Assembly: GCA_963920765.1 (NCBI GenBank)
Contig: OY987244.1
Span: forward strand, 26,888,358 to 26,952,357
Direction of reading: 5' to 3'
Source of the DNA: Ulota crispa
Taxonomy: Eukaryota; Streptophyta; Bryopsida; Orthotrichales; Orthotrichaceae
Length of the DNA stretch: 64,000 nt
In this document: piece by piece, positions 1-64,000 of the stretch
Layout of the letters: every line of letters starts with the position of its first letter
Position numbering within the stretch: the first letter of the stretch is position 1
The notes under the pieces: model-generated
What the model was told of the DNA's origin: nothing
What the model saw: only the letters and a program-made list of their open reading frames with translations
Database searches by the model: none
Position numbers and translations under genes: made by a program

Positions 1-280
1 AGTTTAGATGTGGTAATTTGGAGGGTCTTTTGAGAATCTAATGGCATGGGCTTGTTAGGATTTGAGTATAGATGCAAGCAAATTTGTTTTTGGAATTTTT
101 TGAGATCTTATGAATAAATTACAAATTGTTGAAAGTAACTCCCTAGATTGACCTATTGTGAACACTAGACCCCTGAAAAAGCGACAACAAAAAGACCATG
201 TCACATCCAATCATAAACCGTCACCTACACAATTTTTGTTCCCTTATGTTAACTTGTATGTCTTGTTTGGATGCATGATG

Positions 281-590
281 CCGGGCCACAGAGGCCCAAA
301 ATTGCAATTTGAAATGGATAAAGAGTAACTTGTATTTTCGGAAAACTGGGAGTCAATCACTTTTCTGAGTTTTCATCTACTATTCACCTAAATATAACCT
401 TTCCACTATTCTAGGGCAAGAGATTTGAGACTCTGGTCTGTGAACTCTCAAAACAAGCAATTTTGAACAAACTAGAAAAGTGGACCCTAGAAAGTCAAAG
501 AATCTACTTTTACGCATACCAATAACTCCACCACCTAGTTTTTACAAGCTACCGGTTTGAACTTTTGGTTCTCACTTGTGTGGCCCGGCC
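281..590. mobile_element. Small inverted-repeat element with CCGGGCCACA ends
   Basis: CCGGGCCACA at 281 is the inverse of TGTGGCCCGG at 579..588. The outer flanks carry a direct repeat of about 20 bp (TGTCTTGTTTGGATGCATGA at 259 and TGTCTTGTCTGGGTGCATGA near 596). The element breaks dispersed-repeat copy 1; the 22 kb copy lacks it. Family unknown. Confidence 0.45.
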
Positions 591-623
591 TTGAGTGTCT
601 TGTCTGGGTGCATGAGCTCTTAA

Positions 624-861
624 CCCCTAAAGGATGTTGCCTACCAAAAGTGTTGTATGTATTTCTATGAAGACCATTTAGTACTTGAAGAAATGACTTT
701 ATGACAAATGCCAAAAATTCCCCAAAAAATCTGAGTTGATCAACAATATGTTTATGACTTGGCTTGAAATCTACAACTCCAATAGATTCATGTGCTACCC
801 AAATGCCCCATATATATACAATATGGGAGTTTGTATACAAAACAACAACATCCTTTAGGGG
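624..861. mobile_element. TTAA-bounded (piggyBac-like) MITE, 238 bp
   Basis: The left end is TTAA (620..623) followed by CCCCTAAAGGATGTTG. The right end, CAACATCCTTTAGGGG (ending 861), is its exact 16-base inverse. The right flank has decayed from TTAA to a T run. The element sits in dispersed-repeat copy 1 upstream of the LUX-like gene. It has no coding capacity and belongs to the family described in the findings. Confidence 0.7.
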
Positions 862-1074
862 TTTTTTTAGATTTATTTATAAATATCACTAAACGGCCAA
901 TGTTACTTTTAGGTTCTTCTACCTTATGACCACCTACCGGGTCTTCCCTTCACTCTTCCTCTCCGATCCGGATCCCCCAACCCGGCCCTAGTGTGTTTTT
1001 ATCTACCTACCAGGCAAGCCCAGATTGATACCGACCGCCCTGGCGCAGAGACAGTCGACGACGGTGCACTGCCC

Positions 1075-1145
1075 ACTGCCCTCTCTCTCTCTCTCCTCTC
1101 TCTTCTCTCTCTTCTCTCTCTCGCTAGCTCGCTCTGCCTTTGCCA
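1075..1145 (+). promoter_or_regulatory. CT-rich (pyrimidine) patch upstream of the LUX-like gene
   Basis: A run of about 65 bases is almost purely CTCTCTCT/TTCTCTC, followed by GC-rich DNA. Such pyrimidine tracts are common near plant core promoters and leaders. It lies 1.6 kb before the chosen start codon, so it would mark either a distal promoter or the start of a long leader. Inference from composition and position only. Confidence 0.35.
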
Positions 1146-2120
1146 GAGGAGTTGCTGCTACTGCTACTGCTACTCCAGCGCTTAGCCTTGTGCGGGCGTC
1201 GTCATTGCTCGTCGTCGTCGTCTAACAGCAACAACAGTCTCTGCTGCACTTGGTTGTGATTCCTGCCCGCTCGCTCGCTCGATCACCGCCCCCGTTGGAC
1301 AATTGTAGGATTCGTTCGTACGTGGGAATTGCCCAGGTGCGTTGGCAGGCAGCCATTTCGAGCTCGTCAGAAGAGCGATTGGCTCAAGCAGGGGACGAGG
1401 AGGAAGGGAATACTTTCTCTTCGTGTGTGTGATACGGTCGGTTGGTATTTTGCGAAGGAAGATTTGGTGGCGTCGTTGCGGGTGTCGGAGTGCCGGGAGA
1501 TCCCCTGCCCGGGGCTGATTTTGGCTGGTGGTTGCTGATTTTGGGAGCCTCTCCTTCTTCTTATTATTATTTTTATTATTTTTATTATTTTCGCTGTAGG
1601 GGTAGGGGATCAGGAGCGTGATTTGGGGCGCAGGGAACAGGGGAGAGAGGGAGGGAGGCTAGATTTCGGGAGTCGGGCGAAGGATTGAATCGGGCGGGTT
1701 GCCAGGAGAGCTTACGATGTACGTTAACTTAGTGAGTGTGAGCAGAAGCGAGAGCTTGACTGAGACGGGCGAGGGGGTTTGGTTTGGTGATGTCGTGATT
1801 TGGTTGCACCGGTTTTAAGGAGCAGAAGATTTGCACGCTGACCAACGCTAAGCTAGAAATTTCTCCCGGTCATAATGGCCCAGCCCCATTGTGGCTGATT
1901 TTAGGAATAGGATGATGATGCGTGGCTGAGAAGCGCGGGTTGGGTGAAGAAGAAGAAGAAGAAGTCGGCGTGACCCGTGGTGTGCATAATGTTGATGCAC
2001 TACCGGAGATGCTGGAGTGTGCGCAATGAAGACGTCCGGTGCACTCTTTGCCGGTCACCATGGTAGAGAGTACGTGTATCTCTGGAGAAGAGATCCAACG
2101 CATCGTGATTACACTACTCA

Positions 2121-2132
2121 AGGTATATAAGA
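2121..2132 (+). promoter_or_regulatory. Candidate TATA box of the LUX-like gene
   Basis: GGTATATAAGATC occurs about 600 bases before the start codon. Some 35-45 bases downstream, CTCACTCACACACACAC could hold the transcription start. The long GC-rich tract 990-1700 upstream could instead be an earlier promoter with an intron in the leader. The two cannot be separated without transcript data. Confidence 0.35.
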
Positions 2133-2726
2133 TCTGCTGCTCAAAACCCCAACAGCTCACTCACACACACACACGGCTGAGTGTAAGGGAGGGAGGGCTG
2201 AGAGAGAGAGAGAGAGGGGGAGAGGATCCATCATGTTAGCTTTGTGTGGTACAAGGTTTCGTTTGCTCGTAAGGACGGCGTCCGTCATTATGAGTGCACA
2301 CTTGGACTTAAGTGCCGCACTGCATTTCTTCCTTCACTCGAGTGACTTTTGAAATAAGTGAGAGAGTGGGGATTACGTACATTGAAAGGGCGGTGACAGG
2401 GGTCAATTCTGTCGAGAGAGAGAACCGATTGTTTTGGGGATGCAAGTTGTACGTTTGTGAAAGGAGCTTAGATTAAGCGGAGATATGGGAGTAGTCCGCC
2501 GAGTGTGTGTGTGTTTGTCTGTTTGTGCGTATCAATTGAGAAAAAAGAGGGTTTCTGATGCTGATTGTTGCAGTAAATTTTCAGATATGGGCTTGGCGGT
2601 TGCTTACCACTCGCGTTGTCATGAATTCTCGAGCCTAAGTGAGTGACGGTATTCTGGAACTGGGTTGTAAAAAAATCTTCAAGCAAGTATTCCTCTATGC
2701 ATGCGTGTGAGCGGCCCAGGGCAGGC

Positions 2727-4250
2727 ATGACGATGAAGGATGACCATGATGTGTTGCGATGGAAACATGGAATGCCCAGCAGCACAGAAGAGCTCGCCCC
2801 GTTATCCAAGTCTTTGCTGTCCCCTGCTTTCTCATCCGCCTTCAGCATCAAGCCTGCTCCCTTGAAAAATGGCGCCGACGTGTCCCGAGAGTCTCTAGCC
2901 AGTTTACTCGATCTGCGCACTCAAAGTCAGCGATCCTCTCTACCATCATTCTTCAAGGAGCGCAAAGATGCAGCAGGTATAATTCAACCTCACTCTCAAA
3001 TTCTACGCTATGGTGCAGCAGTTCACGAGTTAAATAAATACCACCATCTCATCACTATTCCAATTTATGGGCGACATCAGAAGGTCCCAAATTTGTCCCC
3101 CAATTCGTGAATTGAGCTGGATGGAACGGTTGCAGGGGTGCATGACTACACAGCTGAGGCTCGAAGCGACGAAGGGAGAGGAGAGAGCCAACGAGGCAAA
3201 GTGTTCGCAGGCTACGCAGCGGAAGGGCGGGGGGACGTGAGGGGCGACATGGCGAGAGGGGACGTGAGGGGAGACATTCGTGGCGGGGCAGGAGATGCCG
3301 CGCTAGACATAGGAATAGGATTAGGTTTAGGAAACGGTAGCGCGGAGAAGCAAGGCTCGGCATTACACGGGCCATACTCGCAAGGCGGCCACGTGGGACA
3401 TGCGTTTCCAACGGGGAGCGATGGGACGAGCTACAGCCCCAGTGAAGGAAGATCCGAGCACAGTTCTGGGTTGCCATTCATGATGAGTTATGGGTCGGGG
3501 TTTAGGCCCGAGAGCTCATACCGGGGGGACGAGAGCAGCAAAGGCGGAGGATCCTCGTCGGGCAAGAATGTGCGCAAAATGCCGCCGGACTCGGACTTCG
3601 ACGACACGGATTCCGCAGGGGCGCCCGTGAACAGCAACGAGGAGCCGAATGCGCGCACGTTGAAGAGGCCGCGACTGGTGTGGACGCCGCAGCTGCACAA
3701 GCGTTTCGTGGACGCCGTGGGCCATTTGGGGATTAAGAACGCCGTCCCCAAAACGATTATGCAGCTGATGAATGTGGAAGGGTTGACGAGGGAGAATGTG
3801 GCCTCGCACTTGCAGAAGTTCCGGCTATATTTGAAGAAAACGCAGGGGCTGTCATCAGACCCGGCACCCGCGTCGGATCAGTTGTTCGCGTCGTCTCCTC
3901 TCCCGCCCAGCCTTGGCTTGCATTACATGCCCAAGCAGCCGCGCGACGACGGCGGGTCGCCGTCGTTCTCGCAGCCCTCGGTTCCCATGCCTTTTCAAGG
4001 CCTCGGACCGCTGGGCCCCGCCCATTTCAGCTCTGCTTATGAACACCCATATGGCGCCATGAACAGGGGGTTGATGCAGCGGCCTACCATGAAGGACCGA
4101 TCCGAGCACATCTCCGAAAGTGACAACAACAACAACAACAATCACCCGAGCTATGGCCATGTCCACCATAGCCACAGCCCCAGCCACAGCCACCAGCCGC
4201 CTTCACCACCGAAGCGGCTGCTTTCTTTGTTCCCCACAACCTCGAGCTGA
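2727..4250 (+). CDS. LUX: LUX ARRHYTHMO / PCL1-type GARP (G2-like) transcription factor
   Basis: Exons 2727..2976 and 3136..4250 are joined in phase 1 by a 159-base intron (GCAG|GTATAA ... TTGCAG|GG), giving 454 residues. The N-terminus (DVLRWKHGMPSS, LAPLSKSLL, SAFSIKPAPL) matches the motif that opens LUX proteins. The GARP/Myb-like DNA-binding domain spans about residues 256-320 and includes RPRLVWTPQLHKRF, HLGIKNAVPKTIMQLM and ENVASHLQKFRLYL, nearly identical to the plant LUX/BOA domain. A Gly/Arg/Asp-rich stretch (repeated RGD) follows exon 1, and the tail holds runs of Asn and of His-Ser. In angiosperms LUX binds DNA for the evening complex with ELF3 and ELF4 and represses clock genes at night; the same role here is inferred. 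An in-frame ATG at 2643 would add 28 residues unlike the family, so 2727 is preferred. Confidence 0.9.
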
Positions 4251-5340
4251 TGTTACCATCCCCCACCCTTTCCAGAGTTTTTACCTCCCAAGGTACTCAC
4301 GAAGTGTGCAACGCTTCTGTGTATGTATGTGTGGAGGCTCTCGCTACGAGAGCAAAGCGGGACATTGCAACAGCCGCAGCCGCAGCCAGCCGCAACCGCA
4401 GCCGCAGGCGTAGCAGCAGAGTGTAGGGGACTCACTTCGCAGTATCTTTGTTGAACCAGCAAAGTACTTTGGCCCGTGAGATCTGCTTTTTCTTCATGGG
4501 GAGCGCGGGCTCTGAGCATGAGCAAGGGCTTTGGATCCCAACGGTGGTCTTGTAAAGGTGAGCCCCTAATGGGAAAAACTTGAACTGAAGGAAGAAGAAA
4601 GCTTTTTTTCTCTTCTTTGTTTCCTGTTTTTTTTTGTTTTTTTCTCTGGGGGCAGAGATTTTCTTTGTTCATATCAGAGCATTGCATTGCAAGCCCAGGT
4701 GGCGAAATGGAGTAGTAGTTTTTACATGTTTTTTTCGTCAAGGCAATGTCGATACAGGACTCTTTTCCAGTTTCTGTGAGGCTTCAGAACGCTTACTATT
4801 ATTGCCTTGGTTTCTTCAACATTTTTGTTGAGAGATTTTTTTTTGGTTTTTTTTGGTTTTTTTTATATTGTACACAAAAAAGAGTTGCATTTTGGCTAAA
4901 CCAGAGAGACAAAAAGCACCTTTTTAAAGGGGATTTTGTACGATGGTGGTCTTTGTGTCAGCATATCCGATCAAGCATCTGCTGGGACTTGGGTGGTCTG
5001 CCCTGTCAACTCAAAAGGCGGCCTGTGCAAAATTAAGTCAATATTGTGTGATCCCGTCGTCTTTAATACCTTTTTCTTCTGGTCAAACTGATTTGAGGGG
5101 TATCGTGTGTTCCTTGATTGGGTGCAAATCTCTCTTTGAGAACGTAATGTTTTCCTGCTCTGCTGGTCTCCCAATATTGGGTCCTCTATTGGATTACGTA
5201 GGTGTGTTTTGTACTTTGAAGAGTGTTGATGTGCAAACCTTTAATTTAATTATATTCCCTGTACTTTATTTTCAACGTATTGTGCTTTTAGGGGGGAGGG
5301 CTATAAAACGGGAGAGATAGGATGATGGAGAAGCCTATAA
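4251..5340 (+). other. 3' UTR and downstream region of the LUX-like gene
   Basis: This is moderately GC-rich, T-tract-rich sequence with no family resemblance in its short frames (at 4253, 4634, 4746 and 4943). Composition turns sharply AT-rich after about 5340, so the transcript probably ends before then. A CCGCAGCCGCAACC-type repeat near 4371-4411 is the only notable texture. No clear poly(A) signal was chosen. Confidence 0.4.
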
Positions 5341-7400
5341 CCTCTCCTTTTAATTTTAGACTTTGACCTACATTTTTCAAATGAAACAAATCAACTTTCT
5401 ATTTTGTAGTGTATGTTGATAGAATGTTTTAAAAATTCAAAATTCAAATTTTAACTCCGACTAGATTCTTACCTATGGTACTTGAGTACATGTGGTTTTT
5501 TGGTTGGTTATTATTATATTTTGGTTAGTGTTAATATTATATGTTTCCTCAAGTTTTAGAATCTCATATAGAAATGAAAATTGTGCAACTATTTTCAAAA
5601 TTGTTATAGTATCTAAATTTTAATTTTCAAAACTCTACAAGTAAAAAATGATTTGCAAGTGCTATGTGTATGATAGTGCAGTGATGAAAGACTTTAAAGC
5701 TTACATGCAATAACTTTGAACCTCTTGCACTCTTAGGGGCTATTGATGTATCTACTTACTTTAGGGAATGAACTTAGACAAGGCAAGAATCAAGGCAAGA
5801 GTATATAAGTTGGATGTTGATTAATTTGAATGTTGATTCAATTCCCACACAAAAAATTTGGCATGAGGATTTTAGAATTAAAATGAATATGCTTCTTTGT
5901 AGTAAGGTTAGGTGACCTCAAAGTGCATGTTATAGGTGCATTTATTATAGAGTAACTCTAGCAGTATAGGTTATAGAAGACAACAATGAAAGCCTCTTAT
6001 GGCCTTGCCTATATGCAAAGCTTGATTTCCTTACAATTGTAGCACTAGTTTGTGAAATGTTAGATCCAAGTGTTGATTTCCTTGCATTTGTCGCAATAGA
6101 ATATAGCAAACAACTAGCAAAGTAAAAAATGCCAACAATTAGCTTCTCACAAGCTTATGCTTACTAGATTGTATTTTGCTATAGTATGTAAACATTGCTA
6201 GAGTTGCCCAAAACTATGATAGGGACAAAATACAACCACACAAAAGATCACAAATTTTGACAACCATGAATATCAAGTGTTGGTCTTAAGATTTTGCTCA
6301 AGAATCTACTAGGTTACTATGATTTCTTTTACCATTGTCTTGCACTCTCTGCATTTGGCAGTTTAGACGTTTGGAGCCTTGTTTACCTTACTATACTATT
6401 GGATATGCTCTTCTTTGCCAAAATTCTCCTCTTTTTCCTTCATTAGAGAGCTATGTTGAGTGAAGACATGTTTTAAAAGTTACAAATATGGGGTAATTTT
6501 TGCCATATTCAATTTTATTCCTCACTAACCCTTCCAAGTTATTTTTGGTTGAGTTTATTTGTGTTTTACTTGTATTTATGAATTTTCATTCATTAGTGTC
6601 AAAATACACCAGGACTGTCTAAAAATTGCAATTAGCATAATTTAGCACTTTGGTCATTACACGTCCAATATTCACCAATGATTTCTATCAAACTTTGTTT
6701 GATATGTGAATTATATCAAAAGTCATTCATCAAAATAGAAGAAAAACACATGAAAATTACAAATTTAAATTTGAGAAATTAAGAGCACATTTACAATTGA
6801 TTTTAGTCACTACGGCTAATAATGATAAACACATTTGAAGTTGTTACACCAATCCATTACATGAACCAAGCATCTAATGACACTTGTGCTTAAGTCAATC
6901 AAAATTTTAAAGCACTTCATGTCATATTTAAGTAAATTTGGATTGTTCATGCAATTCTAAACTATGTAAGCAAAATATTGGGAGGGCCATAGATCTTCCA
7001 ATGTTTTAGATAGATCTCTTGATGTTTTGCAAGATCTTCTAATGTTATACAATCTTTCAATGCTTTATAAATAATGAAGATTTCTTATGTTATATGGAAA
7101 TTTCCAAATCATTAAATTTGGATTAATATTTTTGGATTTTAGCTAGACCAAATTTAATTAAATTTGTAGTTACTAGTATAGGTACCAGTTGTACCAATGG
7201 AGGTAATAGGAATATCCTTGCAATAAACAAATTCTACTCTAGCAATCTTATCACAAAATGTGGCCAATTTAAAATTTTAAACTATGAGTGACCATTTAAC
7301 TCACAAATGCCATCTACTTGATTCAAAGTAAAACTTCAATGTAAACCACTTTATGTATGTACCCTTTATTCACTTTGCGCATCCTAAAACCCCAAAACCT
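5341..7400. other. AT-rich spacer, no gene seen
   Basis: Very AT-rich with no frame of interest. A short inverted pair, GTAACTCTAGCA near 5952 and TGCTAGAGTTGC near 6197, may bound a roughly 260 bp MITE, but I see no convincing target duplication. Confidence 0.4.
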
Positions 7401-7403
7401 TAA

Positions 7404-8685
7404 CCCCTAAAGGATCATGGCCTTTATTTTGTCAAAAGACACTCAAAACTGCCACGTCTATGGCAAAGAGTAAAAAAGTTTGAAAATCGGTCTTTTTGCA
7501 TATCTAATTGTAGGATGTTATACTAGACTACTATAAGAATGTGTCATACAAAATTCAAGAACTTGGACCGCACAAATTGGAAGATATTTGCATTTAAAAA
7601 GTAAAAAAAAACTTTTTTGCACCCTGCATGACTAGATTATTTAACTTTGAACTTTTTTAACCCCTAACTGTCCAAGAGGACAAAAAGTGTCCTTTCAATG
7701 CCGAAAACACACCCCGAGGGTGGAAAAAGATTTTTTTTTCAAATTTTTTTTCTTGAAAGTGGTTAGAGAGATGTGCCACATCACTAAATGCAAAAAATAG
7801 CTGCTTTCAATGCCTCCATATTTTTAAAACACCAATTTGTAAAGAGATGTACAAGGTCCCTGCTGCCCTTTTTGTGAGGGCAGGATACACTATTGACTTT
7901 TCCTTCTTTTGAGGAGAATATTATCTCTCTTGTACTCATGCCTTTAGGCTATTCATTGTCCATGAGCAATGCACTCTCCTAGGTCTAAGCCACGGGTTTA
8001 GGATCAGTCCTTTAAGGATTGACTTAAATTTTTGTACTAGAGAGTTTGGAATTCTATTTTTTCATGGGGGGAAATTGAGTTGGTAATCTTAGAAAAAAAA
8101 ATAACAAAAAAAATAACAAAAAGAATAATTATTATTCTTTAAAAAAAAGGCAAAAGTAGGTACGAGATTGAACAAAAACCTAAATTGCTAATAAGCCTAC
8201 AATGGAATTGAAACTCAATAATCCCAATGGTGAGATTGTTTTAGAAAGCAAACTTCACCCTCTCCAACAATTTGTTTTGAAAAATACTAAAATTGCATTC
8301 AAAAATGAAGTTTATAAGTTATTTTTTCAAGAAGATGCTTGAATTGCCCAAAAAACAAGATTGTCCATAACTTTCCCATAACTAGTCCAATTGGAATGAA
8401 TCAAACCTTCAGATGTACAAAAAGATATAATCTATGAGATTATTATTTTTATTTTTTTCAAGTTTTTATAAGATTTTTTTTGATGCCCGGAGTCCCCAAA
8501 TTTGTGCTTATTTGGGCATAACTTTTGCTCCCTAGCATCAAATGGAATAAAAATTAGATGCTCACGCAGATCTTTGAATTCCCCATCTTTGATAAAAGTT
8601 TCCAAAATTATGCAAAGTAGTTTGGCCATAGGTACATGCCCGAAATCCCATTTTTCCGCCAAACGGACAGTTTGTCCTTTAGGGG
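7404..8685. mobile_element. TTAA-bounded elements, probably two nested copies
   Basis: One left end follows TTAA at 7400..7403 (CCCCTAAAGGATCATGG) and has no partner that I found. A second follows TTAA at 7657..7660 (CCCCTAACTGTCC, element from 7661). The right end GGACAGTTTGTCCTTTAGGGG stops at 8685 before TTAA (8686..8689) and pairs with the 7661 end. The interior near 8500-8620 matches, inverted, the elements at 50.4-51.3 kb and 58.2-59.6 kb (for instance GATCTTTGAATTCCCC). Short frames here (8432-8708) are not credible genes. Confidence 0.6.
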
Positions 8686-8849
8686 TTAATCAACAACCAA
8701 GGTTTTAAAAAGCATTCAAAAATTAAATAAATCCCCTTGTTGCAGTTAGGTACCATCAAAAAATTGGGTTTCCTAAAGGAAGTAGCAAAGCAAATGCTCA
8801 ACTTGCATCCTAGATAAATTGGCCCTCTTTCTCTTCATCAAATTTTGAC

Positions 8850-9225
8850 CCAAGAAACATTCTTATAATAGCAAATTATTGGAAGTTGCACTTTTTACAT
8901 TCTCTTTTAGCCAATCATGTCTCAATCATAGTGAGTAGCTCCATGACTCATGTAGTGGTTAACAATAAAGGCAATGCAAGAAACATTCTAAAATAGCTAA
9001 TTACTGGGAAGTCACACCTTTTAAATTATCTTTTAGCTAACAAAGCAAGTAGCTCCATGATTCATGTGGTTGTTAACAATAAAGTTTAATGGGTCAATGG
9101 ACATTACACCACAACATTTTCTCTCAACCAATTAGATTGAGTCACTTTAGTGGCCGTTGACAATAGGTCATTGGAAGTTCCATCACAATACTCTCTTAGT
9201 CAATTAAGGTGAGCGACTCAAAAGG
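8850..9225. repeat. Degenerate tandem repeat, unit about 110-120 bp
   Basis: Blocks of the type GCACTTTTTACATTCTCTTT, AGCCAATCATGTC, AGTAGCTCCATGA, GGTTAACAATAAAG recur from about 8880 and again from about 9000. More decayed versions follow near 9100 and 9165. No coding potential. Confidence 0.5.
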
Positions 9226-9392
9226 CTGTATATAGAAAAGGTTGTATTTTTGGTTGTAAGCTTCTATATATAGAAAAGGTTGTATTCTATTATATATAAC
9301 AATTACTCAATTGACACAATTTTGTTAAATGTAAATCCAAGGGTGTGGATTCATGACTATCTCTAAACCACAAAAACTTTATAGATATTCTA

Positions 9393-9541
9393 AGGTAAGA
9401 CCACCCATTCCTGAGCCTTTAAGAACCCGTCCCCAATTCCGACCTTATGTACCCAAGGAGTACATTTCAAGGTTGAAATGTACACGGCGAGAACATTAAG
9501 GGTTAAAATTGAAGACTGGTCGGGAACGGGTGGTCTTACCT
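9393..9541. mobile_element. MITE with AGGTAAGACCACCC ends, 149 bp
   Basis: AGGTAAGACCACCCATTCC at the left is mirrored by GGAACGGGTGGTCTTACCT at the right. TA lies on both outer edges, as for Tc1/mariner-type (Stowaway) MITEs. The terminal repeats extend through most of the element. Confidence 0.65.
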
Positions 9542-9879
9542 TACTGACAACAAAACTGGATGTAGCTTGTTAAGTTCAAGAATTGAGTTGCCACTATATG
9601 GTTTGAGTGGTTGTATAATACATACATATCCCATGAGTGAACCTTGTATGTATGTATCAATACTCGTCACTTGACCATAAAGGATAATGTTTGCTAGAGT
9701 ATAAAACATCAAAGATACATCCCAAATTGTATGATAATATGAAGAATTTCTTTCCAAGAGATTCTTGTGCAAGCCTTCCATTGGTTTCATAATTCCTTTT
9801 ATGGCCTCTTTTACTCTTATGTTCTTGACTTCTTGCGTTGTCCCTCACTATTCTTGGTATGCTAGGTACCTTCTCAGTA

Positions 9880-10459
9880 CTCCCTCTGTTCCATTATAAA
9901 GCTCCAAAAAACTTCTCCATGAGGGATTAACTGTATTTTTAGTCATTATGCTAGTGACAAATGCATTCTAGAATCAATATACCACCTACCAAATGTCTGC
10001 AAAATCTCCAATTATTATGTTGTTGTATAAACACCTGAATTCCATGCAAAAAGTACCATATTTGTGCATAATTTGTGAAGGATGCTAGCTCCTCATTATT
10101 TGAGTCTTTGTAGTAATGACACATTCGTTCTAGAATCAATATACCATCTACCAAATGTGTTCAAAATCTCTAGCTTTGATGTTGCTGTTCGGGCACACAA
10201 ATTCCATGCAAAAGTACAATATTTGTACATGTTGGTGACTCCTCATTTTTGATGATCTAAAGATTAGTAACAACAATGGTACCTCATATGGGCAAGGCCA
10301 AGCTTGTTAGGAGAGGAATGCTCTTTAATTGCTTAACTTGCCCCCATGAGATCATTGGAGATGACAAATGCTTTCTTAACAATTGAAATTAGCAAAAGGA
10401 AGCTTTTAGTGGGACAAGAACTATGCCTAATTTGGAGCTTTATATTGGGACAGAGGGAG
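9880..10459. mobile_element. Stowaway-type MITE, 580 bp
   Basis: The left end CTCCCTCTGTTCCATTATAA mirrors the right end TTATATTGGGACAGAGGGAG, and TA flanks both sides. CTCCCTCNGTNCCA is the familiar plant Stowaway terminus. Inside, a block of roughly 80 bp (TTCTAGAATCAATATACCA ... CAAATGT) is repeated directly near 9968 and 10129. Confidence 0.75.
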
Positions 10460-11674
10460 TATTTACTAGCTTTTTTTGTATGAATCTTTTATTGCCTAGG
10501 AATTTTGTGCTAAAGAAACAATGATGTTAATACAACATTTGCTGTCAAAGGCTTTTGGGTCCTCTTTTACTTTAAGAAAATAAGCTCATCATTAGTCACC
10601 TTGCAAGTAAGAGCAAAGGTTGATATAGAGAGATTGAAAGAAAAATCACTCTATTTTTATTATATTTGAAGAAAATCAAGGGTATCAAAGTTCAAGTTAT
10701 TTACTTTTAATCGTTGGTGAAAATATATCGAAAGAGTATAAGAGAGAAATCCTAACAGTTATAAGCCAATAAAAATTTACCTTAATTATCTTCACATTTA
10801 CTTCCAAATTATTATTAAAAAAAACTTTGTACATGACAAACTTTTGAGTTCTCAAACTTAGGGTCACGTAGGAGGATTTTGAAGGACTTTAATTTACCCA
10901 AATTCACCAATGAAATAGCAAGTATGAGTTTCTATAACTATGGCACGGAGTACTTCAGAATTAGCACTAGTGAGATGATAAATTAATCTTTAAAGAAATA
11001 AAATTTGTAATGGCGAAGACATTAGACTATAAAAGAGAAAGTTCTTTACAACCTTTTCCGTCTTTGGGATATGTGGTATAAATGTAGATTATATGTATAT
11101 ATAAACACATTTTGTGTGTATTTAGGCACCTTTCAATATACAAACCATTCCAATTTACAAATTTATAGATGTAAAGTATTATCAAAGATTAAATCAATTT
11201 TTTTATTAATTTGATCTTGAAATGTCAAATCAATGAAATTTTTGATTAGTTCAAAGAATTCACTACCATATTTTGTTTTATAGAAGAAAAACAGAAGAAG
11301 GTGTTAGCATACTTCATATTAAACAAGATTTTGTTACATTTAAAATAAATAAAAGCTTGAGTAAAAAAAAAAATCATGAATTTTTATGAATTGTAAAATA
11401 CTTGTATTTACATTTGAAAATTAGTTGCTCATGTGCAGTTGATAAATATATCCTACTAGAAAAAAGACTCTAAACTTTGAGTACTAGAGAATTGATTTGT
11501 CCTTTGAGTACATGTATTTACATTTAGTGGAGGGTTTTTTTATAACTTTCCATGACTTGGGTTGAAGCAATAATGAAAAAACCACTAGATTTTGATTATA
11601 TAAACTAATACTCATTGTACTCCACTTGATTTTAGGAAACTTCCTAGCATGCTTTTGGTCTTCCCAAGGAATAA
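10460..11674. other. AT-rich spacer, nothing recognised
   Basis: No frame, tandem repeat or paired terminus that I could defend. Confidence 0.4.
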
Positions 11675-12230
11675 GGGCCTCTTTGCACTATGGATAACCA
11701 AGTTGAGAGGCCAAAGAAATGGGTTGAAGATAGGCAAACAAATATTGTTTTTAAAACCTTTGGTTGGTATGAGTGTAAAGTCTCCAAAAGTCAAGTTTAA
11801 AGTTCAAACTCTTGGTAATGAACTTTCATGACCTTTTGACTTGAATAGCCATAGTGTGAAGTCTTTAAAGGCTCCAAATCCATAACATCTAACATTTATA
11901 AAAAAACTCATGTTGCAACCTATCCGTTCTATAGTCAAATGACTGGTTTACCTGATATTCACCTTCTAAAAAATAAACCTTCAAATCTAATAGCCAAGAT
12001 CTTGTCAATTTTGATCATTTTATAATAATAATAAAAAAGATTTGCCTTTCAATCATAATTTGGGTCTCCCTTTTTGCTTGACTTGAAATTTTTTCAAATG
12101 ATAGTCTCTTTGGTACAAAGGTGATGCCATACAAATAGTTGGAGGACAACAAATTTTGGATTTTGGCCTTGAATGTTAGTTTCTTGCTATCAATGGCCTC
12201 TCAACCTTTGGCCGTAGTGTGAGGTGGTCC
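11675..12230. mobile_element. PIF/Harbinger-like MITE with CACACTATGG ends, copy 2
   Basis: GGGCCTCTTTGCACTATGG after TAA (11672..11674) mirrors CCGTAGTGTGAGGTGGTCC before TAA (12231..12233). The 3-bp TAA duplication and GGG...CCC ends fit Tourist-type MITEs. The same family recurs at 21526..21890, whose ends are better preserved. The 60-codon frames inside are products of the palindrome. Confidence 0.65.
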
Positions 12231-13060
12231 TAAGCTCACTGTCCTTTGTGTTGCAGACATGAAATTGTTCAACTTTGAGGTCATCATTAGTTGTGCTTGG
12301 CTTATCATGATCTAGTGTTAGGGGAGAAATTTTAGCTTCACTTGTTGTGAGATCTGGTATTTTCCAATTTCAACCCAATTTTCACTAGCATGCACCAATT
12401 CTTTCTTGTAAATTTTTTATAACTCTACTATAATATACAATAATTAGAGTTTTTTGATAAAAATAACTTTTATTTAATCGAGTAGTTTCAAGTTCCGACC
12501 GGTCTTTTTTCCAATATCAATTGGCTGACAATACACTAATTGCTAGTTCTCCCCAAACACTGCTATGATGTGCTTCGAAATGAAGTGATGCAGCCAGTTA
12601 GCCTGTGTAGGACATGTTGCATCTCTAGCGTTACCCCTAAGTGTCACAAAAGTACCATCGGTATTCTACAAAACCGGCATATGGAAAAGGGGTCTTGGCC
12701 CCTTGAGGCCCCTCCAGCCCCCTTTGGCTCTTGGCCATGTTCACATTCTATTTTGCTACTTTTTCTTTTTCTTTTTGTATGACTTGCTACAATTTTTTTA
12801 CTTTTTACTTTAACTTGTAACATGTAACTTGTAACTTTTACTTTTTACTTTAAATTTTAAGTTTCACTTTTTACTTTTACTTTTGACTTTGACTTTTAAT
12901 TTTTACTTCAAACAAATATATAAGTTTCTAAAAGCACTTATTGAAATCACACCAAAGTGACATTTCATCTCTTTACCAATATAAAAGCTTTAGAGATCTT
13001 CAATATTCTGTTGAATTATTTTCATTTCTTTTTTTAGAATCATTTATTGCTTTTATAAAG
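12231..13060. other. Spacer with an (ACTTTT)n-like low-complexity tract
   Basis: From about 12786 to 12915 the sequence is a run of variants of ACTTTTTACTTTAACTTGTA. The rest shows no gene. Confidence 0.45.
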
Positions 13061-13222
13061 ATGGAAATTGAGGAACGGTTTTTGTTAAGCAAGGCAATTA
13101 CTTTACAAGTGGAGGAATCAGATACCATCTACAATTTGAAGAGCACAATCCAAAAATTTGAAGGGATTGACTTGAGGCGTCAAAAGTTGATATTTAATAC
13201 TCGGGGAGATCACTTCTTGTGA
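13061..13222 (+). pseudogene. Truncated ubiquitin-like fragment
   Basis: The ATG at 13061 opens 53 codons that align without gaps to the first half of ubiquitin. KAITLQVEESDTIYNLKSTI matches [20 protein letters not shown], and EGIDLRRQKLIF matches EGIPPDQQRLIF. By eye about half of the first 49 residues agree. The frame then stops and lacks the second half, including the C-terminal Gly-Gly needed for conjugation. The break falls at GGGAGATCAC (13204), whose inverse GTGATCTCCC appears at 13829, so a later insertion may have cut the gene. A diverged ubiquitin-like gene with a lost downstream exon is the alternative; either way it looks dead. Confidence 0.6.
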
Positions 13223-13830
13223 TTTTATGGTATACATGTGAGTTAAGAGGGTGTTTGATGTAGGGCTATTTATCTAGAATATGGTAATTAAAGTGACCAT
13301 ATTTTTATATAAAAAGCTACGCGGATCATATTTCTAGTACCCCATTTTTTTATAAATTTATTCATTTGGTTTTTAAATGGGGCTATTTTATGTATAAATT
13401 TTGTTTGTCCAATTTGATCCTATCTCTAATATGCATCCAAAAAAAATCTTACTTTCTTTTACATATACACATATGGTATTCACCATGAAACCAATAACAA
13501 GCATATGAATTAGAGGGCTATTGTCTAAGTGAAAAAATTTAGTAACAAGTTCTTAGTATTTCTCAATTCTATGCCACATATTTAAAACAATCTAACATGG
13601 AGAGTAGCAAACAACACTAAATTTTTTTAGAACCCCTATTTGTCAAGGCTAATTTATTATTAAAAAATCCTACTACCTAGTGTTTTAACATACCCTAATT
13701 TATATATACTAAAGTATATAGTATTTCATGAACCCTATAGTAGATTTACATATTATATAAATTTTTTGTCCTTTGAACAAAATGGACCCTATCTTTTAAC
13801 TCACGTGGCTCCTAAAACATAGGCTAGTGA
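13213..13830. mobile_element. Possible inverted-repeat insertion behind the ubiquitin-like fragment
   Basis: GTGAGTTAAGAGG near 13239 is the imperfect inverse of CTTTTAACTCAC near 13793. Outside them lies the inverse pair GGGAGATCAC/GTGATCTCCC. The interior is AT-rich and non-coding. The exact edges and class are uncertain. Confidence 0.35.
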
Positions 13831-14522
13831 TCTCCCCAAGATTTAATAATGAAATGCTCTATGACCAAAAATCCGTGGGTGATAGTGGGACTGGGGATAA
13901 AGATACCCTTTCCATGTATTTGGTTCCAAGAACAAGTACACTTAGAGAGCATCATGTGTTGCAATGTGAAGACAAGAAGTTCAACATGCGTGTGGATATC
14001 CAAGAGCCACATACGGTAGATGCACCCATTCCCCATGGCTCCCCAATTCCGCACCTTATTTTGATGTTTTTGCCACACACTCTTGAACCATATTGGAGCA
14101 GTGAACACTCCTTGCACAAAAAAATCTTGCCACATGTCAATTGTTGAGCTGCTTTGAGATGGTTGGGATTGGGACCATCAAGTATCATTGTAGGAACACC
14201 TCCAAGCAGTTTCAAGCTTACACTACAAGGAAGCAAACTCGATTTGGACATTTTTTTTAATCAATTAGGTCACCTTGATTTGGACACTTTTATGTCAATT
14301 TAGACGCGTTTTTGTCAAATTTTTGTCAATTGGACTAATAGGGATCCTATGAGCTGTAACTTTTTCCTTTAATAAAAAAAAATCTACAATACTTTTTTCC
14401 ACAAAAATTACGTTCTATGATAGCTTGTTGAAAGGCTAACTATTTGGTTTTTTTCTTGAATTTTCCGAGACCTTGAGGTCCCCCAAACCCTTAAACAGTT
14501 GGGAATGGGTGTGTCTACCTTA
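13831..14522. other. Unassigned stretch with overlapping open frames on both strands
   Basis: A 106-codon frame (13827..14147, +) and a 99-codon frame (13952..14251, -) overlap. Composition is less AT-rich than the surroundings. Neither frame resembles a family I know, and each may be the other's shadow. It could be captured host sequence or a transposon relic. Confidence 0.3.
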
Positions 14523-14781
14523 AACACCATATTCATTAAAATGGGAGATTTCCACTAAATTGAGAGGTAATTGAAAGGAAAATTGGTGAAAGGTTTCATT
14601 GCAATTTAGCTCAAGTCAAGCTAAATTGCAATAAAACCATTCAAAACTGACTTGAAATTAGAAAGTTTTATGCCAATTCAGCTAAAAATCCTACTTTCAA
14701 TGGAAATTGTCAATTCAAGTCAAGATCAACATGGTTATTTTGAGAGGTGCCTAATCTCCCATTTTAATGAATATGGTGTTC
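14523..14781. mobile_element. MITE of the CACCATATT family, TTA target duplication
   Basis: AACACCATATTCATTAAAAT at the left mirrors ATTTTAATGAATATGGTGTT at the right. TTA flanks both sides (14520..14522 and 14782..14784), as in PIF/Harbinger-type MITEs. Relatives lie at 23427, 27147, 41916, 43880, 44215 and 49083. Confidence 0.7.
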
Positions 14782-17700
14782 TTAGTGGGTATTTTGAAAT
14801 CTTTGTTGATGGCAAACTTGGCACTTAAAGGCTACACCCTAATACGGGAAAGTGTCTCATGTGGACATGGTTGGGCTCCTCTAAATGTTCGTTCACACTA
14901 ACCTTCAAATCTCATACTCGATTAACTTGAAGGAATCTTATGAAAGTTTTGAACGTCTTATGTATTAGAGTTTGCATCATCTTATGCTTCATTTGATGAT
15001 TTTTCTCTTTCACTACATTGAAATAATTTAAAATCCATGGTCTTGTTTACTAAATCTCTTGTCACAATGACTATTGTTTTAATTCTAAATGTGCCAAGAG
15101 AGATTGAAGTAATGGTACTTTTTAGGCAATAGATTGCAAAAGTTTAACAACCATTAAAAATAAAGTACATAAATATGAAGTACGTTTCAATCACTTGTTT
15201 GCAAAAGAGTTAAATGAATCTAAGTACATTCATAGAATTAAGCTAGTTTTTTGAAAGTTAATAAGGTCATCAACCTAGCCAAGTTATTATCTTCAATTTC
15301 AAAAGCACCCAATGTCTCTAACTTTGAATGGTGAATGAATTCAACCATGTCCCACTTGTACAAATAGACTTGGATTTCCATTCATTTCACATTTGAGGCT
15401 TTTCATCTTAGTTTTTACCTTCAATGCTTTATGTTGAGGTAATTTTTGTGAATATTGTATAACTCAAAGATTTAAAAAGACGTCTCACTACAAAAAGCAA
15501 CTTTTCCAACTTCATAATTGTCCTTAAGAAAAAAAATTCAACATGTGAGTACTAAATTTGAAAAAATGACTATATTTAAAAGTTTCAATTTCATAACTAC
15601 AACATAATTGTTCTATTACAAGTTAACCCTAAAGGCCCATAGTCTTTATAAGGGCAAAATGGATTTTGGGCAGGCTTGTTCTGGTGATATGTTTTATCAA
15701 AAAAATTAATGAAAAAAACAAAAATAAAATTTTGCAAAGGCTTTGTGGAGGTGTGATTTTGATTAAAATAAAATTGATAATTCAAAATTTATTGGTGTTT
15801 TGTGGATTTTGTTCAAGGGAGAGCTTGGGCGTGCCATTTTTTGTTAACTTTTTTAAAGGACAACCAATGAAAGCATAATCTTTCATTGGAGTACATTCAA
15901 AGCAATAACTTATTAGTTGAATTTGTTATAGTATCAAATAAATATAGTAACTATTAGAGATTTGATTTTTCTTTCAAGTTTTTTTTGTGATTGTTAATAA
16001 AATAACCCTTTCAATCCATAGTTGAGATTTTAAATTTTTCAAAAAAAACCACTGAAAATTTGATTTGCAAAAAAACCTTAGTGTATTGTGACTTTCAAAC
16101 ACATGTTGTAATGCATGCCCATGTAAAGAATGTTCCAAGTCTTTGTTGAACACACAAGTTTGTGAAAATATGCCTAACATGATTGCGAGCATGTTGGACA
16201 AACTATTTTAATTATGACTTAAGTTGCCAATCATGAAGAAACTCCTAATGTATTTATGCCAATTTTTTTACAAATTAGGTTTACTAAAAGCCTTGCTACA
16301 TGAAAAAGTTGAAAAGCTAAAAATAAAAACTTGTGGTTTTTGGATTTTTGTGATATTTTTAAGTGATCTAAATGTTATTTGAGACTCTCAATCATGAGGT
16401 TGTGGTTATTGCAACATCAGTTTTGTTTGATTGGTATACCTTTCCCTTGTTTGTCCCATTTGCTTGTAGTTCCTAGATGTAGAGTATGACCAAATGACGT
16501 TGCTAGAAACCAAAGTTTGAGTAGAATTGCAAAAAAAACTATTTAACTACTCTATGAAGTTCAAATTTTAAAAAACTATGATAAAAGAAAGATGAAGTTT
16601 GGAAACAAATGTAAAACATCAAGAGGTCTATGTTTTAGAAAAATGGGAAATCTCCTTGTGTTTTACATACATAATTTAGACTTATGTGACTAGTCTAAAT
16701 TTACTTATATATGATGGAAAGCTTTATAACTAAAAATACGGGAATTAATTATGATGAACTTGACTAAGGAAATCTGTTAATAATAAAAAATTAAATTATG
16801 TTATAATGATGATAATGTTAATGGTTTTTTGAGATTGAAAACTAGAACATCCAATTGATTAGTAATATTTGACTTCCATTGTTGCATTTTCCAAAATTTC
16901 TCTAGAAATGCTCACAATCTATGTATGCAATAATTCCAATGCCCATAAGAGAAAACGAGTAAGCTAAGTTTGTACCAGTTTAAGTGTTGTCAAAATTGTG
17001 CATATTATATATTCCCAAAGATATCAATGGTGACAATGGGTATTGATTTTGGTACTCTTGTATGCCACCACCCATGCATTTTTCCACTTAAACTTCCAAC
17101 ATATAAAATAGCAATATCCACCTTAGGGATGAATGAGAGGTTAAATAAGATAAAACCTTTAAAATATATAAAGTACCTTGTTTCAAAAAAACTGATTTTA
17201 AATCCTCAATGCTTTTGATTAGTATCAAAAGCTGCGAAAGTGCCTAATTAAAAAAGAAAGAAATGAAGGAAGATTACAAGGGTACCAAAATTGAAGCATA
17301 TAGAAATAAAGACAATCTTCAAATGTTTGTCCACAACATCATTCAAGCCTACATTCTTTTCATGTAAATGGCTAAAATCAGTAAAATGGACATCTTAGAC
17401 CAACTTGGCGATTGAGACATGTACTCTTTGTATGTCAAAAAAACACTCTTTTGTTGAACTACGCCTTCAGCATGTATTTCTCTTCCACTATTTCACAAAA
17501 TGCTTTAGTGCTTGTAAGTAAATTCATAAGGAATTGCAAAGAGAGAAATAGTGGGCAGCAATATTGTAAATCACAAGAGAACATAAAACTCTTAGGTAGC
17601 ACATGGTGCTGGTGACAAAAAAAGATATTCTAAACATTCAAGAAATTCACAAAATCTAGCCCTTCCAAATGGATTATTAGAAAACTTACAAATATTTAAT

Positions 17701-17934
17701 TGTTTAATGACGTGATTGGCTAGCTGAAAAAAACTAAGCTAAGCCTACTTCATGAATGACAACTTTTGAAATTTTCAATGGAAGTTCACGTTTTGACACC
17801 CCCTAATGACTAGGATGTACAATACAACTAGTAAATGTCTGACAAAGTGCACATCAATCTATCTATATAACAAAATACGTTTTACTACGTGACGATCCTT
17901 TTACCCCATCCTTTTATCATATTGGTAAATAAAC
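14782..17934. other. AT-rich spacer with a lone TTAA-type end, no gene seen
   Basis: At 15623 TTAA is followed by CCCTAAAGGCCCATAG, which looks like a left end of the TTAA family. No matching right end was found. Short frames (15597-17615) have transposon-spacer composition and no recognisable motifs. Confidence 0.4.
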
Positions 17935-18445
17935 CCGCGTGAGTAAAAATTTGCTTGGGTAGAAAATTTGCATAGGCGGGTAAATAAATATGTGTGGGTA
18001 AAAAATTGTTTGGGTAGAAACCTTGCATAGGTAAAAACCTGCTTACATAGAAATTTTCATAGGTAAAAACGTGTGTAGGTAAAAATTTGCATAGGTAAAA
18101 CCTACGTAGGTTTAAATTTACGTAGGTGCAAATTTACGTAGGTAAAAACTTGTATGAGAAAAAAAATTGCATGTGTAAAAAATGCGTGGACAAACAATAA
18201 AATTTGTAACAAAATTGCATGGGTAAGAAACAAAAGTATATAAAAAATTGAGTGAATAATTATGTGGGTACATTTTTGTGTAGGTAAGAAACAAAATATA
18301 TTTTTTTGAGTGACAAATCAATGATGCTCTTTTTTCCGCGTGGGTAAAACACTATGGGTATAGAACAAAAACTGCTTTACTGCAAGGGAATGTTTTGTAA
18401 ACAAAAACAAATATTTTGCTGCATGGGTAAGGTTTGAAATTGGAG
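17935..18445. repeat. Degenerate minisatellite built on TAGGTAAAAATTTGCA
   Basis: Variants of GGGTAAAAATTTGCATAGG recur every 16-22 bases, with palindromic spots such as ACCTACGTAGGT near 18098. The pattern fades after about 18430. The preceding TCTATCTATATAACAAAATA (about 17858) resembles a Helitron 5' end, but no matching 3' hairpin and CTRR end was found. Confidence 0.55.
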
Positions 18446-18993
18446 TGCACAAATAAAAAGTAAGAATTATCACTTGTGGGGAAATGAGGGGGAAATGTTT
18501 TGTGTAATGGGGCCTAAAAATGTTTTGTGTCCTGTTGGAGCAACTGGTGCCTATACTAGTTCCACATATATAAAAAAGGCCAAGAGACCTCCTAACAGTG
18601 AAATGTAATTTTGTTACAAGATAAAACATACAAAATCCATGTCCAAACATATTTGCATGCTCTACATAGTCATCCAATACACTCAGTTTATGCTATATTT
18701 ATGAGGGTGCATGTCCTTAAAATTTCCTACTTTTTAATGAACTATGAATTTAGAAACCTACACTAAATAATGCATTTAAGTTGCCTCACTTGCCTTACCT
18801 TGAAAAGTTACCTCATGACTCCTTGTTTTGCCACATGGATGTGCATGCAACTCTTTAGATAGTAAGGTTTTATAGAGTTTACTTTTTGAACTCTACTAGT
18901 TTGTATTTATGTAGCATTGTTGTTGTTGCCGTGCCTTGTCATGAATTTTTTTTACTGTAGTAATCATTAATGAAAATTATCATAGTAGTAGTA

Positions 18994-18994
<1 letters not shown>

Positions 18995-19041
<47 letters not shown>

Positions 19042-19083
19042 GTAATAATAATAGTAATAATAATAATAATAATAATAGTAGTA
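18995..19083. repeat. (AAT)n microsatellite
   Basis: Nearly pure AAT/TAG triplets over about 85 bases. They create false poly-Ile frames on both strands (18939..19236). Confidence 0.9.
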
Positions 19084-19093
19084 AGTATTTGTA

Positions 19094-20038
19094 AGGAATT
19101 GCTAAAGTTACACCCAAAATTGCTAACGCCACACTCCAAGGTGTGCTTTAGCATGAAATGTGAGAATTTAATGCTCATTTTTAAAAATTTCAATCAAAAG
19201 ATTTGTGTAACCTCTATCTTCCTAAGGCTATATTAAATTTTTTTTGGAGGCGCTTGAATTTATAACTAAAAATATAGGACTTTTGAATTACTTGAAACAA
19301 AAGTTCATCAAAAAATAGCAATGGTGCAATAAAAGTTCAACAAAAAATTGTATTTGTTGTCTTAGAGGTGATAATGTTGTGATTGAATGAATGATGGACC
19401 ACTTGAATACAAAAAAATAGCTTTGACCCCTAAATGCCCAAGGGGTAAGGGCAAAACATAGAATTGTTATAAAATGTTATTTTTGTAGCTTTTTTGCAAG
19501 TTGTATCAAAAAAGCAAACAAGAATCATAAGCTTTGGTAATTATCCTTATGGCCAAACATTCAAAAAAAATTTGGGACTCTTATTTAATGAATTTAGAAG
19601 CATTTACCACTTAATATTCATCAAAATTACATATTTTAGTCATAGAATTTAAAATTTGGTATGATTGGTTAAAAATAGACATTTTATTGAAAACTTCAAA
19701 TATGCAATCTTTTTGAAGGAGAGGATATCATTATGTTTCCCAAAAAAGTAAATTATGTAACACTGGCAAATATTGAAGTGTTTGTCTTTGAAAAATTCTC
19801 CTTGATGGAGGTTAACTTGGATTGACAAGTTTCAAATTAGGTTGGAAAGTAGACTTGCTTTCCTAAATGAAAGTATTTTTTTATTTTTTCAAAAAATGTT
19901 CTTTTCCTTTTTGGGCAACCCACAAGAAAAGGCAGCAACTAGAAAATAGTCAATCGGGTGTTTAGGGGTTAAATTCTCAAATTACATGCTCATAGGGGAG
20001 TGGTGTTAATAGTTTTGGATGTAGCTTTAACAATTCCC
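19094..20038. mobile_element. hAT-like non-autonomous element, copy D1
   Basis: AGGAATTGCTAAAG at the left mirrors CTTTAACAATTCCC at the right. The 8-base flanks TATTTGTA (19086..19093) and TATTTATA (20039..20046) differ at one base; an 8-bp target repeat is typical of hAT. It is inserted in the 18761..20100 element and itself carries the TTAA element 19427..19968. Its relative at 63 kb lacks that insertion. Confidence 0.75.
19427..19968. mobile_element. TTAA-bounded (piggyBac-like) element inside hAT copy D1
   Basis: The element begins CCCCTAAATGCCC after TTGA (19423..19426) and ends GGGTGTTTAGGGG before TTAA (19969..19972). In the related hAT copy at 63 kb the same place reads AATAACATTAAATTCTC, a single uninterrupted TTAA. 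That is direct evidence for insertion at, and duplication of, TTAA. Confidence 0.8.
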
Positions 20039-20100
20039 TATTTATATAGTGTAAAATGTCAATAAATTAGCGTGGGGCAACCTAAATGCACAATTTAATG

Positions 20101-20440
20101 TATGCGCTAGCTACGTATGCCACCCTCGAACCAAGATGACGTCACTATTCCAATCATGGCTTTCTTTTCATTTTAAAAAAAGTGTGAAAGTGGCAATTTA
20201 AAATATTATAATGGTGCTCCAAATTTCAACATTCATCCGCATATTTGATAGAAAATATCACATTAGTACATATTGCATGTTTATAATTTACTTTTCATCC
20301 ACAATTTGGCAATTCCATCCTAGGTTATAAAAAAATTTGAATCCTTGTGAAAATTTCATCCAAGTTTGTAGGCACTTTTTTTTTACATTTTTTAGCCAGA
20401 CTTTTTTTGGGTGCAATTTGGCACCAAAAAGCCAAAAAAA
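20101..20440. other. AT-rich spacer
   Basis: No gene or paired repeat seen; it precedes the GC-rich island. Confidence 0.4.
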
Positions 20441-20444
20441 AAGC

Positions 20445-21070
20445 CCTGATTCCGACTACAGGACCGCCCCCGTTTCGCGCGCCCTCTCGCGCGCGAGAAG
20501 AAGCGCAGTTTTGTTAGCATTCAAGGGCAATACGCATCGGCCTCACGTCGCGGCTGTCGCGGTTGTCGCCGCTCTTCCCTTGCTGGAGCTCCTGCTCTTC
20601 GGAGCTGCACAGCAGCTTGCGCTCTCCCTCTCGCCGAATTGTCTGGCAACTAGATGTTCCACCAGAATGTACGAGCAAATTGCTACTTCCTTCGCTTTTC
20701 TTCAATTCCAGCTTTACATTTGCAATTTTGCATATCATATGTCATCGGATCCTGCGAGGATTGGACCGCGGTGTTTTCATCAAGAGTTTCTAGGGTTTAG
20801 GGTAAGTCGCACCAGCCAGAGAATCGGTGACCCCCGGCTTGAACGACGCCGGAGTTGAACGGCCGATCGCTCGCTCGCCGCCTAGCTAGTTGTTTCGAGC
20901 CTTTTCAATCAATTCAGCATTACGGCTTAGGTGGAGCACGGCTATGCATATATACGGGATCGGACAAGCACAGCGCAACCGGTAAATCGAGTGTGTCTTG
21001 GCTGGATTTAGGTCGTGTATCTGTATATGTTTTCATTGCTCGAGTGTCACGTTGCTGTACGTGATCCCTG
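20445..21070 (+). promoter_or_regulatory. GC-rich promoter-like island with a possible non-coding exon
   Basis: GC content jumps here, with a palindrome-rich GCGCGCCCTCTCGCGCGCGA near 20478 and CT-rich runs. TTTCTAGGGTTTAGGGTAAGT (near 20787) combines a typical plant leader motif with a good splice donor pointing right. No downstream coding exon is recognisable before the peroxidase gene, which runs the opposite way. It could be the 5' end of a non-coding transcript or a dead gene's promoter. The 173-codon frame at 20337..20858 starts in AT-rich DNA and looks accidental. Confidence 0.35.
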
Positions 21071-21525
21071 TCGTTGTACGATTATTAGGGGGCTTCAAAC
21101 ATCAACTTTTTTTGGTGACTCACGTCGCAATTCACCTTGGTGAATTCATTAGTGAACATTAGTGAACCTTGATGTGCCTCACTTCTGGACTGCACTCCTA
21201 ATGTGATGCACGTGAGGAGTGAATTTCAGAAACTCACTTTTGTGGTTTTGCAGGGCTCATTTGCATGCGTCCTCAAACTCCCAAACTTCTTTCGCAGAAA
21301 TTTCCGCAAACTCACGGGTGTCTCAGACTTTGTGCATGCAAGGGAACGAAAACAATTCACCAGTGAGTGGAAATCTGTGAGATGAGAAGTTCAAAGGCCA
21401 GATTTCATGTTTGAAGCCGCCTATTCTAAAGGTTAACACGCTCACTGCCGTGATGGCCTCAAACAAATCAAAGCTGTTGTGTGGCTTTATAACAGTGAAT
21501 GAGTGCTCGAGGCTAGGGTTTCTTA

Positions 21526-21890
21526 GGGTGGCTTCACACTATGACCGGCCAAGTCGAGAGGCACTCAAATTGAGTGGCCAAACTTTGTCAAGAGGCCAAG
21601 AAAATTTGCTAAAAATAGACAATAAATGCTGAAATTGACAACAATAAATGCTGAAACTGATGGCCTCTCGTTCATAGTTTGGGTCTCCATTTTTGCTGGA
21701 TCCAAACTTCCCTTTGAGAGGCTGTCAACCTTGGATGATAAAGTGTTGCCATGTAGGCAAATGGTGGATGATGGCCTTTGGAGTTTGGCCTCTAGTGTGA
21801 AGGCTTGAGCGGCCGGACTCTCAGTTTCGTGCAATCTGATTGGTGCAGACCGACGACCTCTTGACCTTTGGCCATAGTGTGAAGCCGCCC
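21526..21890. mobile_element. PIF/Harbinger-like MITE with CACACTATG ends, copy 1
   Basis: GGGTGGCTTCACACTATG follows TTA (21523..21525), and CATAGTGTGAAGCCGCCC precedes TTA (21891..21893), an almost exact inverse pair. It is the same family as 11675..12230. It has no protein of its own. Confidence 0.75.
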
Positions 21891-22025
21891 TTATTGTGCA
21901 CCAAGCTTCAGCCACGTCCTGCTTATTATATTGATTGATTGATGCTTCCGTTTAATTCATGCAAACGGCGTGGCTGCAATGCAAGGGAGGATGTAAGGCA
22001 AGAGCACCCAAATGCGACACTTACT

Positions 22026-22406
22026 TGAGGTGTGGTAATTTGGAGGGTCATTTGAGAAAGTAATGGCATGTGCTTGTTAGGAAATGGGTACAGATTTAAG
22101 CAAAATTATTTTCAGAATTTTTTGAGATTGTATGAATAAATTATGAATTGTTGAAAGTAATTCCTTAGATTGACCTATTGTGGACACTAAACCCCTGAAA
22201 AAGCAACAACAAAATGATCATGTCACACCCAATCATAAATTGTCACGTACAAATTTTTTGTTTTCTTATGTCAACTTGCATCAACTTGCATGTCTGATCT
22301 GGGTGCATGCGTGTCATTTTGGGTGCAAGAGGGCTTACTTTTAGGTTTAATTTTAGATGTTGCTAAACGGCTAGTGTCACATTTGGGTGCTTCTACCTTA
22401 TGGGCA
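22026..22406. repeat. Dispersed repeat, copy 2
   Basis: This is the uninterrupted counterpart of 6..941: GGTGTGGTAATTTGGAGGGT through to CTTCTACCTTATG. As at the LUX-like gene, GC-richer DNA starts immediately after it. Confidence 0.6.
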
Positions 22407-22892
22407 ATTCGACGACCGAAAACTCGTGCACAAGTGACGGACGGTTCTCTTCTCTTCACTGTTGTGATTGATGGAGCAGGCAGCAAAGCACGCTGGCACA
22501 ACGTCGCAGGCGTTGGTCTGCTGAGTATCAGAGAGGCGCAGTCTGTACAGAGGCAAGTATGCAGTGAGCCTGAGGTGGAATCTTTTCGATTCGCTCGCCA
22601 TTCGAGGTAAAAATCTGGAGAATTGAGACCAAATGTGGAAATATTCAGACTTTCTCAAGCATAGGGAGACCGTGGTGGAGGCATCAAGCCGACTACCGGT
22701 TGGGCGTGGAATCGTGGACTTGCAACCATGGCTTAGAATTCGTCATAGTTCAGGAGTAACGCAAATTCAGTTCTTAAAAGCTGGAGATTACAGAGTCTGC
22801 TTTGCAAATGCTGCTTCCACATGGAATCAGCATGCCTTCAATTACCACTTTCACGAAGTATTGTGAATAAGACATGAGGACAGGCGACATGT
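22407..22892. other. Region downstream of the peroxidase gene; frames not assigned
   Basis: A 106-codon (22290..22610) and a 77-codon (22633..22866) plus-strand frame cover part of this GC-richer stretch. TTCGAG|GTAAAAA near 22607 could be a plus-strand donor. It probably includes the 3' UTR of the minus-strand peroxidase. No product is recognised. Confidence 0.35.
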
Positions 22893-24413
22893 TCAGAGAG
22901 CGTAGGAGCAATGCTTTCGAATCTCCCCTTGAGTGCCCGTGAGAGGGTTATGTTCACTCAGAATGGTGAAGGCTTCGGCGAAGTGCTGATGCCAGAGTGC
23001 ATTGTCTTTGGCGTACGCTTCCACATACGGTTTCGTGCGTGCATCCCAAGCGACTTCGGAGTCGATGTGGAGCAACCCTTGGTTGGCCACCAGGTTGACG
23101 TAGTAGTGGTTGTCGAAGGCCATGGGCGATTGCTCGTCGTTGCGGAAGTACGTGAAGTGCACAGTCTCGCTCCCTGTTTTCTGTTGCGGACACCGGTACT
23201 TGAGCATGCCGGCGAACACGGGGTCCATCTTCGGGTCCACGCTGGGGTAGATCCTCTCCTCGAAGGACTCACAGTGCGCTCTTCCGATTGTGTGCGCTCC
23301 TAGAATTGCAGTCAGATCACCATAGCCACACGCAGTATTCAAATTTCTCACATATCGTTTTTTCCTATACTACAGGGTGCGTTATACAAGGAGGTGAAAA
23401 GTGGCTCAGGGACATTTTCTATAAATAACACCATACTTGATAAATTGGGAAAAGGGATACATTTTGGGATTTCTGAATTTTGCATTTGTGAGATTATTTT
23501 GGAGTTTTATGATAATTTCTTCAAGATTCTACATCTTTGGTTCAGTATCTTGAAATATTTATCATCAAAATTGACTCTAAATCCTCAAAATACTCTCAAA
23601 ATTGCAAAATGCAGAAGGCCCAAAATGTACCCTTTTTCCCAATTTTTTTGAATATGATGTTGGATGTTGCGTACCGAGAAGAGCAACGGTGTGCTGCGTG
23701 TTGATGCCGAGCTTGCTGAAGTAGCTGAGGACTGTGGTGACGTCGCTTTGAGCAGTGGGGATTCCACCGTCAGCCTCCTCCTTCACGCTCACGCGAGAGT
23801 CTCTCCGTCCAGTTTTCATCTTCATGGCAGGTCCTCCGAGCTGCAAAAAACAACAGCAAATGAGAAAAAATACTCTCACCAATTCAGAGATTGTTTTCAC
23901 GATTTTAGTCAAGGCTTACCGTACTCACCACTTGTGCTCCAGCAGCGCCACCAAGAGCAAGCACGTCGGCACAGGACACCACACCAGGGCACGCTGCCTC
24001 CACAGCTGCTTTGAGGTTGTTCACGTACTTCTGGTTTCGCATTCCCACTTGTGAGTGTGATTCCTTCTCCGCAGCCATAGCTCCAGTGGATTCCAGCAGG
24101 AAGGACCCATCGCAACCCTGCAACAGAATTTTGCTACAGCAACATCAGAATGTGTGATATTGCTAATGAATGTTTTGCTACCAAGGCTATTTGAAAGGAA
24201 CCCGGGTTATACATTGAAGCAGTCATGGAAGACGAAGCGAATCAAGGAGGTGGCGATGTTGCCCTTCTTCTCGTAAAGCTTGTACACAGTGTCGTGAATG
24301 ATGCTCTCCGCTTGAGGACATGAGTTAGCGTAATAGTTGTACACAAGACCGGTGGATTCCACACAACTCTGGATGGCTAGAATGCACACAAGCCCCACCA
24401 GAATGCGACTCAT
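22893..24413 (-). CDS. Secreted class III peroxidase
   Basis: Exons, read leftward, are 24413..24213, 24117..23929, 23840..23675 and 23299..22893, with phases 0, 0, 1, giving 320 residues. This is the classic four-exon layout of the family. Residues 1-20 form a signal peptide. The distal site is Arg59 and His63 (RFVFHDCF), the proximal haem ligand His188 (AHTIGRAHC). GRRDSR and ACPGVVSCADVLAL are also present, and all eight disulfide cysteines are found, ending KHCSYAL. The enzyme would use H2O2 to oxidise phenolics in the cell wall or apoplast. Oddity: between the first disulfide cysteines the protein reads C-F-N-G-C, one residue shorter than the usual C-F-V-N/Q-G-C, exactly at the exon 1/2 join. 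That loop supplies distal calcium ligands. Intron 3 carries a MITE. Confidence 0.92.
23427..23661. mobile_element. CACCATATT-family MITE in peroxidase intron 3
   Basis: AACACCATACTTGATAAATT and the right end AATATGATGTT are inverse, and the repeats continue inward (GGGAAAAGGGATACATTTTG against CAAAATGTACCCTTTTTCCC). It fills about 235 of the 375 bases of the intron and ends 13 bases from the splice donor. The gene frame is untouched. Confidence 0.7.
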
Positions 24414-24479
24414 GGTTGGATACTTCTACTGAGTTCAAAGCAACATCCACAGCTCTCAAGGCTCGAATTTTAGTCTTGG

Positions 24480-24495
24480 GAGTATAAGTTAGCTT
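24480..24495 (-). promoter_or_regulatory. Weak TATA-like element of the peroxidase gene
   Basis: On the minus strand AACTTATACTCC lies about 70 bases before the ATG, and AAATATACG about 20 bases further up. Either could act as a TATA box. No stronger signal is visible; low certainty. Confidence 0.25.
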
Positions 24496-24624
24496 AAACC
24501 TCGACGTATATTTTGGGATTACTGACTGAGCAAGAGGCTCAATTCTCTAAACAAAACTAGCAAGATTCAAGAGCATTATCAGGGCTCTGGAGACTAGTAA
24601 GCTGCAGAGAAAGGCTTTTTCTAG

Positions 24625-25774
24625 CATGGTGCAATCGTCATCAAGGCTTGTGCTCGGTGTGTGCATCTTGTCAAGGAGGAACTGTGTATAAGCCAAAACG
24701 TGCCCGGCATGAGCAGACGTCTAAAGCACCCGGACTTACTCCAGATATCTGCTCAAGGGCAAACCGACAAGTTTGAGGACAAGGGACGGAGGAGAGGCTT
24801 ATCTTGTGTTCACAGGTACATCATTTCCTGTACCAAGCTTTTTTATTTTCTCCTTCCAGTTTTACGCTCAGCATGGCTATAATCCCTGATTCACGCGCCA
24901 TGCGTTTCTTAGGATCCAATGTTGCTGGAAGAAAATTAAGGAACTGGAAGATGTAATTAAAAAATAAAAGGTAAAAAATCACATTAATTTCTATTTATTG
25001 CTTCTGTAGAATCCTCAATGGATTCCATCCGAAATGCAAAAGCTTCACACTGTCACAACTTTGTTCTAATTAACCCAAAATACTCAGACACAAATTCAAA
25101 GTGCATGGGTGCTTTATTTATGTCAACCGCAATGATACTCTTCTGGATTTCGAAACCTTACGAAACTTGCTTAGAAAAAAGCATGACGGAGGTAATCAAT
25201 TTTCCACTTTAGATCTTGCCAGGAAGTCCGTCAGACACCAGGGGGGGTAACGTAATGCAAACACAGCTGGAACGTAACAGTCCTCATAATACTTTGCTTG
25301 TACGTTGAACTCGTTTCAATGCTCAATCTATCCCTCCCTGAAAAAAAAACCTGAACTGTTCCACAGGCAAAGACCCTTGCAGGAAAATATTAATCTACTG
25401 TAATTTTGCCCCCAGGCCATTTTAGAATATACCTCCATCTGGTCTCGGTATCACTTAATATCTCTGGAATTTTTTTGAAATTTTTACTCTTCTTCTGGAC
25501 TCTGCTGGTAATGATATAGGTACAACAATATAATCCAGAAGTTCAAAGGCTTTCTCCGGTGTTTTTTACCTCGAGAGGAATTCCAATTTGTGAGAAGATT
25601 TTATAGTTCCTGCAGACTGAGCCAGACCGACAGTTAGAATCTCAGTTACAAAAACAAGATGCTCTTGACTTGAAAGCAAGTTTCCAAAATGTATTAATGA
25701 AAGAAGACCCTGCTTTACACTCTAACGACACCCTCCATAATTCCACACACCCAGTGTTTCTCAATTGTGGCTAA
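24625..25774 (+). other. Candidate exons of an unrecognised plus-strand gene
   Basis: Several blocks have good splice signals. 24625..24815 (TTTTCTAG| ... CACAG|GTACA) reads HGAIVIKACARCVHLVKEEL and onward, open for 63 codons. A short block near 24913..24947 would continue IQCCWKKIKELED in phase. 25088..25190 (CTAATTAACC...ACTCAG| ... GGAG|GTAATC) reads HKFKVHGCFIYVNRNDTLLD and onward. 25616..25774 reads TEPDRQLESQLQKQD and ends in TAA after 52 codons. A full chain in phase could not be built: the join into 25088 needs an intron too short to be credible. I recognise no domain. It may be a decayed gene or chance open frames in a GC-richer stretch. Confidence 0.3.
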
Positions 25775-25804
25775 ACTTAGCAGAACTTTTGAACTTGAGT
25801 TATT

Positions 25805-26436
25805 TTAACATCTCCTATTTGGGACCACTGATTTATACCTGGCGCTGTGTGTACAGACTTGATTGGACAACTTGCACATGTCACGTTGGGATCTCATGTG
25901 CAAGACCTCTGAGGCAGAATGATTACAAAGAAGGGGTGAGGGTGAGGGTGAGGGTAGTCCTCACGTTCAAAAACACGAATATTGCCTGATGAGGGAATCA
26001 ATCAATCAATCAATTAATTACTCACGTTGAACAGTGGTACTGGGGATTTTTGCTTGTCCACCTGCATTAACAAACCATGCAGTAGTCAGAGGATCACCAA
26101 ACACTTGAGAAGAGTACTGCAAAAACCCATGGAAATGTTGTACTACTACTTATTACGATTTTTTTAAATAGTCATTGTCATAATGCTTCGGCTCCCCACT
26201 TGCACTGTCGCCATGTAAGGGAAGTTACTTGAGTTTTTTTATCTGAAGTGATCAGGAAGGGAACACAAGGAACTCGCAGAGTAAACCCCACCACGCCACC
26301 AGCTCAGCACAATCCAACCTGGGTCCAAACCGGGAAAAAATCATATAAAAAGTTAACAAGGATTTCAGTCCCTTCAACTGTTGGATAATACCATCATGGT
26401 TGTGTCTGTCACCAGCTCTGACTGACACACACCACA
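25805..26436 (-). other. Candidate last three exons of an unrecognised minus-strand gene
   Basis: Read leftward: 26436..26392 (CTGCAG| ... ATG|GTATTA) gives CGVCQSELVTDTTMM. 26116..26026 (TTTTTGCAG| ... CAAC|GTGAGTAA) gives YSSQVFGDPLTTAWFVNAGG then QAKIPSTTVQ. 25908..25805 (CTGCCTCAG|) gives QVLHMRSQRDMCKLSNQV and stops. Phases 0 and 1 are kept through both joins, and the middle exon has strong sites on both sides. No family is recognised. The opposite strand of the middle exon is also open, so chance cannot be excluded. Upstream exons, if any, would lie in 26.5-29.5 kb. Confidence 0.35.
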
Positions 26437-26589
26437 CTGCAGGACAATGCAAATAAGGAAATTATTCCAGGCAGCCAAGCATGGCTGAGTACTGAAATAC
26501 TGACCTGTAGTAAACTGTACTACAGTAGTAGTCAAGTTAGTACCGGATCTGCTTTTATTTTGGGTTAAAGTAAAAATTAAAAAAACTAC

Positions 26590-26870
26590 AAGAAAGAATC
26601 AGTCCACCGACCAGTTCAGCTCACGTCAAGTCTGCCGTGAGCGCCCGTCATTCAGAGTTGAGGGTTGAGAGGGGGTTATTGCGCACGATGTTAAACAGGC
26701 GAGACGTGGATGAAAGCCGAATCAACCTGCACACTGATGCCCGGTCAAGTCTTTTCTGTCCGGCACTGGAGGTTGTCAGCCTGGCACTCTGAGCTCCTTT
26801 GAAATTAAAAAGGTGGCTAAAATCATTACTCAGTTTTACTAAAACGTCAAATTGTACACAACCGAGGGTA
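26590..26870. other. GC-richer block with open frames on both strands
   Basis: A plus frame (GTGAGCGCCCGTCATTCAG, about 70 codons up to TGA near 26790) and a minus frame (26648..26932) overlap. No motif is recognised. It may belong to one of the candidate genes to the left. Confidence 0.25.
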
Positions 26871-27146
26871 TGTTCACACCTGGTGTTAGGAGGGGTATTA
26901 GCAACATGAATGCAGTCTAAAGGTGTGTCCAAATGTATCTAATTTTCCTTTGCTATTACTTCTTTTAACATCAAGTGTGAACAAACTTTAAAGGTGGAGG
27001 TACCCATTGCAACTATGTTTCATACTTGATTTGTAGATATAGTAGGGAATTACAAATGATAGTAGGGAATAATTTTAGGAATTTAGTGAACATGTTGGTG
27101 TAAATTAGGTGCATGGTGTGAAGGCTTGGAGTTATTTAATGAGCAG

Positions 27147-27404
27147 AACGCCATATTATGTAATCCAGGGAAAAGGGTACTTTTTGGGACTTATGAAGGT
27201 TTTAGGTGATCACCTTGAACTGAGCTCCAGCATTTTTTTTGGTACACGTGCCCTCACCTAAGAGGAGGAATTTGAGAGGGAAAAAATCTTAGTGGCTCAG
27301 ATTGAATCTGATACCATCAAATCTGGTTTAAGGTAACTTTTTGGATTCAAGGTGAAGTACAAAATGGTACCTCCCTTTTCCCTAGATAACATAATATGGA
27401 GTTG
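27147..27404. mobile_element. CACCATATT-family MITE, second subfamily
   Basis: AACGCCATATTATGTAATCC mirrors AACATAATATGGAGTT, with GGGAAAAGGGTACTTTTTGG against ACCTCCCTTTTCCC further in. The interior (GTGATCACCTTGAA, GTGCCCTCACCT) matches 49083..49341 in reverse. Confidence 0.6.
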
Positions 27405-28253
27405 CGGTTACTAATCAACAAATGGGATAATATTTAATTTCAATTGTAATAATATTGTGTTCATAACAAGGTCATGACACATGTCCTTCTGCTTCTAGTG
27501 TTGTAGTCAGCAAGGAGTAGTCTCTTTGTTGAATGGATATGCAAGAGTTCAGACACTAGTCATGGGTCCAAAACACTTTTTGGCTCCCAAAATTCATAGT
27601 AATATATGTTGAGTGAATAAAATTATGGAAAAGTTGCAATCCCAATGTTTCCTATCTTCCTATGAAAGAAAAATATAAATTGCCTCAAACTCTTAGTGCT
27701 TAGTATTTGTTGCAGAATTGTTTAAATGATTGAAAATGGGTGTGCTCATCTTATTCACACTTGTTTGTAGCAAGATAGAAAAGTTGATATAAAAGTTACT
27801 AAACTTAGCCACGTTTGTGAACACTATAATTACCTTAACTACACAGCGCTCCCAGATGTTTTTTTTTCTAATTAGCTCAAGTTGCTAGAATTGATACTGA
27901 AACGCTCCTGAATGAGCTAAGTTTTCAAATACGATATTCACATTTTTTGTACCAAACAAACTTAAAATGGTAGAAACTTTCCTAGATTTGGCCACATTTG
28001 TGAAACCTGAAGTACAACTAACCCTCTCTACCGTCCTCTGAAATGATACACTCTGGAAGCGATTCATGGGTGTAATTAGAATCAGCCATTTTGTATACAC
28101 ATCACATTCAATACCTTCCACATGTCAAGTTCAAAACATGCACAACAATGCAAAAAGCATCTTCGTACTCAACCTAGTTGCGACCCTTATCTACTAGCAA
28201 CTCTTGTGAAATCTTGCTGAAAATGTAAATGAGAGGATTCAAATCACATGGTT
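27405..28253. other. Spacer, nothing recognised
   Basis: AT-rich; the 78-codon minus frame at 27885..28121 lacks any motif. Confidence 0.4.
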
Positions 28254-28261
28254 AATTTTTA

Positions 28262-28641
28262 GGGAGCCACTACGCGGATACCCCCTAGTTGCTACGCGGA
28301 CACCCTCCATTATTATTACATTAAAATGTGAAATAAAATCAAAGCATTACTTTGGCGTACATATGTATCTACAAGCATTGTAAACATAAAATAAGTATGT
28401 CTCATTTGTGACATGATTAGAAGTTAAACCAGTAATTGAAAGGAGAGATTGGTTTGACTCTTGACCATGTCACAAATGAGGCATATTTGTTGCATGTTCT
28501 CAACACTTATAGATGCAAATGTATGCTAAAATATTGCTTTGATTTTATTTCACATTTCAGCATAATAAAGATCTCAAATTTAATAGGCTAGACTATGGGG
28601 TGTCCGTGTAGTAATTTGGGGGTGTCCGCCTAGTTGCTCCC
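28262..28641. mobile_element. hAT-type MITE with a perfect 8-bp target repeat
   Basis: The identical 8-mer AATTTTTA flanks both ends (28254..28261 and 28642..28649). The ends GGGAGCCACTACGCGGATAC and the inverse of GTGTCCGCCTAGTTGCTCCC form the terminal repeats, and the arms continue as an imperfect palindrome towards the middle. It is non-coding. The identical target repeat suggests a fairly young insertion. Confidence 0.8.
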
Positions 28642-28683
28642 AATTTTTAGGTACACTAATAATTAGAAGAAACTAAGGTAGTA

Positions 28684-28940
28684 CAATAGAACTCCTCTAA
28701 ATTGATATGGTTGAGACCCCAAGAACTAAATTAGTTTGAGTAGGTTATTAGTTAATTTTGTGGAAGTGTAAATGAAGTGACCTTGAGATTAATGCCGGGA
28801 TAGCACCAAGGAGCATTATTACTATTGAATTAATTGCTTTAATTCATGACTGACATATGATCTGACATTGAGATTTGTGTTATATATTAGATTATAGAGA
28901 ATATCAGTTTAGAGGATATCGATTTAGAGGAGTTCTACTG
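28684..28940. mobile_element. pogo/Tc1-type MITE, copy 1 (257 bp)
   Basis: CAATAGAACTCCTCTAAATT mirrors TTTAGAGGAGTTCTACTG, with TA on both sides. A second copy, 181 bp, lies at 42742..42922. CAGTA-type ends and a TA target fit pogo/Tigger-like elements. Confidence 0.75.
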
Positions 28941-28942
28941 TA

Positions 28943-29149
28943 CTCCCTCTGGCTCAAAATAAGTTGCCCCTTTAAAACCTTGTATTTTTTTATGCCAATT
29001 TCATCGATCATATAGTAAAATACATTATTCATAAGGGTTCAAAATTTATATAATCACAGACAATGATGAGCATTGTATGATCAGCCTGCATACAACCTAC
29101 TCAAAACTACTGAAGAAGACACGCATTTCTAATGGGCTACCTAAGGGAG
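28943..29149. mobile_element. Stowaway-like MITE abutting the pogo-type MITE
   Basis: CTCCCTCTGGCTCAAAATAA starts right after the TA that closes the pogo-type copy, and CTACCTAAGGGAG ends before TA near 29150. Only the outer 8-9 bases pair well. Confidence 0.5.
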
Positions 29150-29927
29150 TATAAAAATAAGAACCATACTCAAATGCTTATTTGAACGCTTTTACACGCA
29201 CATACCTTGGGTGACAATCTTTGCCTCTTCGTCTTACACCTGCACCGATGACGTTCCTATCTCACGTTGAGCTCCCAAGTTTGTATTGTAAATAAGTGAA
29301 AGTTTTCTGAAAAATATCTTAGAACTAGCAGGCTAGTATTAGAACAAAAACATGCACCCCCAGTGTTTTCTTAGAAGATTAACACTACCAAATCCAGGTC
29401 TTCAAAATTACAACAAAATTCTGCATCCTCAAAAAGCCTCTGCAAAAGCCGACTTTGGTCATAAGAAATAGAGGAGCGTATTTGAATCAGCCCACAAAAG
29501 AACTGAAGCAGTAGTAATATTCAGGATATCTATAAAATCAGAGAAACACCAAGCAAGTTGGTAACAAAAAGGTGATTCTTCCTTTCCGAAGTACAGAAAT
29601 CATGAAGATCACAAGCTCATTCAGCACTCTCACTAAAAAATCACTAAAATTCCTCAACAGTCTGTCAAGCATCATACATGCCCGCTTTGTGAACCTTCTT
29701 CTAAAACCCTAAACCTGCATAGAGGCATCGCACACTTCTTCAAACTTGTGAGTGCACATTGAAATGCATTTACATCATATTGGCCCATTTTTGTGTTGGC
29801 AAGTACAAGTAGACCACAAGTTCGACTCGGAATAAACTGCTACTGCTTCTTTCATAGAGTATTAAAAGCTCTACACTGCAGACACCATGAACTTCTACCA
29901 TATTATCCCACCTGCAGCTAAATCCTT

Positions 29928-32900
29928 TCATTTCTTTGCAGCAGTTACCCATGTGCCAACAGCAGCAGCAACAGGACGTATGTCAAATTTGGTGACGAGG
30001 CCGGCCGCCACGTAAGGATCTTTGTCCACAAATTGCTGAACCTCTGCACATGAAGAATCACATAATGCTTTGAGATATCTTGCAAAAGCTGGAAATAGAA
30101 CGAAGTCATTGCACAATCCTGAAATTGGAAGGAGCAAGGGCAAGGAAATGAGATAAGAGGGAGTTAAAACTGAGAACTATAAATTTTTAGAGTTAGAGAA
30201 AATCTATTCTACAGGAGCAAAATCAATGTGGAAATGAGCAATGTGCTTGAAAAGCACTAAAAGGTATTCTCAATTTTATTTAAAGATCTCCAGTAGCTAC
30301 ACTAGCCAGAGGAATTCTAGGAAACCTGGATCTGTTTAACAATGTAGTGCCATTTAGGATAATTCTAAACTTAAGCCCTATTAGTTGAAATGCACTTAGG
30401 TTTGTAAGATACCTTATAAGGGTGGGTTTTCAACTAGTACTAAGCTCTTGGCATGATGCCATAGTAAAGCTAAGGGTTCGGTACTTACACCTATACATAT
30501 AGGTAACACTTACATTAATGTTATGCTGAACTATTTTGCTATTTGATTATTTGATAATAGTGCCTTCTTGACCATTGATTGAGAAAAACTTTATGAGCCC
30601 TGCAAAACAATATGCATATGAATTTATGCATGGGTAGCTGCTTCTTGTTTAGTGCAACAATTCCATCTCACTAGATTCAATCTGTAGATTCTGAAAGTTA
30701 TTAACAAAGAATCAACGTTAATATAATAAAGCAGTAAACCAGTATTAAGAAAATTTCAAATTAATGTTAGTTTAAATGATTGCCAAAGCCACTAATATCA
30801 CAATAAGCAAAGTTAATGACCCCCATTTCTGCTACGCCAACATTCACTCGGCATGAGGACCATGAATCTACTGTTTTTTAACTTCTTATTAATGACTTTG
30901 TCAACCTCAGAAACACCTTCTGTTATGTTATAAGCATAAAATTCCTGAACAAACAAAGATGGCCCTAATGAATGGAGAGAACTACGCTACTTGCAAATGA
31001 GCTGTTTCGTTTCCCAAAATGCCATTTTAAAATGAAAAATTCTAGATTAATTGCCAGGCAGTGGTACAAGTTTTGTTTTGTATCAATTGAAAGCACACAA
31101 AATAACCAAAACATTTACACAAGAAAATCAATGAACACTAAGGAAATCACAGATAATGACTGAAGTAGTGCAAATATCTCCCCAGGCACTGAAATGCCGA
31201 CACACAAAGGATCTCAGAAAAGCTATAGACGTACCATCAGCAGAGTTGACAAGCCAAATGAAAAGTGCACCATCTACGGGATCACCCCATGCCCCTCCAA
31301 GCAACATCTTGCCCTCGCCTTCTTCCGCCTGAGCAAGAGCGATATGTCCTGGTCTATGAGGACCCCTTCTCTCCAGTATGTCAGGTACATAATCTACTCA
31401 CACCACGTTGAAAATTACTATAAAAAGCAACATAAAAATTACAAACAAAGGACTTCACAGAACCACAAAGAATAATGATCTGTATCATGCCAATACTACA
31501 AAAGGAGGATTCCACAAAATGTGAGTGGAGGGCATAACCCTATTGAGGAGAAGATCTCTTTGAAACCAGAACCTTGTTTGAGAAAGCCCTGGTAACCAGA
31601 GATGACACTATCAATGGTAGTACTCAGATTTTTACCAAAAGATTTTGGGCTCAAGAATCAAGCAACGTTTTTAAGTGATATCTTGTTGAATAATTATTAC
31701 AATGCGCTTCTAATGACCTATCATATGCTTCATAACTCAAAGTAATGAAATCATAACAGGCAATTGAAGGTGCATGATAAGTATAACAACAAAACCTAGA
31801 GATCCAATAAGTAATATATTATTTTAAGATTTCTTGTTCATTATTGGGTCAAATCATGCTAGTGGTTTCTTCTTAGGAAGCTATGAGGAATGGACTTTTA
31901 ACAAATCACTAACCATGTTCAGATTCTCATTGCAGCAACCAATTGAAACTTGTTGGCTAGAGTTGCAATTGACATCAACAAGGCTATAAAAAATCCACTA
32001 CAGAAAGGTACCGGAGTTCCATGATTAGAGACATTCACACCTGCAAAGTAGACATTCATTCAAACGATTGCTTTTATGGTCAATCTAATAGTACTTCTCG
32101 GTTGTATTAAGTTTTGAGATTGATGCAACTTCTAAACAAGAGTCTACATGAACATGGTTAACCCTTGAAGGACCAAAAGGACCACAAGCCCTAATTAGCT
32201 GCAATGACTTTCTTTTGTCCGAGTTAAAGAATAGGTTGTGAACAACAAACTTTGGTCCATGAAAGCCTTGAAAAATGAGAAAACTACGAGAGTTCACTTC
32301 ACATCATTTTCGTCCAAAGGACACGACAATGACAGAATGAAGTGAATATCACTTAACTTTTGATTGACACGTTTTATCTCTCTTCTTCTGTATGCCCAAC
32401 GCAAATTCCAGGAACTTTAGTGTCAAGATGCTCACAACCAATCACTCTTAATTTATTCCAAAGTTTTGTTTAGTTGTCCTACTTTTTGAAAAGTGCCAGA
32501 AAATATGGTACTCCATTTTCTGACCCCCTCTTCTATACATTACCAAAAAAGAGATGACTTCCAGAAGCCGGTTTCAAGGACAAGCTATGGACTTATACAG
32601 ATTCCTTTTACAGCCACTGTAAACCTCTGTAAAAGAGAGCCCAAGTACTTGAGAAAAACAATGGGGATGCGTTCTAGAGGGCCTACCATAAGTCAAGGCA
32701 AAATACTGCCGGATTTCGACCTGAGGCTCCGAGGTAGCTGATGTCGTCATCCTATTGTTTCTGCTTTGTGCTCCACAAAAGGATTGCAATCGTTGCGCAC
32801 TAAAGCTTCCCACACCACACTCCAAAGAGGCAGAAGAGCTATGCACGCTTACTAAAGCCCTGCAATTAAGAGCCACATTCTGATCACACTAAGGTAGAAA

Positions 32901-33651
32901 ACACTAAAACCCTAATTTATTTCTCTAGAAACCAAACCCTAACTTGATTCTCTAGAATCCAAGCCCTAATTTCATTCTCTACACACCAAACCCCAATTTC
33001 ATTCTCTAGACACCAAACCCTCATTTGATTCTCTAGACACCACCCCATTTGATTTTCTAGACACCATACCATTTGGTTCGCTAGACACCAACCCATTTGA
33101 TTCTCTAGACATCAAGTCCTAATTTGATTCTCTAGACACCAAACCCCAATTTGGTTCACTAGACACCAAACCCCAATTTGGTTCACTAGACACCAAACCC
33201 CAATATCAGTAACAAACTCCTCATCCCTTCCAATACACTTGCTGATATCGCTTCAAAAGTGGCCTACAACCTCGAATAACCTCGCCATTTTGAATGATTG
33301 CATAAGAAAGCATCGTACATTACGTGATTGAGCAATTTGATCCGACTCTTGTAGTGTGGAAACCGAGCTCTTGCCAATGAGTTCAACTGAATGATTTTCT
33401 AATGAAAGCGCGCTTCTACGTACTGGTTTAAATACTGCAAGCGAAGGAAACGGAAAGAGAATCTTCGATCTAGTTATGAAAAAGCAGCAGTGAAACCCTA
33501 AAAAGGTCACGAGCAAGCAGAAAGCAAATGCGAACCTGGTGTGGATACAAGCTGCGGAAGCACGGGCTTGCAATGCTCCAGAAGTGACAATGAGCTTGGA
33601 AATATTTGCAACTGTTGCCATCCTTCGAGTCGCTTGCAAGCACGCAAGCAT
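29928..33651 (-). CDS. YCII-domain protein with probable organelle presequence
   Basis: Exons, read leftward, are 33651..33536, 32859..32687, 31393..31235 and 30043..29928; the phases (2, 1, 1) agree and give 187 residues. Exon 1 opens MLACLQATRRMATVANISKL, rich in Arg, Ser, Thr and Ala and poor in acids, as expected for a mitochondrial or plastid presequence. From about residue 88 the protein is a YCII domain: YFALTYDYVPDILERRGPHR, then GHIALAQAEEGEGKMLLGGA, then GDPVDGALFIW and DKDPYVAAGLVTKFDIRPVA, ending at TAAKK. YCII domains are small ferredoxin-like folds whose biochemical role in plants is unclear, so no reaction is assigned. Introns are long (about 0.7 to 1.3 kb) and intron 1 holds a minisatellite. 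A second ATG 10 codons in could also be used. Confidence 0.88.
32900..33206. repeat. Minisatellite in intron 1 of the YCII gene
   Basis: About eleven units of 25-31 bases follow the pattern ATTTGATTCTCTAGACACCA then AACCCTA. The right-most units (TTTGGTTCACTAGACACCAA) are nearly identical to each other, which suggests recent expansion at that end. Confidence 0.8.
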
Positions 33652-33923
33652 GTCAACACTCTCGAAATCCGTGAGTGAAGGTCTCCGATGTTTTGATTTG
33701 TGTGTACAAATTCTTACACAGGGGTGTAGGGTTTAACAACTGGGATTCTGCCATCTCAATACTTGCTATGTTTGAAAATCATTCATTCACCATTTATCAT
33801 CCGTTTTTATACGTTTCATCCAATGTTACTAAGTAGGGGTATGAGATACTCATAGAAAATAGTACAATTGTTTCTTGTAGAAACTCATGTTCAAAAGAGT
33901 CTAAACTGTAAGTCCATGGATGT
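33652..33923. promoter_or_regulatory. Presumed promoter region of the YCII gene
   Basis: This is the interval between the start codon and the next transposon. No clear TATA box is seen on the minus strand, and the promoter may be TATA-less. Inference from position. Confidence 0.3.
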
Positions 33924-33926
33924 TAA

Positions 33927-34571
33927 CCTCTCACCGCCCATGGTATTTTTGAGTATTTCAGAATTTGCTTGAAAGTGAACAAAATGTCGGCATTTTAATC
34001 AATCTTATCAATTTTCTCTGAAGTGCAACCATACAAATTCAAAATAGACAGTTATAGGTCACATAGGAAAAGAAATCACAACAATATCACTTGTGGATTG
34101 AAAGATTATAATGTTTGATCATGAGGGTGTTAAAACTGCAAAAGTAGTTTGAAGTCTTTCAATCCTCATTTTGCATCTCAAACCTAAAATTGAGGGTACC
34201 AAAAAAATAAAAGTATGTAAAATTTAACATGCATAACCCCAATCAATTTGTGACTTCTCAAAATTTGTTCTACAATTTTTTAAACTGAACTTTTAATGTG
34301 GTTTTTTCTCCAAGTTCTAGAGTATTTGAGGCTCATTTCCAAGAGCCTTCAACACTAGAAAGTGAAGATTTGCAATGGATACCCTTGCACAAAATCTTGA
34401 ATAGACAAATCACTTTAATTCATTTTCAAGATCAAACTCTTAATGTTGAATCTAAACTTCAATAAGATTTTACAAATAATAATAATCACTAAAAAAAATC
34501 TTAAAAAAGGGTCGAATATCTTTGAATAAAATTCAAAGGGGCCCAATTTGAACCCCTTGGGCGGTGAGGGG
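33927..34571. mobile_element. TTAA-bounded element with CCTCTCACCGCCC ends
   Basis: TTAA precedes 33927 and follows 34571. CCTCTCACCGCCC mirrors GGGCGGTGAGGGG. The interior matches, inverted, the elements at 51.3 kb and 63.2 kb (fragments such as CAAGATTTTGTGCAAGGGTA). Confidence 0.7.
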
Positions 34572-35679
34572 TTAAAGGCAATTCTTTATAAGTGTTACAT
34601 AAATACAAAGATGACCCTCAAGAAATAACTTGAATTTTTCAATTGGTCAGAAGCCAGAAAATGAGTCTTAAATGTGCCAACAATGTATATAAAATAAGTA
34701 TAACGAACAAGATTGAATATGATATCAGCTGAAGGGATATTCAATATAGAAAGATAAAATCACACACAAACTTATGCAAACTTATAAAATTTTGACAAAG
34801 ATGTTGGAAGGCTAAAGTAAAACAAAAGTGAGATTTTTGAGGATTTTTTTGACTATGCACATTATAAGTATGAGTGATGTTATAGATGGCTTGGCCATTT
34901 AACAAAGTCAAATTTCTAGTACAAAATATGAGCATAGGAAGTAGACATAGAAAACATACAAGTACACCAATTCTCTCTATGAAATGGAGGACAACTTAAA
35001 CAAGGGATAAAATTACCTTTGTGCTTAAAAAATGTTTACTAAGCTAAAAGAAAATACTTTAAAATAGTTTTAGGTTCACTTACAGTGTAAATTTACAAGA
35101 TGAATCATATTGAGAGATAAAATTTAAGGGCAACTCATATTATGTCCCATGTTTCAAGTCCTACTACAAAGTCAAAATTTGATAAGTGGACACCAAAAAT
35201 TTGAGATTAACTTCTCAATTTTGCATCCCATGTTCTACGTCCCAAGATCCAAGTCCTAATGCATTTATAAATGTTGTTGTGAAAAAAGTGAAATTTTGCT
35301 CATAAGTTAGGGTGCAACAAAAATGGAGACCCAACTTGTCCCAACAACTCTTGCAACTAAAATACACAAACCTTTTATCTATTTCGTTTTGTCCTTGACA
35401 CCCCCACCAAGGTTGGTAACTACTAACTAGTGTTGAGGTAGAACTTGCAAATTTGAGAGGTGGGTCATAGTATTGTGATATGCTTCATTAACCCTTAAGA
35501 GTGCCACCACCCAAAATGACTTAAAATGCTTATTATGGGATTTATGTGAAACATATGCAATACATCCAAGTATGCTTACAATGCAATTTGTCTACTTTGA
35601 ACCAAATCATGTAAAGATGAACAAAAGGGAAACTTGCAACATTGAAGATCTCTTTTCTAGATTCTTCTTAACCCCTTAA
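34572..35679. other. AT-rich spacer with a lone TTAA-type end
   Basis: TTAA at 35492..35495 followed by CCCTTAAGAGTGCCACC looks like an isolated terminus. No gene seen. Confidence 0.35.
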
Positions 35680-36583
35680 CCCTTTAAAGACCACACACAT
35701 TTTCACAAAATCCTTTAGAAACTGGGGTAGTAAACTTGGATGTGCTATTGAATCAAATATGGACTTGGTTTCAATGATCCAACCTTACAAATGGGAACTA
35801 CACCTTGTTTACTATAAAGTATCAAAATTTCAACTAGATTTACCGTTGGAGGTGAAATATTATAATGATTGAGTGAGTTGTAGGTGGAAAATCTCTAGTT
35901 TTTGTGCTTGTGTGGTTTTGGATCTTACTACTCACACGAGCTTTGTTTGAGAAGACCCTTATATTTCTAAAAAGCATGGTTTCTCAACTTTCCAATGAGA
36001 CTAGTTTCACACAAAATGGATAAAAATAGCCATCACAAGGTGTAGCTAAGTGGACAAAATGGGCAAAAAATCCCACTTTATTTGCTATCCAAAAATAGTT
36101 TTACAAGAAAATTGATAAATGCTATGGAAAATCCAATTGGTGAAAACAATAAAGAATTGGCCTCAAATGTAGGACAACAAATTTTTAATATGAAATGATA
36201 GCACCATTTCAATAGATCTTCAAATATTACAATTATACTACTACCGTATAGAGAAACAATACAAGCATATTTCTTGAGGAATTTGAAATTTTTAGGACCG
36301 CACAATTGAAATTTGACATTCTTCTTGGATGTTTGTTGTATTGTGCTATTGCTTTTAACCATCTTTGACCAAATACGGATATGTATTTTGAGGTCATGCC
36401 GTATAAACATCATTATTTATCAACTCACATACCTGATTTCATTGTTTTTTATTTGGTTGGATGCAAAATTCTTGTGAGCACAAGCATTCTTCAAGACCAG
36501 TTTCCAAATTGTTGAACGATTTTACTCTATAAGCCAAAAACCACTCTCCCAAACCAAAATATGGTTTGCTGGTCTCTAAAGGG
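35680..36583. mobile_element. TTAA-bounded element, 904 bp
   Basis: TTAA (35676..35679) then CCCTTTAAAGACCA at the left; TGGTCTCTAAAGGG then TTAA (36584..36587) at the right, one mismatch in 14. The 111-codon minus frame inside (36078..36413) has no recognisable transposase motif. Confidence 0.75.
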
Positions 36584-36587
36584 TTAA

Positions 36588-38389
36588 GGACCAAGGGGGT
36601 TTTTTTTCAAAAAATGCATTTTTTTGGTATGTTGATCAAAAATGAAAATTGAAACTTTTTTTTTTTTTTTTTTGTGATTTCAACCATGCAAAACTATTGT
36701 GAAATATTTATTCAAGGTGTGGTAAAATTTTAGCCCATTTGAACAGGCAGATTGTAAGATTATAACATTTGAAGTGAGCAAAAAACCCTTTTTCATTATT
36801 GCAAAACAAGGTCAGCCAACTTTGAGCCCTCTTGGAGTAAAATTTTTGCTCTACACAAAATTTAGGTTTTTGACTATTCATATGAATATAATGTTAGGTT
36901 CACTCATGAAAATTTCAGAAACAAAGATATATTCTAGCTTATTCTAAATCACCCTACAATGCTAGGAGTTTAAGTGAATTGGCAATATTGACTAGTCATT
37001 TGTTCATGATTTCTTGTGCAATGAGGATGTCTTTTATTTGAAATATAAATGGTGACAAGTTAGAGGCAAACATTGGGATTATGTAATAAATTTTTTAAGA
37101 ATTTTGAATTTATAGATTGCAAGACAATAGTGCTTGAAGTTAGAAGAAAATATTTTATCTTGAAATTGCTTGGACATAGTTAACCCTTAAAGGTCCGTGC
37201 ATCCAAAAAGTGGATGCGCCTTGGTCAACCCTAATTGTAACTTTCAAAATATCAATTTGTGGTATATGGTTCAAACCAAGAAAGTGAAGCTTGACAAGTT
37301 TCCTTTCTATTCCATTTGATTTTTTTGAAAAATGTCAAAAATCAAAAGAGTTATTGCCATTGAAAGCTCCAAGTGTCACACTCCAAATAACACAATATGG
37401 TGTGTTTTTCATTCATATTTTCTACTCTTCAAATGCATTTAAAACTTAAACCTCAAAACTATGTTTCTCATTCTACTATTCATTTATAATAGAAATTATA
37501 GATTTTTTTAACATATATCCTAATTGATATGATTTTATTTCTACATTTAGCTTCAATAAAACACAATAATTTGAATTTTCCATCAAGCTTATTGAAAAAA
37601 ATAACATAAATAGAAAATGAATGTGTCTTCCAGCAAAAAAATATCAAAATTTTATAAATTAATTAAATATAAGGATAAACTTGGTTTGATAGTCAAATTT
37701 GACTTTTGATACTTTGTTGTGGCTGTTTTGAGTGTTAAAAATAAAATAACCAATTGAAATTTTTTTGCACTTATCTTAAATGCTACTTGTACCTCTTGAA
37801 AAAAATTCAAGGAATTATGTTTTTTTTTGCTATTTTAACTTATTTATGTTCATTTTTTGAAAAAAAAATGATAGCAATTACAAATTTTCATGAAACAAAT
37901 TGAAATTTCTTGTAGGGGTATATCATTCATAGTTTCAAGCAATAAAAATACAAAATTATTGTTTGAACACACTTTAAAACGCAAAATTAAGCTTTAACAT
38001 GAAGTTTGACCATTTCAAAATGAATCAAGTCCTTTAGGGGTTAACAAAGTTTGACTCCTCTCAAAATGTGATTGAGAGCTTTTTTTTTTTTTTTGACAAT
38101 TGTATACCATATATCTTATTAGTTTCATACATGCCAAATTTCAAAAGTTGATGAGAGTTTTAGCATAAGATTCTCTAAAAATGCCCAAACTGCCCAAGTT
38201 GCCCAAATTTTTTTGGACAACACAACTTTTACATTGGACATCTAATTGAGAAAAAAATTACATTTCCACATAGAGATACATATTTACACCTTGTGTACTA
38301 ATTTAAAGAACATCCAATAAAACTTGACTTTATATGACCCTATCCGAGTTCTCAAATGTTCGTTGCAGAAACACTTGGTCCTTTATGGG
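36588..38389. mobile_element. TTAA-bounded element with a worn left end, hosting another copy
   Basis: The right end CTTGGTCCTTTATGGG is followed by TTAA (38390..38393). The left end retains GGACCAAG directly after the neighbour's TTAA but lacks the outermost CCCATAAA. It contains the complete element 37184..38040. It shares a TTAA with the element to its left. Confidence 0.55.
37184..38040. mobile_element. TTAA-bounded element nested in 36588..38389
   Basis: TTAA (37180..37183) then CCCTTAAAGGTCC; GTCCTTTAGGGG then TTAA (38041..38044). About 857 bp, non-coding, very AT-rich. Confidence 0.7.
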
Positions 38390-38733
38390 TTAAGGTCATA
38401 GTTTGTTTTGCCTCAAAAGCTGAAGATTTACATGCTACCCACCCCCCTATGCACTCTTGGTTAACGTTCAGGTCAGAATTTGCACTTTGCTAAGCCGTGA
38501 AAAAATGCTATTGAGGTTCAAAAAAATCAAACATCTCTCCCTAAAACAAAGCACATGTAAACATCACCTGTCAACCTCACCTCCGCTACTCTGAACAAAA
38601 AAGACTAAGAAATAATATAAGAAGAAAAAGTGATTATAGTTGCACCACTTGAAGATACCCCAATCACTGTGTCAGAAATCAACGGTGCAAGCCTGATGTA
38701 AGATATAAAAACAACCAAAAAATGTCTCATAAG

Positions 38734-41700
38734 TTAAGCTTCCTTCTTCACTTTCGAACTTTGTCCAGGCCTCGGGGGTTTCACAAGTTTTCCAAACAAT
38801 ATAAGCGCCACTGGTAACAACGTGCCCGAATAATACACAGCTCTATACGCCGTCATGGTGTCTTCAAAATACAAAACCTGCAAGCAGAAACCGAGAACTA
38901 CCTATTAAAATCAACAATTTTTTTGATCTAATCAAGGGTGTTCGTAAGAGATCCCTCGTTCTGGAGTCTATGCAAATCAGAACAAGTGTTGGTACAGGTT
39001 TAAGCTAGTAGCAGTGTTCACAAATGTGGCTGAACTTAGAAAACCTTCAATCACAATGTGTGTAAGAGAGCAACGAATTATATCATATTTGACTAACTTT
39101 GGACTATGAAGGTAAATATGGATCGTACAAGGTTATGACAATGAAGACGTAATTTTATGTCATACATGTCCTTTGGAACTTAACTTTCCAAACGTGCATT
39201 GTCCCCTTTCAAGAGATCTCCCCATGCAAGTTATAAATACCATATATTGATCACAACTTTCAAGTTATCATTGCCTTATGGCATGGTTTTTATTTCTAGG
39301 TTGTCTAGAAGTAGTTAAATAATAGATATTTAAATATGAAACACATTTGGCAACAAAATGAATGTGTATCTGTTTCTCATTTGAGGCAATTATGAAAATC
39401 ACATTTGAGGTTGCAGTGTAATTAATAAGGTTGAGTCACTAACCAGGAAACCCATTACTGTCAAGTTGAGAGCAAATGCAGTGTAGAAAAAACCGGCAAA
39501 TGCGCCCAGATTAACTGCCAAGAAATTATTCTTGGGTATTGCTTGTTGCCATTTGTATAACACTACACTCATCAAATCTCACCATGGTTAGCACTGAAAC
39601 ATCAACACTAATGCTGAATAGGGAAAATCTATTTCACAAAAAAAAGGAATTTAAAACTATTTCACAAAACTAAGGATTTAACTATAACAAGAAACAAGCT
39701 TAAGATTGGTGTTCTCTTAACAAAAAGCTCTACAGTAAAAAAAAATGTTGTTGTAGCACATTTAGCAGTACAAAATATGATTTACAAAAATGCACATTAA
39801 ATGTACACACACAAGAGAGTTTATCTTGAAGGAGTAGTAGTTTACCTCTAGCTCCTGAAATCATTAGTGCACTGTTGACAAAGAAAATGATATATCCTGT
39901 GTATAAACCCTGCATTCCAAACATCAGATTAGATAAATGAATTCCTAAACACCTGCGCATACTATAACCATGTTCTAAAATTCTAGAAATATAACTGATA
40001 TTCATTTCAAGATGTACAACCCACTTACATCAATATTAGGACACGGATTTAGAAAACTCCAGAACCGAACTTTGATGTTTAGTATTTAAAGCTTATGATG
40101 GCTAAAAGCACAAAATTATAGAGTTTGGGAGTTTTCTCAAAATTTCTACTAAAATGTAAAAGTATGTATCATTGTATAAGAATGACCACTATTTTTAAAG
40201 GTTTAAGCATTTGGAAACAAAACTTGTATTCAACAAATGTAGAATTTGATGTAGAGAAAAAAAACTAAAAGCATTACATGTATAATCCAATCTTAATTAC
40301 ATTTAATCATTTGATAGGAGACCCTTGTTATGAACATAAACTTAACCCTTGAACAACCATAGGAAATCATATATACGCTAACGTATAACTGTAATTTGCT
40401 ACCAATAAGAAATTTTAATTTGGGATCTCAAGTAGCTCACTAGAACCACATTGATCTATTCTTCAATTTCTTTGTTGGTCTCAAATGTAGTAGAGGTGTG
40501 GATCCATTCCAAATAAAAGAAAAATACCCTGTACTGGACGCAAAGGGCCTTTCGATCGTTTAAGGGTTAAGCCTCCTCATAGCCATTCTCACAGGTTTCC
40601 ATGTTGTTTCCAACAAGAAAGGGTTGCTTTGGCATTACCAAGTTTCAAATTTGAAACTCAAAGAACCACACAATTCTCCCCAATCATGGGACGTTAAAAA
40701 TTTCACCATTACAATTCATGACGAAACCAAAACTTGACAGCATTTGTTATTGGCATTATTCATTTGATTCATCCCTACTTTTACCAAAACTACGTCAGCA
40801 CCCCTTACAATCAATGACTCTAATGGACAGCCGTTCACACTCACTATGTCCCAAGTCCTTTTTTGCTCACTATGAAATGCCTTAAAGTGTAATAGCATGG
40901 CAACACTAATTGAAGGTTAGGCAATACCAAAGTGTGACTTACTCATAGAGTTAAGTCTAGCAAAAGCAAAAACCCAATCCAAATGAGGATCCAAGTCACA
41001 ACAACTTCATTTGGCATAAATTACTCATCAAATTTTTCAATATTTTCTATTGCCAATCTACAACCCACCGAAATACAATAAAATATGCTTTTGAAGTAGG
41101 AAAGTACTTGAAAAATTGGGTGAATCACTCTCTCCAAGAAAAAGAAAAAGAAAAACTGATTTCACAAACGTACAAACACCAATAGGAAATCATGTCCATA
41201 ATGATTGTGAATTTTGTCCACAATGAACATAAAGGACTCATTATAGACAATTTTCAGTCATTATGAACAATTTTTACAATCCTTGTGGACAAGCCGTGTT
41301 AGTAGTAGTGAGACAGGGAATGCTATTTCATGATCAAAAATCACTTAGCTGTGAGTCATGAACCAGGACTTTTTGTCAAAATAATAAATTCTACTTACAA
41401 TTGTGTACATAGGGCCTTATAATTGTACATTTTAAACTATCATCTCTTGAAAAATTTGATATTTTTTAGTTATTTCATTGACTTTGAGTCAAGAATCCAT
41501 TTGTGCTCACATAGTCTTAAATACCCTCTCATGACTCACCATTTTACGTTCACCAAATAACATCATCCTTAGTAAGACGTGCCATAAAAAAGAAGAGAAA
41601 AAAGAAGAAAAAACTAAGGGAAGTAAGTTAGAAGTACTCACATGCCAAATGGCGCTCACAACTTGCGTGGCAAGTAGCTGCCGAAACCCAGGCCTTTGCC

Positions 41701-44700
41701 CTTTCACAGACAAGCGCTCATAAACATAATGCCGAAGCCACACGCTGACGTGGATGTTCCAGTACTTTGGAATCTCTGCGGCGCTGGTGGCCAGCTCCAC
41801 GTTCACAATGTCCACGTTTTGTGCTCGTGACCACTTTGGACTTGGCTCCATCTCCATCTCCTCCTGCAACGGAGCAACAGCACCACCTGCAACACCACCG
41901 GTGGTGCTGGTGCTCACACCATATTAGGTCAATTGGGAAAAATGGAAGGACCATTTTGTACTCCACCTTATCTTAATCTTACATACAATAAATGCAGTCA
42001 TTGATAGCTATAGCTCACAATTGTAATATATTTGAAATTCTTGGCATGGCAATCATTGAGATTTCACTATTGTACAAGAAAGTGCATGCTTGCTTTTTTT
42101 GTAATATGCTAAATTGTACATAATGGCATAGAATAGTGAAAGTCTGAGAATGTACACTCAATATTGCGTTTAGGTTGCCCCACACTAATTTCTTGACATT
42201 TCACACTATTTAAATAGTTATTCATGTAGTAGCACTACAGTAACCTTCATCAACAATTATTGCAATATTACTTTTTTGAAAGGCCTAGCTACTAACAACA
42301 ATGAAGCTCTGGAACAAGAAACTAGCGGCACCCAAGTTGTAAACCATGTGAAATTCAAGTTTTTAGAGAGTTGCATGCACCTCAAAGTGGCCAAGTGATG
42401 AGTCATGAGGGTAAGGGCAACCTAACTGTCAAGGCAACCTACACCAAATAGTGCATTTAGGTTGCCTTAACAATTAGGTTGCCTTACCTTGGCAAAATTA
42501 CCTCATGACTCACCTTGAGGCACTTAGAGATACATGCAACTCTCTTTATGCTATAATAATTTTGGTTCTATCTAAAATTCCAACTTCCCTACTCCTAACT
42601 TTAACACTTGTTGTGGTCAATTTCTGCTTGCTTCCTCCATTATTTATCACAATTATTAATGACAAAGTTACTATAGTCTTGATAAATATTTAATTACTGT
42701 GAAATGTCTATTTGGTGTAAAATAATGCAATATTCAGTGTACAGTAGAACTCCTCTAAACTAATATGGTTGGGACCTCAAGAACTAAATTAGTTTAAGTA
42801 AGTTATTAGCTAGATACCTTGAGGTTAATGATTGACATATGATCTGACATTGAGATTTATGTTGTATATTAGATTATAGAATATATCAATTTAGAGGATA
42901 TCTGTTTAGAGGAGTTCTACTGTACCGTTTTGTTTTTTCCCAATAATTTTACCTAATATGGTGTTTGCTGCTGCTGCTTGTGCTCCAGCCACTGAACCCA
43001 AAACCAGACACCATGACAGCCGCCTCCGAGAGCGACCAGATGAAGTAGTACTTCCACCTAGCACCAAACCCACACATGAACTGGTACCACACGCGGTGCC
43101 AGTATCCCCAGTGCAGAAACTCCGGGGACAGGATGAAGTTGATGGGGTAGGCTCCTGTTAAGACCATGTACAGCCCCATGCACACAAATGCCTTCATGGT
43201 GGCGAGAAGAGTGCGTGCGTAGGGTGATGGTGGTGGCTTCTCTGCTTTCGGATCCCAGAGGCCTTTGTTGTCCGTCCAGTCGAGGTAGTCTCGCAGCTCG
43301 AACACCGGTCCGACTAAATGAGTGCCGCAGTTGAAGCAGTAGCCCAGGTAGGCCATGAAGGACGGCAGAGTCATCAGGCGGTATTGCTTCTGCGCTTCTC
43401 GCAGCTCTGTCTCATCTTCGTCGAGCATGCCGTCTTGGTAGTTGAACGCCGCCGATGTCACCTTCAGCGTCAACACCATCATCGATCCTGTGCCATTTTT
43501 TCAATGCAGGCAAAACAGTCACCCGGTGAGTACCTCGGAGAGCAGTCACATCCATCCCAAACGTGATTTTTCCTTGATAGCTCAAAGTGGCTACAACTAC
43601 ATCGATCGATGCTTGGATGCTTGGATAAGGCCAATGCCTCGGGACAGAAAACAAAAGTTGACCATATCCAAGTATAAATTGTAGACAAACATTCCATTTA
43701 ATTGGGATTAGGTTCTAGAACATAACAAAAGAGGAGGATTTTGACACTATTTTCTTACAAAGGTTTATCTTGTCCAAGCATCATTGTGTTACAGTTATGA
43801 ATTCAACATTAATGCTCTATCATTAGTACAAAAATGTGTCCTAAACGGTTATTTTGCAACCATTGTAAATGTTTACAAAACACCATATTAGGTAAATTGG
43901 GAAAAACAGAGGGACCATTTTGTACTCCACCTTAATCTTGCATATAGTAAATATAGGCATAACTATAGTTCAAAGTTGTAATTAGTTGAAATTCTTGGAG
44001 GCAATCATTAATCATTGAGAATTCATTGTTATACAAAAAAAATTTACGCTTATTTATTTTGTAATATGTTAAGTTGTACATAATGACAGAAATAGTGAAA
44101 GTACCAATATGTACTCATTTTCCCAAGTTACTAATATGGTGTGGTGAGTATCTCATAGAGCAGTCATCCATCCCAAACGTGACTTTTCCTTGATAGCTCA
44201 AAGTGGCTAACTTAGCCATATTTGATGAATTGCGAAATAGGATACATTTGGGGACTTTTGAATTTTGCATTTGTGAGAGCATTTTGACAATTAAAAGCAA
44301 GTTTTATGATAATTTTTTCAAGATCCTACATCACTGATGATGTAAGATTTTGAAGAAATCATCACAAAATTTATTACAAACCACCAAAATATTCTCAAAA
44401 ATGTAAAATTCAAAAGTCCCAAAATGTAACTTTTTTCCAAATTTATCAGATATGGTGTTTTAAGGTAGAAGCACCCAATTAACACCATATTTGTTAAATT
44501 GGAGAAAAGGATACATTTTGAGACTTCTAAACTTTAGAAAAATTTGAGCCCTCCAAGAGTTAGAGCCCCTTCCAAAGTCTGTAAAAGGGTTTTAAGATAT
44601 GTACTTACTACAACAAACAACTCACTAATCCCTTGTTTTTGCTCACCCTAGTTTTGAATTCAATGCAATCATGAAAATTATATTATTATGTTATCCCAAT

Positions 44701-47700
44701 TGGACAAAAACTATGGGTACAAATGTACAATAGGACCATAAATTCTACTTTGCTCTATTTGAATAAATGAGTGAGATACTTGGATAGTGAATAGTAAGTA
44801 CAATTACATATTTTATGAGTACAATGCCTTTTGATTTATTTTGAATTGTGCATGTGACTAAGGTCCTTCATACAAGATAATGATAGATATGAGTGATTTT
44901 TCTGGTACTCACAATAGCCAAATAATAACTTGGTTTGTCAAACATTAGGGGCTCTTGGAGGGCCCTAATTCTTGCACATGTTAGTTATTCTTCAGAACTA
45001 TACAAAGGACGTACCAAAACAGGAACTCTTGGCTATTTAAAACTGAAGACCCTGGAAAGAGTTCGAAGTGACTGGAGAAATGTGCGAACAGTCAAAGCAG
45101 ATTCTGCACTTTTCATCTATTCGCGATAGCATTCAAGTAATGTCGTTAAATTTCACCTGTTTTAAGTTGCGACTTATAAACAACTTCAGCTATACATAAA
45201 AAATTAATAGTGGTTTTGCGTTATTTAGCCACATTAATGAACCTGTACCTACAAAAAAAAAAAGACTCCATGTTTCTTTTTAAAAAAATTAGACTCAACT
45301 TTTTCACGGAATACTCCATTTTCTGCAGATTTTGCTTTCCAAATATTAGCAAGTGAATTGAGAGGACGTACCGGTTGAATCAACGCCGCCGCTCTTCCAA
45401 GCATCGCCGCTCATGAAGGCTACATGACTGCAACCCAACAGCAGCGCATCTATCTCATCAGTACAGATGAAGTACCCTCCTGTACTTGGGTGCCCATGAA
45501 TATTTTATACCACAATGCACAATCATTGAGAAGAAGAAGGGTTTTGGTACTTCTGCAGTGATTTTCTGCCTGCATTACATTGTACAACCCTAAGATCTCT
45601 TTGCTTTTACACCTTCTATACTTACACCTTCTGTGATGAGTGAGAAAAAATAGAAATAGAGACTGTAAGTAAGAGATTCGCAATTGCAGTGGTCAGTGAT
45701 CATTTACATATTGCTCCATCAGCAGCAACGCAAGAAAAAACTGTCATTTTCAAATATTTGAACGAAAAAATGTGCATTTAATTAATATGATTCACCCAAG
45801 ATGTCTCCTTGTCCTTCCAAAAATCCTTCCAAAAAACTATTTTGGAGAGACCAACAATTCCAGTAGAAGTTATTTTCCTAATTTGACAGAAAAAACTGGG
45901 TTTTTTCTGTACCCAATAATTCCTTATTTATCATGAAAATTATGTGAATAGTTGATTTAAGTGCAACCAAAGACACACCCTAACACTTCCCCTTGTAGCA
46001 AAGTGGCAAGATTCTACAGGCAAGGTTTGTGATCTATTCCCTTGTTTCCTATATATAGCCTATTAGAGTAATAAATGATTACCCACTATTTGCTTCTAAA
46101 TCAATAATAAGAATTATTACAATAAGCTAATCGTGCAGTAAACAAGTAAGGTAGCAACTAAAACCCAACACCAAAATTATTGGTACCTAAGAAGTAGATA
46201 CTAAAGAGCTTCATTATATCTACTTGAAAATAGTACATCTACTCTACCCACTTCTAGCGTTTAAATTAGAATTCTCCGATGAAAAAAAAACTCTACCAAT
46301 GTAAATTTAGAAATATGAAAAAGAAGAAGATGATTACCACAAAATCAAAGTTCTATTTTTAACATTATTTTACAAACTTAAATCATTCATAAAAATTTCA
46401 TACTAAGGTAGAAGGTCAATGACAATAATAAATATCTGAAAGAACATGTCACTCATTTCAAGATAGAGAATGCATCTAAAAACATGGTCGCTTTTAGAGC
46501 CTCCTACCTTAGGGAAAAACATGATCTCTTTTACAGCCTCCTACTTTAGGGACCATTGGTTCAAATACCCCATTTTACCAACACAAATATAAAAAAACTC
46601 TTCAAGAACATCTCTGCAATGAAGTCTAAATTCAGAGGTCTCAATCAGTCAATCTTACGCAAGCTAGTGAGACGTAAATAAAATCTCACATTTCCACAGG
46701 ATCCAGCGAAGAGTAATAACCAAATTGCACACAATTCTCAGCAAATTTCGCTTTCATAAAGGAAAGCTGGGGAATGGGGATACATTCCGTGACCCACTTC
46801 AATGTCCAAGTCTTAATGTGCACTACTACTGTCAGAAAATGTACATATGAATGTACCTCTGGGCAAGTACCGCAACCTATCCTCACTCTCGTACAGCGAA
46901 ATTTAGGGACCAAGATATGGACAGCTCTAAATGTGAAGTAGATGACATTCAAGACCGCAACATCATTAATTTTTCAAATTCCCAATGCAATCCGCTACCT
47001 GCCCCCCTGTCATTGTACAATATCCAGAAAAGAAACACACACACCTTTCCCTCCCCCAACCACTCACACACCGCTCTACCTTCCAACTTCCACCTCCTTA
47101 CTTGTACACTTTGCATCCCAAAAAATGACCAAAACTAGTACTTTACTCCACTTTTTGTCATACATGCATGCTGTGCAATGAGTACTGGGAGTGGTGGGTG
47201 TGTGGATAGATGGTAGGGTGAAATAAAAAAAGTGTGTGTTTCTTTTTGGGTACTATGCATGTTCATCTACTTTCATTTTCAAGGGACTCAATCATCCTCA
47301 CTATATCTACCCAATGCAATCAAAACTCATCTTATTTTCAAACTGAAAGGGGATTCCATCAAGACACGGAATTAAGTACAAAAATTCATGTCAACTTAGT
47401 CTTGGGGTGGTTTGAAGGGTTGGCTATATTTACAAAATATGACGGCTTGACTTGGGCAACTACTACAAAAGGGTTGTTTTTTGTCCATGTTGGTGTCTAT
47501 CAAAGCATTTTACAAAATGTATTGGGAATGCTCTAATGAGTTCAATCTCAAGAATCCAAAAGTGGGAGAGGAGATTGAAAGTCTATTAAGCAAGTTTCTA
47601 CCCGAGCATGTAAATGTCACAAGGACAAACTAAAGAGAGTGTTGTCTCTAGAAGTAGTCTCACCAACGTGGCGCAACCTAATTGGGTATGAGCATACTAG

Positions 47701-48457
47701 TTCTATATTGATAACCAAAGCCAAAGAACCAATTATAAAAAAAAAGACAAATAAGACAGCTTTACCATGATGCTAAACAAATTTGAACCACAACATTAAC
47801 AACCTCAGTCGTCTCAACAACGCCAATTCTCCATCAATCACCAACATCTACAAAACAATTACCTTACACATACTCCCTTTGAGACATTAGGGGGTTTCAA
47901 ATATCTCAAAAAGATAGTGAATAAGTGATCGTGAATGTGAATAATCATTTATCGATGAATATGAAGTCACAACCCCATGAGGTCATCATGGATTGTTCAC
48001 AGAGACGTGATCGGTGACTTGGCCGGATTGTCCACAAATCTAATTCACTTGATCGAAATTGGTGGTGAATGTCATATTTGGAACCCCTGTTTATTTGTTG
48101 TGATTGCAAGACAGGGAGTGGGAGGGAGAGGAGAGACGAGTCACAGCGGGTGACTGACCAGGAGATGAGGTAGCCGAAGGCGAAGACAGCCGAGATGATG
48201 CCACACTTGCTGCGACAAAACACCATGGCACCGTAGCTGACGAAGATGGGCAGCATGAGGTACGCGTTGGACGAGGCGCCGAACGCGCACTGCGACAGCA
48301 TGGCCCCGCTAGCAGCTGCGTACACATGACGTGCTTGCACAGAGGGCATGAATCGCCACAGCCAGCTGGCGGGGATGGATGCCATGAACGCCATCAGAAA
48401 CCACACCATCGGCACTCCCACTCCCAGCACCCCCGCGATGTCCTGCATCGTAACCAT
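38734..48457 (-). CDS. LPCAT: LPCAT-type lysophospholipid acyltransferase (MBOAT family)
   Basis: Coding exons, read leftward, are 48457..48159, 45427..45372, 43487..42953, 41912..41642, 39909..39846, 39562..39444 and 38877..38734; every join is in phase and the product is 495 residues. It follows plant LPCAT1/2 along its length: HVYAAASGAMLSQCAFG, then HVAFMSGDAWKSGGVDSTG, LTLKVTSAAFNYQDGM, ARWKYYFIWSLSEA, WNIHVSVWLRHYVYERL, and SAIWH joined to GLYTGYIIFFVNSALM. The MBOAT catalytic pair would be Asn349 and His387. Many hydrophobic segments imply an ER membrane enzyme, and the C-terminus KKEA fits the dilysine ER-retrieval signal. The family reacylates lysophosphatidylcholine and relatives with acyl-CoA (Lands cycle). 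Start: MVTMQDIAG matches the family; the upstream frame lies across a probable leader intron. Introns total about 8 kb and are full of transposons; intron 3 is itself a MITE. Confidence 0.93.
40346..40566. mobile_element. TTAA-bounded element in LPCAT intron 4, 221 bp
   Basis: TTAA (40342..40345) then CCCTTGAACAACC at the left; GATCGTTTAAGGG then TTAA (40567..40570) at the right. The terminal repeat is short (about 10 bases) and imperfect. Confidence 0.6.
42155..42739. mobile_element. TA-flanked CACT...AGTG element nested in the intron-3 MITE
   Basis: CACTCAATATTGCGTTTAGG matches the starts of 61510 and, inverted, the end of 18761..20100. The right end is AATGCAATATTCAGTG before TA. The interior carries TTACCTCATGACTCACC, as in the relatives. 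Confidence 0.6.
42742..42922. mobile_element. pogo/Tc1-type MITE, copy 2 (181 bp)
   Basis: CAGTAGAACTCCTCTAAA mirrors TTTAGAGGAGTTCTACTG exactly, with TA on both sides. It matches 28684..28940 but lacks about 75 interior bases. It lies next to the previous element, sharing its TA. Confidence 0.8.
43525..44210. repeat. Direct repeat of about 68 bp around a MITE in LPCAT intron 2
   Basis: GGTGAGTACCTCGGAGAGCA at 43525..43593 recurs as GGTGAGTATCTCATAGAGCA at 44143..44210. Both run through CATCCCAAACGTGA and CTTGATAGCTCAAAGTGGCT. The second copy starts exactly at the end of the MITE 43880..44142. Confidence 0.7.
43880..44142. mobile_element. CACCATATT-family MITE in LPCAT intron 2
   Basis: The ends ACACCATATTAGGTAAATTG and TTACTAATATGGTGT are inverse. 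It is the compact counterpart of the intron-3 MITE, sharing GGGACCATTTTGTACTCCAC and AAGTTGTACATAATG. Confidence 0.75.
44215..44459. mobile_element. CACCATATT-family MITE, TTA target repeat
   Basis: GCCATATTTGATGAATTG mirrors AATTTATCAGATATGGTGTT; TTA flanks both sides (44212..44214 and 44460..44462). It is close to the copy in peroxidase intron 3 (TTTTGCATTTGTGAGA, CAAGATCCTACATC). A further lone left end follows TTA at 44482. Confidence 0.7.
44480..45371. other. Remainder of LPCAT intron 2
   Basis: A lone MITE end and a 64-codon frame (44935..45129) with no motif; otherwise AT-rich intron. Confidence 0.35.
45428..48158. other. LPCAT intron 1 (2.7 kb)
   Basis: It separates the phase-2 end of coding exon 1 from the 56-base exon 2. 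The open frames within (45450..47536) have no recognisable products, and no complete paired termini were found. Confidence 0.5.
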
Positions 48458-48659
48458 CGCTGCAACGCTTCCCCCCTCCCAAGCACCACGGCACGGAGCC
48501 TGCCTGCACACCACGAACACACAACCTCTCAAACACGGCTGGGGATTCAATACCACTCAATCCTCACCATGACGTGGTTAGATCAATGCTTTGCTACAAT
48601 CACTGAGAGTATGGCTAAGTGTGCAGGACATTCGACTGCTAGCTCGGCATCGCAGTGCC

Positions 48660-49082
48660 AGACTTTGAAAAAAACGCAAGACAATCCCTTCTCCCAGCCG
48701 AAATCAATCAGGCGCGCATCAAGGTTCCCTTTGTTGTTGTTGTTTTGTTGAAGATTCCCCATGTCAAAGCCCATGAATAGAAAGTTGAACATCAATAGAA
48801 AAGTGCACTCATCAACCCAACTAAAACAACAGAAAAAAGGGTTTTCTACTAGTGGGAAGAGTACTAAAACTATAAAGGAACAGACTTTGCACTTTGCAAC
48901 TTTAGCAAGACAACCTCGTTGTGTCCCTTCTCTCGCATCAAGATTTCAGTTGTTGATTTGTTAAAGATTCCTCACAACCAAAACTTGCACATAGAAAATT
49001 GAACATCAACATAAAAAAAAGTGCACTCATCAATGCAACCAAAACAACAACAAAAAAAATGAGTTATCTACTAGTGGAAAGA
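48660..49082. repeat. Two-unit direct repeat in the LPCAT leader intron, about 215 bp period
   Basis: GTTGAACATCAATAGAAAAG through CAAC, CTACTAGTGGGAAGAG (48783-48862) recurs as ATTGAACATCAACATAAAAA through CTACTAGTGGAAAGA (48999-49082). The preceding parts (CATCAAG...GTTGTTG) also match. Each unit has drifted. Confidence 0.55.
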
Positions 49083-49341
49083 ACACAATACGCGATTCCC
49101 AAGTTGTATTTCACCTAAAATCAAAAAAATCACCTTAAATTAGATTTGAAGGTATCAGATTCAATATGAGCCACTAAGAATTTTTCCCTCGCAAATTCCT
49201 CCTCTCAATTCCTCCTCTCAGGTGAGGGCACATGTACCAAAAATACGTTGAAGCTTGGTTTAAGGTGATCACCTTAAACCTTCAGAAGTCCCAAAATGTA
49301 CTTTTTTTTTCCCAATCTAATGAATATCGTGTTTAAGAGAG
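49083..49341. mobile_element. CACCATATT-family MITE, second subfamily, leader intron
   Basis: Worn left end AACACAATACGCGATTCCC; right end CCCAATCTAATGAATATCGT. The interior GGTGATCACCTTAAACC and GGTGAGGGCACATGTACC match 27147..27404 in reverse. Confidence 0.55.
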
Positions 49342-49765
49342 AGTATCAATTTAACTATAGTCTCTGCTATCTGCTATCAAAGAACAGACTCTGTACTTTG
49401 TGACTTTAGACTTTGGATCGCGAGCACTGCAGAATCACGCGGGCCGGGTTTGAATAGAAACCTACAGAATCGTCAAAAAGTATGTCACCCGTGATACAGA
49501 GATTCGAGCTTACGGAATCAAAACGAATCTCGGATTCAAAACTGCTGCGATCTACGAGGCACACGAACTCTCAAAAGAATCCCCTGGAGTCAAAACTAAC
49601 GAGTAGCAATACTACCTCTGTCTTGAATCCCCTTGTTCTCAACGTCATAAACCACGATTGCCATCTCAGAACACCGAACTGTCTGAGATCATCAGAATCC
49701 TTCAAAAAAAAGCACGACACTAGATTGATTGATTGCTCGCTCGCTCAAGTTCACGGAAACGTACC

Positions 49766-50000
49766 TCGATGCGGGCTCCTCAGCTTGCGGGCCAATCCAG
49801 AGAGAAGATTGAAGCGCTTTACGATTGGTGGCTTGCGGAATCCGGCAAGCAATCAACGAGGAATCGGCCCGGGATACAACCAGCGGAATCTGGTGGTATG
49901 CATCCTCACAATCCACCAGCTTCTGGTTTGAGTGAGCGACGTGCGGGCGGCGATGGGGGGCAGAGGGGGAGAGGCGCAGAGGCGGGGAGCCTCTACATAA
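49766..50000 (-). other. Probable non-coding first exon of the LPCAT-type gene
   Basis: On the minus strand a GC-rich leader ends CATCGAG|GTACGTTTCC, a strong donor just left of 49765. The matching acceptor GTGGTGTGCAG near 48513 leads into the first coding exon. That makes a leader intron of about 1.25 kb. Transcription start would be somewhere near 50.0-50.2 kb. The overlapping 91-149 codon frames show no family match and are taken as accidental. Confidence 0.5.
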
Positions 50001-50279
50001 GAAACTGACAGATACGAACAAGGTTTCGACCACGACGGTTCCAGGTGGAATCTGTCATCGCGAGCACCCCCACGTGCTCTTTGCTTCGTTCGGAAGATGG
50101 GGAGGGGGCAAGGATGGGGTCCTGGCGGGGTGTTCGATGTCCTTTGACCAGGGATTTGTTTCGGGCTATTTTTAGCTCAATATCCATACAGCTTTTTGTT
50201 TAGCGCATTTTTTGGCTGTATTCTTCCTTCCTTTTCCTTTTGCTGTGAGATGGAATTATGGAAATGTTGCAGTTCTTAA

Positions 50280-50366
50280 CCCTTAAACGCCGACAGGGAC
50301 AAAAATTGTCTCCGGCAAATATACTGAGCCAGTGTATTTGCGGCAATAGGTCCCGGCGCTCAAAAG
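50280..50366. mobile_element. TTAA-bounded mini-element, 87 bp
   Basis: TTAA (50276..50279), CCCTTAAACGCCGACAGGGA at the left, GTCCCGGCGCTCAAAAG and TTAA (50367..50370) at the right. The arms pair through GCCG/CGGC, and a second small hairpin (AATATACTGAGCCAGTGTAT) sits in the middle. It is the first of three elements chained by shared TTAA sites. Confidence 0.6.
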
Positions 50367-50370
50367 TTAA

Positions 50371-51303
50371 CCCCTAAAAGCCCAAGTGTTCCCTCCGGGG
50401 ACAAATGGACCTCGGGCATGTACCTATGACTAGACTAGTTTTTATAATTTTTTTGAAATTTTTGAGGATTGTGGGGAATTCAAAGATGTATGTGCACATC
50501 TAATTTTTTCTTCATTTTGATATTTATTGAAGAAATTATGCATGAATTTCTGAACAACAGGGGAGTGTAGGCAGTCCAGGCAGCCCAAAAAACTTCTTTA
50601 AAAGTTTCATTTTTCAAAACTAAAAATCTGAAATTGATTCTTTAGATTTATACAAATGTGGAAACCTTTAAATCATTCAATTTTGATTTATGAGTGAGAA
50701 GTTTTGGTTTTCGGGTAGGTGTGGAATTCCCAAACCTCTATTCCTTTTATCCCTTGTAAAATTTGGTGCTTGATTTTTTTTTTACTTTTCTTTTTCCAAG
50801 TTGTAGTAGACTAAGATTCCTTGGTTTTTGCTATTTGGATCAAAGTTATTCAAATTTCTCAATTTTACATAAATCCTCCAAGTTTGCCTAGTGTATATGC
50901 AAATTTCATGGCTTTCTGGCCTTGCAAGATTTTACAAAGTATGTATCACACCTCCAATTCATTTGAAAATTCTCCCATACTTTACCCATCTTGGTCTTCT
51001 ACATGGGAAAAATAAACTTCAACTTTGCGTAGAGCAAATTTTTTGATATAGGAAAGGTTGAAGGCTTTTGAAATTTTTGGACAACAGGGAAAAAACTTAT
51101 TTTTTGACTTTGGATGTGAATATCTCACTCATTTACATTTAGAATGAGCTGATTTTTTTTCCACAAGTACCCACCATAGTCTAAGGCAAGATACTACAGT
51201 TGGATTTCCCAAAAAAACATGTTTTCTTATCTTTCTACCCATTCCCCCAACAGTGGCAATTTTGAGTGACTTTCATAGAAAAAAGGGCTTGGGCCTTTAG
51301 GGG
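50371..51303. mobile_element. TTAA-bounded element, 933 bp
   Basis: CCCCTAAAAGCCCAAG mirrors CTTGGGCCTTTAGGGG with one mismatch; TTAA lies on both sides and is shared with each neighbour. A 64-codon frame (50821..51015) is partly kept in the relative at 58.6 kb but shows no transposase motif. Confidence 0.8.
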
Positions 51304-51307
51304 TTAA

Positions 51308-54300
51308 TCCCTAAATGCCCAAGGCACCCAATTTGGGTGTTTGCAAAACTTTGAAGGCAAATAAAATCTTATCAAATCACTATTTTTGGTCTTTTCTTTT
51401 TAACACAAGTTTGTTTTGAAGTCTACTTTCAATATCAAAAATTTGATTTTGAAAATGAATGTTCATGATTTTTCTATTCAAGATTTTGTACAAGGGTATC
51501 CAGTGCAATCTTGAGTTTTCTAGTGTTGGAAGATCTTGAAAATGAGCCTCAAATACACTAGAGCTTGGAGAAAAATTTGCATTAGAAATCCATTCAAAAT
51601 AAATATAGGAGTAGATTCAGAAAGTCGTAAATTGGTTGAGGTTAGACATGTAATGACCTTAAACCTCATATTTTTTTGATGTCCAACTTTTTAGATTTGA
51701 CATGTGAAATGAGAATTAGAAAATTTCAAGTCACTTTTGCAGTTTTAACACCCTCATGTTCAAACGTTATAATCTTTTAAACTATAAGTGATATTGTTGT
51801 GTTTTCTTTTTCAATGTAATTATTAAGAATGTTACTTAGGAATGTTCCATTTTCTTTTACTTTCAACTTTAGAATATCTTTTACTTTAGATATCTTTCAC
51901 TTTAGATCAGAGTATATATAGAAATCAAGGCTGAAGTGTTATTCAGACTCGACAACACATCTCTTGAAGCCATTGCTCACTTCTTTTTATATTTGTTTCA
52001 TCATCTTTGAATCTAAGTTCATTCATAGTTCTTATCGATTATCTTTCTATTTCTATGTCCGTAATAGTTTGTCAAGTCTTACTTCATTTGAGTATCAAGA
52101 CCCTTGTTGGAGGTTCGGTTTATCCCATCCAATTTGATATCTCATTTATTATAATATTTGTGTCTTATTCTTCTTGTGAGAATTACGGACGTTCCCTCTT
52201 TTTGAAGGTTTGAAGGTTTAGAGGTTGCGGTTTATCTCCTCTCAATCAATATTTTATTTTATTTTATAAACTTTGTTATTCTCCGTCTTATAGTATGGCA
52301 GAACCCTAGGATTTTGTCATGCGCAAAGCTGTAAAGTTTAAGTTAAAAGCCATCCTTGATGCTATCACTATGTTGTCAAATCAAACCACAACAATTAAAA
52401 GAGTTATTGGTGGTCTTCAACAAGATCAACCTTCCGCCAATTTGGAGAAATGAGCTTCATTTGTAGTTTGACAAAATATATCACCACCACTGTAATAAAA
52501 GAAACCTCGTATTAATCTTTTTGAAAAATTTGATGACACGCGTTCCAAGTTCTGAGGATTTGTCAATCAAATTCAATTGATAATTGCCTTACAATCGAGA
52601 CTCTATCTAACACAAGAATTACAAGTTGAATTAGTTGGAACATTACTTACAGAACAAATTTTATCATAGTTTGCTCTTTTGTTCAAAAAATGTTCACTTA
52701 TATTAAATAACTTTGATACTTTTCTTGAAGCCTTTGCAGAAGCGTTTAGTGAACATGATAAGGTTTGTTGGGCAACTACAAAAATTTGGTCCTTAAGACA
52801 AGGGACACATTTTGTATCGGCTAACGCCTCAGACTTTTGACAATTTGCGTGCAACATCAATTAGGATGAAATAACTCTTATGAGTCAATCTATTGGAGAT
52901 TGAAGGATTCTGTAAAAGATTTACTTTTATCACTTCTTGATCCACAAACGTTGAATGAGACAATTAATCAAGCGATTATATGCGACAATCAACTTTTTCA
53001 ACGCTAACAAAATCAGATTTCACCGAAAGAACAAACGACTCGTCTTACCTCATCTATATCGATAAGTAGTCTAATTTTGCATTCAGAAACTATAAATATG
53101 CAAATCAATGCTATACATGTCAAGCATCTCACTTTGGAAAAAAAATAGCGTCGCATGGAGAAGAAACTATGCTTGTATTGTGGCGAGGGATGCCATAGAG
53201 TTCCCAATTGTCTAAAGAAGCCGAATCAACGTAGTATTAAGACCAAAGCTACCATCGTCTAAAAAAACTAAAATATTCAGCTACAATAGAAATTGTGCAT
53301 CTGAATAATGCAATTCCACAATAACATTTAGGTTCTTCCTTTTCCGCTCAATTTGCTTCTTGTTTTATTATTCCTTTATCCGTTGCTTCTCAGAAATTTG
53401 AAATCACTTCTCTATTAGATTCAGGAGCATTTGTTTGTTTTTAGATGAAAAATTTGTTAAAAATTACAAACACCTTTTAGTTCAGAAATCTCAACCCATC
53501 AATGTAGAAGTGATAGATTGACAACCTTTGTCTTCTGGCAGTGTCACATATGAAACAATGCCTTTAGAGGTGATAAATAAAGGCCATAATAGCCAAATTA
53601 TCTTCAATATTATTAAAATTCCATCAAATCCTGTTATTTTTAGTTTTTTATGATTTGAAAAGTACAATCCGTCAATAGAATGGGTATTATGAAAAACAAT
53701 TTTCTTCAAAAATCATCTAGCCAATAAATTTGTTATACTATATGTTGAAAAATCTATTGAAAAACCTGTTAGCAAACAAACTAGTAAACCGCAAGTGAAG
53801 AAATTTATGTTTATTGGAGCAAAGGCGTTTAGAAAAATGACAAAACAAGATACACCATTTATTATCTATGCGGCTCTAACTAGTGAAATGAAGATCACAA
53901 AAGTTAGTATCCCAGAGTAATATAAAAAATTTTAAAATATCTTTCTAAAGAAGAATGCCGACATATTACCGGAGCACCAATTATATGATTCTGCTAAGGA
54001 CTTGGAAGAAGGAGCAGAATTTCATTTTGGTCCAATTTATAACTTATCACAAATAAAATTAGTAGAACTACAAAATTATATTAACGAGAATTTGGCCAAG
54101 TACTTCATTTGTTATTGCAAATCGCTTGCTGAAACGTTCATTCTATTTGTAACAAAGAAAGATGACTCCTTACAAATGTGCGTGAATTATCAAGGTCTTA
54201 ATAAGGTGACAAAAAAGAATCGCTATCCATTACCTTTGATCTCTGGACTTATAGATCAATTCAAAAATGCAAAAATCTTTACCAAAATTAACTTACGCGA

Positions 54301-57236
54301 AGCTTACAATCTCGTACGAATAAAAAAAAGAAACGAATGGAAGATAGCATTTTGTACAAGATATGGTCATTTTGAATGTAATATCATGCCTTTTGAACTT
54401 ACAAATGCTCCAGCACTCTTTTAACACATAACGAATGATACTTTTTTAGAGCATCTTGACAACTTTGTTATTATCTACTTAGATGACATCTTGATATTTT
54501 CTAAAAATGAAGAAGATCATGCAAAATAAATTTGTTTAGTCCTTGAAAAATTATGCAAACAAGAACTCTTTCCAAATCAGAAAAATGTTTATTTTACCAA
54601 ACTAAAATTGAGTTTTTGAGATTCATTGCAACTATGATGGACTTGAAGATAGATCTCAAAAAGATAAAAACTATCTTGTCTTGGAAAGTTCCAAAGACTA
54701 TTAAAGACCTATAATGTTTTCTTGATTTTGTTAACTTTTATCATGTCTATCAAAGAATATTTTCAAATTGCTGCTCCACTCACTTAAGTGACAAGCAATG
54801 GCAAACTTGACTGGAGATCACTAGCGGAAAAAACTTTTCATAATTTAAAAACCGCAGTCATTATGGCTCCAATTTTTGTACACCCAAATTTTTCAAATGC
54901 ATTTTATTTGAAAACCGATGCCTCATGTTTAGCTTTAGGAACTGTACTTTCACAACCAGAGGAGAATAAGAAGCTTCATTCCATTGTCTTCTATTTTTGG
55001 AAATTTTTTGCTGCCGAAATCAATTATGAGATTCACGATAAAGAATTTTTTGCTATTGTGGACTCCTTCCTAAAGTGGCGCTATTTCCTTGAAAAAGCTA
55101 CGCACCCGGTGACTGTTTATACAAATCATAAAAATTTGGAGTACTTCATGTCATTTCGTGTTTTAAATCGGCGTCAAGCTCAATAAAATATGTTTCTATC
55201 TTGGTTTGATTTTATTATCATATATTAACCGGAAAAGCAACAAAGATTATTTGATGCTTTGTCAAAAAAATCATATCTTGCGCCCAATACTGGAGAAACA
55301 ACATTCAATCAACAACGTAAAACTTTGTTGAAACCAGAACTATTTTGCCTTTGTGCTATAGTTATATCATCACCTATAGATGGAGACTTTCTCAACTAAG
55401 TATGCATTGCAACTATTGGAGATCGTGTAGCCCTCGATATCAAGTATTGCATTGCTGAAAAAGACACTTTTGAAGTGGATGAAGATTTGTTATATTTTGA
55501 AAAATGTTTGTTCATTCCAGAAGGTCCAACACAACTTCAGGTTTTTCAATCTCACCATGATTTCTCAGCCGCGGGTCATTTTTAATACAATAAAGCTTTG
55601 AAACTTGTTTCTAAAGATTTTTTATGGCCTCAAAAGTGAAAAGATTTAAAGGATTTTGTTACCTCTTGTGACGTTTGTTCAAGATCCAAAAATCATCAGC
55701 ATCGTTATTATAGACTTTTGCAATCATTGTCTATTCCACATTGGCCGTAGTCTTCGGTTTCTATGGATTTTATTGCGAATTTGTCACTGTCAGATTTATT
55801 TGACAACATCTTTGTTATAATTGATCGGTTTACAAAAATGGCAGATTTTGTCCCTTGCAAGAAAACTTTGTTAAATGAAATTACGGCAAGACTATTTCTT
55901 GATAATGTATATTGTTATCACGATTTATCAGACAATATTGTATCAGATCGAGGACCCTAATTTGTATCAAAATTTTGGAGACATCTTTTCAAAGTATTGA
56001 AGGCGGAGATCAATCTCTTTTCAACTTTTCATCCCCAAAGTGAAAGTCAAACAAAACAAGTTAATCAAGTCCTTGAGCAATATTTATGATGTAGTATCAA
56101 CTATCAGCAAGACAATTAGACAATATATTTGCCATTAGCAAAGTTTGCATACAATAATACTCTCCATGCTTCAGCTCAACAAACACCATTTTATTCCAAT
56201 GATGGCTATCATCTAAAGCTTGATTTGTTGAGTTCACCAGCAAATAGTAATCCAGCAGCTGAGTATTTTACAAAACAATTATTGCAAATTCAAGATATTT
56301 TGAAGCTTCAACTACAATCCGCCCAAGAATCTTACAAAATAACTGCGGACAAATATTGCAATTAAACACTTGATTTTCAAATCGGAGATAAGATATGACT
56401 TATTCGACGGAATATTAAAACCAAGCGGCCATGTGACAAGTTAGACTATTAAAGATTGGAACCATTTGTCATTCTAAAGCAGATCAGTTCAGTGGCATAC
56501 CGTTTAGAGCTATCAGCTTCTATAAAAGTACATCCAGTTTTTTATGTATATCTTTTAGAACCTTATCGGCAGTCACATTTTCCAAGAAGAATATAACCGC
56601 CACCGCCAAGTGTTGAAATTGAAAACTACAATGAATATGAAATGGAATAAGCATTAGACTCATGGTGGAGCAAAGTAGAGTATTTGGTACATTAGAGCGG
56701 TTATAATATCAACGAGCAAACGTAGGAACCAATCGAGAATCTCGTAAATGCATTAGAAATGATACAAGAATTTTATCAACTTTATTCGGATAAACCTGGG
56801 GCTCCTCTTAAGACTCGTCGCTTGAAAAGGAGATAATGTTAGGGATGTTACTTCGAAACGTTTCATTTTCTTTTATTTTCAATTTTAGAATATCTTTTAC
56901 TTTAGATTTCTTTCACTTAAGATTTCTTTCACTTTAAATCAGAGCATATATAGAGGTCAAGGTTGAAGTATTATTCAAACTCGACAACACATCTCTTGGA
57001 ACCATCGCTCACCACCTTTGATATTTATTTCTTCATTTTTGAATCCAAATTCATTCCTAGTTCTTATCAATTATCTTTCTATTTCTATGTCCGCAACAAT
57101 AATCTCTAACATGCCAAGTTTAAATTTGTACGGTTATAGTTTAAAAAAACTTGATGAGAATTATATAAAGATTGGTTGATTGTTCACTTTCTTGTAAATG
57201 CCAAGAAGTTCAGCAAGGCCTTGGGCATTTAGGGAT
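51308..57236. mobile_element. TTAA-bounded element interrupted by a Gypsy retrotransposon
   Basis: TCCCTAAATGCCCAAGG and CCTTGGGCATTTAGGGA are perfect 17-base inverses; TTAA precedes (51304..51307) and follows (57237..57240). Without the retrotransposon it would be about 650 bp, the size of its close relative 63179..63808, which reads straight through the insertion point. Confidence 0.85.
51821..57098 (+). mobile_element. Broken Ty3/Gypsy LTR retrotransposon (fossil)
   Basis: LTRs are 51821..52066 and 56837..57098, and a purine-rich tract precedes the right LTR. The 5-base flanks GTAAT and ATAAT look like its target repeat. Parts in order: a Gag region with a CCHC zinc knuckle near 53.17 kb, a protease motif near 53.42 kb, reverse transcriptase from about 54.0 kb with YLDDILIFS near 54.48 kb, RNase H near 54.9 kb, integrase about 55.5-56.6 kb. 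Integrase after RNase H places it in Ty3/Gypsy. It is clearly dead, with well over a dozen breaks, and the LTRs are visibly diverged, so it is old. It lies inside a TTAA-bounded DNA element. Confidence 0.9.
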
Positions 57237-57240
57237 TAAA

Positions 57241-58210
57241 TTTGGCACTTTTGTATAATGAGTGTGCTTTGCAATACAAAGTATTTTTTTGGAATTGTCA
57301 ACTCATTGTTGTTTGCATTCTATTAGATAATAAATAGGGGTTAGCTTGCATTGATTTAAATTTAATCAAAACTCACAAAAATTGGCTTTTTTTTATCACA
57401 AAATAACTGCCCCTACTTTGCACTTGCTTTGTGTATAATTTTTCTTGAATATTTTGATGACTTTTGAGTTGACTTTTCATCCTTCCTTTCCCTTTTTTTC
57501 TCACTCTTTTTTCTTTTTGAATTTCAAAATTTGGATGATGGACGCCTATCCAATGCCTTTGACACTTGATGCTTTATAAAAGAAAATTCCAAGCTCTCGG
57601 TGATAATATATAAATTTGAATATGCTTAATAAGAAAATCTAAATTTTGGATGTTAAAATACCAATTTATAAAGTTATTGAGTATAAAAATTGCTGCATTT
57701 CTAGAAGTTTAGGTGTGCTCATTATTTTTTCTTAGTAGTCTTGATTTTGGTATTGCATAATTGAGTAACATCCTTTTATTTTGGAGATGTTTGATGACAC
57801 ATTCTATGATAATTTGAATGACATAGGAGATACTTTTGAATTTTTTCAAAGTCTCATAAGGACACATGTTTTTTTGCTTTTATCGTTTTGCAAGCGCTTT
57901 TTGATTACTGCATTTGGAACCTTTAGATTTCAGTAGATAGTAGTTCCGTTGAAGGTGCGCAGTAGAACAGAGAAGTCAAGAGCAAAAAAAAAATATAGAT
58001 TTTGTTGCTGTTGCGCTCTTTTTTCACGAATGTCATAAGAATTTTGAACGTGACGCCATACACGCAAAAAACACACCCACTAAGTAACTTTTCATTCTAA
58101 AAGAACCGCAATACAAGCCGTGTGATAGGTAACTATCTTGCGCCGCAAAATATTTCTTTTTGCGCAATAGTTCCCCGCCCGCCAATGTCAGCAAAATTTG
58201 TGTCAAATTA
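57241..58210. other. AT-rich spacer, no gene seen
   Basis: No usable frame or paired termini were found. A slightly GC-richer patch near 58020-58170 shows no motif. Confidence 0.35.
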
Positions 58211-59655
58211 ATACCATGGATGAAATTATTGAACTGGATTTGGGTTGTGTGTTTTTTGAAACTTTTATTGAAGATAGGGAATTCAAAGACCTATGTGGGC
58301 ATCAAATTTTTTCTTCATTCGGACATTTGACAAAAAAGTTATGCAAGAATTTTCCAAAATTAAGGGAGGAGGGGTAGTACTAGTTTGGGCATGGCTTCTC
58401 CTTTATAAGTGGGTGTTGATTCCAAAAGGGGTCAACCTTTACAAGCGCAAGGTATGGCCACTTGGGCAAAGGGGAGCAAAGTGGAAGAGGCCTGTCTTAC
58501 AGAACTTCCAACCTTCCATTTCTTTTGTCTCTTGTAAAATTTGATACTTTAGTTTTTTGAGTGATTTGTGCATTTGTTTTAATTCTTTTTTTCCAAGTTA
58601 TTGTAGGCTAAAATTCCTTGGTTTTCATAGTCTATATTAGTGTAATTCCAATTTTTGATTTTTACATAAACCCTCCAATTTTGCCTACAAGTAATGTACC
58701 CAATTATCACTACTCTATCTTAAAAAATCCATATCTTTTAGGGTTTCACTTCAAATTTGGGTTTAGAGATAATGCAAGAAATGTCTTAGAGTCCTTTATT
58801 TAATGGTGCAATTTTTTCCATCTGGCCAAAATTTGCAAACAATAAAGCGTATTTGCTATGAAGACCTTAATTAGACATACAACTCATTGGCCCAACGCCT
58901 TAGCTATAGTAATGTCAATTGAAAAACACCAAAAACAATTGAAATTTGACAGCTTAGCTAGCACTTATGGATGACCACAAAAGCCAAAGATAAAAAGAAG
59001 AAGTCCAAAGATGAAAATAACAAAATATGATTATGTAAGACAATACAAACCTCTAAGAAAGTGATGATAGGGCAATTTCAAATTTGAACTTAACCTTGAC
59101 TTTACCTCATTGAAACCCTAAAAACCAATACATACTTCACTAATTTAGGAATTTAGAACTTGATATAGAAACTTGACTTAGTTATCTTTCAGATGATACC
59201 CTAGCCATGACATTTGGTGTATTATAGCTTTTGTAGTTAAGATTCCAATAAAGGCCCAATGATAATAGGGTAAATTGCTTGTAGAGTATTTGCAAATTTC
59301 ATGACCTTTGGGCATTCAAATATTTTTTGAAGTATGTTGTACACCTCCAATTCATTTGAAAATTCTCCCACTCACACCTAATTTGGTCTTCTACATAGAG
59401 GAATTGAACTTCAACTTTATTTAGAACAATTTTATTACTATAAGAATGTTCAAAAGCTTGTTAAAGTTTTGGGCAAGAATGGAAATAACCTTTTTTATAT
59501 GTTCAAATATCAATATCTCACTCCTCTCCATCCAAAATGAGCTGATTTTTTTTTGCACAAGTACCTTCCATTGTCTACGGCAAGATCTCACAGTGAGATT
59601 TTCAATTTTTTTTTCTTACCTTTCTTAAAAAGGAAGAGACTTAGGCCTCTAGGGG
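58211..59655. mobile_element. Worn TTAA-type element, relative of 50371..51303
   Basis: The right end CTTAGGCCTCTAGGGG precedes TTAA (59656..59659). The left end is no longer clear (TTAA near 58207). The body follows 50371..51303 closely (AGGGAATTCAAAGACCTATG, ACATAAACCCTCCAATTTTG, CTTCTACATAGAGGA). It carries an extra block of about 600 bases (about 58682-59280) that the relative lacks. Confidence 0.55.
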
Positions 59656-59659
59656 TTAA

Positions 59660-60271
59660 AGTATCATCAACAACCTTTGTTACTAGCCATGGTAACAATT
59701 ATAATTCTTTTGCTTAGAAAAAGTTAAAAACCCAAAAACAAACTACAAATAATGTTCACAAAAACAATAAGTATTAAATAACACTTTGAAATAATTATGG
59801 ACTTCATGTTGAAGATTGATAAGAGTTAAGAATACAGTGTTTATTCCATAAAACAATAATAATTTATTAGTGTAAAAAGAAACCAAAGCTTGGATGATTC
59901 TAATTGATGTTTTGCGCATGCCCACACTATGCACTCAGATACACATGTTTATATTCTGATGAAAAGATAGATTGTGGTCCAAGTGGCCACCCATAATTCT
60001 ACGTTTGAAACAAGGTTACAAATCCAAAACTAAAAAAAGAACAATGCATGGTAGCAAAAGGAAAGGACATGGAAAAATTAAGGCTCTAGCCTACACCACC
60101 TTTCCAAATTGACAAGAGGTACACACAAACTAAAAAAAATGAAATTTGCTTTGTCAGTTGTAATACCTTACTGTTCTTGTCAGTTTTAAAACCTTATTGT
60201 TGATGATGCTCCTGAACTAATTCCCACTTGGTTGGCAAATAGTATTGCATGGTCAATAGGGATAATCACAT
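59660..60271. other. AT-rich spacer
   Basis: Nothing recognised; short frames only. Confidence 0.35.
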
Positions 60272-60279
60272 TAAATGTA

Positions 60280-61388
60280 GGGAATTGCTAAATCCACCAC
60301 ACTTTCTGCTAAATACACCACAAGTCCCATCGCATGCCCCACCTCACACCACAGGCTCCATTGCACACCACATGGCCTACCCCACATCACAAGCCCCACC
60401 GCACACCACATGCCCTACCCCACATCATAGGCCCCACCCTAGATTTTGAGCTTCTTGTACAAAATCCTACATTTTTCATTTCCATCTGGCCTTTTAATCC
60501 ATACGCCAAAAAATAAAAAATAAAATTGTGTTTTAACCAGTTGATTTTAGTTTCACTAGATTTTTTTCACATTTTATTTGACCAACTTTCAATTGCTTCT
60601 TGATTCTCCCCATACATTATTTAGAAGTTCCTCAAAGAAAAAAAAAGTGAATTGATATGGACACACTCATGGTTTGATATATGCACACCCCTCGGGGGTA
60701 AATTTTAGATTTTTACCATCAAAAAGCTGAACTTGAAAATTTTGAATTTATATTTGGACTTAGAGACCTTGATTTTGTCTAGAGCCATGAAGGATGTTGC
60801 AATTGAACATCACCCAATGAAAAAGCTTAGTTTCTATAAACAAATAAAAGTAAAAGTAATACTTTCCCCCCTAGCCAAGCTTTTTCATTGGGTGTTATTC
60901 AATTGTAATCTCCTTCATGGCTCTAGACAAAATCAAGGTCTCTAAGTCCAAATTTGAATTCAAAATTTTCAAGTTCAGCTTTTTGATGGTAAAAATCTAA
61001 AATTTACCCCTAAGGGGTGTGCATATATCAAACCATGAGTGTGTCCATATCAATTCACTTTTTTTTTCTTTGAGGAACTTCTAAATAATGTATGGGGAGA
61101 ATCAAGAAGCAATTGAAAGTTGGTCAAATGAAATGTGAAAAAAAATCTAGTGAAACTAAAATCAACTGGTTAAAACACAATTTTATTTTTTATTTTTTGG
61201 CGTATGGATTAAAAGGCCAGATGGAAATGAAAAATGTAGGATTTTGTACAAGAAGCTCAAAATCTGGGGTGGGGCCTATGATGTGGGGTAGGGCATGTGG
61301 TGTGCGGTGGGGCTTGTGATGTGGGGTAGGCCATGCGGTGGGACCTGTGGTGTATTTAGCAGAAAGTGTGGTGGATTTAGCAATTCCC
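60280..61388. mobile_element. Long near-perfect foldback (hAT-like), 1.1 kb
   Basis: The left arm from GGGAATTGCTAAATCCACCA and the right arm ending TGGTGGATTTAGCAATTCCC are inverse for about 500 bases each. Only a short loop separates them (about 60840-60880, between AAAGCTTAGTTTC and CCAAGCTTTTTCATT). The 8-base flanks TAAATGTA (60272..60279 and 61389..61396) are identical. The outer part of each arm contains short tandem units of the type CACACCACATGNCCTACCCC. The ends share GGAATTGCTAAA with the hAT-like element at 19094. The transcript of such a locus would be a long hairpin. Confidence 0.85.
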
Positions 61389-61509
61389 TAAATGTAGTAT
61401 AATACTATATTTCATTATTAGTGTAGTGGTTTTTAAACAAGGGCATGTGGGTTGAAATTTTTGTTTCAAGCCGTTTCTCTTTTTCACACTCTTCCAAGGC
61501 GCACCTACA

Positions 61510-62178
61510 CTAGATATTGCGTTTAGGTTGCTCCACACTAATTCCTTGACATGTTACACTATGTATGTTTATTGCTTTTACACTACTTTTCATGCTACAA
61601 GAAAATGCTATCAATCAGGTTAGTTTTGAAGATTCAGATGTGTCAATTTGGACATTTCTTTATCAATTTGGGCATTTTTTTGTCAATTTGGACAAAATTA
61701 GTGAATTTGGACTTGTCACTTGAACACGGTTTTCTTGTAGTATATATCATCAGTAATTACTACAACAAACAATCTATAAAGGTTCTAACAACAATAGTGA
61801 TGTTGTGGAAAAACAAATTAACGCCGTCCACGCCATAAGGGCTAGTTTCCATTGAGGGGCCGAAGGTCCGAGCTTGGAGGTCCAAGCTCCGGCTCTGTAA
61901 AACTTGACCAACAAGTCTAGAGCACCTGGACCTTTGATTGGAGGTCGCTTTTTAAAATGTACACGGTTTGGGAATTTTAGAAATTTTTGTTCCTCTACTC
62001 CCGTCAGGCCGGACGTCTAGTCCAGGCCCTCAATGGAAACTTAGTTTAAACCATGTGAAGTCCCAAAATCTAAAGAGTTACATGCACTTCCAAGTGGTCA
62101 AATGATGAGTCATGAGGTAACTTTCCAAAGAAAGGCAACCTAATTTGTTAAAGCAACCTAAATGCAATACTTAGTGTA
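61510..62178. mobile_element. TA-flanked CACTA...TAGTG element, copy 3
   Basis: CACTAGATATTGCGTTTAGG mirrors AACCTAAATGCAATACTTAG TG; TA flanks both sides. Interior ATGAGTCATGAGGTAAC as in the relatives at 42 and 18.8 kb. A Tourist-like MITE is inserted inside. Confidence 0.65.
61841..62045. mobile_element. Tourist-like MITE inside the 61.5 kb element
   Basis: CTAGTTTCCATTGAGGGGCC mirrors GGCCCTCAATGGAAACTTAG; TAA lies just outside both ends. The inner part is GC-rich for this region. Confidence 0.6.
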
Positions 62179-62391
62179 TCGAAGCTTGCAAAGCGCTAAG
62201 ATCCAATCAGATTGCACCACACGGCAGGAGAGAGGAATACAGAAGGAGTGTGGTAAATTGGTTACCAATGCTAGAGTAATGTGAGCCCGCCACGTGTAAT
62301 GGCCCACCCCATGATAATCTACTTGCATTTGAATAACGAATCAAACAACATGGTATGAATTTTACAACATATTCAAGGTTCACGGTCTTAA

Positions 62392-62550
62392 GGGCCTCCT
62401 TCCATGCTCACCCGGTGGCTGGTCAAATTAAAAATATTCCACCAATAATTGGTTAGATCGGGCTGCATAAAAATCGGAATCCCATCTGATCAATTATTAG
62501 TGGAATATTTTTAGATTGACCGGCCACCGGGTGAGTATGGAAGGAGGCCC
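62392..62550. mobile_element. Foldback MITE with GGGCCTCCTTCCATG ends, 159 bp
   Basis: GGGCCTCCTTCCATGCTCAC mirrors GTGAGTATGGAAGGAGGCCC, and the arms continue through ACCCGGTGGC and GGAATATTTTT... to a loop of about 30 bases. TAA flanks both ends. Tourist/PIF-like. Confidence 0.75.
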
Positions 62551-63002
62551 TAAGTACACGGTCTTAAGGTCACGGTCCAACATCTACGGTTCGCGGAAAC
62601 TCCAAGAATGATTTTCTTTGATTTCTGTTGTTTACCTTATTCTAGGAAAACGAGGTAATTCAATAAATTCTATAATCAATAGTACTGGTTATCTTGTACA
62701 CGTTGAAGGATTAAAAATTTCATAATATACATTACTTTGAACAATGTAACTTTGTAATCCTTAATTTAGAAAAAATATAGATTTTCAACTTCATTTACAA
62801 ATTTAAGGCAAAATTTGTTGAAAATGCTCTTCAACCAAGAGAAATGTCACGCCGATACATTTGGAATAATCAATATTGTTGTTGAATATTATTCTTTCTA
62901 TTACATTGGTCAACCAACCTTTTATTTTTCTTCTCATTCTGAATTAAAATTGATTCTAAGACACTAAAAAAGAACAGTATTTAAGTACTATTGACAAAAG
63001 TT
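62551..63002. other. AT-rich spacer
   Basis: Nothing recognised. Confidence 0.35.
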
Positions 63003-63978
63003 ACTGCGAATTTCTAACGTAACACCCTAAACTATAAACGAGACACCCCCTTTGAACATGAAATGTGATTTTAATGCTGATTTTGTGATTTATTTCACCT
63101 TTATCATTTTAAAGTTATCCTAAAAAAAAGGTGTGTTTAAATTTGAAACTAAAAATACAAGACTTTTGAGCTACTTAATCCCTAATGTTCAAGGCATTCA
63201 GATTAGGTGTTTGCAAAATTTTGAAGATGAATATAATCTTATCAAATCACTATTTTTGGTCTTTTCTTTTTTAACACAAGTTTGTTTTGAAGTCTACTTT
63301 CAATATCAAAAATCTGATCTTGAAAATGAATGTTCATGATTTTTCTATTCAAGATTTTGTACAAGGGTGTCTACTGCAACCTTGAACTTTCTAGTATTGG
63401 AAGATCTTGAAAATGAGCCTAAAATACACTAGAGCTTGGAGAAAAATCCGCATTAAAAACCCATTTAAAAAAAATGTAGGAGTAGATTTTGAAAGCCGTA
63501 AATTGGTTGAGGTTAAACATGTAATGACCTTTAACCTCGTATTTTTTTGATGACTAACTCTTTAGATTTGTCATGTCAAATGAGGATTAGAAAACTTCAA
63601 GTCACTTTTGCAATTTTAACACCCTCATGTTCAAACATTATAATCTTTCAAACTATAAGTGATATTGTTGTGTTTTCTTTTTCCATGTAATCTCTAACAT
63701 GTCAAGTTCAAATTACAATTTAAATGATGAGATTTATGAAAAGGTTGATTGATTGTTCACTTTCCTGAAAATGCCAAGCAATTCAGAAAGGCCTTGGGTA
63801 TTTGGGGGTTAAAGCAAAAATACATCAAAAAATAATATTGGTTCAATAATATTTCAACAAAAATGTTGTGATTGAATGAATGATGGACCACTTGAATAAA
63901 TAAAAAATAACATTAAATTCTCAAATCATGCTCACCAGGTGTGGCTTTAGCACTTTTGGGTGTGCTTTAACAATTCCC
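63003..63978. mobile_element. hAT-like element, copy D2, hosting a TTAA element
   Basis: It parallels 19094..20038: AACATGAAATGTGATTTTAATG, GATTGAATGAATGATGGACC, AATTCTCAAATCATGCTCA, right end GCTTTAACAATTCCC. The left end near 63003-63010 is worn and no clean 8-base target repeat was found (right flank TTTACATA). Confidence 0.6.
63179..63808. mobile_element. TTAA-bounded element inside hAT copy D2, 630 bp
   Basis: TTAA (63175..63178), TCCCTAATGTTCAAGG; CCTTGGGTATTTGGGGG, TTAA (63809..63812). It is the closest relative of 51308..57236 without the retrotransposon. The matching place in hAT copy D1 (near 19289) reads TTACTTGAAACAAAAG with no insertion. Confidence 0.8.
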
Positions 63979-64000
63979 TTTACATAATTCTAAAACAACA

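Follow-up and report, generated by a model that had tools for sequence, protein, structure and literature searches.

PiggyBac transposons are best known from animals. The closest described members, insect piggyBac (PDB 6x67/6x68) and bat piggyBat (PDB 9c0f), target and duplicate TTAA, have ends starting with CCC and possess a PF13843 transposase with three alignable catalytic aspartates, all features in common with the moss elements described here. In the accessible part of a 2023 review, every DNA transposon found in plants is stated to leave an excision footprint (PMC10905368), and the word piggyBac occurs 0 times in the available text of two surveys of plant TIR/MITE superfamilies (PMC9033089, PMC12550479). 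Of two moss or fern papers containing the word, one deals with heat stress and uses it only in 'piggybacking'; the other has a fern repeat table listing 1,230 PiggyBac hits that amount to 122,417 bp, given as 0.00% (PMC6890710). Counting against novelty, piggyBac is described as isolated from plants in the abstract of PMC10813416, and an excerpt of PMC10794571 names PiggyBac among the class II superfamilies. The kind of element described here is already known; its moss host and its abundance look new in the searchable literature.

A 64,000-bp stretch of the genome of the moss Ulota crispa, referred to here as the window, carries many TTAA-flanked elements that very probably belong to the piggyBac superfamily as non-autonomous members (MITEs), residing in a plant genome together with decayed coding relatives. 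This assignment is made because the elements combine a TTAA target, a 4-bp duplication and inverted CCC ends with the presence, elsewhere in the genome, of PF13843 genes between similar ends. On this reading, a piggyBac transposase would have mobilised the short elements in trans by cut and paste, acting on the ends in common, with excision presumably restoring TTAA and leaving no footprint.

Abundance and end structure

The family of TTAA-flanked, CCC-ended elements recognised in an earlier sequence-only reading of the window is real. Within the window, TTAACCCYTAAA is found 23 times at up to one mismatch against 1.83 expected, a count that 0 of 100 shuffles reach. Across the 274.8 Mb searched (assembly GCA_963920765.1), exact matches to TTAA-CCCYTAAA number 39,919 (19,961 forward and 19,958 reverse), as opposed to 792 (397 and 395) for the reversed control pattern. 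The CCC ends form inverted pairs of family-specific length with conserved neighbouring sequence, fall into several length families and provide the terminal inverted repeats starting with CCC that piggyBac superfamily membership requires.

Most single ends retain their target site: the longer end CCCCTAAAGGNCCAAG is present in 5,668 genomic copies, of which 4,746 (84%) lie immediately 3' of TTAA. Exact-ended pairs at a spacing of 216-246 bp number 285 genome-wide, compared with 2 in the control, and exact TTAA is found on both flanks in only 146 of these 285. A library of 29 entries covers 10.3% of a 200 kb genome sample; about one tenth of the sampled moss genome is composed of short elements of the piggyBac kind. 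Identity between MITE relatives is 75-88% and most of the PF13843 matches contain stop codons, because of which most copies now look old, as judged from sequence divergence and decay.

Elements of the window

The mapped elements (Table 1) occupy 8,831 of the 64,000 window bases (13.8%). In the earlier map, the elements at 620-865, 33923-34575, 40342-40570 and 63175-63812 were real, and some coordinates have been revised; '36588', for example, is rejected as an element in its own right, being the continuation of the outer element that starts at 35668 and ends at 38393.

Table 1. Coordinates of elements in the window
Feature	Position	Strand	Ends, flanks and relatives
MITE, 246 bp, CCCCTAAAGGATGTTG family	620..865	.	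ends read; same family found genome-wide; right outer 4-mer TTTT
MITE, ~930 bp	7400..8689	.	TTAACCCCTAAAGG at both ends; interrupted by 7657-8022
Nested element, 366 bp	7657..8022	.	ends TTAACCCCTAAC and TCAATCCTTAAAGG; inside 7400-8689
Element, 550 bp	19423..19972	.	left flank TTGA, right flank TTAA
Element of 640-bp family, 653 bp	33923..34575	.	ends TTAACCTCTCACCGCC and TTAACCCCTCACCGCC
Outer element, 945-958 bp family	35668..38393	.	ends TTAACCCCTTAA and TTAACCCATAAAGGACC; two elements nested within
Element, 912 bp	35676..36587	.	inserted in TTAA within terminal repeat of outer 35668-38393
Nested element, 865 bp	37180..38044	.	within outer 35668-38393
MITE, 229 bp	40342..40570	.	TTAA + CCCTT ends both sides
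Mini-element, 95 bp	50276..50370	.	ends TTAACCCTTAAACGCCG and TTAACTTTTGAGCGCCG
MITE, 941 bp	50367..51307	.	full-length relative L024 5963-6901, 83%
MITE, ~650 bp	51304..57239 (51304-51820 + 57100-57239)	.	split by ~5.3 kb
Worn, interrupted copy akin to 50367-51307	58252..59659	.	left end not recognisable
MITE, 638 bp	63175..63812	.	full-length relative L027 3483-4131, 81%

Two interior lineages had also been proposed. The grouping of the elements at 33927, 51308 and 63179 holds, at 77-91% identity, and that of 7661 with the other lineage does not, since it is the outer element at 7400-8689 that matches 50367-51307. This outer element, missed earlier, aligns through both of its end parts to 50367-51307, and it matches that element and the 58.2 kb copy at 70-77% identity. 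Nesting and abutment are also evident elsewhere. Removal of both nested elements from 35668-38393 leaves 957 bp, in line with relatives of 945-958 bp (L003, L004, L019 and L031). The inserted element 35676-36587 is 82% identical to L036 1829-2737, which itself occupies a TTAA within the terminal region of an element carrying a transposase. The element at 50367-51307 has one TTAA in common with 50276-50370 on one side and one with 51304-57239 on the other. A full-length relative of 40342-40570 is found at L023 6056-6289 (78%).

Target site duplication

Relatives lacking the insertion were aligned across the joined flanks at assumed duplication lengths of 0, 2, 4, 6, 8 and 9 bp. At 4 bp, 25 of the 31 alignments spanning the junction contain no gap, whilst the other lengths give 2, 0, 0, 1 and 0 of 31 for 0, 2, 6, 8 and 9 bp, respectively. 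A TTAA target with a 4-bp duplication, which is a feature of the piggyBac superfamily, is therefore present. Among the 25 gap-free alignments, only 9 show an exact TTAA as the empty-site 4-mer; inexact 4-mers are as expected for old copies, but do not constitute proof. Individual cases illustrate this range. The five empty relatives of 37180-38044 carry TTAA (L019, L003, L004 and L031) or GTAA (L050), and the empty sites of 19423-19972 carry one TTAA (window 63862-63979) or CTAA (L023). For 63175-63812 they carry TTAA (L023) or TTGA (window 19254-19419), and for 7657-8022 the empty relative L012 has one TTAA, in an alignment gapped near the junction.

Transposase genes and their ends

The piggyBac transposase model PF13843 has at least 120 matches in the genome, the best at 1e-73, and matches in 0 of 14 control genomes. 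With 116 of 528 candidates scored, no scored match falls in the window; among the matches listed, the nearest lies ~104 kb beyond the window end. Relatives of solved structure are insect piggyBac (6x67, 3.6e-20) and piggyBat (9c0f, 4.4e-18). All three catalytic aspartates are readable in three loci (L030, L031 and L032), L029 has N at the third position, and a motif scan found one or two of the three in L033, L034 and L035.

The assignment to piggyBac, originally proposed from TTAA and CCC ends, is supported by PF13843 genes lying between ends of the same type. One such transposase is bounded on both sides, by TTAACCCATTAAGGATC and GGTCCTTAAAGGGTCAA placed 5,656 bp apart (C8:19568194-19573849), with TTAA on the left flank and TCAA on the right; its left end is known solely by motif and alignment to L036. 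In 10 of 19 transposase loci, a TTAA-flanked CCC end ([AG]GGGTTAA) is located 1.05-2.15 kb downstream, compared with 0 of 19 both on the opposite strand and for the reversed pattern, and with 17% of random windows (P 4.5e-4); as this pattern was picked after viewing 7 of the 19 loci, the remaining 12 were also taken alone (6 of 12, P 0.009). A stricter pattern is found in 2 of 12 loci against 1.3%, a looser one in 7 of 12 against 31.8% (reversed control 4 of 12), and a variant in 11 of 19 (opposite strand 3, reversed 4), its match in L031 differing from the end used here. L033 and L046 are 96% identical as far as their TTAA and diverge past it.

None of four transposase loci chosen for absence of stops had a TTAACCCYTAAA end on both sides at 0-1 mismatch; their ends are of the CCCTTTAA type. 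L030 has no recognised right end. The transposase elements and the window MITEs have TTAA and ~12-17 terminal bases in common; among the transposase-bearing elements, none was found that matches a window MITE over long sequence at its two ends. L039 has an end and ~370 bp in common with MITEs (66%), but could be a decayed MITE lying close to a transposase. It resembled a coding parent of the 940-bp family and was set aside: for its left end there is a single candidate (L050 1417, 2 mismatches), and its right-flank repeat was not found on the left.

Alternative origins

Kolobok and Sola3 also target TTAA, and TTAA by itself is not diagnostic of piggyBac. The elements could thus be MITEs of such a superfamily that merely coexist with piggyBac, a scenario given some weight by the search for a coding element extensively similar to a window MITE at its two ends, which found none. 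Against this, the piggyBac transposases of this genome adjoin TTAA-CCC ends of the same form, PF13843 being the sole transposase model searched, and such an origin is considered improbable.

It is more improbable still that these are PIF/Harbinger-type (Tourist) MITEs, common in plants, whose 3-bp TTA or TAA duplication, both contained in TTAA, had been read one base too long: among the lengths run (0, 2, 4, 6, 8 and 9), 4 bp lets the joined flanks match the empty site in 25 of 31 cases, compared with 0 of 31 for 2 bp, and left and right flanks alike carry TTAA, with no 3-bp direct repeat. The element end also contains CCCTAAA, the 7-base telomere unit of plants, which raises the question of scattered telomere-like units or chance. 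This origin is refuted, as the units here are single and occur as inverted pairs with family-specific lengths and conserved neighbours, and few matches are seen in shuffles and reversed controls.

Comparison with known systems

A native, abundant piggyBac system would extend the list of plant transposons, and annotation pipelines limited to five plant MITE superfamilies would overlook piggyBac MITEs or assign them wrongly. Large-scale seamless excision in a plant nucleus also becomes a testable question. A broader proposal, regarded as rather doubtful, is that piggyBac has strongly shaped the genome of this moss lineage. The expansion would then rank among the largest of piggyBac origin in any land plant and would stem from many divergent transposase lineages; it would also amount to a naturally occurring plant transposon system that leaves no footprint, in a host that might retain functional copies or domesticated transposase genes.

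A third comparison system is likewise short, numerous and non-coding with inverted ends; the moss elements differ from it in their TTAA duplication and piggyBac transposase, and the main text of its paper mentions piggyBac 0 times. Coral piggyBac-like MITEs, which the accessible part of PMC2872659 discusses alongside piggyBac and TTAA, are likened to the moss elements by description alone and reside in animal, rather than plant, hosts. Compared with insect piggyBac and piggyBat, the host here is a plant, the sole coding element bounded at both ends measures 5,656 bp and the genomic family consists mostly of short non-coding elements.

Target site and terminal motif

The short elements of the window target TTAA, duplicate 4 bp on insertion, share their ends, fall into families and have transposase sequences beside such ends elsewhere in the genome. 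The flanks of 82 candidate pairs from the fetched DNA were spliced together under an assumed duplication of 0, 2, 4, 6, 8 or 9 bp and aligned to the whole fetched set, an alignment counting as gap-free when no gap lay 9 bases or less from the junction. With 4 bp, 25 of 31 spanning alignments (nine elements) were gap-free, against 2/34, 0/31, 0/31, 1/31 and 0/29 for 0, 2, 6, 8 and 9 bp, respectively. The 4-mers at these 25 empty sites were TTAA (nine), TTGA (four), TTGG (three), TTTA and ATGT (two each) and five others (one each), with at least one exact TTAA empty site for five of the nine elements.

The CCC(C/T)TAAA ends with outer TTAA, proposed in the sequence-only reading, recur throughout the genome (274.8 Mb, 157 contigs scanned), in which the window occupies C3:26888358-26952357. 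With up to one mismatch, TTAACCCYTAAA has 23 matches in the window compared with 1.83 expected, a count reached by none of 100 shuffles, and genome-wide it has 19,961 and 19,958 matches on the two strands, where reversing the pattern gives 397 and 395. In the window and 20 sampled stretches, together 264 kb, TTAA directly precedes CCCYTAAA-N-R in 36 of 54 matches; genome-wide it directly precedes CCCCTAAAGGNCCAAG in 4,746 of 5,668 matches (reversed controls, 0). Inverted pairs CCCCTAAA-N(200-230)-TTTAGGGG number 285, versus two in the control; exact TTAA is kept on both sides in 146 of them, fewer than the 70% expected from independent 84% retention per side, a shortfall likely due to mutation.

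Families, abundance and nesting

A full-length relative was found elsewhere in the fetched DNA for 29 of 62 candidate pairs, three of the 29 being alternative ends of the same copy; these fall into length groups near 230, 640 and 830-960 bp, with relatives 75-88% identical. In an 80-base comparison, twelve copies of a 246-bp family have a mean identity of 88% (range 79-96%). This 29-entry library covers 8.8% of the window and 20,628 of 200,000 bases (10.3%, unchanged without same-locus hits) in a sample of 20 stretches of 10 kb taken at 5-Mb steps from contigs C1-C4 only, with no coverage in four of the 20 stretches; the reversed control gave 0. By mapped element boundaries the window share is 8,831/64,000 bases (13.8%).

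Elements also lie within one another. In the composite element of the window, the first inner element occupies a TTAA within the outer element's terminal repeat (TTAACCCC-TTAA-GGACCAAGG) and the second lies further in. Similarly, in fetched stretch L036 a transposase-bearing element carries, at a TTAA within its left end, an 82% relative of window 35676-36587, with junctions TTAACTCT-TTAA before and TTAA-GGCTTGG after.

Coordinates of elements and neighbouring features (L, numbered stretches fetched from the genome; C, contigs)
Position	Feature	Observations
Window 9878-10461	584-bp repeat	Ends TACTCCCTCTGTTCC / GGGACAGAGGGAGTA; relatives in L022, L027, L037, L050; resembles Stowaway MITEs of flowering plants
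Window 35668-38393	Single element, 945-958 bp family	Carries two others; 957 bp once both removed
Window 37180-38044	Best empty-site case	One TTAA in four relatives, GTAA in a fifth
Window 51820-57100	~5.3 kb insertion	Splits a piggyBac MITE (short non-coding element)
Window 52638-53790	Part of ~5.3 kb insertion	76% identical to DNA adjoining piggyBac transposase in L047
Window 53936-54421	Reverse-transcriptase-like ORF in ~5.3 kb insertion	RVT_1, 6e-6, under cut-off
Window 60265-61403	Large inverted repeat, almost perfect	Arms of 268 nt (96%) and 202 nt (99%); relatives in L004, L009, L016, L019, L021, L037, L040, L049
L029 529-1593; L031 522-1154	ORFs upstream of transposase core	DNA partly alike (66% over 359 bases); K-R-K-Y-T-R-K motifs repeated in one
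C7:18203169/18223004; C10:676128/785346; C2:36765124/36779670	Opposite-orientation transposase match pairs	15-109 kb apart; scores equal or near-equal, stops equal

Transposase sequences and their ends

A search with the piggyBac transposase model PF13843 (528 candidates, 116 of them scored) gave at least 120 matches in the genome, the best at 1e-73, and a match in none of 14 control genomes. Ten of the 120 matches listed are stop-free; stops are not proof of decay in each case because the matching ignores introns. Among four fetched transposase loci, three have Pfam scores of 2e-47 to 8e-63 and the fourth matches in two pieces. The closest solved proteins are insect piggyBac and piggyBat. All three aspartates can be read in L030, L031 and L032, asparagine occupies the third position in L029, and a motif scan detects only one or two of the three in L033-L035. 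The ORFs upstream of the core in L029 and L031 had no match in a Pfam search and are possibly an N-terminal part or a second gene of the element. The opposite-orientation pairs are either recent inverted duplications or assembly artefacts.

The L031 and L034 loci are 76% alike up to 5345 and 4135, respectively, and then terminate in TTAAAGGGTCAA and TTAAAGGATTAA, whilst L029 terminates in CTAAAGGGTTAA. The left end of L031, TTAACCCATTAAGGATC, lies at L037 2695, and this element therefore spans C8:19568194-19573849 (5,656 bp). L033 and L046 share 95.7% identity as far as a TTAA and diverge immediately beyond it. The pattern [AG]GGGTTAA occurs 1.05-2.15 kb downstream in 10 of 19 transposase loci (opposite strand 0, reversed 0), compared with 17.2% of random genome windows (P 4.5e-4); the pattern was derived from seven of these loci, and the 12 outside its design give 6/12 (P 0.009). 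Alternative forms of the test gave weaker results (2/12 vs 1.3%; 7/12 vs 31.8%, reversed 4/12; 11/19, opposite strand 3, reversed 4). The ends CCCCTTGAGGACAAAGG (L035) and CCCCTAAAGGCCCAAG (L039) are similar to the MITE end CCCCTAAAGGACCAAGG, and L039 may be a worn MITE.

Genes

One window gene carries the DNA-binding domain known from LUX, a plant factor, and a peroxidase exon is also present. A single LEAFY locus was found, whose two exons read MRDYVHC and AWCQACY, which we take to be Asp312 and Cys345 of the moss type. LEAFY types are set by sites 312, 345 and 387, with Bryopsida as type II (PMC6588583). These readings point to a moss as the probable host, likely one of the Bryopsida.

Comparison with known piggyBac systems

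The short elements would be mobilised in trans by piggyBac transposases, and their excision may be footprint-free, as is established for insect piggyBac (PMC7351741, PMC10905368). Within the papers covered, a patchy selection, no account emerged of an abundant piggyBac family native to a land plant. The kind of element is itself already known: PMC10813416 places plants among piggyBac hosts, and a fern repeat table (PMC6890710) holds 1,230 piggyBac hits.
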